Origin: Ornithinimicrobium cerasi
GTDB lineage: Bacteria > Actinomycetota > Actinomycetes > Actinomycetales > Dermatophilaceae
Assembly: GCF_003702705.1 (NCBI RefSeq)
Contig: NZ_QZMN01000004.1
Span: 62,001-126,000, forward strand
Direction: 5' to 3'
Length of the DNA stretch: 64,000 nt
In this document: positions 1-64,000 of the stretch, in pieces
Layout: each line of letters opens with the position of its first letter
Numbering within the stretch: position 1 is the stretch's first letter
The notes under the pieces: model-generated
The model's input: the letters and a program-made list of their open reading frames with translations, nothing else
Databases searched by the model: none
What the model was told of the DNA's origin: nothing
Translations under genes and position numbers: made by a program

Positions 1-66
1 GACGCCCGCCGGGTCGTCGTCGACCCTCCGCCCGGGCTGCTGGAGCTCGGGGAGGACGGGGCGTGA
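1..66 (+). CDS. rimM: RimM C-terminus (16S rRNA processing factor), partial
   Basis: Only the last 21 codons are in the window, in frame 1 and ending at the TGA at 64-66. The tail contains [12 protein letters not shown], which matches the VVDPPxGLL ending typical of RimM, a 30S subunit maturation factor that binds ribosomal protein S19. The GTG start of trmD overlaps the stop by four bases, which is the usual rimM-trmD coupling in bacteria. The 5' part lies outside the window. Confidence 0.8.
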
Positions 67-809
67 CGCTTCGTCTCGACGTCGTCACGATCTTTCCCGA
101 CTACCTGGCGCCGCTGGAGCTCTCGCTCATCGGCCGGGCGCGCCGCGAAGGTCTGCTCGAGGTGCACGTGCACGACCTTCGCGACTGGACCGCCGACCGG
201 CACCGCACCGTGGACGACACCCCCTACGGAGGGGGGGCGGGCATGGTCATGAGGCCCGAGCCCTGGGGCGCCGCCCTCGACGAGGTATGCCGCTCCGCCC
301 CCGGGCGGACCCCCCACCTCGTCGTCCCCGGCCCGGGAGGGGACCCGTTCACCCAGGCCACGGCGCACCGGCTGGCGACGCAGGACTGGCTCGTCTTCGT
401 CTGCGGCCGGTACGAGGGCATCGACGAGCGGGTCTACGAGGAGTTCGGCGCGCGCTACCCGCTCTCGGTGCTCAGTCTCGGTGACTACGTGCTCAACGGC
501 GGCGAGGTCGCGGTGCTGGCGATGACGGAGGCCGTCGCGCGCCTGGTGCCCGGGGTGATCGGCAACCAGGCCAGCCTGGACGAGGAGTCCCACACGGGCG
601 GGTTGCTGGAGTACCCCGTCTACACCAAGCCCCCGGTGTGGCGCGGCCGGGAGGTCCCTCCGGTCCTCCTGTCCGGGCACCACGGCCAGATCGCCGCATG
701 GCGGCAGCAGCAGCGGCTCGAGCGCACCGCCCGCCGTCGCCCGGACCTCCTCGAGGGCTACCTCGACGGCCAGGGTGGCACCGCGGCGGCGGAGGGCTGG
801 GACGCCTGA
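63..809 (+). CDS. trmD: tRNA (guanine-N1-)-methyltransferase TrmD
   Basis: TrmD methylates G37 of tRNAs with AdoMet, preventing +1 frameshifting. The 248-residue length is normal. Visible family motifs are [13 protein letters not shown] (51-63), [10 protein letters not shown] (115-124) and [11 protein letters not shown] (138-148). The last two form the trefoil-knot AdoMet site of the SPOUT superfamily. The GTG start overlaps the rimM stop as GTGA, so translation is probably coupled. No separate ribosome binding site is needed or obvious. Confidence 0.97.
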
Positions 810-823
810 GCACGGCGGGTGCC

Positions 824-829
824 TACGAT
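824..829 (+). promoter_or_regulatory. -10 box TACGAT for leaderless serB
   Basis: TACGAT fits the actinobacterial TANNNT -10 consensus and ends 6 bases before the GTG at 836. Transcription would therefore begin at or next to the start codon. No clear -35 is visible. Confidence 0.5.
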
Positions 830-835
830 CAGGCC

Positions 836-1714
836 GTGCACGTCCTCACCCTCCTCACCGACCCCGCCCGGGCCGACCTCACCGAGGCGGCGCTCCGCGA
901 GCTGTCCGGCTGGGGACCGCGCTCGCCGCGGTGGCTCGCCGACGGCGTCGCGCTCGAGGCCACCCTGGACCTCCTCCCGGCGGACCGGTGGGAGGCGTGG
1001 GGCCGCTGGCAGGAGCGGGGCGTCGACCTGGTGCTGCAGCCCGCGGCGGGACGCCGCAAGAAGGTCCTCCTCGCCGACATGGACTCGACGATGATCCAGC
1101 AGGAGTGCATCGACGAGCTGGCCGCGCACGCAGGGGTGGGGGAGCACGTCGCCGGCATCACGGCGCGGGCGATGAACGGCGAGCTCGACTTCGCCGAGGC
1201 GCTGCGCTCGCGGGTGGCGCTGCTCGCGGACCTGCCGACCGCCGTCGTCGACACCGTCCTGTCCGAACGCATCACGCTGATGCCCGGGGGGAGCGAGCTG
1301 GTCGCGACGATGCGTGCCCACGGCGCCTACACGGCCCTGGTGTCCGGCGGGTTCACCCAGTTCACGGGCGCCGTCGCGGGGCGGCTCGGCTTCGACGAGC
1401 ACCGGGCCAACACGCTCGCGGTCGACGGTGGGCGGTTCACCGGCCGGGTCCTCGAGCCGGTCGTGGGCCGCGAGGCCAAGGTCGCGGCCCTCCGGGAGAT
1501 CACGGCGGAACTCGGACTGACGCCCCGGGACGCCATCGCGGTGGGGGACGGCGCCAACGACCTGGACATGCTGCGCCTCGCGGGGACCGGGGTCGCCCTC
1601 CACGCCAAGCCGGTCGTGGCCGAGCAGGTCGAGGTGCGCGTCAACCACGGTGACCTGACGGCGCTCCTCTACCTGCAGGGGTATGCCGCCGCGGACCTGC
1701 TCCGGCCGGGGTGA
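836..1714 (+). CDS. serB: Phosphoserine phosphatase SerB
   Basis: This HAD-superfamily enzyme dephosphorylates phosphoserine in the last step of serine synthesis. The 292-residue frame shows the nucleophile motif DMDST (81-85), the SGG motif (170-172) and GDGANDLDM (237-245) for Mg2+ binding. The first 75 residues form an N-terminal extension before the HAD core. The open frame continues upstream into trmD, but GTG 836 is chosen because a TACGAT -10 box lies 6 bases before it and no Shine-Dalgarno sequence is present. It sits between trmD and rplS, which are more often adjacent, so it looks like an insertion into a conserved neighbourhood. It probably has its own promoter. Confidence 0.92.
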   Translation: MHVLTLLTDPARADLTEAALRELSGWGPRSPRWLADGVALEATLDLLPADRWEAWGRWQERGVDLVLQPAAGRRKKVLLADMDSTMIQQECIDELAAHAGVGEHVAGITARAMNGELDFAEALRSRVALLADLPTAVVDTVLSERITLMPGGSELVATMRAHGAYTALVSGGFTQFTGAVAGRLGFDEHRANTLAVDGGRFTGRVLEPVVGREAKVAALREITAELGLTPRDAIAVGDGANDLDMLRLAGTGVALHAKPVVAEQVEVRVNHGDLTALLYLQGYAAADLLRPG

Positions 1715-1909
1715 CGGTTTGGCCGGGGTCCTCCCGGTCTGGCAGACTTGACCCTTGCGTCCCTGACCCGGCACCACCGAGCTCGCGCCCCTGCCACAGG
1801 GGGAGTCGCGCGAGCGGAGCGCGGCGAGGGACGGCATACCGACAGCGTGCCCGCCCCGGGCACCAGATCGCCGTGGGTGACCTGTGGCATCGACGGCAGG
1901 AGAGAAGCC
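1715..1909 (+). promoter_or_regulatory. rplS upstream region with candidate promoter
   Basis: This 195-base gap precedes rplS. A candidate promoter is TTGGCC (1719-1724), an 18-base spacer and CAGACT (1743-1748), which would leave a leader of about 155 bases. A second -35-like TTGACC lies at 1748-1753 without a good -10. One GGTATGCCG copy (reverse strand) sits at 1832-1840. A GGAGAG Shine-Dalgarno sequence lies shortly before the ATG at 1910. A long leader could carry autoregulation, but I cannot identify a known L19 leader fold. Confidence 0.35.
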
Positions 1910-2320
1910 ATGCACAAGCTCGACCAGCTCGACGCAGCCAGCCTGCGCAGCGACATCCCGGACTTCCGCGCCGGCGACACCATCAACGTCCACGTCAAGG
2001 TCATCGAGGGCAGCCGCTCCCGCGTCCAGGTCTTCAAGGGCGTCGTGATCCGCCGCCACGGCGGTGGCGTCGCCGAGACCTACACCGTGCGCAAGGTCTC
2101 CTTCGGGGTCGGCGTGGAGCGCACCTTCCCGCTGCACTCCCCGAACGTGGAGAAGGTCGAGCTCGTCTCCCGCGGCAAGGTCCGCCGCGCCAAGCTCTAC
2201 TACCTGCGCGACCTGCGCGGCAAGGCCGCCAAGATCCGCGAGCGTCGCGACGCCGTGCCCGCCGCCGCCAAGCCGGCCCCGGTGAGCGCCCCCGCGGAGG
2301 CCCCGGCCGAGCAGGCCTGA
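1910..2320 (+). CDS. rplS: 50S ribosomal protein L19
   Basis: L19 lies at the 30S-50S interface of the large subunit. The 136-residue protein has the typical core, including [17 protein letters not shown] near the start and a central [12 protein letters not shown] followed by [15 protein letters not shown]. The C-terminus after [15 protein letters not shown] is a 20-residue Ala/Pro-rich tail that is longer than in E. coli. ATG 1910 is chosen because it is preceded by GGAGAG and matches the family start; the frame stays open upstream but has no homology. A hairpin terminator follows. Confidence 0.97.
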
Positions 2321-2328
2321 GGCCGCAC

Positions 2329-2380
2329 GAGACACCGATCCCCCGTCCGGGCGCTGCCCGGCGGGGGATCGTCGTGTCTC
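2329..2380 (+). terminator. Hairpin terminator after rplS
   Basis: An outer stem GAGACAC (2329-2335) pairs with GTGTCTC (2374-2380), and an inner stem CGATCCCCC pairs with GGGGGATCG. A smaller GC hairpin lies at the tip. There is no U-tract, as is common in GC-rich actinobacteria. Confidence 0.6.
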
Positions 2381-2465
2381 CCAGCCCGCAGGGTTAAGGT
2401 CGCACCAGCCGCCCGGTCGTCAGGACGGGCCGGCCCGAGCAGCTAGAGGACGAGGACGGCAGAGG

Positions 2466-3236
2466 GTGAGCGACCCGAGCAGGGACGAGGTGCTCCAGGA
2501 CGGGCCGCAGCCCGAGGAGACGACAAGGCGGGCACAGCGGGCACGCCGGCACCAGGAGGAGCGCAAGGGCGGTTTCTGGCACGCCGTCCGCGAGACGCTG
2601 GGCATCGCGGTCACCGCCCTCGTCATCTCCTTCATCATCAAGACCTTCCTCGCCCAGGCGTTCTGGATCCCCTCCGGAAGCATGGAGAACACCCTCGTCT
2701 ACGGCGACCGGGTGATGGTGAGCAAGATCCAGGCCGGCCCGATGGAGGTCGAGCGCGGCGACATCGCGGTCTTCGAGGACCCGGGCGGGTGGCTGCCCCC
2801 GTCGGTGCAGCCCGACCGCGGGCCGGTGATGGACACCCTCATGGCTGCGCTGCAGTTCGTCGGGGTGGCGCCCGTCTCGGAGGGCAACCACCTCATCAAG
2901 CGGGTCATCGGGGTCGGTGGCGACACGGTCGCGTGCTGCGACGACGAGGGACGGCTCAGCGTCAACGGCGAGCCGCTGACCGAGGACTACCTCTACCCGG
3001 GGGACGAGCCGAGCACGGTGGAGTTCGAGGTCACCGTGCCCGAGGACGGCATCTGGGTGATGGGGGACCACCGGTCCAACTCCCGGGACTCGCGCGCGCA
3101 CGACGACGGCACCGGGGCCGGCGGGTCCGTCCCGCGCGACAACGTGGTGGGTCAGGCGTTCGTGCTCCTCTTCCCGCTGGAGAACGCGACCTGGTTCCGG
3201 ACCCCGGACACCTTCGCCCAGGTGCCGCAGCGGTGA
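2466..3236 (+). CDS. lepB: Signal peptidase I
   Basis: This membrane-bound Ser/Lys protease removes signal peptides from Sec- and Tat-exported proteins. The 256-residue protein starts with a charged cytoplasmic region (1-43), then one transmembrane segment (about 45-66). The catalytic box IPSGSMENTL follows, with Ser72. The general-base lysine is Lys145 in LIKRVIGVGGD, and the C-terminal box GDHRSNSRDSR is present. An insertion of about 20 residues around 107-128 separates the two catalytic boxes. The GTG start is preceded by an AGAGG Shine-Dalgarno sequence, and a possible TAAGGT -10 lies at 2393-2398. The rnhB start overlaps its stop. Confidence 0.95.
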   Translation: MSDPSRDEVLQDGPQPEETTRRAQRARRHQEERKGGFWHAVRETLGIAVTALVISFIIKTFLAQAFWIPSGSMENTLVYGDRVMVSKIQAGPMEVERGDIAVFEDPGGWLPPSVQPDRGPVMDTLMAALQFVGVAPVSEGNHLIKRVIGVGGDTVACCDDEGRLSVNGEPLTEDYLYPGDEPSTVEFEVTVPEDGIWVMGDHRSNSRDSRAHDDGTGAGGSVPRDNVVGQAFVLLFPLENATWFRTPDTFAQVPQR

Positions 3237-3970
3237 CCGCCACGGCCACTCCCCGGCGCGCCGCGGCCCGCCGCCCCAGCCTGCGGGTCGAGCGCACCCT
3301 CCAGCGCGAGGGGTACGGCGTCCTCGTCGGCATGGACGAGGTCGGCCGGGGGGCGCTCGCCGGTCCGGTCACCGTGGGGGTCGTGGCCATCGACACGTCC
3401 TGCCGGACCGCCCCGGCCGGCGTCCGCGACTCCAAGCTCCTCGCCCCCGCGGCCCGGGAACGCCTCGCCCCCCGCATCCGCCGCTGGTGCCTGGGCCACG
3501 GCGTCGGGCACGCCAGCGCCGCGGAGATCGACGACATCGGGATCATGGCTGCCCTGCGGCTGGCGGGGGAGCGGGCCCTGGCCCAGCTCGACCTGCGGCC
3601 CGACCTCGTGCTCCTCGACGGCAACCACGACTGGCTCACCGACCCGCGGCGGGTGGGTCTGCTGGCGCTGACCGAGGACACCGCCCCGCCGCCCCCGGTG
3701 CGGACGATGATCAAGGCCGACCTGCGCTGCTCCTCGGTCGCGGCGGCGTCCGTGCTCGCCAAGGTGACCCGGGACGCCCTCATGGTCGATCTCGCCCCCG
3801 GGCACGCGGCATACCGTTGGGAGCAGAACAAGGGGTATGCCGCGCCCGAGCACCTGGACGCGCTGCGCGCCCTCGGCCCCAGCGACCACCACCGCCGCAG
3901 CTGGCGGATCACCGGCAACGGGGTCGTCGCCGGCACCGGCATCGGCACGGACGAAGGAGGGCTCCTGTGA
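3233..3970 (+). CDS. rnhB: Ribonuclease HII
   Basis: RNase HII removes ribonucleotides from RNA-DNA hybrids. The 245-residue protein begins at a GTG that overlaps the lepB stop (GTGA). It has the catalytic acidic motif MDEVGRGALAGP (34-45), the DSK motif, LLDGNHD, and KADLRCSSVAAASVLAKVTRD with further acidic residues. The C-terminal SDHHRRSW is typical. An open frame extends upstream inside lepB but is antifunctional overlap, so the start at the coupled GTG is preferred. Two GGTATGCCG copies of opposite orientation lie 27 bases apart in the gene (3807 and 3834). Confidence 0.95.
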   Translation: MTATATPRRAAARRPSLRVERTLQREGYGVLVGMDEVGRGALAGPVTVGVVAIDTSCRTAPAGVRDSKLLAPAARERLAPRIRRWCLGHGVGHASAAEIDDIGIMAALRLAGERALAQLDLRPDLVLLDGNHDWLTDPRRVGLLALTEDTAPPPPVRTMIKADLRCSSVAAASVLAKVTRDALMVDLAPGHAAYRWEQNKGYAAPEHLDALRALGPSDHHRRSWRITGNGVVAGTGIGTDEGGLL

Positions 3971-4290
3971 GCGCGGAGGACCTGGAGAAGTACGAGACCG
4001 ACATGGAGCTCGCGCTCTACCGCGAGTACCGCGACGTGGTCGGGCTGTTCTCGCACGTCGTGGAGACCGAGCGGCGGTTCTACCTGGCCAACGAGGTCGA
4101 CGTGCAGGTGCGCACCGGCGACGGCGAGACGTGGTTCGAGGTGACGATGAGCGACGCGTGGGTGTGGGACGTCTACCGCCCGGCCCGCTTCGTCAAGAGG
4201 GCCCGGGTCATCACGTTCAAGGACGTCAACGTGGAGGAGCTGGCCAAGAGCGAGCTGGAGGTCCCCAAGGAGCCGCCCTTCGGGCGCTGA
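3967..4290 (+). CDS. DUF2469 family protein
   Basis: This 107-residue acidic protein starts with SAEDLEKYETDMELALYREY, the signature of the small DUF2469 family found next to rnhB across Actinobacteria. The GTG start overlaps the rnhB stop by four bases, so the two are probably co-translated. No enzymatic motif or membrane segment is visible, and I know of no established function. A strong hairpin follows the gene and closes the lepB-rnhB-DUF2469 unit. Confidence 0.9.
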   Translation: MSAEDLEKYETDMELALYREYRDVVGLFSHVVETERRFYLANEVDVQVRTGDGETWFEVTMSDAWVWDVYRPARFVKRARVITFKDVNVEELAKSELEVPKEPPFGR

Positions 4291-4308
4291 TCCCAGGCAG
4301 CACGCGAG

Positions 4309-4346
4309 GAGGCACCCCCGGCCTGGGGTGGGGCCGGGGGTGCCTC
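4309..4346. terminator. Terminator between convergent genes
   Basis: The arms GAGGCACCCCCGGCC (4309-4323) and GGCCGGGGGTGCCTC (4332-4346) form a perfect 15-base-pair stem with an 8-base loop. It lies between the DUF2469 gene and the reverse-strand gene ending at 4387, so it could serve both strands. Confidence 0.75.
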
Positions 4347-4386
4347 TGCTGACCGGCAGGGGGTCAGCGCGCCGGGGCGCGGGAGG

Positions 4387-4959
4387 TCAGAGCCTGCGGC
4401 ACTGGTCCTCCTTGTTGCCCGAGACCGTGTTGCCCGTCCCCGTCGGGGCCGGGTTGTTGGACTTGCACTGCAGGTTGCCGTCGATCGTGTTCCGGCTGAT
4501 GGTCACCGCGGCCCGGTTCGAGAAGTACTGCACGTCGCCCTTGACCTGGGTGAAGGTGGTCGACTGGGCGCCGCTGTTGGCCTTGGACTGGAGGCTGCCG
4601 CCGACGCTGGAGCGGGTGAGGGTCGCGGTCCGGCCGTTCTCCAGCTGGACGTCGCCCTTGACGCTGGTGGCGTTGCGCGCGACCACGCTGCGGTGACCCT
4701 GCGCCTGGACGCTGCCCTCGACGTAGGCACGGTCGGCGGTGAGCGTGGACCCGGAGCGGACGAACACGTTGCCCTTGACGTAGGTGCCGGTCAGGGTGCA
4801 CGTCGCGCCGGGGGGCACGTTGATGCTCCCGTCGATCGTGCGGGCGCCGATCGAGCCGCGGCAGGTGATCTCGTCGGCGTGCGCGGGCAGCGCGGTCAGG
4901 GCCATGGTCGACCCGAGGAGCGCGACGGTGGCCAGGGTGGCGAGGAGCGAGCGGGACAT
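4387..4959 (-). CDS. Secreted beta-helix-like repeat protein
   Basis: The 190-residue protein begins with a Sec signal peptide ending in a predicted ALPAHA cleavage site. The mature part is almost entirely a repeat of about 20 residues with the pattern (V/I)xGx(V/L), for example YVKGNV, YVEGSV, SVKGDV, SVGGSL, QVKGDV and TIDGNL. I count seven to eight coils, which suggests a right-handed beta-helix. Four cysteines occur in two pairs near the ends (ITC, ATC; LQC, DQC), which could cap the helix with disulfides. The ATG has a GGAG Shine-Dalgarno sequence six bases upstream. It is a single-gene unit with no functional assignment; a cell-wall or adhesive role is a guess. Confidence 0.75.
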   Translation of the reverse strand: MSRSLLATLATVALLGSTMALTALPAHADEITCRGSIGARTIDGSINVPPGATCTLTGTYVKGNVFVRSGSTLTADRAYVEGSVQAQGHRSVVARNATSVKGDVQLENGRTATLTRSSVGGSLQSKANSGAQSTTFTQVKGDVQYFSNRAAVTISRNTIDGNLQCKSNNPAPTGTGNTVSGNKEDQCRRL

Positions 4960-5023
4960 GGGGACTCCGATCCTGGGCGGCCGGCCTCGGTGGCCGGCTC
5001 CCTCCCAGCCTGGCCGCCGCGCG

Positions 5024-5059
5024 TGAGAGGGCGGTAACCCACGGGTGAAGGTCCTCTCA
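5024..5059. promoter_or_regulatory. Inverted repeat in the 4960-5210 gap
   Basis: TGAGAGG (5024-5030) and CCTCTCA (5053-5059) are perfect inverted arms around a 22-base spacer containing GGTAACCC and ACGGGT. It sits between the divergent beta-helix gene and yraN and could be an operator or a weak hairpin. The rest of the gap shows nothing recognisable. Confidence 0.25.
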
Positions 5060-5210
5060 TTCTCGCGGGCGCCCCGTCCACACCCTCCCCGGCGCCGGAT
5101 GGGTCGTCCACAGTGCCGGCCGCGACCCTTGTCCGAGGGCGGCGACCCCGGTTGTCTTCGGGGACAGGACGTCGCCGGGTCGGCGCGGCGGTCGAGGTGG
5201 AGGAGGGGCG

Positions 5211-5585
5211 ATGGAGGGTATGCCGTGGCGCGAGGCTCGCGGGGTGGGTGACCGGGGGGAGGACCTGGCCTGCGCACACCTGGTGGAGCAGGGCTGGGAG
5301 GTGGTCGAGCGCAACTGGCGCTGCCGCGAGGGGGAGCTGGACGTCGTCGCGCTCGACCCGGACGGCCAGCTCGTGTTCTGCGAGGTGAAGACGCGACGGT
5401 CCGCCCGGTGCGGCGCGCCGATCGAGGCGGTGGGTCAGGAGAAGGCGCAGCGGCTGCGCAGGCTCGCCTGGGCCTGGCTGGCCGCCCACGGGCGGCGTCC
5501 GGACCGGTTCCGCATCGACGTCATCGGCGTGCTGGTCCCGCCCGGGCGCCCGGCCGAGCTGCAGCACCTGCGGGCGGTCGCCTGA
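5211..5585 (+). CDS. yraN: YraN/UPF0102 family nuclease-like protein
   Basis: This 124-residue protein has the UPF0102 fold of a Holliday-junction-resolvase-like or restriction-type nuclease. Visible motifs are GDRGEDLACAHLVEQGWEVVERNWR, with the GExxA helix; GELDVVALDPDG, with the catalytic ExD-like E and D; and FCEVKTRRS, with the (E/Q)xK motif. ATG 5211 is preferred because AGGAGG lies four bases upstream. A second in-frame ATG at 5220 lies inside a GGTATGCCG motif. It overlaps comM by one base (TGATG). Its exact function is unknown; the comM-dprA neighbours suggest DNA processing. Confidence 0.88.
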   Translation: MEGMPWREARGVGDRGEDLACAHLVEQGWEVVERNWRCREGELDVVALDPDGQLVFCEVKTRRSARCGAPIEAVGQEKAQRLRRLAWAWLAAHGRRPDRFRIDVIGVLVPPGRPAELQHLRAVA

Positions 5586-7117
5586 TGGGGTTCGGGAGCA
5601 CCCGCGGCCTGACCCTGAGCGGCGTCGAGGGGCACCTCGTCACGGTCGAGGTGCAGGGCAGTGACGGCCTGCCGACGTTCGTCATGACCGGGCTCGCCGA
5701 CCCCGCCTGCCGGCAGGCGCCGGACCGGGTCCGCCCGGCGATCGGCAACCTGGGCCTGTCCCTGCCCGCGCGACGGTGGACGATCAACCTCTCGCCCGCC
5801 GGCCTGCCCAAGACGGGCAGCGGGCTCGACCTGGCCATCGCCACGGCGCTGCTCGCGGCGGAGAACCACGTGGACGCCGCGGAGGTGGCCGGGGTGGCCC
5901 ACGTCGGCGAGGTCGGGCTGGACGGCACGGTGCGGCCGGTGGCGGGGGTGCTGCCCATGGTCGTCGCGGCGGCGGAGGCGGGGGTGCGCGAGGTGCTCGT
6001 CTGCGCCGCCGACGCGCGTGAGGCCTCCCTCGTCGGGGGGATCACCGTGCACGGCGTCAGGTCCCTGCTCGACCTCGTGGCGTTTTACCAGGCCCGCAGC
6101 GCCGGGCTCGAGCACCCGCTCCCGGTGCCGGACCCCCCGCGGCCTCGACCCGCACCGGGCAAGGACCTGTGCGACGTCGTCGGTCAGGCGCAGGCCCGGT
6201 GGGCGCTGGAGGTCGCGGCCGCCGGCGGGCACCACATGCTCCTGGTCGGCCCGCCGGGCGCGGGCAAGACGATGCTGGCGGAACGGCTCCCGGGGCTGCT
6301 GCCCGCCCTCGGGGAGTCCGACGCGCTGGCGGTGACGGCCATCCACTCCGTGCTCGGGGTGCTGCCCCGGGGCGACGAGCTGCTCACCCGGGCACCGTTC
6401 GTCGCCCCCCACCACAGCGCCTCGATGGCGGCGGTGATCGGCGGTGGTTCCGGGGCCGTCCGACCCGGGGCCGTCTCGCGGGCCCACCGGGGCGTCCTCT
6501 TCATGGACGAGGCGCCGGAGTTCCGCCGGGACGTGCTCGACGGGCTGCGGCAACCGCTGGAGTCCGGGGAGGTGGTGGTCGCCAGGGCGGACCGGCACGT
6601 GCGGCTGCCGGCGCGCTTCCAGCTCGTGCTGGCCGCCAACCCCTGTCCCTGCGGAGGGGGACCGCCGCGGGGGTGCAGCTGCGCGCCGATGCGACGAGCG
6701 ACCTACTTCAGCCGGCTGTCCGGGCCGCTCCTGGACCGGCTCGACCTCAAGGTGGGGGTCGGTCAGGTGTCGCGTGCGGACCTCACCCTCGGACCGGGCG
6801 AGCCGAGCGAGGTGGTGGCCTGCCGGGTCGTCGAGGCCAGGGAGCGCCAGCGCCGACGCTGGCGCGGTATGCCGTGGACGCTGAACGCGGAGGTCCCGGG
6901 ACCGGTCCTGCGGCAGGGCGCCTGGCAGCTCCCGCCGCGCGACCGGCGCGAGCTCGACGAGCGTCTGGACCGGGGCACGCTCACCCTCCGGGGGTTCGAC
7001 CGGTGCCTGCGGGTCGCGTGGACCCTGGCCGACCTGGCGGGGACCGCGCGGCCAGGACGCGCCGAGGTGATGAACGCCCTGACCCTGCGTGAGATCCAGG
7101 AGGTGAAGGTCGCATGA
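5585..7117 (+). CDS. comM: YifB/ComM-type Mg chelatase-like AAA+ ATPase
   Basis: The 510-residue protein matches YifB/ComM, a hexameric AAA+ helicase that promotes branch migration during natural transformation in Vibrio and Haemophilus. Residues 1-165 form the Lon-like ChlI domain. Walker A GPPGAGKT is at 222-229, FMDEAPEF is Walker B, and the NPCPCG and CSC zinc-like cysteines follow. The C-terminal Mg_chelatase domain contains LRGFDRCLRVAWTLADL. It begins at the TGATG junction with yraN and ends in an ATGA overlap with dprA. Whether this organism is naturally competent cannot be told from the window. Confidence 0.92.
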   Translation: MGFGSTRGLTLSGVEGHLVTVEVQGSDGLPTFVMTGLADPACRQAPDRVRPAIGNLGLSLPARRWTINLSPAGLPKTGSGLDLAIATALLAAENHVDAAEVAGVAHVGEVGLDGTVRPVAGVLPMVVAAAEAGVREVLVCAADAREASLVGGITVHGVRSLLDLVAFYQARSAGLEHPLPVPDPPRPRPAPGKDLCDVVGQAQARWALEVAAAGGHHMLLVGPPGAGKTMLAERLPGLLPALGESDALAVTAIHSVLGVLPRGDELLTRAPFVAPHHSASMAAVIGGGSGAVRPGAVSRAHRGVLFMDEAPEFRRDVLDGLRQPLESGEVVVARADRHVRLPARFQLVLAANPCPCGGGPPRGCSCAPMRRATYFSRLSGPLLDRLDLKVGVGQVSRADLTLGPGEPSEVVACRVVEARERQRRRWRGMPWTLNAEVPGPVLRQGAWQLPPRDRRELDERLDRGTLTLRGFDRCLRVAWTLADLAGTARPGRAEVMNALTLREIQEVKVA

Positions 7118-8241
7118 CCTCCTGCACCGGCACCGGGTCGTGGCGCTCCGACCGTGGCTCCCGGGCCCTGCTGTCCCGGATCGCCGAGCCCTACGACGAG
7201 AGCGTGCGCGTGCTCGTGGCCGAGCACGGGGTCCAGGACCTCGTCGGTTACGCGGTCACGGACGGTCGGAACCCGGACGGGGTGCCCCTGACGCGGCTGC
7301 TCAGCAGGCTGGAGCGCAGCCTCGCCGTCGACGAGGGATCGGTCTGCCGAGCCCTGCGCGTGCGCCTCCTAGTGCCCGGCGACGAGGAGTGGCCAACCGG
7401 TCTCGACGACCTCGTGTGGCCGCCGTGGGCGCTGTGGGTCAAGGGGCCGGCCAGGCTCGACGAGGCGAGCGCCCGCGCGGTCGCCCTGGTCGGGGCACGG
7501 GCCAGCAGCACGTATGGCGACGAGGTCGCGGCGCGGATCTCGTTCTCCCTGGCAGAGCGCGGGTTCACGATCGTGTCCGGGGCCGCCTACGGCATCGACG
7601 CCGCCGCGCACCGGGCGGCCCTCGCCGCGGACGACGGTCTGACCGTCGCGGTGCTCGCCAGCGGGGTGGACGTGCCCTACCCCCGCGCCAACTCGGCGCT
7701 CCTGGAACGCATCGCGGAGGTGGGTGCGACCGTGAGCGAGACGCCCCCGGGCGGGGCCCCGGCCCGGATGCGGTTCCTGTCCCGCAACCGCATCATCGCG
7801 GCCCTCTCCGCCGGCACCGTGGTGGTCGAGGCGGGTCTGCGCTCGGGTGCCCGGAGCACCGTCAAGCACGCCCGGGAGCTGGGCCGGCACGTGATGGCCG
7901 TCCCCGGGCCGGTGACCTCGGCGCTCTCGGCCGGGTGCCACGAGGAGATCCGGGCGGGGGCCACCCTCGTCTCGGACGCGGCCGAGGTGGCCGAGCTCGT
8001 GGGCCGCATCGGCGAGGACCTCGCCCCGCCCAAGCGCGGGCCGGTCGAGGCGCAGGACGACCTGGATCCCGAGGTGCGTCGGGTCTGGCAGTGGCTGCGT
8101 CCCCGACGCTCGGTCAGCGTGGACGAGGTGATGGTGCGCTCCGGCCTGGGACTCGGCGAGGTGCTCGTCGCGCTCTCCGAGCTCGAGCACCGCGGGATGG
8201 CCGAGCAGCTGCTGGACGGCTGGAAGCGACGGGGGTCATGA
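7114..8241 (+). CDS. dprA: DNA processing protein DprA
   Basis: DprA binds incoming single-stranded DNA and loads RecA. In the 375-residue protein the Rossmann-like core shows VGAR (126-129), SGAAYGID (155-162), FLSRNRII (221-228) and GLRSGA (241-246). An N-terminal SAM-like region precedes it. A C-terminal winged-helix (DprA_WH) follows, with VMVRSGLGLGEVLVALSELE. It is coupled by ATGA overlaps to comM upstream and to the M23 peptidase downstream. Confidence 0.94.
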   Translation: MTSCTGTGSWRSDRGSRALLSRIAEPYDESVRVLVAEHGVQDLVGYAVTDGRNPDGVPLTRLLSRLERSLAVDEGSVCRALRVRLLVPGDEEWPTGLDDLVWPPWALWVKGPARLDEASARAVALVGARASSTYGDEVAARISFSLAERGFTIVSGAAYGIDAAAHRAALAADDGLTVAVLASGVDVPYPRANSALLERIAEVGATVSETPPGGAPARMRFLSRNRIIAALSAGTVVVEAGLRSGARSTVKHARELGRHVMAVPGPVTSALSAGCHEEIRAGATLVSDAAEVAELVGRIGEDLAPPKRGPVEAQDDLDPEVRRVWQWLRPRRSVSVDEVMVRSGLGLGEVLVALSELEHRGMAEQLLDGWKRRGS

Positions 8242-8924
8242 GCAGGACCCGCGCCGTCGCGCCGTTCTGCCTCGGCCTCCTCCTGACCCTCTCCGTGCCG
8301 GCCGCACCTCCTGAGCCGGTGGTCGCCCCGGGGTCCGTCGCGTCGCCGTCGTCCGCGGGGCCGGCGGCGGACGCGTCATCCGTCCCGGAGCCGCCCGTGC
8401 GGTCGGGTCTGCGGACCACCGCGCTGTCGGCGGTGCTGGGCGCGAGGCTGGCGGACGGGGGAGCGTCGGCCACCAGGGGCGACCGCGGGGACCGCGGCGA
8501 CCGTCGTCGGACGACCCTGTGGGGCTGGCCGTTGCTGGGCACGCCCGACATCGCCCGGCCCTACGACCCGCCCGCCGAGCGGTGGCTCCCCGGGCACCGC
8601 GGCATCGACCTCGCGGGCGTGCGCGGGGAGCCGGTGCTCTCGGTGGAGGCGGGCGTGGTCAGCCACAGCGGCGAGATCGCCGGCGTGGGGGTGCTGTCGG
8701 TGACCCACCCGGGCGGGTTGCGCTCGACCTACCAGCCGGTGGTCGACCGGGTCGCCCGGGGCACCCGGGTGGGGCGGGGGCAGGAGATCGGCACCCTGGA
8801 CCTGGGCGGTCACTGCGTGCTGCACGACTGCCTCCACCTGGGGGCACGGCGCGGCGAGACCTACGTCGACCCGACGCCGCTCGTCCTCGGCGTCGAGCTG
8901 ACGCTCCTCCCGGTGGCGCCATGA
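8238..8924 (+). CDS. M23 family peptidase-like secreted protein
   Basis: The 228-residue protein has a signal peptide (hydrophobic stretch 8-23), a Pro/Ala/Ser-rich linker to about residue 95, and a LytM/M23 domain. The first zinc motif HRGID (HxxxD) is present. The second motif, normally HxH, reads CLH in HDCLHLGARRGE, so the first histidine is replaced by cysteine. That variant is, to my recollection, common in this actinobacterial lineage. It may be a scaffold or amidase activator rather than a full endopeptidase. ATGA overlap with dprA. It converges on xerC with an 18-base gap. Confidence 0.8.
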   Translation: MSRTRAVAPFCLGLLLTLSVPAAPPEPVVAPGSVASPSSAGPAADASSVPEPPVRSGLRTTALSAVLGARLADGGASATRGDRGDRGDRRRTTLWGWPLLGTPDIARPYDPPAERWLPGHRGIDLAGVRGEPVLSVEAGVVSHSGEIAGVGVLSVTHPGGLRSTYQPVVDRVARGTRVGRGQEIGTLDLGGHCVLHDCLHLGARRGETYVDPTPLVLGVELTLLPVAP

Positions 8925-8942
8925 GTCTCCGGGCCGCTCGGG

Positions 8943-9851
8943 TCAGGCCCGGGGGTGGGCCTGCTGGTAGGCGGCGCGCAGCCGGTCGACGGACACGTGG
9001 GTGTAGATCTGGGTGGTGGCGAGGCTCGCGTGCCCGAGCACCTCCTGCACCGTGCGCAGGTCCGCCCCACCCTCGAGCAGGTGGGTGGCGGCCGAGTGCC
9101 GGAGCCCGTGCGGACCGGTGACGGGCGTGTCCGGGAGATGGCTGAGCAGCTCGGCCAGGGCGGCGCGCACCTGACGCTGGTCGACCCGTCGGCCACGACG
9201 CCCGAGGAAGAGCGCGGGTCCGGACTCGGGGGTGACGAGCGAGGGCCGGGCGGTCAGCAGCCAGTGCCGGAGCGCGTCGGCGGCAGGGGTGCCGAAGGGC
9301 ACGACGCGCTGCTTGTCGCCCTTGCCCAGCACCCGCGCGGTCCCCACGTCGAGGTCGACGTCGTCGACGTCCAGACCGGTCAGCTCGCCGACCCGCATGG
9401 CCGAGGCGTAGAGGAGCTCGAGCATGGCGCGGTCCCGGACCCGCACCGGGTCCTCGTCGTCCGAGGCGACGGCCGCGAGCCCCATGAGCTCGCGCGCCTG
9501 GTCCGCCCGGAGGACCGTGGGCAGGTGCTTGTCGCGGCCCGGTGCGGCCAGGCGTGCGGCGACGTCCGTCGTGACGTGACCCTGCCGTCGGGCCCACCGG
9601 AAGAACGTCCGGGCGGTGGCGGACCGCCGGGAGACGCTCGAGCGGGTCGCGCCCCGCGCGCCCTGGCTGCCGAGCCAGGCGCGCAGGTCGGGCAGCCGGA
9701 CGTCCTCCAGGTCGGCGACCCCCTGACCGAGGAGGAAGTCCGCGAGGGAGCGCAGGTCGCCCAGGTAGGCGCGCACCGTGTGGGGCGAGCGGCCCTTCTC
9801 CACGCGGAGGTGCTGCTCGAACGCGGGGAGGACGTCCTCGAGAGCGCTCAC
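8943..9851 (-). CDS. xerC: Tyrosine recombinase XerC
   Basis: XerC with XerD resolves chromosome dimers at dif. The 302-residue protein has an N-terminal SAM-like core-binding domain (about 1-95) and a C-terminal catalytic domain. Catalytic residues are seen in ASAMRVGEL (Arg), [12 protein letters not shown] (Lys), [15 protein letters not shown] (His, Arg), LGHAS (His) and IYTH, where Tyr283 is the nucleophile. The GTG start overlaps the upstream RDD gene stop. Its place between dprA and rpsB is the conserved actinobacterial location for the host xerC, not a phage integrase. Confidence 0.93.
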
Positions 9852-10417
9852 GCGTCCACCCTCGCGGAGCCGTCCGTTGACGCTCGTTCGACACGGGTGC
9901 CGGCCACGCGGTCGTGCAACCCCCTTCCCCCCGCCAGCGCGGGAGCCGCACAGGCCCCCGCCAGGACGAGCGAGAGCCCGGTCAGGGTCATGGCGAGGGT
10001 GGGCTGCACGTCGAGGACGGCCCGGAGCACACCGAGGTGGGCCACGTGCCAGGGTAGGGCCTTGACGAGGTTGCGCAGCCAGACCTGGCTCGTGCCGGGC
10101 CTGGCTCCCGTCACGTCCGCGACCACGAGACCGCCCCACCGCTTCCCGACCGTGGCCCGGTGCCGGGAGGACTCGCTGAGCGCGAGGTAGGCGACGTAGG
10201 GCACGACCGTCGCGAGGGCCACCGCCCCGTCGGCCACGAGCAGCGCCCGGGGCCCCGGCGGACCGGGGTCCGGGTCGCCGAGCAGCGGCCGCACGAGCAG
10301 CGCGGCGAGGCTCAGCACCCCCAGCCAGGCGCCGACGACGAGCCAGTCGCCGAACCACGACCGCACCCGCGCGGCGGGCGCGGGGCGCCACGTGGCGGTG
10401 GCGGGAGCGGACGGCAT
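9848..10417 (-). CDS. RDD family membrane protein
   Basis: The 189-residue protein has three to four hydrophobic segments (roughly 25-45, 62-80, 120-135 and 138-160). RDD-family features are [10 protein letters not shown], a central arginine-containing RNLVKALPW, and [10 protein letters not shown] near the end. Such proteins are integral membrane proteins of uncertain, possibly transport-related, function. The start codon lies inside a GGTATGCCG motif. Its stop overlaps the xerC start (GTGA). The upstream aminotransferase ends 13 bases away on the same strand, so these three genes may form one transcript. Confidence 0.82.
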
Positions 10418-10430
10418 ACCCGTGAGGGTG

Positions 10431-11594
10431 TCACCGGCGGGCGAGCGAGCGGAGCCGACGCGCCGCCTCGCGCAGCACCTCCTCCTTCTTGCAGAAGGCG
10501 AAGCGCACCAGCGAGGCGACCGGCACCGGGTCGTCGCAGAAGACCGAGACGGGGACGCCGACCACCCCGACCTCCTCCGGCAGCCGTCGGCAGAAGTCCA
10601 CGGCGTCCGTGACGCCGTGACCGGCGAGGTCGGCGATGACGAAGTAGGTCCCCTGGCACGGGCTCACCGGCACCCCGACGTCGGTGAGCGCCCCGACCAG
10701 GACGTCGCGCCGGGACTGCAGCTGGTCGGCGAGACCGGTGAAGAACGCGTCGGGCATGCGCAGCCCGTGAGCCACCGCCGGCTGCAGGTGCGTCACCCCG
10801 ACGAAGGTCAGGAACTGCTTGACGCCGGCCACGGCCGCGACGAGGGGCGCCGGCCCGCTCACCCACCCGGTCTTCCACCCGGTGAGGCTGAAGGTCTTGC
10901 CCACCGAGGAGATCGTCAGGGTGCGCCCGGCCATGCCGGGCAGCGTCGCCACCGGGATGTGCTCCAGCCCGTCGAAGACCAGGTGCTCGTAGACCTCGTC
11001 GGAGATCACGAGCAGGTCGCGCTCGACCGCCACCCGCGCCACCGCCTCGAGCTCCGCGCGGGTGAAGACCTTGCCCGTCGGGTTGTGCGGGGAGTTGAGC
11101 AGCAGCACCCGCGTCCGGTCCGTGACCGCGGCGGCCAGCGCGTCGACGTCGAGCGTCAGGTCGGGGAAACGCAGCGGCACGGTCCGCCGCACCCCGCCGG
11201 CCAGCGCCACGCTGGCGGCGTAGGAGTCGTAGAACGGCTCGATGACGACGACCTCGTCACCGGGCTCGACGAGGGCGAGGAGGCTGGCGGCGATCGCCTC
11301 CGTCGCGCCGACCGTCACCAGCACCTCGGTGTCCGCGTCCAGCGGTATGCCGTAGAAGCGTCGCTGGTGCTCGGCGACGGCCTCACGCAGCACGGGCAGA
11401 CCGCGGGCGGGGGCGTACTGGTTGAGGCCCTCCCGCAGCCCCCGCGCCGCCAGCTCCAGCATCTCCTCCGGGCCGTCGGTGTCGGGGAAGCCCTGGCCGA
11501 GGTTCACGGCGTCGAACTGCAGGGCGCGCTGGGTCATCTCGGCGAAGACCGTGGTGCCGAAGGGCTGCATGCGGGTGACGAGGTGGCCGGTCAT
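10431..11594 (-). CDS. PLP-dependent class I/II aminotransferase
   Basis: The 387-residue protein is a fold-type I aminotransferase. Seen are NLGQGFPDTDGP near the N-terminus, NSPHNPTG in the centre, ISDEVYEHLVF, and the PLP-lysine box SSVGKTFSLTGWKTGW. The substrate is not fixed by the sequence. The closest families are succinyldiaminopimelate transaminase-like and kynurenine aminotransferase-like enzymes acting on glutamine or methionine. ATG 11594 is preferred because a TACCGT -10 box lies 6 bases upstream, implying a leaderless transcript. A rare ATA isoleucine codon occurs within a GGTATGCCG motif (11344). Confidence 0.88.
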   Translation of the reverse strand: MTGHLVTRMQPFGTTVFAEMTQRALQFDAVNLGQGFPDTDGPEEMLELAARGLREGLNQYAPARGLPVLREAVAEHQRRFYGIPLDADTEVLVTVGATEAIAASLLALVEPGDEVVVIEPFYDSYAASVALAGGVRRTVPLRFPDLTLDVDALAAAVTDRTRVLLLNSPHNPTGKVFTRAELEAVARVAVERDLLVISDEVYEHLVFDGLEHIPVATLPGMAGRTLTISSVGKTFSLTGWKTGWVSGPAPLVAAVAGVKQFLTFVGVTHLQPAVAHGLRMPDAFFTGLADQLQSRRDVLVGALTDVGVPVSPCQGTYFVIADLAGHGVTDAVDFCRRLPEEVGVVGVPVSVFCDDPVPVASLVRFAFCKKEEVLREAARRLRSLARR

Positions 11595-11600
11595 GCGGCC

Positions 11601-11606
11601 ACGGTA
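11601..11606 (-). promoter_or_regulatory. -10 box TACCGT for leaderless aminotransferase
   Basis: On the reverse strand TACCGT ends six bases before the ATG at 11594. No -35 is evident. Confidence 0.45.
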
Positions 11607-11660
11607 TCCGCCGGGCACGGCCCCCGGTCCCGCCGTGCGGGAGCACCGGCCGGGGCGCGG

Positions 11661-11716
11661 TAGGATGGAGTCACGTGCGGCGTGTCTCACGCCGCACGAA
11701 TTCGCGCCCGGGCGCG
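11661..11716 (+). promoter_or_regulatory. rpsB promoter and structured leader
   Basis: TAGGAT (11661-11666) is a good -10 box. It is followed immediately by a perfect hairpin with a 10-base-pair stem, GTGCGGCGTG (11675-11684) with CACGCCGCAC (11688-11697) and a 3-base loop. A perfect 14-base palindrome CGCGCCCGGGCGCG (11703-11716) comes next. With transcription starting near 11673, the 190-base leader would begin with two stacked hairpins, suitable for S2 autoregulation or transcript stability. Confidence 0.5.
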
Positions 11717-11863
11717 GTCGGCACAGCGTGACGGTGACCTCCGAGTCCCTGCACTGCATACGCCGACGGCCTCTCCCGCGGTCCCGACGCCACCCGGCGG
11801 CGGGTGGGAGGAGTCCCCGGGCCAGGACCCAACTGCACCTGCGACAGAGAGCGAGACCACGGC

Positions 11864-12841
11864 ATGGCCGTCGTCACCATGCGCCAGCTCCTCGAGAGCG
11901 GCGTCCACTTCGGGCACCAGACCCGCCGGTGGAACCCCAAGATGAAGCGCTTCATCATGACCGAGCGCAACGGCATCTACATCATCGACCTGCAGCAGTC
12001 GTTGACCTACCTCAACGAGGCCTACGACTTCGTCAAGCAGACCGTCGCCCACGGCGGCAGCATCCTGTTCGTCGGCACGAAGAAGCAGGCCCAGGAGTCC
12101 ATCGCCGACCAGGCGACGCGGGTCGGCATGCCGTACGTCAACCACCGCTGGCTGGGTGGCATGCTCACCAACTTCCAGACCGTCTCCAAGCGCCTGACGC
12201 GCATGAAGGAGCTCGAGGAGATCGACTTCGACGACGTGGCCGGCAGCGGTCACACGAAGAAGGAGCTCCTCATGATGCGCCGCGAGTACGAGAAGCTGAG
12301 CAGGACGCTCGGCGGCATCCGCGACATGCAGAAGGTGCCCTCGGCCATCTGGGTCGTCGACACCAAGAAGGAGCACCTGGCCGTCACCGAGGCGCGCAAG
12401 CTCGGCCTGCCGGTCATCGCGATCCTCGACACCAACTGCGACCCCGACGAGGTCGACTACAAGATCCCGGGCAACGACGACGCAATCCGCTCCGTCACGC
12501 TGCTGACCCGCGTCGTGGCCGACGCCGTGGCCGACGGCCTCATGTCGCGCTCCGGCGGGTCCGGCACCAGCGAGGACGTCGCGAACGAGCCGATGGCCGA
12601 GTGGGAGCGCGAGCTCCTGGCCGGCGCCGAGGCTGAGCAGCCCGCCGCCGAGCAGCCGGCCGCCGAGCAGCCGGCCGCCGAGGCCGCGACCGAGGTCACC
12701 CCCGAGGAGACCACCCCCGGGGAGACCACCACCGACGACGTCGCCACCGGCGCCGAGTCGGCGGACCCGGTCCAGGTCGAGGCGCAGGAGGCTGTCGACG
12801 AGCAGGCCCCGGCCGCCGACGACGAGTCCCTGCAGTCCTGA
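11864..12841 (+). CDS. rpsB: 30S ribosomal protein S2
   Basis: S2 is a small-subunit protein required for binding of S1. The core is unmistakable: [20 protein letters not shown] at the start, then [24 protein letters not shown] and [13 protein letters not shown]. The protein is 325 residues, about 60-70 longer than usual. The extra C-terminus is acidic and Ala/Pro/Glu-rich and contains a 15-base tandem repeat encoding AAEQP units (about 12635-12684). ATG 11864 follows a GAGAGCGAGA purine run, and upstream in-frame codons show no similarity. It heads the rpsB-tsf operon. Confidence 0.96.
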
Positions 12842-12886
12842 GCACAGGCCACCGAACACCACTCCAGAAGGAGCGAGACAGCACCT

Positions 12887-13714
12887 ATGGCGAACTACAC
12901 CGCCGCTGACATCAAGACCCTGCGCGAGTCCACCGGCGCCGGGATGATGGACGTCAAGAGGGCCCTCGACGAGGCCGACGGCGACCTGGGCAGGGCCACC
13001 GAGATCCTGCGGGTCAAGGGCCTCAAGGGCGTCACCAAGCGCGAGGGCCGGTCGGCCTCCAACGGCCTGGTCCGCGCCCACGTCGACGCGGGCGTGGGCA
13101 CGCTCGTGGAGATCAACTGCGAGACCGACTTCGTGGCCAAGAACCCCCGGTTCGGCGAGCTCGCCGACACGGTCCTGGCCCAGGCGGTCGCCGTCGGGGC
13201 CACCGACGCCGAGGCGCTCCTGGCCTCCGAGCTCGACGGCCGCTCGGTCAAGGAGGTCCTCGACGAGGCCAACGCGAGCATCGGCGAGAAGATCGAGGTG
13301 CGCCGGGTGGCGCGCGTCACCGGCGACCAGGTCGTGAGCTACCTGCACAAGACCAACCCCGACCTGCCCCCGCAGATCGGTGTCCTCGTCGCCACCACCG
13401 GTGGTGACGAGCAGGTCGCCCGCGACATCGCCATGCACGTCGCCGCGTTCTCCCCGTCCGTGCTGACCCGCGAGGACATCGACGCCACCACGGTCGAGAA
13501 CGAGCGCCGCATCGCCGAGGAGACCGCTCGCGAGGAGGGCAAGCCGGAGCAGGCGCTGCCCAAGATCGTCGAGGGCCGGGTCAACGGCTACTTCAAGGAG
13601 AACGTCCTGCTCGACCAGGCGTTCGCCAAGGACCCGAAGAAGACGGTCAAGCAGGTCTCGCAGGAGGCCGGCGCCCAGGTCACCGGCTTCGCTCGCTTCA
13701 AGGTCGGCGTCTGA
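12887..13714 (+). CDS. tsf: Translation elongation factor Ts
   Basis: EF-Ts exchanges GDP for GTP on EF-Tu. The 275-residue protein has the N-terminal UBA-like domain with ADIKTLRESTGAGMMDVKRAL and the conserved NCETDFVAKN. It also has a dimerisation region with two EF-Ts core repeats and the C-terminal helix ending GFARFKVGV. The ATG is preceded by AGAAGGAG. It lies 45 bases after rpsB, a universal pairing, and is followed by a strong hairpin terminator. Confidence 0.97.
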   Translation: MANYTAADIKTLRESTGAGMMDVKRALDEADGDLGRATEILRVKGLKGVTKREGRSASNGLVRAHVDAGVGTLVEINCETDFVAKNPRFGELADTVLAQAVAVGATDAEALLASELDGRSVKEVLDEANASIGEKIEVRRVARVTGDQVVSYLHKTNPDLPPQIGVLVATTGGDEQVARDIAMHVAAFSPSVLTREDIDATTVENERRIAEETAREEGKPEQALPKIVEGRVNGYFKENVLLDQAFAKDPKKTVKQVSQEAGAQVTGFARFKVGV

Positions 13715-13733
13715 CCACCTGAGGACACAGCCC

Positions 13734-13769
13734 GAGGGCCCGTCACCGCGACCGCGGTGACGGGCCCTC
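13734..13769 (+). terminator. Terminator of the rpsB-tsf operon
   Basis: A perfect 17-base-pair stem is formed by 13734-13750 (GAGGGCCCGTCACCGCG) and 13753-13769, with a 2-base loop that would open to four. No U-run follows. Confidence 0.75.
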
Positions 13770-13864
13770 CGCCGTCCGGCCGGCCCCGGCGCCCCGGGAG
13801 CGCGTGGGCGCACCGCCGTGTGGCAGGATCGACCGACCGCCCACGTGACCCGGAGGATCTCCGC

Positions 13865-14644
13865 ATGCCGACCGCTGCCCCCAGCCCCGCGACCCTCCCG
13901 ACCCCCACCTCGCCGTCCGTCGAGCACGACCCGCACACCCAACGACGGGTCCTCCTCAAGCTGTCGGGAGAGGCGTTCGGTGGCGGGAAGGTCGGGCTCG
14001 ACCCTGACGTCGTCAGGGGGATCGCGCGCCAGATCGCCGCGGGACAGCGGGCGGGCGTGCAGGTGGCCGTGGTCATGGGCGGCGGCAACTTCTTCCGCGG
14101 GGTGGAGATGCAGCAACGCGGGATGGAGCGGGCGCGCGCGGACTACATGGGCATGCTCGGCACCGTGATGAACTGCCTGGCCCTCCAGGACTTCCTGGAG
14201 AAGGAGGGCGTCGACACGCGCGTCCAGACGGCGATCACCATGGGCCAGGTCGCCGAGCCCTACATCCCGCGCCGCGCGATCCGGCACCTCGAGAAGGGCC
14301 GCGTGGTCATCTTCGGCGCCGGCGCGGGTATGCCGTACTTCTCCACCGACACCGTGTCCGCCCAGCGGGCCCTGGAGATCAAGTGCGACAACGTGCTGAT
14401 GAGCAAGCACGGCGTCGACGGGGTCTACACCGCGGACCCCCGCACCGACGAGGACGCGGTCAAGCTCGACGAGCTGACCTTCACCGAGGCCCTCACCGGC
14501 AACCTCCGTGTCGTCGACGCGGCCGCCTTCAGCCTCTGCATGGACAACGACCTGCCGATGCTGGTCTTCGGCATCGACGGCGAGGACGCCATCACCCGGG
14601 CCATCCGGGGTGAGAGGATCGGGACACTGGTCACCTCGGGCTGA
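13865..14644 (+). CDS. pyrH: UMP kinase
   Basis: PyrH phosphorylates UMP to UDP in pyrimidine synthesis. The 259-residue protein belongs to the amino-acid-kinase fold, with [32 protein letters not shown] and [12 protein letters not shown] roughly 27-residue Pro/Ser/Thr-rich N-terminal extension precedes the core, so a later start cannot be fully excluded; no better start codon lies before [16 protein letters not shown] -10-like box lies near 13822. The order tsf-pyrH-frr is the standard bacterial arrangement. Confidence 0.95.
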
Positions 14645-14690
14645 GACCCGACGACCACCACGCACGACGCGACGAAGGAGCGAGACCACG

Positions 14691-15257
14691 ATGTCCGAGG
14701 TCATCGAGATGGCACTCATGGAGGCCGAGGAGAAGATGGACAAGGCCCTGGAGGTGGCGCGTGACGACATGTCCACCATCCGCACGGGCCGCGCCCACCC
14801 GGGGATGTTCGCCAAGCTCGAGGTGGCCTACTACGGCTCGCCGACGCCGCTGCAGCAGCTCGCCTCCTTCACCGTCCAGGACGCCCGCACCCTGCTCATC
14901 ACGCCCTACGACAAGAGCGCGCTGCGCGACATCGAGAAGTCGCTGCGCGACTCCGACCTGGGCGCGAACCCGAGCAACGACGGCAACGCGATCCGGATCG
15001 TCATGCCCCAGCTGACGGAGGAGCGCCGCAAGGAGTACATCAAGCTGGCGCGCACTAAGGGGGAGGACGCCAAGGTCTCGGTGCGCAACATCCGCCGCCA
15101 CGCCAAGGACGCCATCGACCGGGCGGTCAAGGACGGGGACGTCGGGGAGGACGAGGGCACCCGCGCCGAGAAGGAGCTGGAGTCGCTGACGAAGAAGCAC
15201 GTCGACGCCGTCGACGAGGTGCTGCGGCACAAGGAGACCGAGCTGCTCGAGGTCTGA
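14691..15257 (+). CDS. frr: Ribosome recycling factor
   Basis: RRF, with EF-G, splits post-termination ribosomes. The 188-residue protein is the usual two-domain L shape. It shows [20 protein letters not shown] near the N-terminus, the central [14 protein letters not shown] and the [20 protein letters not shown] helix. The start has GAAGGAG about nine bases upstream. It follows pyrH by 46 bases and is probably co-transcribed with it. Confidence 0.96.
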
Positions 15258-15285
15258 GCGCCCGGCACGCCCACGGCATACCCCG

Positions 15286-16179
15286 ATGACCCCAGAGCCC
15301 CCCGAGCCCCTCACCGGGGCGACGGTGTCCCGGCGGGCCTACCGCTCCCGGCGCGCGCAGCCCCGGCCCGCCGGGTCACCCCCGCGCGCCGGCCGCAACC
15401 TCCCCGCGGCCACCGGGGTCGGCCTGCTGCTGGGTGGGCTCGTCGTGGCGAGTCTGCTGCTCTACCCGTGGGCGTTCGTCGCCCTCATCACGTTCGCGGC
15501 CGCCCTGGCCATCTGGGAGCTGGACCACGCCTTCCGGGTCGGGCGGATCTACCCGCCGTTCCCGCCGCTGCTGCTCTCCGCCGGGCTGGTCCCGCTCGCC
15601 TACGCCGGTGGTCCCGAGGCGCTCGCGGTCGGTTTCGCCGGTGCGGTGGCCCTGGTGCTGCTCTGGCGCTCCGTGGGCCAGCCCGACGGGGCGGCGCGGG
15701 ACGTGGCGGGCGGCGTCTTCATCGTCGCCTACGTGCCCCTGCTCGGAGCCATCGCCTCGCTCATGCTCGCAGAGCCCGACGGGCAGTGGCGCATCCTCAT
15801 CTTCGTGCTGGTCACCGTGGCCAGCGACACCGGCGGGTATGCCGTCGGCGTGCTCCGGGGGCGGACCCCGATGGCGCCCTCGCTGTCCCCGAAGAAATCG
15901 TGGGAGGGGTTCGCGGGCTCGGTGGCCGCCAGTGCGGTGGTCGGGGCGCTGGCGGTGGCCCTCCTCCTCGACGGACGGTGGTGGGCCGGTGCCCTGATCG
16001 GTGTCGTCGCGGCCGTGTTCGCCACGGTGGGCGACCTGGCCGAGTCCGCGATCAAGCGGGATCTCGGCATCAAGGACATGGGCGACCTGCTGCCGGGGCA
16101 CGGTGGCGTGATGGACCGCCTCGACTCGATGGTCGTCAACGCGCCGGTCTGCTGGGTGCTGCTCAGTCTGCTCGTCTGA
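15286..16179 (+). CDS. cdsA: Phosphatidate cytidylyltransferase
   Basis: CdsA converts phosphatidate and CTP to CDP-diacylglycerol, the precursor of all phospholipids. The 297-residue protein has a basic, proline-rich N-terminal tail of about 45 residues. About eight transmembrane segments follow, then the CdsA signature SAIKRDLGIKDMGDLLPGHG and GGVMDRLDS with its metal-binding acidic residues near the C-terminus. SDTGGY and SPKKSWEG are further conserved motifs. The ATG follows frr by 28 bases without a clear Shine-Dalgarno sequence. The gene converges on rlmN. Confidence 0.94.
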   Translation: MTPEPPEPLTGATVSRRAYRSRRAQPRPAGSPPRAGRNLPAATGVGLLLGGLVVASLLLYPWAFVALITFAAALAIWELDHAFRVGRIYPPFPPLLLSAGLVPLAYAGGPEALAVGFAGAVALVLLWRSVGQPDGAARDVAGGVFIVAYVPLLGAIASLMLAEPDGQWRILIFVLVTVASDTGGYAVGVLRGRTPMAPSLSPKKSWEGFAGSVAASAVVGALAVALLLDGRWWAGALIGVVAAVFATVGDLAESAIKRDLGIKDMGDLLPGHGGVMDRLDSMVVNAPVCWVLLSLLV

Positions 16180-16216
16180 CGGGACCGCGCGCGGCCGGTC
16201 GCCCCGGCGTCAGACG
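16173..16216. terminator. Hairpin between convergent cdsA and rlmN
   Basis: CGTCTGACG (16173-16181) and CGTCAGACG (16208-16216) form a perfect 9-base-pair outer stem. Inside it, ACCGCGCGCGGCCGGT can form a second hairpin. It covers the cdsA stop and abuts the rlmN stop, so it could work on both strands. Confidence 0.45.
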
Positions 16217-16217
16217 G

Positions 16218-17387
16218 TCAGACGGTCGCCGCCAGCTGGCCGCAGGCGCCGTCGATCTCCGACCCCCGGGTGTCGCGCACCGTGGTGGGGACCCCGTGGG
16301 CGAGCAGCCGTTCGACGAACTGCTGCTCGACGCCCCGCCGCGAGGCCGTCCACCGCGAGCCCGGCGTGGGGTTCAGCGGGATCGGGTTGACGTGCACCCA
16401 GCCCCGGCCCCGGGCGTTGAGCTTCTCGCCGAGCAGGTCGGCCCGCCACGCGTGGTCGTTGACGTCCTTGATGAGGGCGTACTCGATCGACACCCGGCGC
16501 CCCGTCGCGTCGAAGTAGCGGCGCGCGGCGTCGAGCGCCTCGTCGACCTTCCAGCGGGTGTTGATCGGCACCAGCTCGTCGCGCAGCTCGTCGTCGGGCG
16601 CGTGCAGCGACAGGGCGAGGGTGACGGGGATGCCCTCGCCGGCCAGCTTGTCCATCGCCGGCACCAGCCCGACCGTGGACATCGTGACACCCCGGGCCGA
16701 CATGCCCAGGCCGGCGGGGGAGGGGTCCACCAGGCGGCGGATCGCGCCGATCGCCGCCCGGTAGTTGGCCAGCGCCTCGCCCATCCCCATGAAGACGACG
16801 TTGCTGACGCGCAGCGCCTGCTCCACCGACTCCTCGGCGCCGTCCTCGTCCCCGCCGCGCAGCTCCCCGTGCCGCAGCGCCCGGGCCGCCGCCACCACCT
16901 GCTCGACGATCTCGGCCGTCGAGAGGTTGCGGGTCAGGCCCGCCTGACCGGTCGCGCAGAACGGGCAGTTCATCCCGCACCCCGCCTGGCTGGAGATGCA
17001 CATGGTGACGCGGCCGGGGTAGCGCATGAGCACCGACTCGACCATCGCCCCGTCGTGGAGGCGGTGGACCTGCTTCAGCGTCGCGCCCTCGTCGGCCGAC
17101 AGGGTGCGCACGGGGGTGAGCAGCGGCGGCAGGAGGGTGGCGACCAGCTCGGCGCGGCCGGACCGCGGCAGGTCGGTCATCAGCTCGGGGTCGGCGACGA
17201 GGCGCTCGAAGTAGTGGCGGCTCACCTGGTCGGCGCGGAACCCGGGGACGCCGAGCTCCTTCGCCCACTCCTTGCGACCGGCGACGTCGAGGTCGGCCAG
17301 GTGGGTCGGGGCCTTGCCGCGGCGGGGCGCGGTGAAGGTGAGGGACCCCGGGGCGGGGCGGGTCGTGGGCGTGGGCAGCTCGGTCAT
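16218..17387 (-). CDS. rlmN: Dual-specificity 23S rRNA/tRNA methyltransferase RlmN
   Basis: RlmN is a radical-SAM enzyme that adds a methyl group to C2 of A2503 in 23S rRNA and A37 in some tRNAs. The 389-residue protein has the CxxxCxxC cluster in CGMNCPFC, preceded by [11 protein letters not shown]. It also has [29 protein letters not shown] and a C-terminal [16 protein letters not shown], which holds the methyl-carrying cysteine. ATG 17387 has a GGAGGGG Shine-Dalgarno sequence directly upstream. The frame stays open beyond it without homology. It follows cdsA in the conserved actinobacterial order but on the opposite strand. Confidence 0.95.
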
Positions 17388-17439
17388 CCCCTCCAGTGTC
17401 GCAGGTATGCCGTGCGGCAGGTGCGCGCCGACCGTCGGG

Positions 17440-18000
17440 TCAGCGCGGGGGCAGCAGGGGCCAGTCGTGCGGGGGGTCCTCCCCGGCACGACCGTCGATC
17501 GCCTCGCGCAGCAGGTCCAGGTGGCCCGTGTGGCGGCCGTACTCCTCGATGAGGTCGTGCAGGTGGCGCCGCACGCTCGGCCGGGCGTCCTCGAGCTCCA
17601 GGTGGCCGGGCTGGTCGAGACCGCCGTCCGCGAGCAGGCGCTCGAGGGTGGACCGGGACCGGGCGACCGCCGCCGCCCACAGGGCGTAGACCGACTCCGC
17701 GCTCTCGTCCTCGTCCACGGTGAACTGCCAGCGGGCCACGTCGTCCTCGGGCACCGACAACCAGGTGACCGGCGGCTGACCGGCCATCCGCCAGCAGAAC
17801 ACGTCGTCCTCCACCACGGCCAGGTGCTTGAGCAGGCCTCCGACGGACAGCTCGGAGGACGGGACCGGCCGGGAACGGAGCTGGTCGACGTCGAGCCCGT
17901 CGGCCTTCCAGCGGAAGGTGGCGCGCAGCCGCTCGAGCGTGCCGACGGCGTGCTCGACGTCGGTGCCGGCCAGGGGCGGCTCCCAGGGTGGGTCGGTCAT
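17440..18000 (-). CDS. DinB/DUF664 family protein
   Basis: The 186-residue protein fits the DinB-like four-helix bundle. Candidate metal ligands are His in [11 protein letters not shown] and the pair in [18 protein letters not shown]. Relatives in Actinobacteria include mycothiol- or bacillithiol-dependent transferases, but this paralogue has no defined substrate. The ATG has an AGAGGA Shine-Dalgarno sequence, and a TAGCGT -10-like box lies about 35 bases further upstream. It is a stand-alone gene between rlmN and the LOG-like gene. Confidence 0.78.
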
Positions 18001-18053
18001 GGTGGGTCCTCTCGGGCGGGGGCGTTCCCCACGACGCTAGCGACCCCGACGGG

Positions 18054-19292
18054 TCAACGAGGGTCGGGCAGCGGGGCCTGCGGACAGACCGTGTCCGCGA
18101 CGAGCGCCGCCGCCTCGTCCACGGTGTCCACGAGGTGGAGCGCACCACCCATCCGCCGCCCCCGGCCGAGCGCCTGCAGCAGCGGCCACACGGGGAGGTG
18201 GTCGGTCCAGTGGTGCCGTCCGACGAGGACGACGGGGGGCAGCGGACGGTCCACGAGGTCGACCTCGTAGTAGAGCCGGGTCGCCATCTGCAGGACCTCC
18301 TGCACCGTGCCGGCGGCGCCGGGCAGCACGACGAGGCCGTCGCGGGAGTGGGCCAGGAGGAGGTCCTCGCGCAGCGCGTTGGAGAAGAACTTCGCGACCA
18401 GCTGGGCGAAGGCGTTGGGCGGCTCGTGCCCGTAGTACCAGGTCGGGATCCCTAGGCTGCGCAGCTGCGGGACGTCTCCCGAGCGCGAGCGTGCCTCCAG
18501 CGCGGGCAGCACCCAGGCGGCGATGTCGGGGGCGAAGTCGGGCACCCTGGCCACGGCGTGCAGGGCGTCGGCCAGGACGACCTCGTCGCAGGCCCAGGCA
18601 CCCAGGTTGGCGGCCTCCATCGCGCCGGGACCCCCACCCGTGGCGACGAGCGACCCCGACTCCGCGACCCGGTGACCCAGCAGTGCCGCCGCGGCGAACT
18701 CGTCGGTCCCGCGGCGGAGCGCGTGACCACCCATCACCCCGACCACGCGTCGTCCCTGGACCAGCGCCGTCAGGGCGTCGGACATCGCGTCGTCGTGGAT
18801 GGCGCGCAGGGCGGTGACGTAGGCGTCGTGCCGGACCGTGGCGTCCTCGAACCAGCGGTAGGCGCGGGCGTCCACGGTCGCGTCGTACCCGTCCTCGGCG
18901 AGCCCGGCGTAGAGCTCCTGCGGGGTGTACAGCCGCGCGCGGTAGGGGTCCACCGGTGCGCGGTGGTCGGCCGGGAAGACGATGGCCCCGTGCGCGCGCA
19001 GGTGATCCTCCACCTCCTCGTCGAGCCGGCCGCCCAGGATCACGATGCCCCCGAGGTCGTCGCGGGAGAGCAGCAGCTCGCGGTCCCGCCGCAGGTCCAG
19101 CCCCTGCAGTCGCAGCCCGCGCAGCGGTGCAGGGGACCGCAGCAGCGAGGCCCAGGTCGCCTCGTCCTCGACCTCGCGCCCGGCCGCCGCGGCGAGGCTC
19201 TCGGCGCGCGGGTACCTGACCTCCTGGCTGGGCCGCCACCCCACCGGCACCTCGGAGACCCGGGCGCTGACGGGGCGCTGGAGGCTCGGCAT
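18054..19292 (-). CDS. LOG/PpnN-like Rossmann-fold nucleotide-binding protein
   Basis: The 412-residue protein has the lysine-decarboxylase-like LOG fold in its second half. VVGVMGGHALRRGTDEF starts the Rossmann domain, GGGPGAMEAANLGA is the first LOG motif and PGAAGTVQEVLQ corresponds to PGGxGTxxE with Gly-to-Ala changes. LOG proteins hydrolyse nucleoside 5'-monophosphates to base and ribose 5-phosphate. The length and N-terminal extension make it closer to PpnN-type nucleosidases than to plant-type LOG. The start codon lies in a GGTATGCCG motif, and a TAGGGT box six bases upstream suggests a leaderless mRNA. Confidence 0.75.
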   Translation of the reverse strand: MPSLQRPVSARVSEVPVGWRPSQEVRYPRAESLAAAAGREVEDEATWASLLRSPAPLRGLRLQGLDLRRDRELLLSRDDLGGIVILGGRLDEEVEDHLRAHGAIVFPADHRAPVDPYRARLYTPQELYAGLAEDGYDATVDARAYRWFEDATVRHDAYVTALRAIHDDAMSDALTALVQGRRVVGVMGGHALRRGTDEFAAAALLGHRVAESGSLVATGGGPGAMEAANLGAWACDEVVLADALHAVARVPDFAPDIAAWVLPALEARSRSGDVPQLRSLGIPTWYYGHEPPNAFAQLVAKFFSNALREDLLLAHSRDGLVVLPGAAGTVQEVLQMATRLYYEVDLVDRPLPPVVLVGRHHWTDHLPVWPLLQALGRGRRMGGALHLVDTVDEAAALVADTVCPQAPLPDPR

Positions 19293-19298
19293 ACCCCG

Positions 19299-19304
19299 AC
19301 CCTA
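19299..19304 (-). promoter_or_regulatory. -10 box TAGGGT for leaderless LOG-like gene
   Basis: On the reverse strand TAGGGT ends six bases before the ATG at 19292. The divergent prpE-like gene starts 134 bases away. Confidence 0.45.
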
Positions 19305-19426
19305 TGCACCCTGGCACCCACCCGCCGGACCGGTGCCTCGTGCCGCCCGGCGCAGCACCCGGCCCGCCCGCCGAGCGGCGCCCACCCCACGGGCGACCAG
19401 GCGCGCGCCGGGTGTTGACTTGGCCC

Positions 19427-21349
19427 ATGAGCGACGGAGCCCTTGCCCAGCAGACCTACCGCGACACCGTGGCCGCGAGCCTGCAGGACCCGGCCGGCTT
19501 CTGGGGCGAGGCCGCCGGTCTGATCGACTGGTTCACCCCGCCCCGCCAGGTCCTCGACGACAGCCGGGCTCCCTTCTACCGGTGGTTCCCCGACGGGCGG
19601 CTCAACGTCTGCTTCAACGCCCTGGACCGGCACGTGGTGCACGGTCGCGCCGACCAGACCGCGCTCATCTACGACAGCCCCGTCACCGGGTCCCGGGCCA
19701 CCTTCACCTACGCCCAGCTGCTCGACCTCGTCGCCCGCTTCGCGGGCGTGCTGCGCGACCTCGGCGTGGTCAAGGGGGACCGGGTCGTGGTCTACATGCC
19801 GATGGTGCCCGAGGCGGTCGTGGCGATGCTCGCCTGCGCCCGGATCGGGGCGGTGCACTCCGTGGTCTTCGGCGGTTTCGCCCCCGCCGAGCTCGCCGCG
19901 CGCCTCGACGACGCAGCGCCGAAGGTCGTGGTGTCCGCCTCCTGCGGCATCGAGCCGAGCCGCGTCGTCCCCTACAAGCCGATGCTCGACGAGGCCATCG
20001 AGCGCTCGGCACACAAGCCGGACCACTGCGTCATCCTGCAGCGCGAGCAGCAGCGGTGCGAGATGGGCGCGCGCGACCTCGACTGGAAGCAGCTCATGAA
20101 CCCCGACGCGGTGGCTCCGGCGGAGTGCGTCCCGGTGGCGGCGACCGACCCTCTCTACGTGCTCTACACCTCGGGCACCACCGGGAAGCCCAAGGGCATC
20201 GTGCGCGACAGCGGCGGGTATGCCGTCGCGCTGCGCTGGTCGATGACCAACCTCTACGGCGTCGAGCCGGGGGAGACCTGGCTGTGCGGGTCCGACGTCG
20301 GCTGGGTCGTCGGGCACTCCTACATCGTCTACGCGCCGCTGCTCACGGGTGCGACGACGGTGCTCTTCGAGGGCAAGCCGGTCGGGACCCCGGACGCCGG
20401 GACCTACTGGCGCCTGATCGAGGAGCACGACGTCGTGGCCGCCTTCACCGCCCCCACCGCCATCCGGGCGATCAAGAAGCAGGACCCGCAGGGCGAGCTG
20501 GTGCGCGGTCACGACCTCTCCTCGCTGCGCACCCTGTTCCTGGCCGGCGAGCGGCTCGACCCGGACACCTGGCGGTGGGCGACCGACCACCTCGGGGTCC
20601 CCGTCGTCGACAACTGGTGGCAGACCGAGACGGGCTGGCCGATCGCGACCAACCCGGTGGGGGTGACCCTGTTCGACATCAAGCCTGGCAGCCCGACGCT
20701 GCCCACCGTCGGCTACGACGTGCAGGTGCTCGACGAGAGGGGTACCCCGGTGCCGCCCGGCGTGGAGGGGGCGATCTGCATCCGGCTGCCCCTGCCCCCC
20801 GGCACCCTGCCGACCCTGTGGCAGGACGACGACCGCTACGTCTCCTCCTACCTGTCGGCCTACGACGGCTACTACCTGACGGGGGACGGCGGGTACCTCG
20901 ACGAGGACGGCTACCTCTACGTCATGGGCCGCACCGACGACGTGCTCAACGTCGCCGGGCACCGGCTCTCGACGGGGTCGCTGGAGGAGGCGCTCGCCGG
21001 CCACCCGTCGGTGGCCGAGTGCGCCGTCATCGGTGTCCACGACGAGCTCAAGGGTCAGGTGCCGCGCGCCCTCGTCGTGCTCAAGGGGGGCATCGACCTC
21101 GACGACGAGGGCCGCCGGCGGCTCGAGGCGGAGCTGGTCCGGCGGGTCCGCGAGGAGGTCGGTCCGGTGGCCGCCCTGCGCCAGGTGGACGTCGTCGACG
21201 GCCTGCCCAAGACCCGCTCCGGGAAGATCCTGCGCAGGACGATGAGGCAGATCGCCGACGGCCAGGAGGCCGCCGTGCCCTCGACCATCGAGGACGTGGC
21301 TGTCCTCGAGGCGCTCGGGCCGGTGCTGCGCGGGGACCCGACCGGCTGA
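19427..21349 (+). CDS. Acyl-CoA synthetase, propionate-CoA ligase-like (PrpE/ACSS3)
   Basis: The 640-residue ANL-superfamily enzyme activates a short carboxylic acid to its acyl-CoA via an acyl-AMP. The phosphate-binding loop is YTSGTTGKPKG, VVDNWWQTETGWP is the acetyl/propionyl-CoA synthetase substrate motif, and the hinge GRTDDVLNVAGHRLSTG is present. The catalytic lysine sits in LPKTRSGKILRR. The block SASCGIEPSRVVPYKPMLDE is typical of the PrpE/ACSS3 branch rather than AcsA. ATG 19427 matches the family start; upstream in-frame codons do not. The end is followed by about 100 bases with a candidate promoter for the next cassette. Confidence 0.88.
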   Translation: MSDGALAQQTYRDTVAASLQDPAGFWGEAAGLIDWFTPPRQVLDDSRAPFYRWFPDGRLNVCFNALDRHVVHGRADQTALIYDSPVTGSRATFTYAQLLDLVARFAGVLRDLGVVKGDRVVVYMPMVPEAVVAMLACARIGAVHSVVFGGFAPAELAARLDDAAPKVVVSASCGIEPSRVVPYKPMLDEAIERSAHKPDHCVILQREQQRCEMGARDLDWKQLMNPDAVAPAECVPVAATDPLYVLYTSGTTGKPKGIVRDSGGYAVALRWSMTNLYGVEPGETWLCGSDVGWVVGHSYIVYAPLLTGATTVLFEGKPVGTPDAGTYWRLIEEHDVVAAFTAPTAIRAIKKQDPQGELVRGHDLSSLRTLFLAGERLDPDTWRWATDHLGVPVVDNWWQTETGWPIATNPVGVTLFDIKPGSPTLPTVGYDVQVLDERGTPVPPGVEGAICIRLPLPPGTLPTLWQDDDRYVSSYLSAYDGYYLTGDGGYLDEDGYLYVMGRTDDVLNVAGHRLSTGSLEEALAGHPSVAECAVIGVHDELKGQVPRALVVLKGGIDLDDEGRRRLEAELVRRVREEVGPVAALRQVDVVDGLPKTRSGKILRRTMRQIADGQEAAVPSTIEDVAVLEALGPVLRGDPTG

Positions 21350-21455
21350 GCCGGCGCCGCGCGCCTGTGGACAGGCGCAGCGGCGGGTCCCCTCCCGTTC
21401 CTATCCTGCTGGAAGTGCCGGGCCATCCGGTCCGGCGCGGGGGAGGGGAGGATCC

Positions 21456-21779
21456 ATGGGGTATGCCGTGCAGGTCGGGCCCGAGGCGCTCACGGCGGAC
21501 GCGTCGAGGCTGGCGCGGGTGGCGGAGACGGTGGACGGTGTCGCCGACCGGCTCGCGGGCGGCTGCGGGGTGGCGGCGGCCGCGGCGGGAGGAGCCGAGC
21601 TCTCGACCGCGCTCGAGTCCGCCGGCCGCACGGCGGCCGGGGCGCTGCACGAGGCGGCGGCGCTCGTCGGCGACCTGGGCCTGGCCACCGACGCGGCCGC
21701 CACGGACTACCGGCTGCTCGAGCAGGCGCTGACCCGGCGGTGGGCGGGGCCGCGGGACGACGCCGGGGGGGACCGGTGA
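21456..21779 (+). CDS. EspC/WXG-like small helical protein
   Basis: The 107-residue protein is Ala-rich, predicted all-helical and without signal peptide. Its N-terminus, VGPEALTADASRLARVAE, resembles the start of EspC-type ESX secretion targets (PF10824), which begin with a short strand and a DPxxLxxxAxxL helix. A canonical WXG motif is missing; a Gly-Gly turn (GGCGVAAAAAGG) separates two helices. ATG 21456 is preceded by a GGGGAGGGGAGG tract, and GGTATGCCG lies over codons 2-4. Its stop overlaps the next start (GTGA). Function is inferred from resemblance only. Confidence 0.55.
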   Translation: MGYAVQVGPEALTADASRLARVAETVDGVADRLAGGCGVAAAAAGGAELSTALESAGRTAAGALHEAAALVGDLGLATDAAATDYRLLEQALTRRWAGPRDDAGGDR

Positions 21780-22966
21780 CCGCGGGAGTGCTGGCGGCGG
21801 ACCCCGTCGCGCTGCGCTCCGCCGCCGCGTCGCTGCGCGGGTTCGCGCAGTCCCTGGAGGAGTCGTCGACGACGGTCGCCGGGAGCCGTGACGACGGCTC
21901 CTGGCGCGGCCTGGCGGCGTTCGAGCAGGGCGCCCGCCGCGCCGAGACGGCGTCGATGCTGCGCTCGCTCGGCGACCCGCTGAGGGGGGTCGCCCTCGGC
22001 CTGGACCGGGTGGCGGTCGTCGCGGAGGACGCCGGCGACCGGGTCCGACGGCACCGACGGGCCCTCGACGACGTGGACCACGAGCGCGCGGCGCTGCGGG
22101 CCGCAGGACCGCCTCCGGAGCCGGTCGGGGCACAGGGGTGGCAGGCCCGCCTGCGCGCGCTGGAGGACGAGCGGCTCCGGCTCGAGGGCCTCGTGGCGCG
22201 GGCGCGGGAGGAGTTCGCCGAGGTCCAGCGGGCGGTGGCGACGAGCATCGAGCGGCAGCTGGGCGCCGAGCTCTACGCCCTGGTCGGCACCCTGGCGCTG
22301 CTCCACGAGACGGCCCGGCGGGGCGAGCGGGGCTGGCGGGGCGTCCGGGTCACGACGGCCGCGTTCTACGCCGTGCACCGCCTGCACCGGATGCGGGTGC
22401 CCGGCGGCGAGCGGACGCTCCACCTCGTCTCCCAGAGGGTCCGGGACGCCGTGGAGCGGCTCGACCGGCAGCCCCCGGGCTGGGTGGCCAGGGTGCCCGT
22501 CGCAGGTCGCCGGGTGGCGGCGGTGGCGGCGAAGGGGGCGCCGCTCCTCGTCCTGGTGGACGCCGTCCCGAGGATGGTCGACGGAGGCGGTCACGCGGGG
22601 GCCCGCGGTGTCACGACGAGGGTTCTCGCCGGTCTCGCCGTCGCCGGCGTCGTCGCGGTGGTGGTCGTCCCCACGGCGACCGCGGGGGTCCCCCTGGTCG
22701 CCGCCGCCGCCGTGGGTGCGGGCGCCTACCAGGTGTGGATGGGGGCCAGCTGGGCCTACGACCACCGGCACCAGCTCGGCCGGGTGGCCGGCCGGACGTG
22801 GTCCACGGCGAAGGACGTGGCAGCCCGCGGGTGGTCGGCGGGCCGCGGCCTGGCCGACCGGACGGTGGACCGGGCAGCCGACCGGGCTCGGTCTGGTCTG
22901 GAGCGGCTGCGCCGGCGGTGGTCACTCCCCTCGCCGGGACAGGCCCTGGCCGGGGTCCTCCCGTGA
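21776..22966 (+). CDS. WXG-like N-terminal domain protein with membrane segments
   Basis: The 396-residue protein starts with DPVALRSAAASLRGFAQSLE and, after DDGSWRGLAAFEQGARRAE, a second long helical region. This is like the N-terminal targeting domains of actinobacterial type VII secretion substrates; SWRGLAAFE could be a WxG turn. A charged coiled-coil region follows (about 110-160). Then come two hydrophobic segments around 282-325 and a basic C-terminus. The GTG start overlaps the stop of the small upstream protein, and its own stop overlaps the next GTG. I do not recognise a catalytic toxin domain. Confidence 0.55.
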   Translation: MTAGVLAADPVALRSAAASLRGFAQSLEESSTTVAGSRDDGSWRGLAAFEQGARRAETASMLRSLGDPLRGVALGLDRVAVVAEDAGDRVRRHRRALDDVDHERAALRAAGPPPEPVGAQGWQARLRALEDERLRLEGLVARAREEFAEVQRAVATSIERQLGAELYALVGTLALLHETARRGERGWRGVRVTTAAFYAVHRLHRMRVPGGERTLHLVSQRVRDAVERLDRQPPGWVARVPVAGRRVAAVAAKGAPLLVLVDAVPRMVDGGGHAGARGVTTRVLAGLAVAGVVAVVVVPTATAGVPLVAAAAVGAGAYQVWMGASWAYDHRHQLGRVAGRTWSTAKDVAARGWSAGRGLADRTVDRAADRARSGLERLRRRWSLPSPGQALAGVLP

Positions 22967-23829
22967 TCCTGGCGCTGGCCGTCACGGCGGCCGAGCTCGC
23001 CGAGCTCGAGGGCGCGCACCTGCGCTCGCTCGGGGTGGGTGAGGAACCGCTCGCGGGCCGGTCACCGGTGGGGACCGCGGCGGGCACGGCGGCCGCCGCG
23101 ACGGCCGCCGAGGCCCGGCGCTCCCTCGTGGCCAGGGGGCTGCTCACGGCCGACGGCTCGCTGGTCGGGGAGGGTGGCAGGGACCGGGGCAGGGTCGGGG
23201 ACGAGGACGAGGACGGGGACGAGGACGAGGACGAGGACGTGGACGAGGACGACGTCGACGGGGCCGGTGCCGAGGCCGTGCTGGTGGTGAGGACGACCCT
23301 CGACGTCCGCGTCTCGGCCACGTGCACGATCGTCGTCGAACGACTGGTGACCGCCGCCGAGCCCGACCAGGTCGCGCACGGCGTGCGCCTGGTCCACCTG
23401 TTCGACGGCCTCGCCTGCGTCGAGGACGTGGGGGACGACGGTGGTCGTCACCTCTGGCTCGTGCCCGATCCCGAGGAGGTCGTGGGCGCCGTGGTCGCGG
23501 TCACCGTGCCCGGGGACGCCACGCCGGGGGAGGGGGCGGCGCGCAGGGCGGCGGCCCACCGCCCGGACGCGATGGGCGACCTGCTCGACGGGCCCACCGT
23601 CCTCGCGACGCTGTCGGTGGTGGCCCGCGACGGCGCAATCAGCGGCGAGCACCTCCTCGCGCTGGGTCCGCGCGGGTGCTGGGTCGCCCACGTGGACAGC
23701 CCGCGGGGGCCGGGCGCTGACCTCGACTTCCTCCCGGCCGACCCGGGTTGGGTGGCGCGCCGGGTGCGGGACGTGCAGGGGACGGGGCACCCGGCCCCCG
23801 TGGGGGAGGAGGGCACAATGGCCCGGTGA
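22963..23829 (+). CDS. Hypothetical protein with acidic tract, possibly EspG-like
   Basis: The 288-residue protein has three parts. An Ala-rich N-terminal region contains [20 protein letters not shown] and [16 protein letters not shown] run of about 20 Asp/Glu residues follows, encoded by GACGAG hexamers (23200-23259). The C-terminal half is a beta-rich domain with two strand-rich segments, ending in a [10 protein letters not shown]-type turn and [11 protein letters not shown]. The overall plan resembles EspG chaperones of ESX systems, but similarity is weak. The GTG starts in an overlap with the previous gene, and its stop overlaps the dxr start. It lies in one coupled unit with dxr. Confidence 0.5.
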
Positions 23830-25061
23830 CGCACCGCACCGTGACCCTCCTCGGCTCGACCGGGTCGATCGGCACCCAGGCCGTCGAGGTGATCCTGGCC
23901 CATCCCGAGCAGTTCACGGTCCGAGCCCTGTCCGCCGGTGGTGCCGACGTCGGGTTGCTCGCACGCCAGGCTGTCGAGCTCGACGTCGAGCAGGTGGCGG
24001 TGGCGCGCGACGACGAGGACACCCGCGCCGCGGTCCACCGGGCGCTGGAGGCAGCCGCCCGCGAGGCCGGCCGAACGGCATACCGTCCGGAGGTGCTCCT
24101 CGGGCCGGACGCGTCCACCGCGGTCGCCGGCAACGGCGCCGACGTCGTGCTCAACGGGATCACGGGGAGCATCGGCCTGCGCCCCACCCTCGCCGCCCTG
24201 GCCGCCGGCAGCACCCTCGCCCTGGCCAACAAGGAGTCCCTCATCGTGGGCGGACCGATCGTGCGGGCCGCGGCGGGGCCGGGACAGATCGTCCCGGTCG
24301 ACTCCGAGCACAGCGCTATCGCCCAGTGCCTGCGGGGGGGTCGGCGGGAGGAGCTGCGCCGGCTGGTGGTCACCGCGAGCGGCGGGCCCTTCCGGGGGAT
24401 GACCCGCGAGCAGCTGCGGGACGTCACCCCGCAGCAGGCGCTCGCCCACCCGACCTGGGACATGGGCCGGGTGGTCACCACCAACTCCGCCACCCTGGTC
24501 AACAAGGGCCTGGAGGTCATCGAGGCGCACCTGCTCTTCGACGTCCCCTTCGACGACATCGAGGTCGTGGTCCACCCGCAGTCCGTGGTGCACTCCATGG
24601 TCGAGTTCGTGGACGGATCCACGCTGGTGCAGGCCTCCCCGCCCACCATGCACATCCCGATCGCGCTCGGCCTGTCCTGGCCGGACCGGTTGGTCGACGT
24701 GGCCGTGCCGTGCGACTGGAGCGCCGCCGCCACGTGGGAGTTCCACCCCCTCGACCACGAGGCGTTCCCCGCCGTGCGCCTGGCCGAGCAGGTGGGCCGG
24801 GCCGGGGGGACCTTCCCGGCCGTCTACAACGCGGCGAACGAGGTCTGCGTCGAGGCCTTCCACGACCGACGGCTGCCGTTCACCGGGATCGTCGACACGG
24901 TGGCCCGTGTCGTGGACGCCCACGCCGGCCGCCCCGGGAACGGAATCAGGGCCTCGTCGGTTGACCTGTCCGTGGACCAGGTGCTCGCGGCCGACGCCTG
25001 GGCCCGCGACGTCGCCGCCGACCTGGTGGTGGCCGGCACCCACGAGAAGAGCCCCCGTTGA
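23826..25061 (+). CDS. dxr: 1-deoxy-D-xylulose 5-phosphate reductoisomerase
   Basis: Dxr makes MEP, the first committed intermediate of the non-mevalonate isoprenoid pathway. The 411-residue protein shows the NADPH motif GSTGSIGTQ near the N-terminus and [11 protein letters not shown]. The metal/substrate residues are in [18 protein letters not shown] and [17 protein letters not shown] 23826 overlaps the preceding stop by four bases; the open frame upstream is unrelated. The TTG of the next gene overlaps the dxr stop. The dxr-protease-ispG order is conserved in Actinobacteria. Confidence 0.96.
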
Positions 25062-26383
25062 TCCTGTACCTGCTCGGCGTCCTCGTCATCGCCGTCGGCA
25101 TCGCCGTCTCCATCGCGCTGCACGAGGTGGGGCACCTCGTGCCGGCCAAGCGCTTCGGCGTCAAGGTCCCGCAGTACATGGTCGGCTTCGGGCCGACCCT
25201 CTGGTCGACCCGGCGCGGGGAGACGGAGTACGGGCTGAAGGCGGTGCCCCTCGGGGGCTACGTCCGGATGATCGGGATGTTCCCGCCCCGGGCCCAGGAC
25301 GGCGGTCGGCTGCGTCGCGCCACCTCCAACCCGTTCCACCAGATGGTCGAGCAGGCCAGGCAGGACTCCCTGGACGAGGTCGGACCGGGCGAGGAGCACC
25401 GTGTCTTCTACCGGCTGCCGGTGTGGCAGCGGCTGGTGGTCATGGCGGGCGGGCCGGTGATGAACCTCCTCATCTGCACCGCCCTGATCACGCTCATCCT
25501 CACCGTGCACGGGGTGGGCAACAACACCTCGACGGTGTCCGCCGTCGCGGAGTGCGCCAACACCGACGTCAGCGACGCGGACTGCGCCGGTCAGCCTCCC
25601 TCCCCGGCCCTCGAGGCCGGTCTGCAGGTGGGGGACACCATCGTCTCCGTCGACGGCACCGCGGTCACCGACTGGTCCGGGACCACCTACGCCATCCAGA
25701 ACGCCGGTGAGCAGGCCGTGTTCGTCATCGAGAGGGACGGTGAGCGCCGCAGCCTCACCGCCGACCTGGTGATGCGGGAGCGGCCGCTGATGAACGCCGA
25801 CGGCACGCTCCAGCTGGACGGGGCGGGCGACCCGGTCTGGGGGCAGGCCGGCTTCCTCGGCGCGTCGCCGACCTTCGTCTACGAGCCGCAGCCGGTGTCC
25901 GCGGTCCCGGGCGTGGTGGGGGAGATGTTCACCGGGACCGCCCGCATCATCCTCACGCTGCCGCAGCGGATGGTGGACGTCGCGCAGGCGGCCTTCGGCA
26001 CCGAGGAGCGCGACGTCGACGGGCCGATGTCCGTCGTGGGCGTGGGAAGGGTCGCCGGCGAGGTCGCCTCCGAGGGGGTCCTGGGCGTCGCGGACACCGT
26101 GGCCGAACGGTTCTGGATCGTCCTGTCCCTCATCGCCTCCCTCAACATGGCGCTGTTCGTCTTCAACCTCATCCCGCTCCTCCCGCTCGACGGCGGGCAC
26201 ATCGCAGGGGCGCTGTGGGAGGGGTTGAAGAAGGCGTGGGCCCGGGTACGCGGACTTCCCGTCCCCGGTCCGGTCGACACCGCCAAGGCGCTGCCGGTCG
26301 CGTACGCCGTGGCCGTGGGGCTGCTCGGGATGACCGCCCTGCTCATCTACGCCGACATCGTCAAGCCGATCAGTCTCGGCTGA
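25058..26383 (+). CDS. Site-2 zinc metalloprotease, RseP/Rip1 type (M50)
   Basis: This intramembrane protease cleaves membrane-bound regulators such as anti-sigma factors. The 441-residue protein begins with a transmembrane segment holding the zinc site HEVGH (about residues 23-27). A PDZ domain follows (about 180-245). C-terminal membrane segments contain [12 protein letters not shown], whose Asp is the third ligand. It is the counterpart of Mycobacterium Rip1 (Rv2869c), which lies in the same dxr-rip-gcpE order. A TTG start overlapping the dxr stop (TTGA) is the only start that fits the family. Confidence 0.93.
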
Positions 26384-26413
26384 CGCCCAGCACGGTCTGA
26401 GAGACTGCTCCAC

Positions 26414-27583
26414 ATGACTGCTGGCACGCCCGTCTCGCTCGGCCTCCCCTCGCTCCCCCCTCCGGTCCTGGCACCACGACGGAGGTCCCGCAAGATCCGG
26501 GTCGGCAAGGTCGAGGTCGGTGGGGACGCGCCGGTCTCCGTGCAGTCGATGACGACGACCCCCACGACCGACATCAACGCGACCCTCCAGCAGATCGCCG
26601 AGCTGACGGCGACCGGCTGCGACATCGTCCGGGTCGCCTGCCCCACCCAGGACGACGCCGAGGCGTTGTCGGCCATCGCACGCAAGTCCCAGATCCCGGT
26701 CATCGCCGACATCCACTTCCAGCCGAAGTACGTGTTCGCGGCGATCGACGCCGGCTGCGCGGCCGTCCGGGTCAACCCCGGCAACATCCGCAAGTTCGAC
26801 GACCAGGTCAAGGAGATCGCGCGCGCGGCCAAGGACGCCGGCGTCTCGATCCGGATCGGCGTCAACGCCGGGTCGCTCGACCCGCGTCTCCTCAAGAAGT
26901 ACGGCAAGGCCACCCCCGAGGCCCTTGTCGAGTCGGCCGTCTGGGAGGCGAGCCTCTTCGAGGAGCACGACTTCCACGACTTCAAGATCTCGGTCAAGCA
27001 CAACGACCCGGTCATCATGGTGCGGGCCTACGAGATGCTCGCAGAGCGGGGCGACTGGCCCCTCCACCTGGGGGTGACGGAGGCGGGGCCCGCCTTCCAG
27101 GGCACCATCAAGTCCTCGGTCGCCTTCGGCGCCCTCCTCGCCAAGGGCATCGGTGACACCATCAGGGTCTCGCTGTCGGCCCCCCCGGTCGAGGAGGTCA
27201 AGGTCGGCAACCAGATCCTGCAGAGCCTCAACCTGCGTCCGCGCAAGCTGGAGATCGTCTCCTGCCCCTCCTGCGGCCGGGCCCAGGTCGACGTCTACAC
27301 GCTCGCCGAGGAGGTCACCGCGGGGCTGGAGGGTATGGAGATCCCGCTCCGCGTCGCCGTCATGGGGTGCGTCGTCAACGGCCCCGGGGAGGCGCGGGAG
27401 GCCGACCTCGGCGTGGCCTCCGGCAACGGCAAGGGACAGATCTTCGTCAAGGGGGAGGTCATCAAGACGGTCCCGGAGAGCCAGATCGTGGAGACCCTCA
27501 TCGAGGAGGCCATGCGGATCGCCGAGGAGATGGGTGAGCCGGTGGGCGGCGAACCGGGTTCACCCACCGTGACCGTGGGTTGA
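26414..27583 (+). CDS. ispG: 4-hydroxy-3-methylbut-2-enyl diphosphate synthase (IspG/GcpE)
   Basis: IspG reductively opens MEcPP to HMBPP using a [4Fe-4S] cluster, the penultimate MEP-pathway step. The 389-residue protein has the TIM-barrel sequence [27 protein letters not shown] and ISVKHNDP. The cluster cysteines are in [11 protein letters not shown] and [11 protein letters not shown]. An Ala/Pro-rich N-terminal tail of about 22 residues precedes the core. The ATG lies 30 bases after the protease gene. A weak ACCCAC/GTGGGT stem spans the last codons. Confidence 0.96.
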
Positions 27584-27588
27584 CCTAC

Positions 27589-27594
27589 TAGCGT
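27589..27594 (+). promoter_or_regulatory. -10 box TAGCGT for leaderless cupin-GNAT gene
   Basis: TAGCGT ends six bases before the ATG at 27601, in the 17-base gap after ispG. The gene therefore has a promoter of its own despite the short gap. Confidence 0.45.
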
Positions 27595-27600
27595 TCGGTC

Positions 27601-28458
27601 ATGGCACCGGACCCGATCAGCCGCGACACCGCGCGCCGCTCCACCTGGGACGAGCGCTGCACGGCCTGGCACCTGCTGGACCGCCCCGACCTGGGCGTGG
27701 ACGAGCAGTGCCTGCCCCCCGGCAGCTCCTCCCGCGCCCACACCCACGACCGGTCCCGTCAGTTCTTCTTCGTGCTGAGCGGGGAGGCGACGGTCGTCCT
27801 GGGCAGGCAGACGATGACGGTGCCGGCGGGGACCGGGATCGAGGTGCCGCCCCGCGTCAGCCACGAGCTGCGCAACGAGGGCGACACCGACCTCGAGATG
27901 CTGGTGGTGTCGGCGCCGAAGGTGGCCGGCAAGCCCTACGCCCACCGGACCCGGCCCCTCGCGCGCTCGCGCGGCGGGCTCGTCGTCGGCTCCTACCTGC
28001 GCGCCACCCGGCGCGGGGACCTGCGCACCGTGGTCGACATCGAGGAGGCGCTCGACACCCGTCAGTGGATCGGTCAGGGGGGGCTGGAGTGGCACGCGGC
28101 GGTGCTGGAGGACCCCCGGATGGAGCACTGGGTCCTCGTCGACCGCCTCGACCGCGTCCTCGCCTTCGGCATCATGGCTTCCTCCGACCAGGCCGGTGTG
28201 GTCGAGCTGCGTCGGACGGTGGTGGCCCCGGAGGGACGGGGTCAGGGTCTGGGTCGGCTCCTGCTGCGCCAGCTGCTGGAGCAGGCCCGCGCCCGGCCCC
28301 AGGTCACCACGGTGTGGCTCGACGTGGGCGACGACAACACCCGTGCCCGCAGCCTGTACCGCTCCTTCGGCTTCGTGGAGAAGGAGCCCCCGCCCTGGGC
28401 GACGCTGCTCGACAACGGCCTGTACATGGAGTGGAACGCCACGTTGCACGAGGGGTGA
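27601..28458 (+). CDS. Cupin domain fused to GNAT acetyltransferase domain
   Basis: The 285-residue protein joins two domains. Residues about 25-110 form a single cupin barrel, with the metal-binding first motif represented by SSRAHTHDRSRQFFFVLSGE and a second by PPRVSHELRNEG. Residues about 130-280 form a GNAT acetyltransferase, with the acetyl-CoA loop VAPEGRGQGLGRLLL and a C-terminal SLYRSFGFVEKE. The cupin could bind a small ligand that regulates or is modified by the GNAT part. I do not know a characterised homologue of this fusion. The ATG is next to a TAGCGT box, so it is probably leaderless. Confidence 0.8.
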   Translation: MAPDPISRDTARRSTWDERCTAWHLLDRPDLGVDEQCLPPGSSSRAHTHDRSRQFFFVLSGEATVVLGRQTMTVPAGTGIEVPPRVSHELRNEGDTDLEMLVVSAPKVAGKPYAHRTRPLARSRGGLVVGSYLRATRRGDLRTVVDIEEALDTRQWIGQGGLEWHAAVLEDPRMEHWVLVDRLDRVLAFGIMASSDQAGVVELRRTVVAPEGRGQGLGRLLLRQLLEQARARPQVTTVWLDVGDDNTRARSLYRSFGFVEKEPPPWATLLDNGLYMEWNATLHEG

Positions 28459-28487
28459 GGGGAGGCTCCACCCGAGGGGGCACGGCA

Positions 28488-28493
28488 TACCCT
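28488..28493 (+). promoter_or_regulatory. -10 box TACCCT for leaderless NTPase gene
   Basis: TACCCT ends six bases before the ATG at 28500 and overlaps a reverse-strand GGTATGCCG copy (28483-28491). Confidence 0.4.
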
Positions 28494-28499
28494 GCCGGT

Positions 28500-29210
28500 A
28501 TGTCGTCGCCCGGCTTCCTCCCCACGCGCCAGCTCGTCCTCGTCGACCTGCTCGCCCTGATGGTCGCCACCCGGCCGGGCGAGCGGGCGCTGGTGGCCGT
28601 GGACGGCCCGGACGGGGTGGGCAAGACCCGGCTGGTGGGCGAGCTCGTCGCCCTCGCCCCGTGGGTGGCGGGGCGGCAGGTGCTGAGCGTGTCGGTGGAC
28701 GGCTTCCACCGGCCGCGCGCGGCCCGGTACTCCCGCGGCCGGACGCCCGAGACCTACTACGCCGACTCCTTCGACTACGAGGAGCTGCGCGCGCGGGTGC
28801 TGCGTCCCTTCCGGGCCGGGCGGGACGTCGTGCCCGCCGCGTGGGACGTGACGGCCGACCGACCGGTCGACCCCGCGCCGGTCCCCGTGTCCGCGGACGC
28901 CCTGCTCGTCGTCGAGGGGGTCTTCCTGCGCCGGCCCGAGCTGCGGGGGGAGTGGGACGCCACCGCCCTGGTGACCGCGCCCCCGCGGGTCACCGTCCCC
29001 CGCGGCAACGCCCGCTTCCCGGGCTCCCGCGTCGTCGGCGACGAGGACCCCGACCACCCGGCGAACGCCCGGTACGTCGGCGGGCAGCGACTCTACGAGC
29101 GCCAGGCCAGGCTGTGGCAGCCGACCTGGATCGTGGACAACACCGACCTGCAGCGGCCGGAGCTGGTCGTGCCCGACCCCGAGGAGCCGCAGTGGTTCGG
29201 GTCAGCCTGA
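28500..29210 (+). CDS. Uridine kinase-like P-loop NTPase
   Basis: The 236-residue protein has the Walker A motif GPDGVGKT within LVAVDGPDGVGKTRLVGEL. It also has SVDGFHRPRAARYSRGR, a uridine-kinase/PRK-type substrate motif with an Asp-Gly-Phe-His core, and LLVVEGVFLRRPEL as the Walker B-like strand. These features match the uridine kinase/phosphoribulokinase superfamily found as small stand-alone proteins in Actinobacteria, but the phosphate acceptor is unknown. The frame is open far upstream; ATG 28500 fits the family start and a TACCCT box. It converges on glpK with only three bases between the stops. Confidence 0.78.
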   Translation: MSSPGFLPTRQLVLVDLLALMVATRPGERALVAVDGPDGVGKTRLVGELVALAPWVAGRQVLSVSVDGFHRPRAARYSRGRTPETYYADSFDYEELRARVLRPFRAGRDVVPAAWDVTADRPVDPAPVPVSADALLVVEGVFLRRPELRGEWDATALVTAPPRVTVPRGNARFPGSRVVGDEDPDHPANARYVGGQRLYERQARLWQPTWIVDNTDLQRPELVVPDPEEPQWFGSA

Positions 29211-29213
29211 GGA

Positions 29214-30746
29214 TCACCCCGGGGAGTCGTCGTCCCTCGCGGTGTCGTCGTCCACCCAGTCGAAGCTGCGGGTGACCGCCTTCTTCCAGGCCCGGTAGAG
29301 GCGCTCGCGCTCCTCCTCGGGCAACGCGGGGGTCCACCTGCGGTCCTCCTCCCAGTTGCCGACGACGTCCTGCTGGCCGTCCCAGAAGCCGACCGCGATG
29401 CCGGCCGCGTAGGCCGCGCCCAGCGCCGTCGTCTCCACCACCCTGGGCCGCACGACGTCGACGCCGAGGATGTCGGCCTGGAACTGCATGAGCGTCTCGT
29501 TGGCGACCATCCCGCCGTCCACCCGCAGCTCGGACAGCCGGACGCCGGAGTCCGCCTCCATGGCCTCGAGCACCTCGCGCGTCTGGAAGGCCGTCGCCTC
29601 CAGCGCGGCCCGGGCGAGATGGCGCCGGTCGACGTACCGTGTGAGTCCGACGATGACCCCGCGTGCGTCGTCGCGCCAGTAGGGCGCGAACAGGCCGGAG
29701 AAGGCCGGGACGATGTAGCAGCCACCGTTGTCCTCGACCTGGCGCGCCAGCCGCTCGACGTCGGCGGACTCCTCGAACAGACCGAGGTTGTCGCGCAGCC
29801 ACTGGACGAGCGAGCCGGTGACCGCGATGGACCCCTCGAGGGCGTAGACCGCGTCCTGGTCCCCGACCTTGAAGCAGACGGTCGTGAGCAGGCCGTGGTC
29901 GCTCCGGACGATCTCGGTGCCGGTGCTGAGCAGCATGAAGTTGCCGGTGCCGTAGGTGTTCTTGGACATCCCCCGGGCGAGGCAGGCCTGACCGAAGGTG
30001 GCGGCGTGCTGGTCGCCGAGGATCCCGGCGATCGGGACGCCGAGCTTGCGGCTGGTGCCGTAGACCTCCGAGGAGGAGCGGATCTCGGGAAGCATCGACA
30101 GGGGGATCCCCATCGCCGCGGCGACGTCCTGCGACCAGCTCAGCGTGCGCAGGTCCATGAGCATGGTGCGTGAGGCGTTCGTGACGTCCGTGGCGTGGAC
30201 CCCCCCGTCGGGGCCGCCGGTGAGGTTCCACAGCAGCCAGGTGTCGATGGTCCCGAAGATCAGGTCGCCGGCCTCGGCCCGTTCGCGAGCCCCCTCCACG
30301 TGGTCGAGGATCCAGCCGACCTTGGGGCCGGAGAAGTAGGTGGCCAGGGGGAGGCCGCACACCTCCTTGAAGCGGTCCGCGCCGCCGCCGCGGCCCAGGT
30401 CGGCGACGATCCTGGCCGTGCGGGTGTCCTGCCAGACGATGGCGTGGTGCACCGGCTCCCCGGTGGTGCGGTCCCACACCACGGCCGTCTCGCGCTGGTT
30501 GGTCAGGCCCACGGCGGCGAGGTCGGCACCGGTCAGGTTGCCCTTGCCGAGGGCCTGCCCGATGACCTCGCGGGTGTTGCGCAGGATCTCCGTCGGGTCG
30601 TGCTCGACCCATCCGGCCCGCGGGAAGATCTGACGGTGCTCCTTCTGCGCGACCGAGTGGATCTGCCCGGCGTGCGTGAAGACGATCGCGCGGGTGCTGG
30701 TCGTGCCCTGGTCGACGGCGAGCACGAACCGCGGGCCCTGCGTCAT
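29214..30746 (-). CDS. glpK: Glycerol kinase
   Basis: GlpK phosphorylates glycerol to glycerol 3-phosphate. The 510-residue FGGY-family protein shows the N-terminal ATPase strand [14 protein letters not shown] (10-23), GLTNQRET, the glycerol-contact region with [20 protein letters not shown], and the second nucleotide motif [18 protein letters not shown]. Its ATG overlaps the glpD stop (ATGA). A short acidic C-terminal tail ([12 protein letters not shown]) is lineage-specific. No glpF facilitator gene is present nearby. Confidence 0.95.
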
Positions 30747-32533
30747 CGGGCCACCACCTCGTCCTCCTCGTCGTCGTCGTGCCCGGCCACCGTGGGGGCG
30801 TCCGGACCCGGCTCGCCGCGCAGGACCCGGTCCCGCGCGCGGACCGCCGACTCGTCGTCCCGCTCCCGCGCCGCGGCCTCGTCGGCCCGGACCCGACGTT
30901 CGTAGTCGGCGACCTCGCGGGCCTCCCGCTCCTCGCCCCAGCCCAGCCACTGGACGGCGATCTCCGCGATCTCCGGCACCGCGTCGAGGCCCTTGCGGGG
31001 CTCCTCGTAGTAGAGGCGGGTGCGCCGCATGAGGATGTCCTCCAGGTGCAGCACGCCCTCGCTGATGCACGCGTAGGCGATCTCGGCGCGCAGGTAGGCG
31101 GGCGTGGCCCGGAGGGGCTCGGCGAGGGAGGCGTCCTCGGCGATCAGGTCGAGCAGCTCCTCCACCAGCGACCCGTAGCGGTGCAGCAGGTGGTCGGTGA
31201 GCTGCGCGCTCCAGCCGAAGCGGGCGCGCAGGGCCGGCATCCGGCGGCGCATGGCGGCCTCGCCCACGGCCCCCAGGAGGGGGATCTCGTCGGTGATGGA
31301 GGGGAGCGCCTCGGCCTCGGGCCCCAGCGCGAGGTCCACCGCGTCACGGGCCATCACCCGGTAGGTCGTCAGCTTGCCCCCGCCGATGACCGTCAGACCG
31401 GGGACGGGCGAGACGACGGTGTGCTCCCGGCTCACCCGGGCGGTGTCCGAGGGCGACCGGGTGCCGGGCTGCAGGAGCGGGCGCAGGCCGGCGTACCAGC
31501 CCACGACGTCCTCGCGGCCCAGCTGCGTGGTCAGCGCCGCGTTGACCCGGTCCAGCACGTAGTCGATGTCGGTCGCCGTCGCGACCGGGTGGCCGAGGTC
31601 CTGGTCCCAGGGCGTGTCGGTGGTCCCGATGATCCAGTAGCGCGACCAGGGGATGAAGAAGAGGACGGAGCGCTCGGTCTGCAGGAACAGCCCGCTGGAG
31701 CCCTCGATCCGGTCCCGGGGGACGACCAGGTGGATCCCCTTGGACGCCAGGACGCGCAGGCCGCCGTCGGTGTCCGCGAGCCGGGTCACCTCCTCCGTCC
31801 AGACGCCCGTGCAGGAGATGACCTGACGGGCCCGGGCCTCGTACGTGCTCCCGGTCTCCCGGTCGAGCAGCCGGGCACCGACCACCCGTCCGGACTCGTC
31901 GCGGACGAACCCGACGGCCTCGGTCCGGCTGGCGACCGAGGCGCCGTAGCTGTGGGCGGTGCGCACGATCGTGGACACCAGCCGGGCGTCGTCGACGGTC
32001 GCGTCCCAGTACTTCACCGCCCCGATCGCCTGGTCCTCGCGCAGCTGCGGGAACTCCCGGTGCAGCCCCCGCCGCGAGGTGTGCTGGTGCACCGGCAGCG
32101 CCCGCCGACCCGGCAACGCGTTGGCGAGCAGGTCGTAGAGGGTCACGCCGGCGCCGTAGTAGGCCCGCTGCCACCACCGGTGGCGCAGGGGGATGAGGAA
32201 GGGCATCGGCTTGACGAGGTGCGGGGCCAGCGTCCGCAGCAGGAGCCCCCGCTCGGTGAGCGCCTCGTGGACGAGGCCGACGTCGAGCATCTGCAGGTAG
32301 CGCAACCCGCCGTGCACGAGCTTGGTCGACCACTGCGAGGTCCCGGACCCCCAGTCCGCGGTCTCCACGAGGGCGGTGGTCAGGCCCCGCGTCGCCGCGT
32401 CCAGGGCCGTCCCCGCACCGGTGACGCCGCCGCCCACGACGAGCACGTCCAGCGGAGGACCTCCCAGGGCGCTCTCCCTGAGCACCCGCACCGCCTCGTC
32501 GCGGTCCCGTCCTGTGAGCGCCTTGGACTGCAT
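30743..32533 (-). CDS. glpD: Glycerol-3-phosphate dehydrogenase, FAD-dependent
   Basis: GlpD oxidises glycerol 3-phosphate to dihydroxyacetone phosphate and feeds electrons to the quinone pool at the membrane. The 596-residue protein begins with a FAD-binding GxGxxG region, [19 protein letters not shown] (32-50). The [13 protein letters not shown] motif, IGTTDTPW, and [14 protein letters not shown] near the end of the FAD domain follow. A C-terminal helical domain (about 430-560) and a charged tail complete it. The ATG has a GGGAAGGG Shine-Dalgarno sequence. glpD-glpK form a two-gene glycerol catabolic unit that is divergent from the DUF4081 gene. Confidence 0.95.
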
Positions 32534-32648
32534 CCGGCCATCCCTTCCCGGTCGTCGACGTCCGTCCGGCCTAGCCTCTCACCCGGGCGCGAGGCAGGTG
32601 CAGAGGGTCGGCCTCGACGCGACCGGGCTCGTGTAGGAGGCTGACCCC

Positions 32649-33491
32649 ATGCTGCGCAGCCGGGGTGCCGTACGCGCCCTCGGCATGCAGGACGTCGACG
32701 AGGCCCTGGAGATCTGCGCCCAGGACCCCGTCACGAACGTCTTCGTCGCCGCCCGCATCGTCGAGAGCGGCCTCGCCGGCACGCGTGGGCCGCTCTTCGC
32801 CTACGACGCCGACGGGCAGCGAGCCCTGTGCTGGTGCGCCGCGAACGTCGTGCCCGTCGAGGCCAGCAGCCGCGCCCTCGCCGCCCTCGCCACCAAGGTC
32901 GCCAGGAGGCGCACCTGGGCGAGCTCCCTCTTCGGCCCGGCCGACCAGGTGCTCGAGCTGTGGGACCGGCTCGGTCGGCAGTGGGGGCCGGCCCGGGAGG
33001 TGCGCGCGAACCAGCTCGTCATGACCATGTCCGAACGCCCGTCCGTGCTCGGGATCCCTGTGGACCCCGCCGTGCGCCCGGCCCGTCCGGACGAGCTGGA
33101 CCTCGTCACACCCGCGGCGAGCGCGATGTTCACCGAGGAGATCGGCTACCCGCCGTTCCGGGGGAGCGGCACGGCATACCGGCAGGGGGTGGACGGCCTG
33201 ATCCGGCGTGGTCACTGCCTGGTGCGGGTGGAGGACGACGAGGTCGTCTTCAAGGCTGACCTCGGCTCGGTCGCCCTCGGTGTCGCCCAGGTGCAGGGGG
33301 TGTGGGTGCACCCGCGCTGGCGCGGGCAGGGCGTGGCCGTCCCCGCGATGGCGGCGGTCGTGGAGCACGCGCTGGCCCACGTCGCCCCGGTCGTCACGCT
33401 CTACGTCAACGACTTCAACGCCCCCGCGGTGGCCACCTACCGACGGGTGGGCTTCGTGCAGACCGGCACCTTCGCGACCGTCCTCCTCTGA
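32649..33491 (+). CDS. DUF4081-type GNAT acetyltransferase
   Basis: The 280-residue protein has an N-terminal DUF4081-like domain (about 1-125, with DPVTNVFVAARIVESGL and LFGPADQVLELWDRL). A GNAT domain follows (about 140-280, with VQGVWVHPRWRGQGVAVPAMAAV and YVNDFNAPAVATYRRVGFV). This family lies directly after ispG in many Actinobacteria, including Mycobacterium (Rv2867c). Here it is separated from ispG by five kilobases and four genes. The ATG has GGAGG about nine bases upstream. The acceptor substrate is unknown. Confidence 0.88.
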   Translation: MLRSRGAVRALGMQDVDEALEICAQDPVTNVFVAARIVESGLAGTRGPLFAYDADGQRALCWCAANVVPVEASSRALAALATKVARRRTWASSLFGPADQVLELWDRLGRQWGPAREVRANQLVMTMSERPSVLGIPVDPAVRPARPDELDLVTPAASAMFTEEIGYPPFRGSGTAYRQGVDGLIRRGHCLVRVEDDEVVFKADLGSVALGVAQVQGVWVHPRWRGQGVAVPAMAAVVEHALAHVAPVVTLYVNDFNAPAVATYRRVGFVQTGTFATVLL

Positions 33492-33516
33492 CCAGGGCGC
33501 GGGCGCAGCTGGCCGG

Positions 33517-35586
33517 TCAGCCCTCGCCCGGTCCCTCGGCCGGTCGGCCCGCGAGCCGGGCGTGCAGGAACGCCCACGCGAGGGCGTGCCACGTCGCCCA
33601 CTGGTCGGCGGTGCTGGCGCCACCGTGGCCGCCCTCGGTGTTCTCCCAGTAGGTGACGTCCCGGCCGAGCTCCTCCAGCAGCGCCGCCATCTTGCGCGCG
33701 TGACCGGGGTGGACCCGGTCGTCCCGGGTGGAGGTCGCCAGGTACGTCGGCGGTGTCGGACGCAGGGGGTCGAGCCGGTGGTAGGGGGAGAAGGTGGACA
33801 ACCAGGCCCACTGGTCGGGGTCGTCGGGGTCGCCGTACTCGGCCATCCACGACGCCCCGGCGAGCAGCCGGTGGTAGCGGCTCATGTCCAGCAGCGGCAC
33901 CTGGCACACGACCGCCCCGAAGTCCTCCGGGTAGAGGGTGAGCATGGCGCCGACCAGCAGTCCGCCGTTGGAGCGCCCGGTGCACCCGAGCCGCGCGACG
34001 GAGGTCACCCCCCGCGTGACGAGGTCGCGGGCCACCGCGACGAAGTCCTCGTAGGCGCGCGGACGCCGCTCGCGGAGCGCAGCCTGGTGCCAGCGAGGCC
34101 CGAACTCCCCGCCGCCCCGGATGCCGGCGACGACGTGCACGTGCCCGTGGGCCAGCCAGGACCGGCCGACGACCGGGTCGTAGGCCGGGGTGAGGGCGTG
34201 CTCGAAGCCGCCGTAGCCGTGCAGCACGGTCGGGGTGGTCCCGTCCGGCGGGAGCACCTCCGGGCCGACCTGCCAGTAGGGCACCCGCGTGCCGTCCGCC
34301 GACGTCGCCCAGTGCTGGCTGACCGTCAGACCCTCGGCGTCGAAGCGGTGGGGGGCGCTGCGCAGGCGGTCCACGCTCAGCCCCCCGCCACCCGTGCGGG
34401 CGACCGAGAGGGTCATCGGCTCGAGGAACCCCGTGGTCACCAGCCACAGGTCCTCGCTCTCGTGGTCGTCCACCGCGGAGACGCTGACCGTCTGCAGGCC
34501 GTGGCCCAGGGCGCCCGTCACCTCCTCGCCGACCCACCCCCCGTCGGGGGTCGGCGTGTGCACGTGCACGGTATGCCGCACGTCCACGAGCACGGTCGTG
34601 ACGAGGGAGGACATGGTCCAGGTCACGTCGACCAGCGCGCTCCGCTCGTCCGGCGTGAACACCGGGGTCCAGGTCGGCCGCCCTGCCAGCACCTCGTCGA
34701 GGGGCGCCACGAGGAGGGAGCCCGCGGGATGACCCTCGTGGTCGTGCCGCAGCCGGAGGGTGACGTGATCCCCGTGGACGTCGGCGTCGGCGGTGCGGGG
34801 CACCGGGAGCGCGACGGGCCCCTCCTCCTGCATGACGAGGACCTGCTCGTCGTAGAAGGCGATCGCCCGGTGCAGCACGGTGCGCCCGCTCCGCTGGTCG
34901 TGCTGCACGAAGAGCCCCAGGTCGTCCTCGTCGACCGTGTGCACGGGCGCAGCCTCCGTCACCGGCGTCCCGCGGCGCCAGAGCCGGACGGTCCGCGGGT
35001 AGCCCGACCGCGTCGGCCCGGTGGGGTCGTCCGCGGTGGTGAGCCACACCGCGTCCCGGTCGAGCCAGGTGAGGCGACCCTTCGCCTCCCCCTTGACGAA
35101 GCCCTCCGGGGCAGGCACCCAGTCGAGGGTCGTCAGGTCGAGCTCGCGCGTGGTGCCCGCGTCGGACCCCCCGCGCGACAGGTGCACGAGCGCGCGGTCC
35201 AGACCCGCGCGCAGGACGCTGGCGCCCTGCCAGACCCATGGCACCCCCTTTTCCTCGCCGAGCGCGTCGAGGTCCAGGAGCACCTCCCACGCGGGCTCCG
35301 GCGAGCGGTAGGAGCCCCAGGTCGTGCGACGCCAGAGCCCGCGGGGGTGCTCGGCGTCGGTCCAGAAGCCGTAGAGGTGGTCGCCCACCTGCTGGACGAG
35401 GGGGATGCGGTCGCTGGCCTCGAGGGCCTCCCGGATGCCGTCGTGAAGGACCGGGTACAGGGCCTCGGACTGCAGCTGCTCCTCGGTGGCGCGGCTGCGC
35501 GTCGCCACCCAGGCCAGCGCCTGCGCGGACTCGACGTCCTCGAGCCACAGGCGGGGGTCGGCGGGGGTCGGTGCAGGGTCGGTCAT
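33517..35586 (-). CDS. S9 family prolyl oligopeptidase
   Basis: The 689-residue protein is a POP-type serine peptidase that cleaves short peptides after proline or basic residues. The N-terminal part includes DPRLWLEDVESAQALAWV, typical of the family, then a beta-propeller up to about residue 400. The hydrolase domain has GYGGFEHALTP, GIRGGGEFGPRWHQAA and the nucleophile GRSNGG. The Asp is in RDDRVHPGHARK and the His in EGGHGGAS. No signal peptide is present, so it is probably cytosolic. ATG 35586 fits the family start; the frame extends about 85 codons further without similarity. Confidence 0.9.
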   Translation of the reverse strand: MTDPAPTPADPRLWLEDVESAQALAWVATRSRATEEQLQSEALYPVLHDGIREALEASDRIPLVQQVGDHLYGFWTDAEHPRGLWRRTTWGSYRSPEPAWEVLLDLDALGEEKGVPWVWQGASVLRAGLDRALVHLSRGGSDAGTTRELDLTTLDWVPAPEGFVKGEAKGRLTWLDRDAVWLTTADDPTGPTRSGYPRTVRLWRRGTPVTEAAPVHTVDEDDLGLFVQHDQRSGRTVLHRAIAFYDEQVLVMQEEGPVALPVPRTADADVHGDHVTLRLRHDHEGHPAGSLLVAPLDEVLAGRPTWTPVFTPDERSALVDVTWTMSSLVTTVLVDVRHTVHVHTPTPDGGWVGEEVTGALGHGLQTVSVSAVDDHESEDLWLVTTGFLEPMTLSVARTGGGGLSVDRLRSAPHRFDAEGLTVSQHWATSADGTRVPYWQVGPEVLPPDGTTPTVLHGYGGFEHALTPAYDPVVGRSWLAHGHVHVVAGIRGGGEFGPRWHQAALRERRPRAYEDFVAVARDLVTRGVTSVARLGCTGRSNGGLLVGAMLTLYPEDFGAVVCQVPLLDMSRYHRLLAGASWMAEYGDPDDPDQWAWLSTFSPYHRLDPLRPTPPTYLATSTRDDRVHPGHARKMAALLEELGRDVTYWENTEGGHGGASTADQWATWHALAWAFLHARLAGRPAEGPGEG

Positions 35587-35646
35587 GCCCGACACCCCAT
35601 CACACGATGGTCCGGGACGCGTCGGGCGGCCGTTAGGGTGGCGTCG

Positions 35647-35690
35647 CTGGTCTTCCAGGACTATGCATAGGTATGCAGCTCGTCGACGAG
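35647..35690 (+). promoter_or_regulatory. Promoter/operator candidate of the hydroxyacid-dehydrogenase operon
   Basis: Between the divergent S9 peptidase and the 35699 gene lie CTGG-TCTT-CCAG (35647-35658), a perfect 10-base palindrome CTATGCATAG (35671-35680), and GTATGCAG directly after it. This is the most AT-rich patch seen in the window. TATGCAT or TAGGTAT could supply a -10, and the palindromes could bind a GntR/LldR-type regulator. No regulator gene is adjacent. Confidence 0.35.
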
Positions 35691-35698
35691 GAGGTCCC

Positions 35699-36967
35699 GT
35701 GTCACCGCTGAGTCGACGCGTCCCCTCCTGGTCCGAGCTCCGTCCGCTCGTGCAGCTGAGGGCGCCCAGCCTGCGTCCGGCCGCAGCGGCCCTCGCCCGC
35801 GCCGCCACGATCGAGGACCTGCGCGCCCTGGCCCGACGGCGCACGCCGCGGGCGGTCTTCGACTACGTCGACGGCGCGGCCGAGAGCGAGCTGTCGCTGG
35901 CGCGTTCCCGGCAGGCCTTCGCCGAGGTGGAGTTCCGGCCGCGGGTCCTGCGTGACGTGAGCCGCGTCGATGCCGGGGTCTCGATCCTGGGTGTCACCAG
36001 CCCGGTCCCGGTCCTGCTCGCGCCGACCGGGTTCACCCGGATGATGCACACGCAGGGGGAGTGGGCCGTCGCCCGCGCCGCCGCCCGTGCGGGGGTGCCC
36101 TTCACCCTCTCCACGATGGGCACGGTGTCCGTGGAGGACCTGGCCACCGACGTCCCCGACGTGCAGCGGTGGTTCCAGCTCTACCTCTGGCGCGACCGGG
36201 CGGCCTCGCGCGAGCTGGTGCGCAGGGCCGGGGCCGCGGGCTTCGGCACGCTGGTCCTGACCGTCGACACGGCGGTCGCGGGCCAGCGCCTGCGGGACGT
36301 CCGCAACGGGCTGACGATCCCACCCGCGCTGACCGCGCGGACCCTGGCCGGGATGGCGCTCCACCCCCGGTGGTGGGGCGACCTCCTCACGAGCGAGCCG
36401 ATCGAGTTCGCCTCCCTGCGCTCCTCCGGCGGCACCGTCGCCGACCTCGTCGACCGGATGTTCGACCCCGCGCTGACGATGGCCGACCTGGCCTGGTTGC
36501 GGGAGGAGTGGGCGGGCAGGATCGTCGTGAAGGGGGTCCAGCACCGCGAGGACGCCACGGAGCTGGTCGAGCTGGGGGTCGACGGCCTGGTGATCTCCAA
36601 CCACGGTGGCCGCCAGCTCGACCGAGCCGTCGCGCCGCTGGACCTCCTCCCGGAGATCCGCGCAGCCGTCGGGCCGGACGTGCCGCTGCTGCTCGACGGC
36701 GGGGTGCTGAACGGCGCCGACGTCGTCGCGGCCGTCGCCCGCGGCGCCGACGCCGTCATGGTCGGGCGGGCCTACCTCTACGGCCTGATGGCCGGGGGCG
36801 AGGCCGGCGTCGACCGCGCCCTGGAGATCCTCGTCAGCCAGGTCCACCGCACCCTGAGGCTCCTCGGGGTGACCCGGACGGCCGACCTCACCCCGGAGCA
36901 CGCCAGTCGGCGGCACGCTCCCACGACACCGCAGATGCACGACACCACCACCCGGAGGAACGCATGA
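35699..36967 (+). CDS. FMN-dependent 2-hydroxyacid dehydrogenase (LldD family)
   Basis: The 422-residue protein belongs to the L-lactate dehydrogenase/glycolate oxidase family. Seen are VFDYVDGAAESELSL, VLLAPTGFTRMMHTQGE, QLYLWRDR and LVLTVDTAVAGQRLRDVRNG. The catalytic region is VKGVQ-SNHGGRQLD, with the base His and FMN-site Arg, then LLLDGGVLNGADVV. Substrate may be L-lactate, mandelate or another 2-hydroxyacid. GTG 35699 follows a GAGGAGG Shine-Dalgarno sequence. The stop overlaps the start of the binding-protein gene (ATGA), tying it to the transporter. Confidence 0.87.
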   Translation: MSPLSRRVPSWSELRPLVQLRAPSLRPAAAALARAATIEDLRALARRRTPRAVFDYVDGAAESELSLARSRQAFAEVEFRPRVLRDVSRVDAGVSILGVTSPVPVLLAPTGFTRMMHTQGEWAVARAAARAGVPFTLSTMGTVSVEDLATDVPDVQRWFQLYLWRDRAASRELVRRAGAAGFGTLVLTVDTAVAGQRLRDVRNGLTIPPALTARTLAGMALHPRWWGDLLTSEPIEFASLRSSGGTVADLVDRMFDPALTMADLAWLREEWAGRIVVKGVQHREDATELVELGVDGLVISNHGGRQLDRAVAPLDLLPEIRAAVGPDVPLLLDGGVLNGADVVAAVARGADAVMVGRAYLYGLMAGGEAGVDRALEILVSQVHRTLRLLGVTRTADLTPEHASRRHAPTTPQMHDTTTRRNA

Positions 36968-38166
36968 ACCGCAGCACCGTCACCGCCCTCGCCGTCAGCA
37001 GCGCCCTGGCCCTCGCCCTCACCGCCTGCGGGGGTGAGGACGGCGGCGACGCCGGCGGGGACGCCGGTGGAGGGGCCACCGGAGGGGAGGCCGGCGGCCT
37101 GACCGGCACCGGCACCGGCGAGGACTGCACCATCGAGGAGCCGGTCCCGGTCGGGGCCGCGCTGTCGCTGACCGGTGCCGCCGCGTCCTACGGCGAGTCC
37201 CAGCAGAAGGGGCTGGAGCTGGCCGCCGCCGAGCTCGCCGAGGTCGGCGGGGTCACCTACGACCTCGTGATCGAGGACGACCAGACCGATCCGCGACAGG
37301 GCATCACCGTCTTCGAGCAGCTCACCGAGGACAGCTCGGTGGTCATCGGACCCACGCTGTCCAACGGGGCCTTCCAGGCCCAGCCGATCGCCCAGGAGGC
37401 GGGGGTGCCGGTGCTGGCCATCTCCAACACCGCCGCGGGCATCACCGCCCAGGGTGACTACATCTTCCGTGTCTCCCTCACCGAGGCCCAGGTCATCCCG
37501 CAGACCGTGGCCAAGGCCACCGAGGCCTACGGTCTCGAGGACGTCGTGGTCATGTACTCCAACGACGACGCGTTCACCGAGTCCGGCTACGAGGTCTTCT
37601 CCAGCGCGCTGGAGGAGGAGGGTGTCACCGTGTCCGAGACCCTCACCTTCTCCAAGGCCGACACCGACTTCCGGGCCCTGCTCACCGAGGCCAAGGCTGC
37701 CGAGCCGGACGCGCTGGTGGTGTCCGGGCTGATCGAGGCGGCGATCCCGCTGGTCACGCAGGCACGCGAGCTCGGCATCGACGTGCCGATCATCGGCGGC
37801 AACGGCTTCAACAACCCCAAGCTGATGGCCGACGGTGGTGACGCCGCCGAGGGAGTCGTCGTCGGGGCCGCCTGGAACTCCTCCTCCGAGGGCGAGCTCA
37901 ACACCGCCTTTATCGAGGCTTTCGAGGCCGAGCACGGCGCCCAGCCGGACCAGTTCGCGGCGCAGGCCTACACCGGCCTGAAGGTCATCGACGCAGCGGT
38001 GCGCGCCGGCTGCTCGGGTGAGCGCGAGGACATCAAGGCCGGCCTGGCCGGCATCGCGGACGTCGACACCGTCCTCGGCACCCTGTCCATCAATGCCGAG
38101 CGTGACGCCGAGCACGAGGCCGTGGTCCAGGTGGTCGAGAACGGCTCCTTCACCGTGCTCGACTGA
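36964..38166 (+). CDS. Branched-chain-type ABC transporter substrate-binding lipoprotein
   Basis: The 400-residue protein begins with a lipoprotein signal ending in the lipobox LTAC (Cys about residue 22). A Gly/Asp-rich linker follows, then a type I periplasmic-binding fold of the LivJ/K family: VGAALSLTGAAASYGESQQKGLELA and DDQTDPRQG. The coupled hydroxyacid dehydrogenase upstream suggests that the ligand is a 2-hydroxyacid or 2-oxoacid rather than leucine; that is inference. The start overlaps the upstream stop (ATGA) and the stop overlaps livH (TGATG). Confidence 0.87.
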   Translation: MNRSTVTALAVSSALALALTACGGEDGGDAGGDAGGGATGGEAGGLTGTGTGEDCTIEEPVPVGAALSLTGAAASYGESQQKGLELAAAELAEVGGVTYDLVIEDDQTDPRQGITVFEQLTEDSSVVIGPTLSNGAFQAQPIAQEAGVPVLAISNTAAGITAQGDYIFRVSLTEAQVIPQTVAKATEAYGLEDVVVMYSNDDAFTESGYEVFSSALEEEGVTVSETLTFSKADTDFRALLTEAKAAEPDALVVSGLIEAAIPLVTQARELGIDVPIIGGNGFNNPKLMADGGDAAEGVVVGAAWNSSSEGELNTAFIEAFEAEHGAQPDQFAAQAYTGLKVIDAAVRAGCSGEREDIKAGLAGIADVDTVLGTLSINAERDAEHEAVVQVVENGSFTVLD

Positions 38167-39041
38167 TGCAGCAGCTCCTGAACGGGGTCTTCCTCGGCTC
38201 CATCTACGCGCTGTTCGCGATCGGTTTCACCCTCGTGTTCGGCATCCTGGACCGGCTCAACCTGGCCCATCCGGCGGTCTTCGCCGCGGCCGCGTTCATC
38301 GGCATCGAGCTGGTCACGCTGGGCGGTGTGTCCATCTGGCTGGCGATCCCCCTCGTCGCCGGGATCGGCGCACTGCTGGGCCTGGTGATCGAACGGGTGG
38401 CGTTCCGACCGCTCCGGGGAAGACCGGACGCGCACTTCGCCGGGCTGATCTCCTCGATCGGCCTGGCCGGGATGATCATCGCCCTCCTCCTGTGGCGCTA
38501 CGGCCCCGACACCAGGCGGTTCCCGGCGGACGCCTTCCCGGCCACCACCTTCGAGGTGGCCGGGGCGCGCGTGACCCTGCTGCAGGTGGCGATCCTGGCC
38601 ATCTCGATCCTGCTCATGGTCGGGCTCACCTGGCTCGTCGCGCGCACCCGGCTCGGACGGGCGATGCGCGCCGTGGCCGAGAACCCCCGCGCGGCCACCG
38701 TCCTGGGCATCGACGTCGACCGGGTCACGGCCACCACCTTCGCCCTGTCCTCGGCCCTGGGTGCGGTGGCCGGTGCCCTGTTCGCGATGAACGTCAACTC
38801 CGCCCAGCTGGGCATGGGGGCCGCCATCGAGCTCAAGGGGTTGGCAGTCATCATCGTCGGGGGCATGGGCTCCCTGCCGGGGGCGCTCGTCGGTGGTCTG
38901 CTCCTCGGCCTCGCCGAGGTGTTCGCCGTGCAGTACATCGGGTCGAGCTGGCGGGACCTCGTGGCCTTCGGGATGCTCTTCCTGCTGCTCGTGGTGCGCC
39001 CGCAAGGACTCTTCGGCAGCCGCCGGGTGCGGGAGGTCTGA
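38166..39041 (+). CDS. Branched-chain-type ABC transporter permease (LivH)
   Basis: The 291-residue LivH-type permease has about eight transmembrane segments. Seen are NGVFLGSIYALFAIGFTLVFGILD near the start, ERVAFRPLRGRPD, and the cytoplasmic EAA-like loop TRLGRAMRAVAENPRAATVLGID. GMGSLPGALVGGLLLGLAE is typical of the C-terminus. It begins at the TGATG junction with the binding protein and shares a second TGATG with the fused LivM-LivG gene. Confidence 0.9.
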   Translation: MQQLLNGVFLGSIYALFAIGFTLVFGILDRLNLAHPAVFAAAAFIGIELVTLGGVSIWLAIPLVAGIGALLGLVIERVAFRPLRGRPDAHFAGLISSIGLAGMIIALLLWRYGPDTRRFPADAFPATTFEVAGARVTLLQVAILAISILLMVGLTWLVARTRLGRAMRAVAENPRAATVLGIDVDRVTATTFALSSALGAVAGALFAMNVNSAQLGMGAAIELKGLAVIIVGGMGSLPGALVGGLLLGLAEVFAVQYIGSSWRDLVAFGMLFLLLVVRPQGLFGSRRVREV

Positions 39042-40747
39042 TGAGCCAGGCCGTCCTCGTCTTCGTCGCGCTGAACGCGATCCTCGCCTTCTCCTTCTAC
39101 GCGGTCCTGGTGGCGGGCCAGCTCAGCCTCGGGCAGGCAGGGTTCGGCGCCCTCGGTGCCTTCACTGCGGTCGCGCTGGCCCCCGAGCCGTCGGAGGTCG
39201 GCGACGTCCCCGCGCTCCTCGTGGCGATCCTCATCGGCATGGTCGTGGGCGCGCTGGCGGCGGTCCTGCTGGGGCTTCCGACGATGCACCTGCGCGGCGT
39301 CTTCCTCGCCATCGCCACGCTGGGGTTCGCCGAGGCCGTCCGCATCCTCCTCATCAACGCGGAGTGGACCGGGGGGGCCAACGGCATGTCCGTCCCCAAG
39401 GTCGTCACCCCGCTGATCGCCTGGGTTGCCCTCGCCGTCGTCGCCTACTGGTTCTGGAGGCAGGGACCCAGCAGCTACGGCCGGGCGCTGGCCGCGATCC
39501 GCGAGGACGAGCTGGCCGCCCGGGCGATGGGGATCGACGTCGGTCGGCACCGCCTGTCGGCGTTCGTGACGGCCGGTGCGGTCGCCGGGCTGTACGGCGT
39601 GCTGTGGGCCTACTTCGTCCGGCTGCTGGCGCCCGAGGACTTCGACTTCACCCGGGCCATCGACGGGCTGGTCACCGCGGTCGTCGGCGGGTCGACCATG
39701 TGGCTGGGCCCGTTGCTGGGCAGCGGCTTCCTCACCCTGGTACCCGAGGTGCAGCGTGCCCTCGGGGTGGAGGCGGGATGGATCAGGCCGTTCATCGCCA
39801 GCGCCCTGCTCCTCGTGGTCATCGTCTTCCTTCCCGGTGGCCTGGGGTCGTTCCTGCCCCGGGTCCGGGTCCGGGCCCGGCCCACCGCGTCCGGCGCCGG
39901 GACCGACCGCCCGGGGCTGGTGGCCCGCACGCACGCCGCGGCCGGTGAACCGGTCGTGAGGATCGTGGGCGGCAACAAGGACTACGGCGGCGTGCACGCG
40001 GTGCGGGACGTCGACCTGACCGTCGGTTCCGGCGAGGTCGTGGGTCTGATCGGGCCCAACGGAGCGGGCAAGACCACGCTCGTCAACATGATCAGCGGGC
40101 TCGTGCCCGCGTCCTCCGGGACCTTCGAGGTGCTGGGCACCCGCCCCGGCCGGACGCCGGTGCACCGCATCGCGCGGGCGGGGGTCAGCCGCACCTTCCA
40201 GCACTCCAAGCTCTTCCCCCGGCTGACCGCGCTGGAGAACGTGCTCGTCGGGGCGCACGTGGTGAGCCGACCGACGTTCCTGCGGCGGCTCCTGTGGCTG
40301 CCCGGTGCCCGCCGCGACGAGGCCGTGGTCGTGGACCACGCCGCCGGCTGCCTGGCCCGGGTCGGTCTGGCCGACCGTTCGTCCGTGGACGCCTCCGCGC
40401 TCTCCTACGGCGACCAGCGGCGCCTGGAGATCGCCCGGGCGCTGGCCAGCGACCCGTCGTTGCTCATCCTCGACGAGCCGGCGGCCGGGATGAACAACGT
40501 CGAGGCCGACGCCCTGTCCGAGCTCATCGCCTCGCTGGCCGACGAGGGGCTCACCATCCTGCTCATCGAGCACAACGTCGGGATGGTCATGAAGACCTGC
40601 CACCGCATCGTGGTCCTCAACTTCGGGGAGGTCATCGCGACGGGCACGCCCGAGGAGATCCTGAAGAACCCGGCCGTCGTCGAGGCCTACCTGGGCAGCG
40701 ACGGCGACTCCCCGCCCGGGACACCCCATACCCAGGAGGCACGATGA
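39041..40747 (+). CDS. Fused LivM permease and LivG ATPase
   Basis: The 568-residue polypeptide joins two transporter parts that are usually separate. Residues 1-275 form a LivM permease with GQLSLGQAGFGALGAF and AIREDELAARAMGIDVGRHRL. A basic, Ala/Thr-rich linker (about 275-303) follows. An LivG ATPase (304-560) completes it, with Walker A GPNGAGKT (338-345), the signature LSYGDQRRLEIARAL and Walker B LLILDEPAAGMN. One frame runs through with no stop or frameshift at the junction. A second ATPase follows in an ATGA overlap. LivM-LivG fusions occur in several bacteria. Confidence 0.9.
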   Translation: MSQAVLVFVALNAILAFSFYAVLVAGQLSLGQAGFGALGAFTAVALAPEPSEVGDVPALLVAILIGMVVGALAAVLLGLPTMHLRGVFLAIATLGFAEAVRILLINAEWTGGANGMSVPKVVTPLIAWVALAVVAYWFWRQGPSSYGRALAAIREDELAARAMGIDVGRHRLSAFVTAGAVAGLYGVLWAYFVRLLAPEDFDFTRAIDGLVTAVVGGSTMWLGPLLGSGFLTLVPEVQRALGVEAGWIRPFIASALLLVVIVFLPGGLGSFLPRVRVRARPTASGAGTDRPGLVARTHAAAGEPVVRIVGGNKDYGGVHAVRDVDLTVGSGEVVGLIGPNGAGKTTLVNMISGLVPASSGTFEVLGTRPGRTPVHRIARAGVSRTFQHSKLFPRLTALENVLVGAHVVSRPTFLRRLLWLPGARRDEAVVVDHAAGCLARVGLADRSSVDASALSYGDQRRLEIARALASDPSLLILDEPAAGMNNVEADALSELIASLADEGLTILLIEHNVGMVMKTCHRIVVLNFGEVIATGTPEEILKNPAVVEAYLGSDGDSPPGTPHTQEAR

Positions 40748-41454
40748 GCGAGGACATCCTGACCGTCGAGGACCTCGCCGTCAGCTACGGGCGGGTCCAG
40801 GCGGTCCGTGGCGTGAGCTTCACGGTCCCTCGTGGCGCCCTCGTCACCCTCGTGGGTGCGAACGGTGCCGGCAAGACCTCGATCATCAACGCCGTCTCCG
40901 GTGTGGTGCGGCCGTCGTCGGGCCGGGTCACGTTCCAGGGCAAGGACGTCACGCGCACCCCGGCGCACAAGCTCGTCCGTCAGGGGCTGGTGCAGGTGCC
41001 GGAGGGGCGTCAGATCCTCGCCTCGCTCACCATCGAGGAGAACCTCCAGCTCGGTGGCTGGCACACCTCGGGCGGTCGCACGGAGGAGGTCTACGACCGC
41101 TTCCCCGTGCTGCGGGAACGACGCCGGCTGCTGGCCGGCAGCCTGTCCGGCGGCGAGCAGCAGATGCTGGCCATCGGGCGTGCCCTGGTCGCCGAGCCCT
41201 CCTTGATGCTCCTCGACGAGCCGTCGATGGGACTGGCCCCCAAGGTCGTGGACGAGGTGTTCCGGGTCATCCAGGAGATCCGGGCCGCCGGGACGAGCGT
41301 GCTCCTCGTCGAGCAGAACGCCCGCCGGGCGCTGCGGGCCGCCGACCACGGCTACGTGCTCGCCTCGGGCGAGGTGGCGAGGTCCGGGCCCGGGGCGGAG
41401 CTGCTCGCCGACGACGCCATCGTCGCCGCCTACCTGGGGCTGGAGACCGGCTGA
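40744..41454 (+). CDS. Branched-chain-type ABC transporter ATPase (LivF)
   Basis: The 236-residue ATPase has Walker A GANGAGKTS, LVQVPEGRQILASLTIEENL (a LivF hallmark), the signature LSGGEQQMLAIGRAL and Walker B LMLLDEPSMGLAP. It pairs with the fused LivG domain to power the uptake system. ATGA overlap with the upstream fusion gene completes a five-gene coupled operon. A 118-base gap to the M28 peptidase follows. Confidence 0.92.
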   Translation: MSEDILTVEDLAVSYGRVQAVRGVSFTVPRGALVTLVGANGAGKTSIINAVSGVVRPSSGRVTFQGKDVTRTPAHKLVRQGLVQVPEGRQILASLTIEENLQLGGWHTSGGRTEEVYDRFPVLRERRRLLAGSLSGGEQQMLAIGRALVAEPSLMLLDEPSMGLAPKVVDEVFRVIQEIRAAGTSVLLVEQNARRALRAADHGYVLASGEVARSGPGAELLADDAIVAAYLGLETG

Positions 41455-41572
41455 ACGGTCAGGCCGCACGACCGGCCGGGTGATCCGTCTCACATCTGGG
41501 CGTGCAGCGCGCTACGTTGGGCTTCTGCCCTCCCGCCCGGGACGGCAGGTGGAGTGACGAAGGAGTCCCCGA

Positions 41573-43174
41573 ATGACCAGCAGTAAGCGCTTCAGGCGCA
41601 CGATGGGCACGGCCGCGGCCGCAGCCCTCGTCGGGTCGGCCCTCGTGGCCGCGCCCTCCGGCGCCGCCCCCGCCCAGAAGGGGTGCGACAACCGCACCAA
41701 CAACACCTACGACAAGCTCCTGGAGTGCGTCCGCCTCGAGGGCGTCGTCGAGCACATGGAGGAGTTCCAGGCCATCGCCGACGCGAACGGCGGCAACCGG
41801 GCCGACCAGACCCCCGGCTACCAGGCCAGCGTCGACTACGTCGTCGAGGTCCTGGAGGGTGCCGGGTGGTCGGCCGAGGTCGTGCCGTTCACCTACGACG
41901 CGGCCGACGTCGTGCTGCGCCAGCTCACGCCTGTGACAGCCGACTACATCGCCTTCGACGCGCTCGGCACCGGCGAGGGCGACGTGACGGGCAACGTCAT
42001 CCCCGTCGACATCAACCTCGCCGACCCCCGGGCCAACAGCAGCGGCTGCGAGCCGGCGGACTTCGCGGGTCTCGACTTCTCCGGGCCCAACGACATCGCC
42101 CTGATGCAGCGCGGCACCTGCCCGTTCTCCGCCAAGGCGCTCAACGCCGAGGCGGAGGGAGCCGAGGCCGTCGTGCTGTTCAACCAGGGTGACCCCAGCA
42201 CCACGACCGGCGACCGCTTCGGACCACTCAACCCGACGCTCGCCCCGTTCACCGTGGGCATCCCCGTCGTGGGCACGACCTTCGCCGCGGGCGAGGCGCT
42301 CGCCGTGCCGGGCGCGACGGCGCAGGTCAAGGTCGACTTCTTCGAGGCCGAGTCGTTCAACGTCATCGGCGAGCTGGCCGGCAAGACCGACGGCAACGTC
42401 GTGATGGCCGGTGCCCACCTCGACTCCGTCCCGGCCGGTCCGGGCATCAACGACAACGGCAGCGGCTCGGCCGCGCTGCTCGAGGTCGCCCAGCAGATGA
42501 GCAAGTCCAAGCCCCACAACACTGTGCGTTTCGCCTGGTGGGGCGCGGAGGAGCTCGGCCTCATCGGCTCGACCGAGTGGGTTGACCAGCGCACGCCGGA
42601 GGAGCTCGACGAGATCGCGCTCTACCTCAACTTCGACATGATCGGGTCCCCGAACTACTACTTCGGCGTCTACGACGCCGACGAGTCGAGCTTCGTGGCT
42701 CCGGTGCCCGTGCCCGAGGGCTCGGAGGACATCGAGCAGACCTTCGAGGAGTTCTACACGCTGCGCGGCGAGCCGTACGACGACTCCGCGTTCAGCGGGC
42801 GCAGCGACTACCAGGCCTTCATCAACAACGGCATCCCCTCCGGTGGTCTGTTCACCGGCGCCGAGGTCGTCAAGACCGCGGAGCAGCAGTCCATCTGGGG
42901 CGGCACCGCGGGAGCGCAGTTCGACCCCTGCTACCACCTGGCCTGCGACACGATCGACAACTACAGCCCGCACGCGCTGGAGGTCAACTCCGACGCCGTG
43001 GCGTTCGCCGTGTTCACCTACGCGGCCTCGACCGAGAGCGTCAACGGAGTACGGGGCGCCAAGATCCCGGGCAACTTCCGGATCCCGGCCCCGGCCGGTC
43101 CCGAGCACACCTTCGCGGGCCCCCTCGGTGGCGACGACCACGGTCACGACCACGACCACCACGAGAGCGAGTGA
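41573..43174 (+). CDS. Secreted M28 family aminopeptidase with PA domain
   Basis: The 533-residue protein has a Sec signal (AAAAALVGSALVAAPSGAA) and is exported. A PA domain is inserted at about 130-250, seen as NDIALMQRGTCPFSAKALNAEAEGAEAVVLFNQ. The M28 metallopeptidase core follows, with AGAHLDSVPAGPGINDNGSG (zinc His and Asp), WWGAEELGLIGS (general-base Glu), LNFDMIGSPN (Asp) and CYHLACDT (His). The last 15 residues form a His/Asp-rich tail (HGHDHDHHESE). The ATG has GAAGGAG eight bases upstream. It resembles Streptomyces-type aminopeptidases; a hairpin terminator follows. Confidence 0.92.
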   Translation: MTSSKRFRRTMGTAAAAALVGSALVAAPSGAAPAQKGCDNRTNNTYDKLLECVRLEGVVEHMEEFQAIADANGGNRADQTPGYQASVDYVVEVLEGAGWSAEVVPFTYDAADVVLRQLTPVTADYIAFDALGTGEGDVTGNVIPVDINLADPRANSSGCEPADFAGLDFSGPNDIALMQRGTCPFSAKALNAEAEGAEAVVLFNQGDPSTTTGDRFGPLNPTLAPFTVGIPVVGTTFAAGEALAVPGATAQVKVDFFEAESFNVIGELAGKTDGNVVMAGAHLDSVPAGPGINDNGSGSAALLEVAQQMSKSKPHNTVRFAWWGAEELGLIGSTEWVDQRTPEELDEIALYLNFDMIGSPNYYFGVYDADESSFVAPVPVPEGSEDIEQTFEEFYTLRGEPYDDSAFSGRSDYQAFINNGIPSGGLFTGAEVVKTAEQQSIWGGTAGAQFDPCYHLACDTIDNYSPHALEVNSDAVAFAVFTYAASTESVNGVRGAKIPGNFRIPAPAGPEHTFAGPLGGDDHGHDHDHHESE

Positions 43175-43213
43175 ACAGGTGACGACCTCGAGCTAGCGCT
43201 CGTCACGGTCGGG

Positions 43214-43248
43214 GCGGGGCGGGTGGACCAGGTGTCCACCCGCCCCGC
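43214..43248. terminator. Terminator between the M28 gene and the EamA gene
   Basis: GCGGGGCGGGTGGAC (43214-43228) pairs perfectly with 43234-43248 around a 5-base loop. It is placed between convergent genes and can act on both strands. Confidence 0.75.
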
Positions 43249-43256
43249 TCCGCGTC

Positions 43257-44243
43257 TCACGGCCTGTCCGGACCCCCGTCCGACTCCGACCCGCGCAACG
43301 ACACCACGATCCCCGCCATCATCAGGGCGCAGCCGACCAGCATCCGCGGGCTCATCGTCTCGCTCAGCAGCAGCCACCCGCCGAGCGCGCCGAACACCGC
43401 CTCGAGGCTGAGCAGCAGGGCGGCGTGCGAGGCGTGCGCGTGCCGCTGCGCGACGACCTGCAGCGTGTAGGCGACCCCGACCGCGACCAGCCCCCCGTAG
43501 AGGACCGCACCGAGGGCGGCCCCGGTCCCGGAGAAGGGCACGTCCTCCACGAGCAGGGCGCCACCCGCCGACAGCAGGGCGCACGCGGCGAACTGCGTCG
43601 CGGACAGCTGCAGGGCGTCCACGGTCCGCACGTAGTGGTCGATGACCAGGATGTGCGCGGCCCAGAAGATCGCCCCGGCGAGCACGAGCAGGTCGCCGGT
43701 GGCGATCGTCAGCCCCTCGGTCATGCTCAGGAGGTAGAGCCCCGGCACCGCCAGCACCAGCCCGAACCAGACCGCGGGGGTGGCGCGCCGGCCGAGGAGC
43801 CGGCCCAGGACCGGCACCAGCACGATGTAGAGCCCGGTGATGAACCCCGCCTTGCCCGCCGTCGTGGTCTCCAGCCCCACCTGCTGCAGGCCGGCCGCGC
43901 TGAACAGGACCACCCCGGCGACCAGCCCCGGCACCAGCGGCGACCTCCGCGCCCCCGGCGCCGGGGGGGTCTCGTCGTACACCTCCGCGGCGGGCGGCTC
44001 GGGCACCACCAGGGGGGAGGTGCGGTGCTGCCGCGCGAACCACCAGAGCAGCGGGAGGAGCGAGACCGCACCGATCGCGAACCGCGCCGCGTTGAAGCTC
44101 ATCGCGCCCATGTGGTCGGCGCCGAGCCTCTGTGCGACGAACCCGAACCCCCAGATCGCGGCGGTGAGGGTCAGGAGCACGTTCGCGCGGGTGCGCAGGG
44201 CCTCGGGGGAGGAGGTATGCCGGGGGCCGGCGCCGACGGTCAC
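43257..44243 (-). CDS. EamA/DMT family transporter
   Basis: The 328-residue protein has about ten transmembrane segments in two EamA repeats. Seen are LTLTAAIWGFGFVAQRLGADHMG in the first repeat and LLSLEAVFGALGGWLLLSETM near the end of the second. A hydrophilic loop of about 30 residues (about 75-103) lies between helices 2 and 3. Such proteins export amino acids or metabolites, but the substrate is not fixed. The GTG start overlaps the esterase stop (GTGA). A GGTATGCCG copy lies close to the start (44214). Confidence 0.82.
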   Translation of the reverse strand: MTVGAGPRHTSSPEALRTRANVLLTLTAAIWGFGFVAQRLGADHMGAMSFNAARFAIGAVSLLPLLWWFARQHRTSPLVVPEPPAAEVYDETPPAPGARRSPLVPGLVAGVVLFSAAGLQQVGLETTTAGKAGFITGLYIVLVPVLGRLLGRRATPAVWFGLVLAVPGLYLLSMTEGLTIATGDLLVLAGAIFWAAHILVIDHYVRTVDALQLSATQFAACALLSAGGALLVEDVPFSGTGAALGAVLYGGLVAVGVAYTLQVVAQRHAHASHAALLLSLEAVFGALGGWLLLSETMSPRMLVGCALMMAGIVVSLRGSESDGGPDRP

Positions 44244-45112
44244 CGCGGCTCGCCCTCCCCCTCGGCGGCCACGACGTGCGGCGGCGGGTCCGCGGCATAC
44301 CCGCCCAGCAGCCAGGCCACCGCGGCGGGGAACCGCCGCGCCCAGGCGTCCTCGAAGTGGTAGGCCGCCGAGTCGAAGACGTACTGGACGGGGATCCCCC
44401 CGTCCCGGAGGATCCCCACGAGGCGCTCGGCGTGCTCGACGTAGAGCCCGTTGATCACCGGGTCGCCGGGCTGCTCGAGCCCGCCGACGTCGACGTGAAC
44501 GCGTCCCTCGAGCCCCCCGACGGCGAGCTGGGCGGCGACCTCGTCCAGGGCGCGATCCCCCGGCCACCAGAACGCCGGCGAGAAGACCCCGGCGCCGCCG
44601 AAGACGTCCTGCCGGGAGGCCCACAGGTAGGCGCTGACGACGCCGCCCAGGGAGCTTCCGGCGGTGAGCGTGTGTCGCGGCTCGGGGCGGGTGCGCAGCG
44701 TCGCGTCGACCGCGGGCTTGAGCTCCTCGCAGAGGAAGCGCGCGTAGTCGGCCGCGCGCCCACCGCCGGAGACCGGGTGAGGGTGCTGGGTGTACTCCTC
44801 GTGCCGGAGCGTCGGGTGGCAGGGGACGGCGACCACGATGGCGGGCAGCCCGTCCTGGGCCAGGCGCGTCATGGCGCGGTCGACGTCCCAGCTCACCCCG
44901 CCGTTGGCCCGCTCGTCGAGGAAGACGTTGTGCCCGTCGTGCAGGTAGAGCACCGGGTGGCGCTCATCACCCTCGTCGTACCCGGGCGGGAGCCAGGCGT
45001 AGACCTCCGCCCGGCGGCCCAGGCCGGGCAGCTCCACGTCGGTCCAGGAGCGCAGGTCGCCCTGCAGCTGGGGGTGCCGGATCAGGCGCAGGTCGCCGGG
45101 GGTCAGGATCAT
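44240..45112 (-). CDS. Putative esterase of the alpha/beta hydrolase fold
   Basis: The 290-residue protein matches the PF00756 esterase family (enterochelin esterase/esterase D-like). It shows HPVLYLHDGHNVFLDERA and the nucleophile elbow GSSLGGVVSAY. Asp and His come late (DVGG, AYHFEDAWARRFP). No signal peptide is seen. ATG 45112 is preferred because TACGCT lies seven bases upstream, indicating a leaderless message; a GTG at 45151 is possible but less likely. The stop overlaps the EamA start. Confidence 0.8.
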   Translation of the reverse strand: MILTPGDLRLIRHPQLQGDLRSWTDVELPGLGRRAEVYAWLPPGYDEGDERHPVLYLHDGHNVFLDERANGGVSWDVDRAMTRLAQDGLPAIVVAVPCHPTLRHEEYTQHPHPVSGGGRAADYARFLCEELKPAVDATLRTRPEPRHTLTAGSSLGGVVSAYLWASRQDVFGGAGVFSPAFWWPGDRALDEVAAQLAVGGLEGRVHVDVGGLEQPGDPVINGLYVEHAERLVGILRDGGIPVQYVFDSAAYHFEDAWARRFPAAVAWLLGGYAADPPPHVVAAEGEGEPR

Positions 45113-45119
45113 GCGGGTC

Positions 45120-45125
45120 AGCGTA
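45120..45125 (-). promoter_or_regulatory. -10 box TACGCT for leaderless esterase
   Basis: On the reverse strand TACGCT ends seven bases before the ATG at 45112. Confidence 0.5.
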
Positions 45126-45192
45126 GGGGCCGCAGGAGGGCCGGCGGTCACGCAGGTAGCGGGGTCGGCGTCCTCGGCACTCGGTGCTGCCC

Positions 45193-45198
45193 TAGGGT
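45193..45198 (+). promoter_or_regulatory. -10 box TAGGGT for leaderless cysteine-desulfurase-like gene
   Basis: TAGGGT ends six bases before the ATG at 45205. Confidence 0.5.
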
Positions 45199-45204
45199 GC
45201 CCGC

Positions 45205-46422
45205 ATGAGGTACGACGTCGCCGCGGTCCGCGCGCAGTTCCCCGCCCTGACGACCGGGACGGCGCACTTCGACGGCCCCGGCGGCTCGCAGACCCCGACC
45301 GTCGTCGCCGAGGCGGTCGCCCGGACCCTCACCAGCTCGATCGCCAACCGGGGGAGCGTCACGGCGGCCGAGCGGCTGGCCGAGCAGACCGTGGCGGAGG
45401 CCCGGTCGGCGATGGCCGACCTGCTCGGCACGGACCCCTCGACCGTCATCTTCGGCCGCAGCATGACCGCCAACACGATGGACCTGGCGCGCACGCTGGC
45501 CCGCTGCCACCTCTGGGGACCGGACGACGAGGTCGTCGTCACGTCGCTCGACCACGACGGCAACGTCCGCCCGTGGCTCCTGGCTGCGGAGTCGGTCGGG
45601 GCCACGGTGCGCTGGGCCGAGGTCGACCCGGCCACGGGTGAGCTCCCGGTCGCCGCGCTCCAGGAGGTGCTGTCCGAGCGCACGCGGCTGGTGGCGCTCC
45701 CCGGGGCCAGCAACCTCATCGGCACCAGGCCGGACCTGCCGGGCATGGTGGCGGCGGCGCACGACGTCGGTGCGCTCGTCCACGTGGACGCGGTCCACCT
45801 GGCGGCCCACGCCCCGGTGTCCCGGGAGGAGCTCGGTGCCGACCTGCTGTCCTGCTCCCCCTACAAGTTCTTCGGGCCCCATCTCGGGGTCACCTGCGGC
45901 ACCCCGGACCTCCTGGAGGGCCTGCGGCCGGACAAGCTGCTGCCCTCCTCCGACGCGGTCCCCGAGCGGTTCGAGCTGGGCACCCTGCCCTACGAGCTGC
46001 TGGCCGGCACCACGGCCGCCGTCGACTTCCTCGCGAGCCTCGCCGGGACCGGGCAGACCTCGTCGCGGAGGACGAGGCTCGAGGCCGCCTTCGCGGCCGT
46101 CGAGGCTCACGAGGACGCCCTTCGCGTGCGGGCCGAGGACGGGCTGAGCGCCATCGACGGTGTCACGCTGTGGTCCCGGGCGCTGCACCGGACCCCGACC
46201 CTGTTGTTCACGCTCGAGGGGGTCGAGCCGTCAGCCGTCCACCGGCACCTGGCCGCACGCGGGGTCAACGCCCCCGCCTCGCACTTCTACGCCTGGGAGC
46301 TCAGCCACCGCCTCGGGCTCGGGGCGGCCGGGGGTGTGCGCGTCGGCATGGCGCCCTACTCGACGACGGAGGAGGTCGACCGCCTGCTGGAGGGCGTCGC
46401 CGAGCTGGCGGCCCGGCGATGA
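45205..46422 (+). CDS. Cysteine desulfurase-like PLP enzyme
   Basis: The 405-residue protein matches the TIGR01976 group of class V aminotransferases, distant from IscS/SufS. Seen are AHFDGPGGSQTPTVVAEAV near the start, GRSMTANTMDLARTLAR, VHVDAVHLAAH and SCSPYKFFGPHLGV, whose Lys binds PLP. No active-site cysteine loop of the IscS type is clear, so desulfurase activity is doubtful. TAGGGT six bases upstream of the ATG suggests a leaderless start. The stop overlaps the glycosidase start (ATGA). Confidence 0.8.
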   Translation: MRYDVAAVRAQFPALTTGTAHFDGPGGSQTPTVVAEAVARTLTSSIANRGSVTAAERLAEQTVAEARSAMADLLGTDPSTVIFGRSMTANTMDLARTLARCHLWGPDDEVVVTSLDHDGNVRPWLLAAESVGATVRWAEVDPATGELPVAALQEVLSERTRLVALPGASNLIGTRPDLPGMVAAAHDVGALVHVDAVHLAAHAPVSREELGADLLSCSPYKFFGPHLGVTCGTPDLLEGLRPDKLLPSSDAVPERFELGTLPYELLAGTTAAVDFLASLAGTGQTSSRRTRLEAAFAAVEAHEDALRVRAEDGLSAIDGVTLWSRALHRTPTLLFTLEGVEPSAVHRHLAARGVNAPASHFYAWELSHRLGLGAAGGVRVGMAPYSTTEEVDRLLEGVAELAARR

Positions 46423-47693
46423 GCGTGGTGAGCGGTCCGGCCTGGGTCGAGACCGTCGTCTGGTGGCACGTCTACCCCCTCGGCTTCGTGGGCGCCGAGC
46501 GCACCAAGGCCCAGCACGCCGAGGACGGCGGCGAGGTGGTGCACCGCCTCTCCCGGGTGGGCGGCTGGCTCGACTACCTGCTCCGGCTCGGCGCCAACGG
46601 CCTGCTCCTCGGCCCGGTCCTCGCCTCGACCAGCCACGGCTACGACACCCTCGACCACTATCGCGTGGATCCCCGGCTGGGCGACGAGGCCGACCTGCGC
46701 AGGCTCCTCGGCGAGGCCCGCGACCGCGGGGTGCGGGTCGCCTTCGACGGCGTCTTCAACCACGTCTCGGAGGACCACGAGATCGTCCGGAGGGCGCTCG
46801 CGCCGGACGCCGCGGCCGAGGACCGGGCCTGGCTGAGGTGGGTGGGGGAGTACCCCCGCGGCTTCGAGGGCAACCTCGACCTGGTCGAGCTCGACCTGAC
46901 CCACCCCCCGGTCCAGGACTACGTCGTCGACGTCATGTGCCACTGGCTCGCCGCGGGCGTGGACGCCTGGCGGCTGGACGCGGCGTTCGCCCCGGGCGCC
47001 GACGCCTGGCGGCCGATCGTCGACCGGGTCCGTGAGCGGCATCCCGACGCCTGGATCCTTGGTGAGGTGATCCAGGGCGACTACGTCGACTTCGTGCGGC
47101 GGTCCGGTATGCACTCGGTCACCCAGTACGAGCTGTGGAAGGCGGTCTGGAGCTCGCTCAACGACGGCAACCTGCACGAGCTGGCCTGGGCGCTGACCCG
47201 GCACGCCGACTTCTGCGCCGCCTTCCGCCCGCAGACCTTCGTCGGCAACCACGACGTCACCCGGATAGCCACGAAGCTCACCGACCCGCGGCACGTCGGG
47301 ACGGCCGCCGCGCTCGCGCTGCTGCTGCCCGGGGTGCCCTCTGTCTACGCCGGGGACGAGCAGGGCTTCACGGGCGAGAAGCTCGACCAGCCGGGCGGTG
47401 ACGACTCCGTCCGTCCGCCGTTCCCCGACAGCCCCGACGAGCTGCTGCCCCACGGGCGGGCGCTCCTCGAGGAGCACCAGCGGATCGTGCACCTGCGCCG
47501 GACGCACGCCTGGATCACCTCGGCCACGGCCGTCGCGCGCGACGTCGCCGACCTCACTGCCGCCGTCGATCTGGTCGGCGGCCAGGACGACCAGCGGCTG
47601 ACCCTGGGCCTCAACCTCACCGACGAGCAGGTCACCCTCGCCGGTGCCTCCGGCGACCTTGTCGTGCCCGCCCACGGCTGGGCGCTCGGGTAG
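46419..47693 (+). CDS. GH13 alpha-amylase family glycosidase
   Basis: The 424-residue protein has the (beta/alpha)8 barrel of family GH13. Region I is DGVFNH, region II with the nucleophile is WRLDAAF, region III with the acid/base is ILGEVIQGD and region IV is FVGNHD. The N-terminus lacks a signal peptide and starts with the catalytic barrel. The C-terminal beta domain is short. The enzyme probably acts on a small alpha-glucoside inside the cell; the exact bond cannot be told. ATGA overlap with the cysteine-desulfurase-like gene. Confidence 0.87.
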
Positions 47694-47696
47694 TCT
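47691..47696 (+). promoter_or_regulatory. -10 box TAGTCT upstream of proS
   Basis: TAGTCT overlaps the stop of the GH13 gene and would give a leader of about 30 bases containing the AGGAGA Shine-Dalgarno sequence (47721-47726) of proS. No -35 is clear. Confidence 0.4.
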
Positions 47697-47734
47697 GCGA
47701 CGGTTCCCCCCCACCAGCCGAGGAGACCATCCCC

Positions 47735-49552
47735 GTGGCCATGCGCCTGTCGACCCTGTTCCTGCGGACCCTGCGCGAGGACCCGGCCGACGCCGAGCTG
47801 CCCGGGCACAAGCTGCTCGTGCGCGCCGGCTACGTCCGGCGCGCGGCACCGGGCGTCTACACCTGGCTGCCGCTCGGCCTGAAGGTGCTCCGCAAGGTCG
47901 AGACGGTCGTGCGCGAGGAGATGGACGCCATCGGCGGCCAGGAGCTGAGCTTCCCGGCGCTGCTGCCCCGCGAGCCCTACGAGGCCACGAACCGGTGGAC
48001 CGAGTACGGCCCCAACCTCTTCCGGCTGCAGGACCGCAAGGGCGTGGACATGCTCCTCGGTCCCACCCACGAGGAGATGTTCACCCTCGCCGTGAAGGAC
48101 ATGTTCAGCTCCTACAAGGAGCTGCCGCTCACCCTCTACCAGATCCAGACGAAGTACCGCGACGAGGCGCGCCCCCGCGCGGGGCTGCTGCGCGGCCGTG
48201 AGTTCATCATGAAGGACTCCTACAGCTTCGACGTCGACGACGCCGGGCTCGAGGCCGCCTACCAGCGCCACCGCGAGGCCTACGTGCGCATCTTCGACCG
48301 GCTCGGCTTCGACTACGTGATCGTGTATGCCGACTCCGGCGCGATGGGCGGGTCGGCGAGCGAGGAGTTCCTCGCGGTCAGCCCGGTCGGCGAGGACACC
48401 TTCGTGCGTTGCGCGGCCAGCGGGTATGCCGCCAACGTCGAGGCGGTCGTCGTGCCCCAGGCGCCCCCCGTCCCGGCGGACGTCGTGGCCGCGACCCCCG
48501 CCGCGCACGTCGAGGACACGCCCGACAGCCCGACGATCGAGACGCTCGTCGCGCAGTCGGACGCGCTGCACCCGCGCACCGACGGGCGCGCGTGGACGGC
48601 CGCCGACACCCTGAAGAACGTCGTGGTCCTCCTCACCTACCCCGACGGGAGCACCGAGCCGCTCGCCGTCGGCCTGCCGGGGGACCGAGGGGTGGACGCC
48701 AAGCGGCTCGAGGCGCAGGTCGCCCCGGCCACCTGGGCGCCCTTCGAGGACAAGGACTTCGCGGCCTACCCGATGCTCGTCAAGGGCTACATCGGCCCCG
48801 GGACGCTCGGGACGAGCAGCTCCTCGGGCATCAGGTACCTCCTGGACCCCTCGGTCGCCGAGGGGTCGGCCTGGGTCACCGGCGCCGACGAGCACGGCAA
48901 GCACGTCTACGACCTCGTCCTGGGGCGGGACTTCACCGCCGACGGGACCATCCAGGCCGCCGAGATCCACGAGGGCGACCCCAGCCCGGACGGCGCCGGC
49001 ACGCTGACCCTGGCCCGCGGCATCGAGATGGGCCACATCTTCCAGCTCGGCCGCAAGTACGCGGAGGCGCTGGACCTGAGGGTCCTCGACGAGCACGGCA
49101 AGCTGGTCACCGTCACCATGGGCTCCTACGGCGTGGGCGTGTCCCGCGCCGTCGCGGCCGTCGCCGAGGCGACCCACGACGACATCGGCCTGTGCTGGCC
49201 GCGGGCGCTGGCCCCGGCCGACGTCCACGTCGTCGCCACCGGCAAGGACCAGGCGGTCTTCGAGCACGCCGAGGGCCTGGTGGCCGACCTCGAGGCCGCC
49301 GGCCTCGAGGTGGTGTACGACGACCGGCCCAAGGTCAGCCCGGGCGTGAAGTTCAAGGACGCCGAGCTGCTCGGCGTGCCGACCATCGTCGTCGTCGGCA
49401 GGGGCCTGGCGGACGGCACGGTCGAGGTCAAGGACCGGCGCAGCGGCGAGCGCCGCGAGGTCCCCGTCGAGCGCGCCGTCGGCGAGATCGTCGCCGACGT
49501 CCGTGGGGCGCACCTGACCGGCGCGCCGGTCGTCGTCCACCCGCCCGCCTGA
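47735..49552 (+). CDS. proS: Prolyl-tRNA synthetase (bacterial type)
   Basis: ProRS charges tRNA-Pro. The 605-residue protein is the bacterial type with the editing insertion domain (about 225-410) between class II motifs 2 and 3. Motif 2 is seen as [20 protein letters not shown], motif 3 around [16 protein letters not shown] and the C-terminal anticodon-binding domain ends near residue 590. GTG 47735 has AGGAGA eight bases upstream; ATG 47741 would be six codon-bases further. It follows GH13 with a promoter at its end. Confidence 0.96.
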
Positions 49553-49565
49553 CGGCACACCTGCG

Positions 49566-50363
49566 GTGCTGGAGACGCTGGACCCCGGGGTCCTCACCTT
49601 CCTGGCCCTGGCCGGGCTCGCCGCCGGCTTCGTGGACGCGGTCGTGGGCGGCGGCGGGCTGATCCAGCTGCCGGCGCTGCTGGTGGGTCTCCCCGGGGCG
49701 AGCCCCGTCCAGCTGCTCGCGACCAACAAGCTCGGGTCGATCATGGGGACCGCCACGAGCTCGATCACCTACTACCGGCGGATCCGGCCCGACCTGCGCA
49801 CAGCCGTGCCGCTGGCCCTCGCGGCCTTCGCCGGGAGCGTGGGCGGGGCCTCGCTCGCCTTCCTCCTCACCAGGGAGGCGTTCAACCCGATCATCCTCGT
49901 GGTCCTCGTGGGTGTGGGGCTGTACACCCTGGCCAGGCCGTCGATGGGTCAGCTGCAGCGGCTCCGCTTCGGCCACCGGCGGCCCCGGCGCCACCTGGCC
50001 GCGACCCTGCTCATCGGCGTCCTCGTCGGCTCCTACGACGGCGCGCTCGGTCCCGGCACCGGCTCGTTCTTCGTCTTCGCCCTCGTCAGCACTCTCGGCT
50101 ACGGGTTCCTCGAGGCCAGCGCCAAGGCCAAGATCGCCAACTTCGCGACCAACCTGGCGGCGCTGGTGGTCTTCGTGCCGCAGGGTGCGGTGATCTGGCA
50201 GGTGGGCCTGCTCATGGGCGCGTGCAACGTGCTCGGCGGCTACCTGGGCACGCGGGTCGCGGTGGCTCGGGGGAGCCGGTTCGTGCGGGTGTTCTTCGTC
50301 GTCGTGCTGGCCGCCTTCGTCCTCCGGATCGGTGTCGACACCTGGCGGCAGCTCGTGCCCTGA
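49566..50363 (+). CDS. TSUP/TauE-SafE family membrane protein
   Basis: The 265-residue protein has about eight transmembrane segments. Typical TauE/SafE (TSUP) features are FVDAVVGGGGLIQLPALL near the start, LATNKLGSIMGTATSSITYYRR, and the repeat in the second half with GSYDGALGPGTGSFFVFALV and AKIANFATNLAALVVF. Members move sulfite, sulfoacetate or other organosulfonates; this one's substrate is unknown. A GTG start lies 13 bases after proS. It converges on the CapA-like gene with a 7-base gap. Confidence 0.85.
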   Translation: MLETLDPGVLTFLALAGLAAGFVDAVVGGGGLIQLPALLVGLPGASPVQLLATNKLGSIMGTATSSITYYRRIRPDLRTAVPLALAAFAGSVGGASLAFLLTREAFNPIILVVLVGVGLYTLARPSMGQLQRLRFGHRRPRRHLAATLLIGVLVGSYDGALGPGTGSFFVFALVSTLGYGFLEASAKAKIANFATNLAALVVFVPQGAVIWQVGLLMGACNVLGGYLGTRVAVARGSRFVRVFFVVVLAAFVLRIGVDTWRQLVP

Positions 50364-50370
50364 GCGGGGC

Positions 50371-51675
50371 TCAGGGCTGGACCGGCTCGGCCCCGCACCC
50401 GCCGAGGCTGTCGACGGTCGTCGTCGTGCGCTCCCACGTCTGCGGGTAGTTCTCCGGGGTCACGAGCTGGATGACGTGGGGGCCCGTCTCCAGGTCCCAG
50501 GGCCGGATGTCCACCCTGGTCGGCTGGTAGGTCATCTCGGTGGTGACGACACCGTCCTCGTCCCGGCGGAGGGTGAACTGCGCGACCATCCCCTCCTGCG
50601 TCTGCGGCAGCAGCCCGGAGGCGACGTCGGGGGACTGGTTGGACAGGAAGTTGCCCAGGCCGTAGACGACGTGCTTGCCGTTGATGCGCTCGCACGGCTG
50701 GATGACGTGGACGTGGGTGCCGAGCACGAGGTCGACCGCGTCGGACCCGAGCAGGTCGGCGGCGAGCTGCGTCTGCTCCGGCGTCGGCGCGGACTGGTAC
50801 TCGTTGCCCCAGTGCATGCTCACCACGACGAAGTCGGCACCCTCCTCCCGCGCCGTCGCCGCCTGCTCGAGGATGCCGGCGCTGCCGATGGAGGGCCACG
50901 AGGCGGCGACCAGCCAGGGGGCCTCGCCCGGGATGCTCGTGGTGGGGGTGCCGGAGTTGGGGTAGGTGTAGGTGTAGGCCAGGTGCGCCACCTGCGCCAC
51001 GCCGCCGTCGGCAGGGACGTCGTAGACCTGCGCCACGCCGGCGCGGTCCTCGTGCGCGGTCGGACCGGCGTAGCCCATGCCCGCGTCGCGGATCACCTGC
51101 TCGGTGTCCTCGAGCCCGCCGAGGCCCAGGTCCATCGTGTGGTTGGAGGCGAAGTCGCAACCGTCCACGCCGGCACCGGCGAGGGCGTCGGCCATCTGGT
51201 GCGGGGTGTTGAAGACGAGCACGTCGGGGACCGAGAGGTTGGTGTTGTCCGGCGACAGCGGCGTCTCCATGTGGCACAGCGTCAGGTCGGCGGCACCGAG
51301 GAGCGGGGCGACCTCGGCGTACATGGGCGTGTAGTCGTAGTCGCCCTCACCCCCGCCGGCGTTGCGGTTCGCGGTGACGTTGACCCGGCTGTGGGTGAGG
51401 ATGTCGCCCGTCGCGGCCAGGGTGATCTCGAGGGGACCGTCGTCCCCGTCGTCGGTCCGCGGCTCGTCGGTCTGCGTGGCACCACCTCCACCCTCGTCCT
51501 CGGACGGGGCGTCGGTCGAGGCGGCCCCGGGGGAGGTGGTCGCTGCGGCCGGCTGGCGAGGGGTCGTCGCGGTGACCGCCGCGGTGTCGTCACCGCCGCC
51601 CAGCACCCCGCACGAGCCGAGCACCAGGGGCGTCAGCAGCACCGCGCCGAGCACACGTGTCCGGCGTCCTCCCAT
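50371..51675 (-). CDS. CapA-like lipoprotein
   Basis: The 434-residue protein has a lipoprotein signal with lipobox VLGSC (Cys about 22). A Ser/Thr/Glu-rich linker (about 30-85) and a metallophosphatase-like PGA_cap domain follow. The domain contains ATGDILTHSRVN, HMETPLSPDN, FASNHTMDLG, HWGNEYQ and GTHVHVIQPCERINGKHVVYGLGNFLSNQ. CapA/PgsA proteins take part in poly-gamma-glutamate export. No pgsB/C genes are adjacent, so its role here may differ. TACGCT seven bases before the ATG suggests a leaderless mRNA; that box overlaps the stop of the upstream gene. Confidence 0.85.
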   Translation of the reverse strand: MGGRRTRVLGAVLLTPLVLGSCGVLGGGDDTAAVTATTPRQPAAATTSPGAASTDAPSEDEGGGGATQTDEPRTDDGDDGPLEITLAATGDILTHSRVNVTANRNAGGGEGDYDYTPMYAEVAPLLGAADLTLCHMETPLSPDNTNLSVPDVLVFNTPHQMADALAGAGVDGCDFASNHTMDLGLGGLEDTEQVIRDAGMGYAGPTAHEDRAGVAQVYDVPADGGVAQVAHLAYTYTYPNSGTPTTSIPGEAPWLVAASWPSIGSAGILEQAATAREEGADFVVVSMHWGNEYQSAPTPEQTQLAADLLGSDAVDLVLGTHVHVIQPCERINGKHVVYGLGNFLSNQSPDVASGLLPQTQEGMVAQFTLRRDEDGVVTTEMTYQPTRVDIRPWDLETGPHVIQLVTPENYPQTWERTTTTVDSLGGCGAEPVQP

Positions 51676-51680
51676 GCCGG

Positions 51681-53648
<1,968 letters not shown>

Positions 53649-53685
53649 GGCGACACCCTCGCACGGGGCCCTCGGCGACGACGGG

Positions 53686-54672
53686 TCAGCCGCGCTGCAT
53701 GGCCTTGATCACCGCCACCGCCCGGGTCACCTCGTCCCCGGTGTCCTCGTGGCGCTCCCGCAGGGCCCCGAGGGCGTTGTCGACGAGGCGCAGGACCGAC
53801 ATGGCCCGTGCCCGGTCGCGGTCGAGCCCGGCGGCCCCGCAGACGAGGTCGAGGCGCAGCAGGAGGTGGCTGCCCAGGTCGGGGGCGGCGAGCGCGTCCT
53901 CCCACCGGTTCCAGAGGGCGGGGGCGACGGCCCAGTGCGGGTCGGCGCTCTCGACCTTGGGGTCGATGGCCACCCACTCGCCCGGGTCGGTGCGCCAGAG
54001 CACGTTGGACTGGTGCAGGTCGGTGTGGACGAGACGCTCGTCGAGCCCGCCGTCCTGGAGCAGGTCCTCGACGAGACTGGCCGCGTGCAGAAGCAGCCGG
54101 CGCGGGAACTGGTGCGCCGCAGCCGGATCGGCGGTGGCCACCGCGATCCGGCCGGACAGCCTGCGGAGGTGGTCCGAGAGGGCCGGCGCCCAGGGGGCGC
54201 CCGGTCGGTCGAGCCTGCCCAGGAGGGTGCCGAGAGCCTCGCAGGTGCCCGCGACCGGTCCGACGGTGAGGTCACGGGTGGCGTCGAGCCGTTCGAGGAG
54301 CAGGGCCCCGTCGGCGGGTTCCGCGGCGAGGAGGCGGACGGCGCCCCGGCCCCGCCACGCGCGCAGCGCGAGGTGCTCGACGTCCGCCTCCGGGTGCGGC
54401 CACCCGAGCTTGAGCATCCCCGGGTCGCCGTGGGGGCGCAGGACGGGGACGACCAGCGCCGTGGCCCCCCAGCGCACCGGCTGGTCGGGGTCCTGCCGCA
54501 GCCGCCACCGTTCCAGGGAGGTGTCGATGAGTCCTGGCAGGCGGGCCAGCCAGGTCTCCCCGTCCGGTCGGTATGCCGCACGCCCACCCGCGCCGTCCTG
54601 ACCGTCCGGTCCGTGGTCGGGCACGTACCGGCGGACCGTGCGGACGAAGCCCCCGGGCAGCTCCACCGTCAC
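53686..54672 (-). CDS. APH-like kinase (PF04655 antibiotic-kinase family)
   Basis: The 328-residue protein resembles the aminoglycoside-6/hydroxyurea phosphotransferase family. Seen are [20 protein letters not shown] and [14 protein letters not shown]. The catalytic loop is [14 protein letters not shown] and the metal-binding segment is [13 protein letters not shown]. Such enzymes are often annotated as resistance kinases, but chromosomal actinobacterial copies have no proven substrate. The GTG start overlaps the stop of the upstream DUF4439-like lipoprotein gene (GTGA). Confidence 0.8.
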
Positions 54673-55718
54673 GACGGCAGGGTCATCCCCGGGAAGGGCT
54701 CGGCGGACCCGCCCAGCTCACGGGTCCAGGTGGCCGCGTCGGAGACGATGCGCAGCGCCGCGGTGAGCTGGTCGGCGCTGCCGACGAGCCGCTGGGCGGC
54801 ACCCAGCCCCGCGGGGGAGATGTCGGAGACCAGGGCGAGCGCGAGGCTGCGCCGCTGGTCCGGGGTCTCGAGCGGCTCCGGCAGGTCGTAGCCGAGCGGG
54901 GCCACCGGCGCCGCCGCGCCGGCCAGGGTCGTCAGCTGCCGGGTCAGCGAGCGCACCTCCTCGAGGATCCCCTCGTAGGCGGCCCGCTCCTCGTCCTGCG
55001 ACCGGGCTGCGAGCACCTCCAGGCCGAAGACGGCCGGGCGGGTGACGGCGAGCACCGGCACCGCCGGCGCACCCTCCGGCCCCGCGAGCGGCGCCCAGTC
55101 GACCGGCGCCCCGAGCCAGGCGGCCGCGTCCGCCTGCTGCGCGGCGAGGCTCACGAGCAGCGCGAGGTTGGTCGGGGTGGCGGTCGCCACCTCCCGGACC
55201 AGGACCGGCACCTGCGCGCGCAGCGACCGGCCCACGTCCTGGGGCGTGGCTCCCGGGGACGTCGTCGCGGAGGCGTCGTCGGGTGCGGCGGTCGTGGCGG
55301 TGCTGCCCCCGACCTCGCCTCCGTCGCCCGTCGCGGAGCGACCGGCCTCGTCGTCGAGCGGACGCTGGCCGACGGGAGGGGACACCAGCTCCGGCAGAGG
55401 CAGGCCGCCGAGGGTGATCAGCTGGCCCAGCCGCGCGATCTGCGTCTCCCACAGGCCGACCAGCACCCCGGCGCTGTCGGGGACGCCGGCCTCGGTCAGG
55501 GCGAGCAGGTTGAGGTGCACGCGCTGCCGTGCGGCGATGAGGAGCTGGCTGTCGTCCGGCCACGTCTGCGGGTCGTCGGGCACCACGCCGTCGGTCGGGG
55601 AGGGGTCCCGCGCCGGGTCCTGGCTCTCGCACCCGGCGAGGAGCACTGCCGCGCCGCCCACGACGAATCCCCGCAGGACGCTGCGGCGGGACGGACGCGG
55701 GGGCATGACGAGGGACAT
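54669..55718 (-). CDS. DUF4439-like lipoprotein
   Basis: The 349-residue protein has a twin-arginine-like motif (SRRSVLRGF), a hydrophobic stretch and the lipobox LLAGC. A Pro/Asp-rich linker (about 35-55) follows. Two helical regions are separated by an acidic/Thr-rich insert (about 130-175). The final helical part, with DAAAWLGAPVDWAPL and AAYEGILEEVRSLTRQL, fits the ferritin-like DUF4439 family, which lies divergent to rimP in Actinobacteria. ATG 55718 is preferred; a second ATG at 55706 also precedes the signal. A TACCCT -10 box lies 10 bases upstream. Confidence 0.75.
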   Translation of the reverse strand: MSLVMPPRPSRRSVLRGFVVGGAAVLLAGCESQDPARDPSPTDGVVPDDPQTWPDDSQLLIAARQRVHLNLLALTEAGVPDSAGVLVGLWETQIARLGQLITLGGLPLPELVSPPVGQRPLDDEAGRSATGDGGEVGGSTATTAAPDDASATTSPGATPQDVGRSLRAQVPVLVREVATATPTNLALLVSLAAQQADAAAWLGAPVDWAPLAGPEGAPAVPVLAVTRPAVFGLEVLAARSQDEERAAYEGILEEVRSLTRQLTTLAGAAAPVAPLGYDLPEPLETPDQRRSLALALVSDISPAGLGAAQRLVGSADQLTAALRIVSDAATWTRELGGSAEPFPGMTLPS

Positions 55719-55727
55719 CTCAGGCGG

Positions 55728-55734
55728 TAGGGTA
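55728..55734. promoter_or_regulatory. Shared -10 element of divergent promoters
   Basis: TAGGGTA reads TAGGGT on the plus strand (toward rimP, about 90 bases of leader) and TACCCT on the minus strand (toward the DUF4439 gene, about 3 bases of leader). Both fit TANNNT. Overlapping divergent -10 boxes would make the two directions compete. No -35 is clear. Confidence 0.4.
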
Positions 55735-55825
55735 GACGGTTCAGGACCGGAGGACGGCGAGCCCCTCGCCGCACCCCGGTCCACCGCGTGCACACACAGC
55801 AGAAGAGAGCAGGAGGCCACGCCAC

Positions 55826-56344
55826 ATGGACGCCCGGCAACGCACGGACGAGGTCACGGCCGCCGCCTCCCAGGCTCTCCGGGGCACGGGTGTCGTGGTC
55901 GACGACGCGACCGTGCAGCAGGCCGGACGTCGCCGCCTGGTGCGGGTGTTCCTCGCCCGTGACCTCTCGGGCCTGGCGGCCGACGACGTGGCCAGCCCCG
56001 TCGATCCGCTGAGCCTCGACGAGATCGCGGAGGCAACCAGGGCCGTCTCGGCCGGGCTGGACGAGGCGGGCGTGATGGGCGAGGCGCCCTACACCCTGGA
56101 GGTCAGCTCACCGGGGGTGGACCGGCCGCTGCTGCGCCGCGACCACTTCCGTCGCAACGTCGGCCGCCTGGTCACGGTGACGACGGCCGGGGGGCCTGAG
56201 CTGTCCGGCCGCGTGAGCGGCGTCGGCGACGGCGGGGTCCGCCTCCTGCTGGACACGCACGAGGAGACCGAGCTGCCCTGGGCCGACGTGGTCCGGGGCG
56301 TCGTGCAGGTCGAGTTCTCCCGGCCCGAGCGAAAGGACCACTGA
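55826..56344 (+). CDS. rimP: Ribosome maturation factor RimP
   Basis: RimP assists 30S assembly. The 172-residue protein has the N-terminal alpha/beta domain and the conserved [14 protein letters not shown]. The C-terminal SH3-like barrel follows, with [12 protein letters not shown] and [13 protein letters not shown]. The frame is continuous from ATG 55826 and overlaps nusA by one base (TGATG). It heads the rimP-nusA-ylxR-infB block. Confidence 0.94.
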
Positions 56345-57366
56345 TGGACATCGACATGGCGGCGCTGCGTCTGCTGGAGCGCGAGCGCGAGATCCCCATG
56401 GACGTCATCGTCCAGGCGATCGAGCAGGCCCTGCACTCGGCCTACCTGCGCATGGAGGGCCACTACCGGACCTCGCGGGCCGAGCTCGACCGGCAGTCGG
56501 GCCACGTCACCGTCTGGGCCCGCGAGGACGCCCCGGTCCTGGAGGACGGCACCCGGGGCGAGCCCGGGCCCGAGTTCGACGACACCCCGGAGGGGTTCGG
56601 CCGGGTCGCCGCCGCGACCGCGCGGCAGGTCATCACCCAGCGCATGCGCGAGCTGGAGGACGACGCCGTGCTCGGCGACTTCCGAGCCCGCGAGGGCGAC
56701 ATCGTCTCCGGCGTGATCCAGCAGTCCAACGACCCGCGCTTCGTGCTGGTCGACTTCGGCACGGTCGAGGGTGAGCTGCCGGCAGCGGAGCAGGTGCCGG
56801 GGGAGAGCTACGAGCACGGCCAGCGGATCCGCTGCTACGTGGTCAGCGCGAAGCGTGGCCCGCGCGGCCCGCAGATCATGCTCTCGCGGACCCACCCCAA
56901 CCTGGTCCGCCGGCTCTTCGCCCTGGAGGTCCCCGAGATCGCCGACGGCAGCGTCGAGATCGCCGCGATCGCCCGCGAGGCCGGCCACCGCAGCAAGATC
57001 GCGGTGCACGCGACGGTGCCCGGGGTGAACCCCAAGGGCGCCTGCATCGGCCCGATGGGCCAGCGCGTCCGCGCGGTGATGGCCGAGCTGCAGGGCGAGA
57101 AGATCGACATCGTCGACTACAGCGACGACCCCGAGATCTTCGTCGCGTCCGCGCTGTCACCGGCCAAGGTGCAGTCGGCACGGATCGTCGACACCCGCGC
57201 CCGTCAGGTGCGCGTCGTCGTCCCGGACTACCAGCTGTCCCTGGCGATCGGCAGGGAGGGGCAGAACGCCCGGCTCGCCCACCGTCTCACCGGGTGGAAG
57301 ATCGACATCCGGGCGGACACCGAGGAGCAGGTCGGGAGCGCGTCCGGGTCGGTCGACGACGCCTGA
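56344..57366 (+). CDS. nusA: Transcription termination/antitermination factor NusA
   Basis: NusA binds RNA polymerase and RNA to modulate pausing and antitermination. The 340-residue protein has the N-terminal domain (about 1-110), an S1 domain (about 115-190, with [23 protein letters not shown]) and two KH domains. The KH motifs include [20 protein letters not shown], with a GxxG loop, and [21 protein letters not shown]. It lacks the C-terminal acidic repeats of E. coli NusA, as is normal for Actinobacteria. Confidence 0.96.
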
Positions 57367-57372
57367 CCGGTG

Positions 57373-57378
57373 TAGAGT
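57373..57378 (+). promoter_or_regulatory. -10 box TAGAGT upstream of ylxR
   Basis: TAGAGT lies just after the nusA stop. Transcription would start near 57385, giving a short leader to the GTG at 57413. The GTG at 57377 overlaps the box itself. Confidence 0.4.
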
Positions 57379-57412
57379 GGAACGCGCTGTTCGGACCAGC
57401 TCCGATCCCTCC

Positions 57413-57712
57413 GTGCCCCAGGGCGTGCCCAGCGCGCCGGTGCGCACCTGCGTGGGGTGTCGTGGACGGGACGAGCAGCCCGCACTGCTGCGGGTCGTCG
57501 CGGTCCCGGACCGGCATGACGGGTCCACCGAGAGGTGGCTCGTGGTCCCCGATGCGCGGCGACGCGGCCAGGGCCGGGGCGCCTACGTGCACCCCGATCC
57601 CGCGTGCCTGCAGTCCGCGATCGCCCGTCGGGCCTTCGGTCGGGCGCTCCGCCTTCCGGCGGGCGCCGGTGCCGACGTCTCAGCCGTGCAGGAGTGGCTG
57701 GACCAGCGGTGA
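57413..57712 (+). CDS. ylxR: YlxR family RNA-binding protein (DUF448)
   Basis: The 99-residue protein has the YlxR hallmark PVRTCVGCRGRDEQPALLRVV near its N-terminus and GRGAYVHPDPACLQSAIARRAFGRALR in the second half. YlxR proteins are nucleic-acid-binding; in Bacillus YlxR (RnpM) modulates RNase P. GTG 57413 is chosen because a TAGAGT -10 box covers the alternative GTG at 57377. A GTG at 57425 is also possible. It lies between nusA and infB as in most bacteria. Confidence 0.85.
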   Translation: MPQGVPSAPVRTCVGCRGRDEQPALLRVVAVPDRHDGSTERWLVVPDARRRGQGRGAYVHPDPACLQSAIARRAFGRALRLPAGAGADVSAVQEWLDQR

Positions 57713-57715
57713 GGT

Positions 57716-57735
57716 GCGGGGCCCCAGGGCCCCGC
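57716..57735 (+). terminator. Hairpin just after ylxR
   Basis: GCGGGGCCC (57716-57724) and GGGCCCCGC (57727-57735) are perfect 9-base arms with a 2-base gap. It could be a terminator or attenuator between ylxR and infB. A second hairpin, CAGGTCCC/GGGACCTG (57793-57810), follows. Confidence 0.4.
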
Positions 57736-57842
57736 GACGCAGCACGTGACATGTCGACAGCGGCAGGGTCGTCCGACCCGGCCGTCCACCGGCAGGTCCC
57801 CCGGGACCTGTCATCGAGTATCCGGAAGCGGGTTTGACGCTG

Positions 57843-57888
57843 ATGAGCACCCGATGAGTACTCAGCGATGAGCACCCTCCAGCACTAG
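57843..57888 (+). other. Three chained mini-ORFs upstream of infB
   Basis: ATG 57843 encodes MSTR and stops at 57855-57857. ATG 57854 encodes MSTQR and stops at 57869-57871. ATG 57868 encodes MSTLQH and stops at the TAG 57886-57888. Each start overlaps the previous stop as ATGA. The underlying DNA is three copies of GATGAGYACY. infB starts 57 bases after the last stop. Competing reading: TTGACG at 57834-57839 could be a -35 of an infB promoter, with the repeats being binding sites. Confidence 0.4.
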
Positions 57889-57945
57889 TCACGGCTGAGC
57901 CCTGCGGGCCCGGTCGTGGCGCAACCACCAAGGAGACACCACACC

Positions 57946-60876
<2,931 letters not shown>

Positions 60877-60892
60877 CCGCGGTCACCGCCGA

Positions 60893-60929
60893 CGAGGCCC
60901 GGTCCACCCCCGCGGTGGGCCGGGCCTCG
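60893..60929 (+). terminator. Terminator after infB
   Basis: A 16-base-pair stem, 60893-60908 with 60914-60929, has one G-T wobble and a 5-base loop. It separates infB from rbfA. Confidence 0.75.
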
Positions 60930-60967
60930 CCCGTTCCCGGCGCGTCCTCGGAACCCCGGCCGCCGCC

Positions 60968-60973
60968 TAGGAT
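60968..60973 (+). promoter_or_regulatory. -10 box TAGGAT upstream of rbfA
   Basis: TAGGAT lies 36 bases before the rbfA ATG, after the infB terminator. An AGGAGG Shine-Dalgarno sequence (60999-61004) lies five bases before the ATG. rbfA-truB probably start their own transcript here. Confidence 0.5.
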
Positions 60974-61009
60974 GGGGAGCCGTCCTTTCCCCCCACCCAG
61001 GAGGTCGCC

Positions 61010-61465
61010 ATGGCAGACCAGGCACGCGCCCGCAGGATCGCCGAGCGCATCAAGCAGCTGGTGACCCAGGGACTCTCGCAGGTCGTCAAGGACGAGCGCG
61101 TCGGCTTCGTGACCATCACCGACGTGCGCGTGACCGGGGACCTGCAGAACGCCAGCGTCTTCTACACCGTCCTCGGCACGGAGGAGGACCGCGCGACCGC
61201 CGGCGAGGTTCTCGAGACCTACCGCGGCCGGTTGCGCTCCTTCGTCGGCAAGGGTCTGGGCATCCGGCTCACGCCCACCCTGGACTTCATCCTCGACGCG
61301 CTCCCGGAGGACGCCCAGCACATGGATGAGCTGCTGCGCGAGGTCGCCGAGCGGGACGCCGCGCTCGCGGCGGCCCGTCGCGAGGCAGGCTTCGCCGGTG
61401 AGCCCGACCCCTACCGCAAGCCCCGCACCGAGGACGACGAGCCGCACCCCGACCGTGACCTCTGA
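61010..61465 (+). CDS. rbfA: Ribosome-binding factor A
   Basis: RbfA is a cold-shock 30S maturation factor that binds near helix 44/45. The 151-residue protein has the KH-like fold, with RARRIAERIKQLVTQGLSQ, ITDVRVTGDLQNASVFYTVLG, and a C-terminal FILDALPEDAQHMDELL. An additional 35-residue charged tail follows. The ATG has a strong AGGAGG. The end overlaps the truB start by 11 bases. Confidence 0.95.
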   Translation: MADQARARRIAERIKQLVTQGLSQVVKDERVGFVTITDVRVTGDLQNASVFYTVLGTEEDRATAGEVLETYRGRLRSFVGKGLGIRLTPTLDFILDALPEDAQHMDELLREVAERDAALAAARREAGFAGEPDPYRKPRTEDDEPHPDRDL

Positions 61466-62423
61466 GGCCCCCGACGCCCCGGTCGGCGACGGCCTCCTCG
61501 TCGTCGACAAGCCCGCCGGGTGGACCAGCCACGACGTGGTCGGCCGGGTACGCCGCCTCTGCCGCACCCGCCGCGTCGGTCACGCCGGCACCCTCGACCC
61601 CCTGGCCACCGGTGTGCTCGTCCTCGGCGTGAACCGGGGCACCAAGCTCCTCACCTTCCTGGTCGGCCACGACAAGGGGTATGCCGCCACCGTGCGCCTC
61701 GGTCTCTCGACGCTGACCGACGACGCCGAGGGCGAGGTGACGGGGGGCAGCGACGCCTCGCACCTGAGCGACGCGCAGGTCGCGGCGGCGGTCGCCGCGC
61801 TCACCGGCCCGATCGCCCAGGTCCCGAGCGCCGTCAGCGCGATCAAGGTCGACGGCCGGCGCTCCTACGCCCGGGTCCGCGCCGGCGAGGACGTGGAGCT
61901 GCCCGCCCGGCCGGTGACGGTGAGCAGGTTCGACGTGCTGGGGGTCCGTCGCCCGGGGGAGCCGGTCCCCGGGCCGGCCGGGACCGAGGTCCCCGACGGG
62001 GTGCTCGATCTGGACGTGCAGGTGGAGGTCTCCTCCGGCACCTACGTCCGGGCGCTGGCCCGCGACCTGGGCCTGGCCCTCGGCGTGGGCGGCCACCTCA
62101 CCGCCCTGCGCCGGACCCGCGTCGGAGGGCTGACGCTGGAGCACGCGGTGACCCTCGAGGCGCTGGACCCCGGGACCGGACCCGGCCCCGCGGCATACCT
62201 CGTCGACCTGGCCGACGCCGCGCGCGCCGTCCTGGCGGTCCGCGAGCTGGACGAGCCGGAGGCGCGGGCGCTCGGCTACGGCCAGCGGATCCCCTCCGCG
62301 CAGCCCGGCCGGGAGGAGCCGGTCGCCGCCTTCGGGCCCGACGGCAGGCTCGTCGCCGTCCTCGACGAGAGCTCCGCCCGGGCGCGCGCCCACGTGGTCC
62401 TCGCGCCGGCGACCGCGAAGTAG
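61455..62423 (+). CDS. truB: tRNA pseudouridine(55) synthase TruB
   Basis: TruB makes pseudouridine 55 in the T-loop of tRNAs. The 322-residue protein shows LLVVDKPAGWTSHDVVGRVR and RVGHAGTLDPLATGVLVL, in which the Asp is the catalytic residue. PSAVSAIKVDGRRSYARVRAG and VEVSSGTYVRALARDLG follow, with a C-terminal PUA-like portion. GTG 61455 overlaps the end of rbfA; the frame upstream of it is unrelated. The stop TAG forms part of a TAGAGT box for ribF. Confidence 0.95.
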   Translation: MTSEAPDAPVGDGLLVVDKPAGWTSHDVVGRVRRLCRTRRVGHAGTLDPLATGVLVLGVNRGTKLLTFLVGHDKGYAATVRLGLSTLTDDAEGEVTGGSDASHLSDAQVAAAVAALTGPIAQVPSAVSAIKVDGRRSYARVRAGEDVELPARPVTVSRFDVLGVRRPGEPVPGPAGTEVPDGVLDLDVQVEVSSGTYVRALARDLGLALGVGGHLTALRRTRVGGLTLEHAVTLEALDPGTGPGPAAYLVDLADAARAVLAVRELDEPEARALGYGQRIPSAQPGREEPVAAFGPDGRLVAVLDESSARARAHVVLAPATAK

Positions 62424-62426
62424 AGT
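62421..62426 (+). promoter_or_regulatory. -10 box TAGAGT for leaderless ribF
   Basis: TAGAGT includes the truB stop codon and ends seven bases before the GTG at 62434. Confidence 0.45.
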
Positions 62427-62433
62427 GACCGCC

Positions 62434-63396
62434 GTGCACCGCTGGAGCAGCCTGGACGACGTCCCCGCCGACCTCGGCGCGACCGTCGCCACCCTCGGCA
62501 ACTTCGACGGGGTGCATCGCGGGCACCGGGCCGTGCTGGACACCGTGACCTCCCTCGCGCGGGAGCGGGGGCTGGCCTCGGTCGCCGTCACCTTCGACCC
62601 GCACCCCGTCGCCGTGCTGCACCCGGAGCGCGCGCCCAAGGAGATCGCCGGCCTCGCCCACCGGCTCGACCTGCTCGAGGAGATCGGCCTCGACGGCACG
62701 GTCGTCATCGAGTTCACCCGGGAGTACGCCCTGCTCACCCCCGAGGACTTCGTCCGCCAGACCTTCGTCGAGGGGTTACGGGCCCAGGTCGTCGTCATCG
62801 GCCACGACTCCCGGTTCGGCCTGGACAACAGCGGGGACGAGCGGACCATGCGGGAGCTGGGGGAGCGTCACGGCTTCGAGGTGGTCGTCCAGGGCACCGT
62901 CGGGGAGGTGGACCACGGGTTGCGGACCTGGTCCTCGACCGCGCTGCGCGAGGCGCTGGGCACGGGCGACGTCGAGACCGCCACCCAGATCCTCGACCGT
63001 CACCACCGGGTGACGGGCGAGGTCGTCCACGGCCACCACCGCGGGCGCGAGCTCGGTTACCCGACCGCCAACCTCGAGGACGGCAGCGAGGGGCTGGTGC
63101 CCGCGGACGGGGTCTACGCCGGGTGGCTGGAACGTCCGGCGCTGCCGCCCGAGCACCCGGACCGCCGGCTCCCCGCCGCCATCTCCGTGGGCACCAACCC
63201 CACGTTCGACGACGTGGCCCGCCGCACGGTGGAGGCCTATGTGCTGGACCGCACCGACCTCGACCTCTACGGCGAGACGGTGTGGGTGGAGTTCGTCCAC
63301 CGGCTACGGGCCAACGAGCGCTTCGACACGGTCGAGGCGCTCATGGTGCAGATGGGGGCCGACGTCGACCGCGCCCGGACCCTGCTCGTCGGCTGA
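62434..63396 (+). CDS. ribF: Bifunctional riboflavin kinase/FAD synthetase RibF
   Basis: RibF phosphorylates riboflavin to FMN and adenylylates FMN to FAD. In the 320-residue protein the N-terminal nucleotidyltransferase domain shows LGNFDGVHRGHRAVL, VTFDPHPVAVL and VVIGHDSRFG. The C-terminal kinase domain shows GRELGYPTANLE and the metal/ATP-binding SVGTNPTFD. GTG 62434 fits a leaderless start from the TAGAGT box; GTG 62425 would overlap that box. Confidence 0.93.
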   Translation: MHRWSSLDDVPADLGATVATLGNFDGVHRGHRAVLDTVTSLARERGLASVAVTFDPHPVAVLHPERAPKEIAGLAHRLDLLEEIGLDGTVVIEFTREYALLTPEDFVRQTFVEGLRAQVVVIGHDSRFGLDNSGDERTMRELGERHGFEVVVQGTVGEVDHGLRTWSSTALREALGTGDVETATQILDRHHRVTGEVVHGHHRGRELGYPTANLEDGSEGLVPADGVYAGWLERPALPPEHPDRRLPAAISVGTNPTFDDVARRTVEAYVLDRTDLDLYGETVWVEFVHRLRANERFDTVEALMVQMGADVDRARTLLVG

Positions 63397-63413
63397 CCGC
63401 CGGAGGGACGGGT

Positions 63414-64000
63414 ATGCCGTCACGCGGCCTGGGTGAGCGCTACGCCCGCACCGAGTGGGGGCTGTTCGTGGCCGCCCTCGGCCTGTCGCTGGTGGGGGCG
63501 CTGCTCGTCTGGTCGGCCACCCGGGGCGAGGTCGGTGCGGCGCTCGCGGTCCGGCACCTCGTCAACACCGCGGTCGGCCTCACCCTGGCGCTAGTCCTCG
63601 TCGCGGTGGACGTCCGGTGGTTGCGGGCAGCGGCACCGTGGATCTACCTCGCCGGGCTGGCCGGGCTCGTGCTGGTGCTCTCACCGGTGGGACAGACCGT
63701 CAACGGGTCGAGGTCGTGGCTCTTCCTGCCCGGCGGGTTCTCCCTCCAGCCCGCCGAGCTCGCGAAGATCGGGCTGGTCATCGGGCTGGCGATGATCCTG
63801 GCCGAGGGGCGCGACCCCTTCCGCCCGCCGCTGTGGCGGGACGTGCTCACCGCGTGGCTGCTCGCGGGCGTGCCCGTGGGCCTGATCCTGCTGCAGCCCG
63901 ACCTGGGCAGCGCGCTCGTGCTCGGGATGCTCACGGTCGCGGTCGTCGCGGCGTCCGGCGCCTCGATGCGGTGGACCCTCGCCGCCCTGGGCGGCACCGC
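63414..64000 (+). CDS. FtsW/RodA/SpoVE (SEDS) family protein, partial
   Basis: The frame runs off the window end at codon 196. The protein is a polytopic SEDS-family peptidoglycan glycosyltransferase: GSRSWLFLPGGFSLQPAELAKIGLV and LLQPDLGSALVLGMLTVAVV are the diagnostic conserved blocks. Four to five membrane segments are visible. A GGAGG lies eight bases before the ATG, which lies in a GGTATGCCG motif. It could be rodA or ftsW; its partner penicillin-binding protein gene would be expected just outside the window. rpsO, often found after ribF, is not in the 17-base gap. Confidence 0.85.
   Translation, partial: MPSRGLGERYARTEWGLFVAALGLSLVGALLVWSATRGEVGAALAVRHLVNTAVGLTLALVLVAVDVRWLRAAAPWIYLAGLAGLVLVLSPVGQTVNGSRSWLFLPGGFSLQPAELAKIGLVIGLAMILAEGRDPFRPPLWRDVLTAWLLAGVPVGLILLQPDLGSALVLGMLTVAVVAASGASMRWTLAALGGT

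Follow-up and report, generated by a model that had tools for sequence, protein, structure and literature searches.

The window, a 64-kb stretch of the Ornithinimicrobium cerasi genome, contains a comM-like gene with Mg_chelatase and ChlI domains (Pfam PF01078, E 1.1e-83) and dprA (PF02481, E 1.2e-66, and PF17782), both correctly recognized in the initial annotation. DprA loads RecA onto incoming single strands. Also present are 29 exact copies of the nine-base word GGTATGCCG (18 plus, 11 minus), compared with 0.23 expected, and 0 of 100 shuffles of the window reached this number. The initial annotation had described the word as massively over-represented, as is indeed the case, with 28 copies; its 11 minus-strand copies stand, while its total and its 17 plus-strand copies are too low, the copy at 284 having been missed. 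The next base is T in 17 of the 29 copies, as annotated, but C in 10 of 29, and the tenth base is thus Y rather than a fixed T. The full word is written GGTATGCCGY. The features of the window are listed below, with the fraction of aligned relatives in which the word is identical.

284..292, plus strand, exact copy
1680..1688, plus strand, exact copy; identical in 6/14
1832..1840, minus strand, exact copy; outside called genes; identical in 1/15
3807..3815, minus strand, exact copy; inverted pair with 3834; identical in 3/18
3834..3842, plus strand, exact copy; identical in 6/21, GCTACGCCG in 8/21
5217..5225, plus strand, exact copy; outside called genes; identical in 11/16
5408..7117, plus strand, comM-like gene; start codon uncertain
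6866..6874, plus strand, exact copy; within comM; identical in 0/20
7114..8241, plus strand, dprA
10412..10420, minus strand, exact copy; outside called genes; identical in 12/14
11344..11352, plus strand, exact copy; antisense in aminotransferase gene; identical in 14/21
14327..14335, plus strand, exact copy; identical in 6/18
15274..15282, minus strand, exact copy; outside called genes; identical in 0/13
15836..15844, plus strand, exact copy; identical in 10/13
17404..17412, plus strand, exact copy; outside called genes; identical in 0/2
19287..19295, minus strand, exact copy; outside called genes; overlaps start of listed ORF
20217..20225, plus strand, exact copy
21460..21468, plus strand, exact copy
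24076..24084, minus strand, exact copy
28483..28491, minus strand, exact copy; outside called genes
33172..33180, minus strand, exact copy
34570..34578, plus strand, exact copy
44214..44222, plus strand, exact copy
44293..44301, minus strand, exact copy
48423..48431, plus strand, exact copy
51822..51830, plus strand, exact copy
52901..52909, minus strand, exact copy
54570..54578, plus strand, exact copy; outside called genes
61678..61686, plus strand, exact copy
62191..62199, minus strand, exact copy
63411..63419, plus strand, exact copy; outside called genes

Nine of the 29 copies lie beyond called genes or at their edges, a designation that depends on the calls of a simple gene caller. They include the four copies (1832, 15274, 17404 and 28483) previously placed in gaps. 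The copy at 10412 lies in the interval between two minus-strand genes, called or listed.

Strand, frame and base composition of the word sites

The whole genome of O. cerasi contains 1077 copies of GGTATGCCG (556 and 521 on the two strands), compared with 7 (2 + 5) of the reversed word used as a control, a genome-wide count that bears out the excess seen in the window. Codon null, frames, rare codons and gaps at aligned word sites were analyzed in a 343-kb pool of this genome without locus L025 (11.9 kb, zero copies), which was included in the core/flank and the low-GC/inverted-pair analyses. Codon-preserving shuffles of the pool yield 3.4 copies, compared with 130 observed. Copies occur on both strands and in several frames in the window, and in every frame and outside genes in the pool, as had been claimed; the non-coding share is 40 of 130 copies with 12% of the bases, an approximately 2.5-fold enrichment. 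The rare codons said to be forced by the word are found in the pool, where 31 of 121 TAT (26%), 11 of 70 CAT and 7 of 23 ATA codons (30%) lie wholly within it. The preference of coding copies for phase 1 (31 sense and 30 antisense of 90) could speak for an artefact of codon context or of a dispersed repeat. Such an origin, the first part of which had been named as a possible full explanation of the excess, is extremely improbable in view of the shuffles, the copies in all frames and outside genes, and the little information held by the flanks beyond position 10.

The inner core GTATG is invariant, while the edges are softer: words substituted at positions 2–6 do not, or hardly, exceed background, words substituted at position 1 or 7 are clearly in excess, and the complete relative G011 accepts C or T at position 9 as well. 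There is no enrichment of inverted pairs (4 compared with 2.5 expected, and 3 compared with 2.5), and a role as inverted-pair terminators was rejected. The codon-shuffle null, the occurrence on both strands and in all frames, the sharp core and the more than 100-fold surplus over the reversed word support selection or drive on DNA rather than on protein, in agreement with the initial annotation.

Replication polarity was tested in one complete genome, G011, and is absent there: 20 evenly spaced stretches across its chromosome carry 66 plus and 75 minus copies, and the best two-arc split of strand is not significant (p 0.12, uncorrected). Together with the strand counts of the O. cerasi genome, this orientation map agrees with the earlier remark that there is no strong skew. 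KOPS and SRS words, which orient FtsK/SpoIIIE translocation, point to the terminus. A fixed word spread genome-wide would suit such an architecture signal, but the lack of polarity makes it very unlikely.

Of strongly constrained genes, the first 20 kb of G011, read as dnaN-recF-gyrB-gyrA, carry 2 copies. Low-GC DNA of G011 contains 6 copies in 84 kb, compared with 135 in 316 kb elsewhere. The word is thus scarce in low-GC, probably foreign DNA, GC content being a proxy for acquisition. This depletion speaks against genome-wide occupancy of the word by an abundant nucleoid-type or regulatory protein, although the sharp core and graded edges do resemble a protein contact. In addition, 90 of the 130 copies of the pool are inside called genes at a cost in rare codons, and selection alone would hardly hold thousands of weakly beneficial sites, so that a binding site of this kind is quite improbable.

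Dialects of the word among relatives

The home word, that of O. cerasi, reaches at least 190 copies in 106 of the 187 family genomes. Several genomes poor in it contain different words, the majority clearly akin: CGTACGYCG (at least 800 copies in 10/187 genomes), (C)GGATGCCGT (GGATGCCGT at least 700 in 7/187) and CGAAGGGRG (at least 894 in 19/187, comprising all genomes of genera g52 and g61 and no others). Dialect words reach about 3000 copies per genome and are mostly genus-wide; at the thresholds used, a hand tally leaves 47 of 187 genomes without any of the four words, most of them with ComEC. These lineage-specific dialects, obtained from the comparison with related genera that had been proposed earlier, are the main addition to the initial annotation.

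The home word shows no clustering beyond chance in the LeuRS tree, with 303 of 500 label shuffles giving a value as low, and CGAAGGGRG is the sole dialect clustered beyond shuffles; in this tree even a weak excess of CGTACGYCG gave a genome that label, two rows were left unlabelled, and the 20 loci were hand-picked to cover rich and poor genomes rather than taken at random. Word and phylogeny therefore agree within genera rather than between them. The sampled members of g52 and g61 form one clade in the helicase tree, of which only starred branches were used, as the row of G070 is very long and some rows are partial.

A lack of replacement words in word-poor genomes, suggested by an order-2 Markov ranking that placed GC-rich dialect words beneath codon-type words, was rejected when further analysis brought these words to light. 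Candidate words were dropped for G023, where the reversed control is equally common (25 compared with 23), and for G066, where it is half as common (10 compared with 20) and one coding phase dominates. The G098 word was rejected as a dialect, as its flanks are conserved and it resembles a longer repeat.

Ungapped comparisons of orthologous sites show an identical word in 794 of 1670 cases, and identical control 9-mers in 3948 of 16766. Aligned word sites, many of them non-coding, are slightly more gapped than controls (ungapped in 2158/2414 and 31603/33691, respectively). The copies appear to come from point mutation, not insertion.

The distribution among relatives also bears on whether the word is a recombination hot spot of the Chi type, recognized by a nuclease such as RecBCD, AddAB or AdnAB. 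Chi words are likewise short, frequent and biased to the core genome, and RecC is present in the O. cerasi genome. However, the orientation with replication that Chi shows in most genomes is absent in G011 and the word is unlinked to RecC, which occurs in home-word-poor genomes (G023, G066, G141, 15/16 of g52, g61 and g62) and is unmatched in many rich ones (9/9 of g55, 10/11 of g67, 8/9 of g72 and 4/5 of g30). A Chi-like role, also raised in the initial annotation, is therefore unlikely. HIP1 too combines a very strong excess with a patchy distribution across clades, as seen here, and a HIP1-like word maintained by methylase or repair bias, or a modification mark of self and non-self, could be considered. 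Unlike HIP1, a palindromic octamer, the present word is 9–10 bases long and not palindromic, differing from its own reverse complement, which makes this option poorly credible; modification by itself gives no cause for an excess, and stepwise dialect change is to our knowledge not a feature of HIP1.

Competence genes and the proposed uptake system

ComEC was found in 181 of the 187 family genomes, in O. cerasi as two partial Pfam matches, and ComEA adjoins ComEC in each of the 20 loci inspected in relatives. DprA is encoded in 32 of 32 genomes of the genus, and a Tad locus is present in O. cerasi. T2SSE ATPases are, like ComEC, near-universal in the family, and consequently neither tracks the presence or the dialect of the word. 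PilM, a marker of the type IVa pilus, was not found in O. cerasi or in 180 of the 187 genomes.

ComEC, PilM, T2SSE, RecC and the ComEA layout were all rejected as discriminating word-rich from word-poor genomes; the ComEA alignment, as read, has the same membrane-SLBB-HhH layout in both. In 20 genomes, 11 labelled as rich and 9 as poor in the home word, the Tad loci show no gene cluster that most rich genomes share and poor ones lack, and clusters confined to rich genomes comprise at most 5 loci each. Neither the ComEA layout nor these Tad loci yielded a candidate receptor. ComEC, DprA and the Tad locus are thus present yet leave the dialects unexplained. The minor pilins vary too fast for a link with the word to be judged. 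A literature search yielded neither a description of competence in the genus nor an uptake experiment.

Of the roles considered in the initial annotation, DNA uptake fits best, and we assign a probability of about 0.68 to Gram-positives having evolved uptake sequences independently. GGTATGCCGY would be the word by which this actinobacterial family recognizes its own DNA in sequence-biased uptake. A DNA-binding protein at the cell surface, probably borne by the Tad/Flp pilus or close to it, would favor word-bearing fragments, which would then pass through ComEA and ComEC and recombine with the help of DprA and RecA. Word-bearing alleles would enter the cell and be recombined into the chromosome more often than others, and copies born by point mutation would therefore pile up genome-wide, in either orientation and wherever protein coding permits. 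Drift of receptor specificity, followed by the whole genome, would give rise to the dialects. We infer that the word serves uptake, that Tad is involved and that a drive is at work.

A wider reading is somewhat less assured but still favored: an independently evolved Gram-positive uptake language with at least four dialects on the scaffold S-G-N-A-N-G-N-N-G in one actinobacterial family, its receptor on a Tad-type rather than a type IVa filament, and genome-written species boundaries of gene exchange that have switched several times. If true, this would be a third case, monoderm and with several dialects, and would show that evolution has arrived at biased uptake more than once and can do so in the absence of type IVa pili. 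The family would be marked as naturally transformable, addition of the word would be a simple handle for genetic work, and receptor-word co-evolution could be studied by comparing 187 genomes, among them genera within which the dialect switches.

Comparison with known uptake sequences

Known uptake receptors are type IV minor pilins, ComP in Neisseria and the predicted ComN in Pasteurellaceae; judged by the PilM marker, no such pilus was found in O. cerasi or in most family genomes, and a Tad locus is present in O. cerasi instead. The core GTATG of the home dialect contrasts with CTG in the Neisseriaceae DUS and GCGG in the Pasteurellaceae USS. The USS is an unrelated word with an AT-rich tail, which the flanks here lack. 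The string ATGCCGT occurs in both the AT-DUS and the home word; we take this as chance rather than kinship. Chi, KOPS and HIP1 are also short genome-wide words, but their polarity, nuclease link or palindromy is missing here.

In a 2025 paper, the Gram-negative Neisseriaceae and Pasteurellaceae are “the only families known” with uptake sequences (PMC12616744). The DUS, as outlined in PMC3630211 and PMC12616744, is a word of about 10 bases with hundreds to thousands of copies, an invariant inner core and several dialects sharing a scaffold within one family, and to this extent the present word, short, of high copy number, with an invariant core and several dialects on one scaffold, resembles it. 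Unlike the DUS, it has a Gram-positive actinobacterial host and an uptake role deduced from sequence; in most genomes no PilM was detected, inverted pairs show no enrichment, and the dialects agree with genera, whereas a deeper agreement with phylogeny was not seen in the LeuRS tree. The USS, according to PMC7811141, has a 9-base core, occurs on both strands, originates by point mutation and is scarce in newly acquired segments; a 9-base core word on either strand, point-mutation turnover and depletion in presumed acquired DNA are found here as well. Two USS dialects are named in PMC12616744, compared with at least four words here. An intragenic position bias has been reported for known uptake sequences (PMC2346458).

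Transformation of the actinobacterium Micrococcus luteus uses ComEA, ComEC and Flp/Tad pili, and the accessible text of PMC6370729, from which this is taken, mentions no uptake word; the word-rich family described here has the same kinds of genes. Overall, the traits of DUS/USS-type systems found in this family are enrichment, both orientations, an invariant core, point-mutation origin, lineage dialects and competence genes, together with scarcity in newly acquired DNA as far as GC content serves as a proxy.

Abundance and shape of the word

The window contains 29 copies of GGTATGCCG (18 on the plus and 11 on the minus strand) against an expectation of 0.23, and the maximum in any of 100 shuffles of the window was two. 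The over-representation reported in the initial annotation thus stands, with its total of 28 corrected to 29. The genome-wide count that it had proposed gives 1077 copies in the 3.83 Mb, 87-contig genome of O. cerasi, and only 7 of the reversed word used as a control. Its view that orientation is only weakly skewed also agrees with the counts, 556 forward versus 521 reverse in this genome and 66 plus versus 75 minus in twenty 20-kb stretches spaced evenly over the chromosome of a complete relative, G011. These 20 stretches revealed no strand polarity (best two-arc split, p 0.12, uncorrected). Copies are spaced almost at random (the gaps have a coefficient of variation of 0.89 to 0.94), with no excess of closely spaced inverted pairs.

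The shape of the word was derived from O. cerasi (355 kb) and G011 (400 kb). In both genomes, variants with a changed base within GTATG (positions 2 to 6) occur at about background level, and single-base variants in the window are likewise near background. Substitutions are strongly enriched at position 1 (33 observed versus 2.9 expected in O. cerasi) and position 7 (47 versus 4.6), and in G011 position 9 also allows C or T. Position 10 is mainly T or C, and the flanks beyond it carry little information. The tenth base had been given as T, which holds for 17 of the 29 window copies; C follows in 10, so that position is Y rather than T alone. Given this pattern of substitutions and the poor flanks, GGTATGCCGY is the unit rather than any longer repeat, its core being inviolable and its edges soft. 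In locus L011 (contig C1 of O. cerasi), three minus-strand copies at 18888, 18941 and 18994, spaced by exactly 53 bases, probably represent a tandem repeat carrying the word.

Coding context, base composition and turnover

A protein or codon effect, the alternative named in the initial annotation, is ruled out as the cause by a null in which synonymous codons were shuffled within called genes and non-coding DNA was regenerated (10 shuffles): 3.4 copies are expected versus 130 observed in 343 kb of the O. cerasi genome, and 5.7 versus 141 in G011. The fractions outside called genes, approximate since a simple composition-based caller was used, are 40/130 in O. cerasi, where non-coding DNA makes up 12% of bases (p ~1e-8), and 38/141 in G011, where it makes up 19% (p 0.02). 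Coding copies occupy all six phases, phase 1 being the commonest, and in sampled genes the word takes up 31/121 TAT, 11/70 CAT and 7/23 ATA codons. Both the presence of copies in all frames and outside genes and the forcing of rare codons, as originally noticed, are therefore borne out.

The word is scarce in low-GC DNA. When 2-kb windows were classed by GC content, G011 had no copies in 12 windows below 0.66, 6 in 30 at 0.66-0.70, 97 in 117 at 0.70-0.74, and 38 in 41 above 0.74; the three upper classes in O. cerasi had 4 in 16, 60 in 87, and 66 in 73. Because chance favours a word with three A/T in AT-richer DNA, this scarcity is a true depletion in DNA that is atypical and probably acquired. 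The only one of the 20-kb G011 stretches without a copy, L133, has a low GC content (0.671), and the genes at its end look from their sequence like a transposase.

Turnover was followed around dprA by comparing the initial 20 kb of the window and 22 further loci from the genus. Among ungapped pairwise comparisons, the word is unchanged in 794 of 1670 and control 9-mers with three A/T in 3948 of 16766. No p-value is attached to these ratios, because the same sites and genomes recur among the comparisons. A further 663 motif comparisons were excluded since their 31-column frame contained a gap. Aligned motif sites are gap-free across the nine columns in 2158 of 2414 cases (control positions, 31603/33691). 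Conservation of window copies varies: that at 10412 is the same in 12/14 relatives, at 11344 in 14/21, and at 6866 in 0/20, and at site 3834 eight of 21 relatives carry GCTACGCCG, two substitutions off. The mostly gap-free alignment and this site-by-site variation show that copies are gained and lost mainly via substitution.

Distribution and dialects

NCBI places Ornithinimicrobium in Micrococcales, Ornithinimicrobiaceae. The family set of the genome searches (187 genomes, O. cerasi among them) is wider, taking in Humibacillus, Piscicoccus and Phycicoccus, and we infer that it corresponds to the Dermatophilaceae of GTDB. The suggested comparison with related genera found at least 190 copies of GGTATGCCG in 106 of these genomes (hand tally; maximum 2198), with forward and reverse counts about equal in the 106. 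The reversed word mostly remains below 20, reaching 118 in G067, where the excess of the home word is only about twofold. Within the genus, 31 of 32 genomes have 193 to 1323 copies. Twenty-two genomes from other families of the order have 1 to 49, and loci L031-L108 (1.45 Mb), mostly from other actinobacterial families with at least four from the same family, have 7. In G023, the remaining member of the genus, the word is nearly gone (20 copies) and the ComEC match (3.9e-32) is weaker than in most of the genus; loss of competence is possible.

Altered words, here called dialects, were first raised by k-mer scans of home-word-poor genomes and then checked against their reversed controls.

Dialect words in sampled DNA (genome; word; copies; copies of reversed word)
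G091; GGATGCCG; 113 per 100 kb; 3
G060; CGTACG[CT]CG; 73 per 100 kb; 4
Genus g52, four genomes pooled; CGAAGGGNG; 77 per 120 kb; 1
G141; GTACGGCG; 48 per 100 kb; 7
G067; CGTATG[CG]CG; 49 per 120 kb; 7

In G185 and G023, the scans yielded no related word of similar prominence. Across whole genomes, CGAAGGGRG has 894-2601 copies in 16/16 genomes of g52 and 1452-2165 in 3/3 of g61, with at most 127 in each of the other 168. GGATGCCGT has 704-1971 copies in 4/4 g40 genomes, 1084 and 1136 in the two of g34 (one a Humibacillus genome), 1073 in g73, and at most 314 in the remainder. CGTACGYCG, whose reversed control is less exact because the word contains a palindrome, reaches at least 800 copies in 10 genomes (2/3 g29, 2/4 g3, g31, g32, G141 and 3/3 g60, the last genus reaching 2997) and shows a weaker excess in several genera, e.g., g2 and g74. 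G141 has 1473 copies of it versus 5 of the home word; in the same genus, the home word numbers 1602 in G142 and 305 in G143. G093 and G094 each carry two words side by side. At the thresholds used, at least one of four words is found in 140/187 genomes and none in 47 (hand tally). The words GGTATGCCG, CGTATGSCG, CGTACGYCG and CGGATGCCG are clearly related; CGAAGGGRG also matches the scaffold S-G-N-A-N-G-N-N-G, a lone fit that could be chance.

In a LeuRS tree of 19 genomes, with weakly enriched CGTACGYCG genomes labelled as such, the home word appears on either side of the deepest split, and at least five label changes are required. The home word clusters no better there than shuffled labels (303/500 shuffles as low), nor do all labels jointly (78/200); CGAAGGGRG alone forms one group. 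A helicase tree covering 18 genomes unites the sampled members of g52 and g61 in a single clade (support 100/99), and 0/200 shuffles cluster all labels equally well, a result to which close own-genus relatives contribute. Dialects are thus mostly genus-wide, with switches.

Several other repeated words were encountered. G207 (L154, L155, L170, L208) contains CGCACCTAC 18 and CTACTCGAC 15 times versus ~0 expected; this pair differs from the dialects and is perhaps a local repeat array. In G098 (L221-L225), CGTATGCCGCT with conserved flanks is a longer dispersed repeat, 18/31 outside called genes, and ATCGAAAG occurs 17 times versus 0.0 expected. The reversed control TGCCGTAGG numbers 188 in G116, two to five times other g52 genomes, and may be another enriched word. 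Words of the GCTGCGCA and CTGCGCAG types are moderately above the codon-shuffle expectation in several genera.

Competence genes and known uptake sequences

ComEC (PF03772) is encoded by 181/187 family genomes, with two matches in O. cerasi, and ComEA adjoins it in 20/20 relatives' loci; as read from the alignment, the membrane-SLBB-HhH layout of ComEA is alike in home-word-rich and -poor genomes. DprA is present in 32/32 genomes of the genus. Both comM and dprA lie inside the window, and the best named match of the window DprA, from O. pekingense, shares 74% identity with it. The O. cerasi genome also has a small Tad locus encoding a TadA-type ATPase, two T2SSF proteins, a Flp-like DUF4244 protein and TadE. 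Type IVa PilM was found neither in this genome nor in 180/187 family genomes. In G143 (L109), PilM is matched over almost its whole length (E 2.9e-38), a sign of type IVa pili that is rare in the family. None of ComEC, ComEA, DprA, comM, Tad and PilM tracks dialect. RecC matches, in 90/187 genomes, are patchy between and even within genera.

According to published excerpts, Micrococcus luteus employs ComEA, ComEC and Flp pili (PMC6370729). The excerpt of PMC5217627 has no match for actinobacteria, and such a word in actinobacteria is not reported among the matches listed, which covered few subscription papers and no preprints. The Neisseriaceae DNA uptake sequence (DUS) and the Pasteurellaceae uptake signal sequence (USS) are described in excerpt as having the cores CTG and GCGG and eight and two dialects, respectively (PMC12616744), and these two families are called there the only ones known to have such sequences. 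The eight DUS dialects agree with core-genome phylogeny, and the CTG core is required (PMC3630211, in part). USS change by point mutation and are depleted both in recently acquired segments and in coding sequence, above all under strong constraint (PMC7811141, in part); an intragenic bias of uptake sequences is also described (PMC2346458, in part).

Several independent tests establish that selection or drive acts on the DNA. The word lacks the core of the DUS and USS families, and the search for their type of pilus did not find it, so membership in them is not claimed. Taken together, its symmetry, core, substitution turnover, low-GC scarcity, dialects and accompanying competence genes match uptake sequences, no rival fits as well, and the probability that the word drives DNA uptake is put at roughly two in three.
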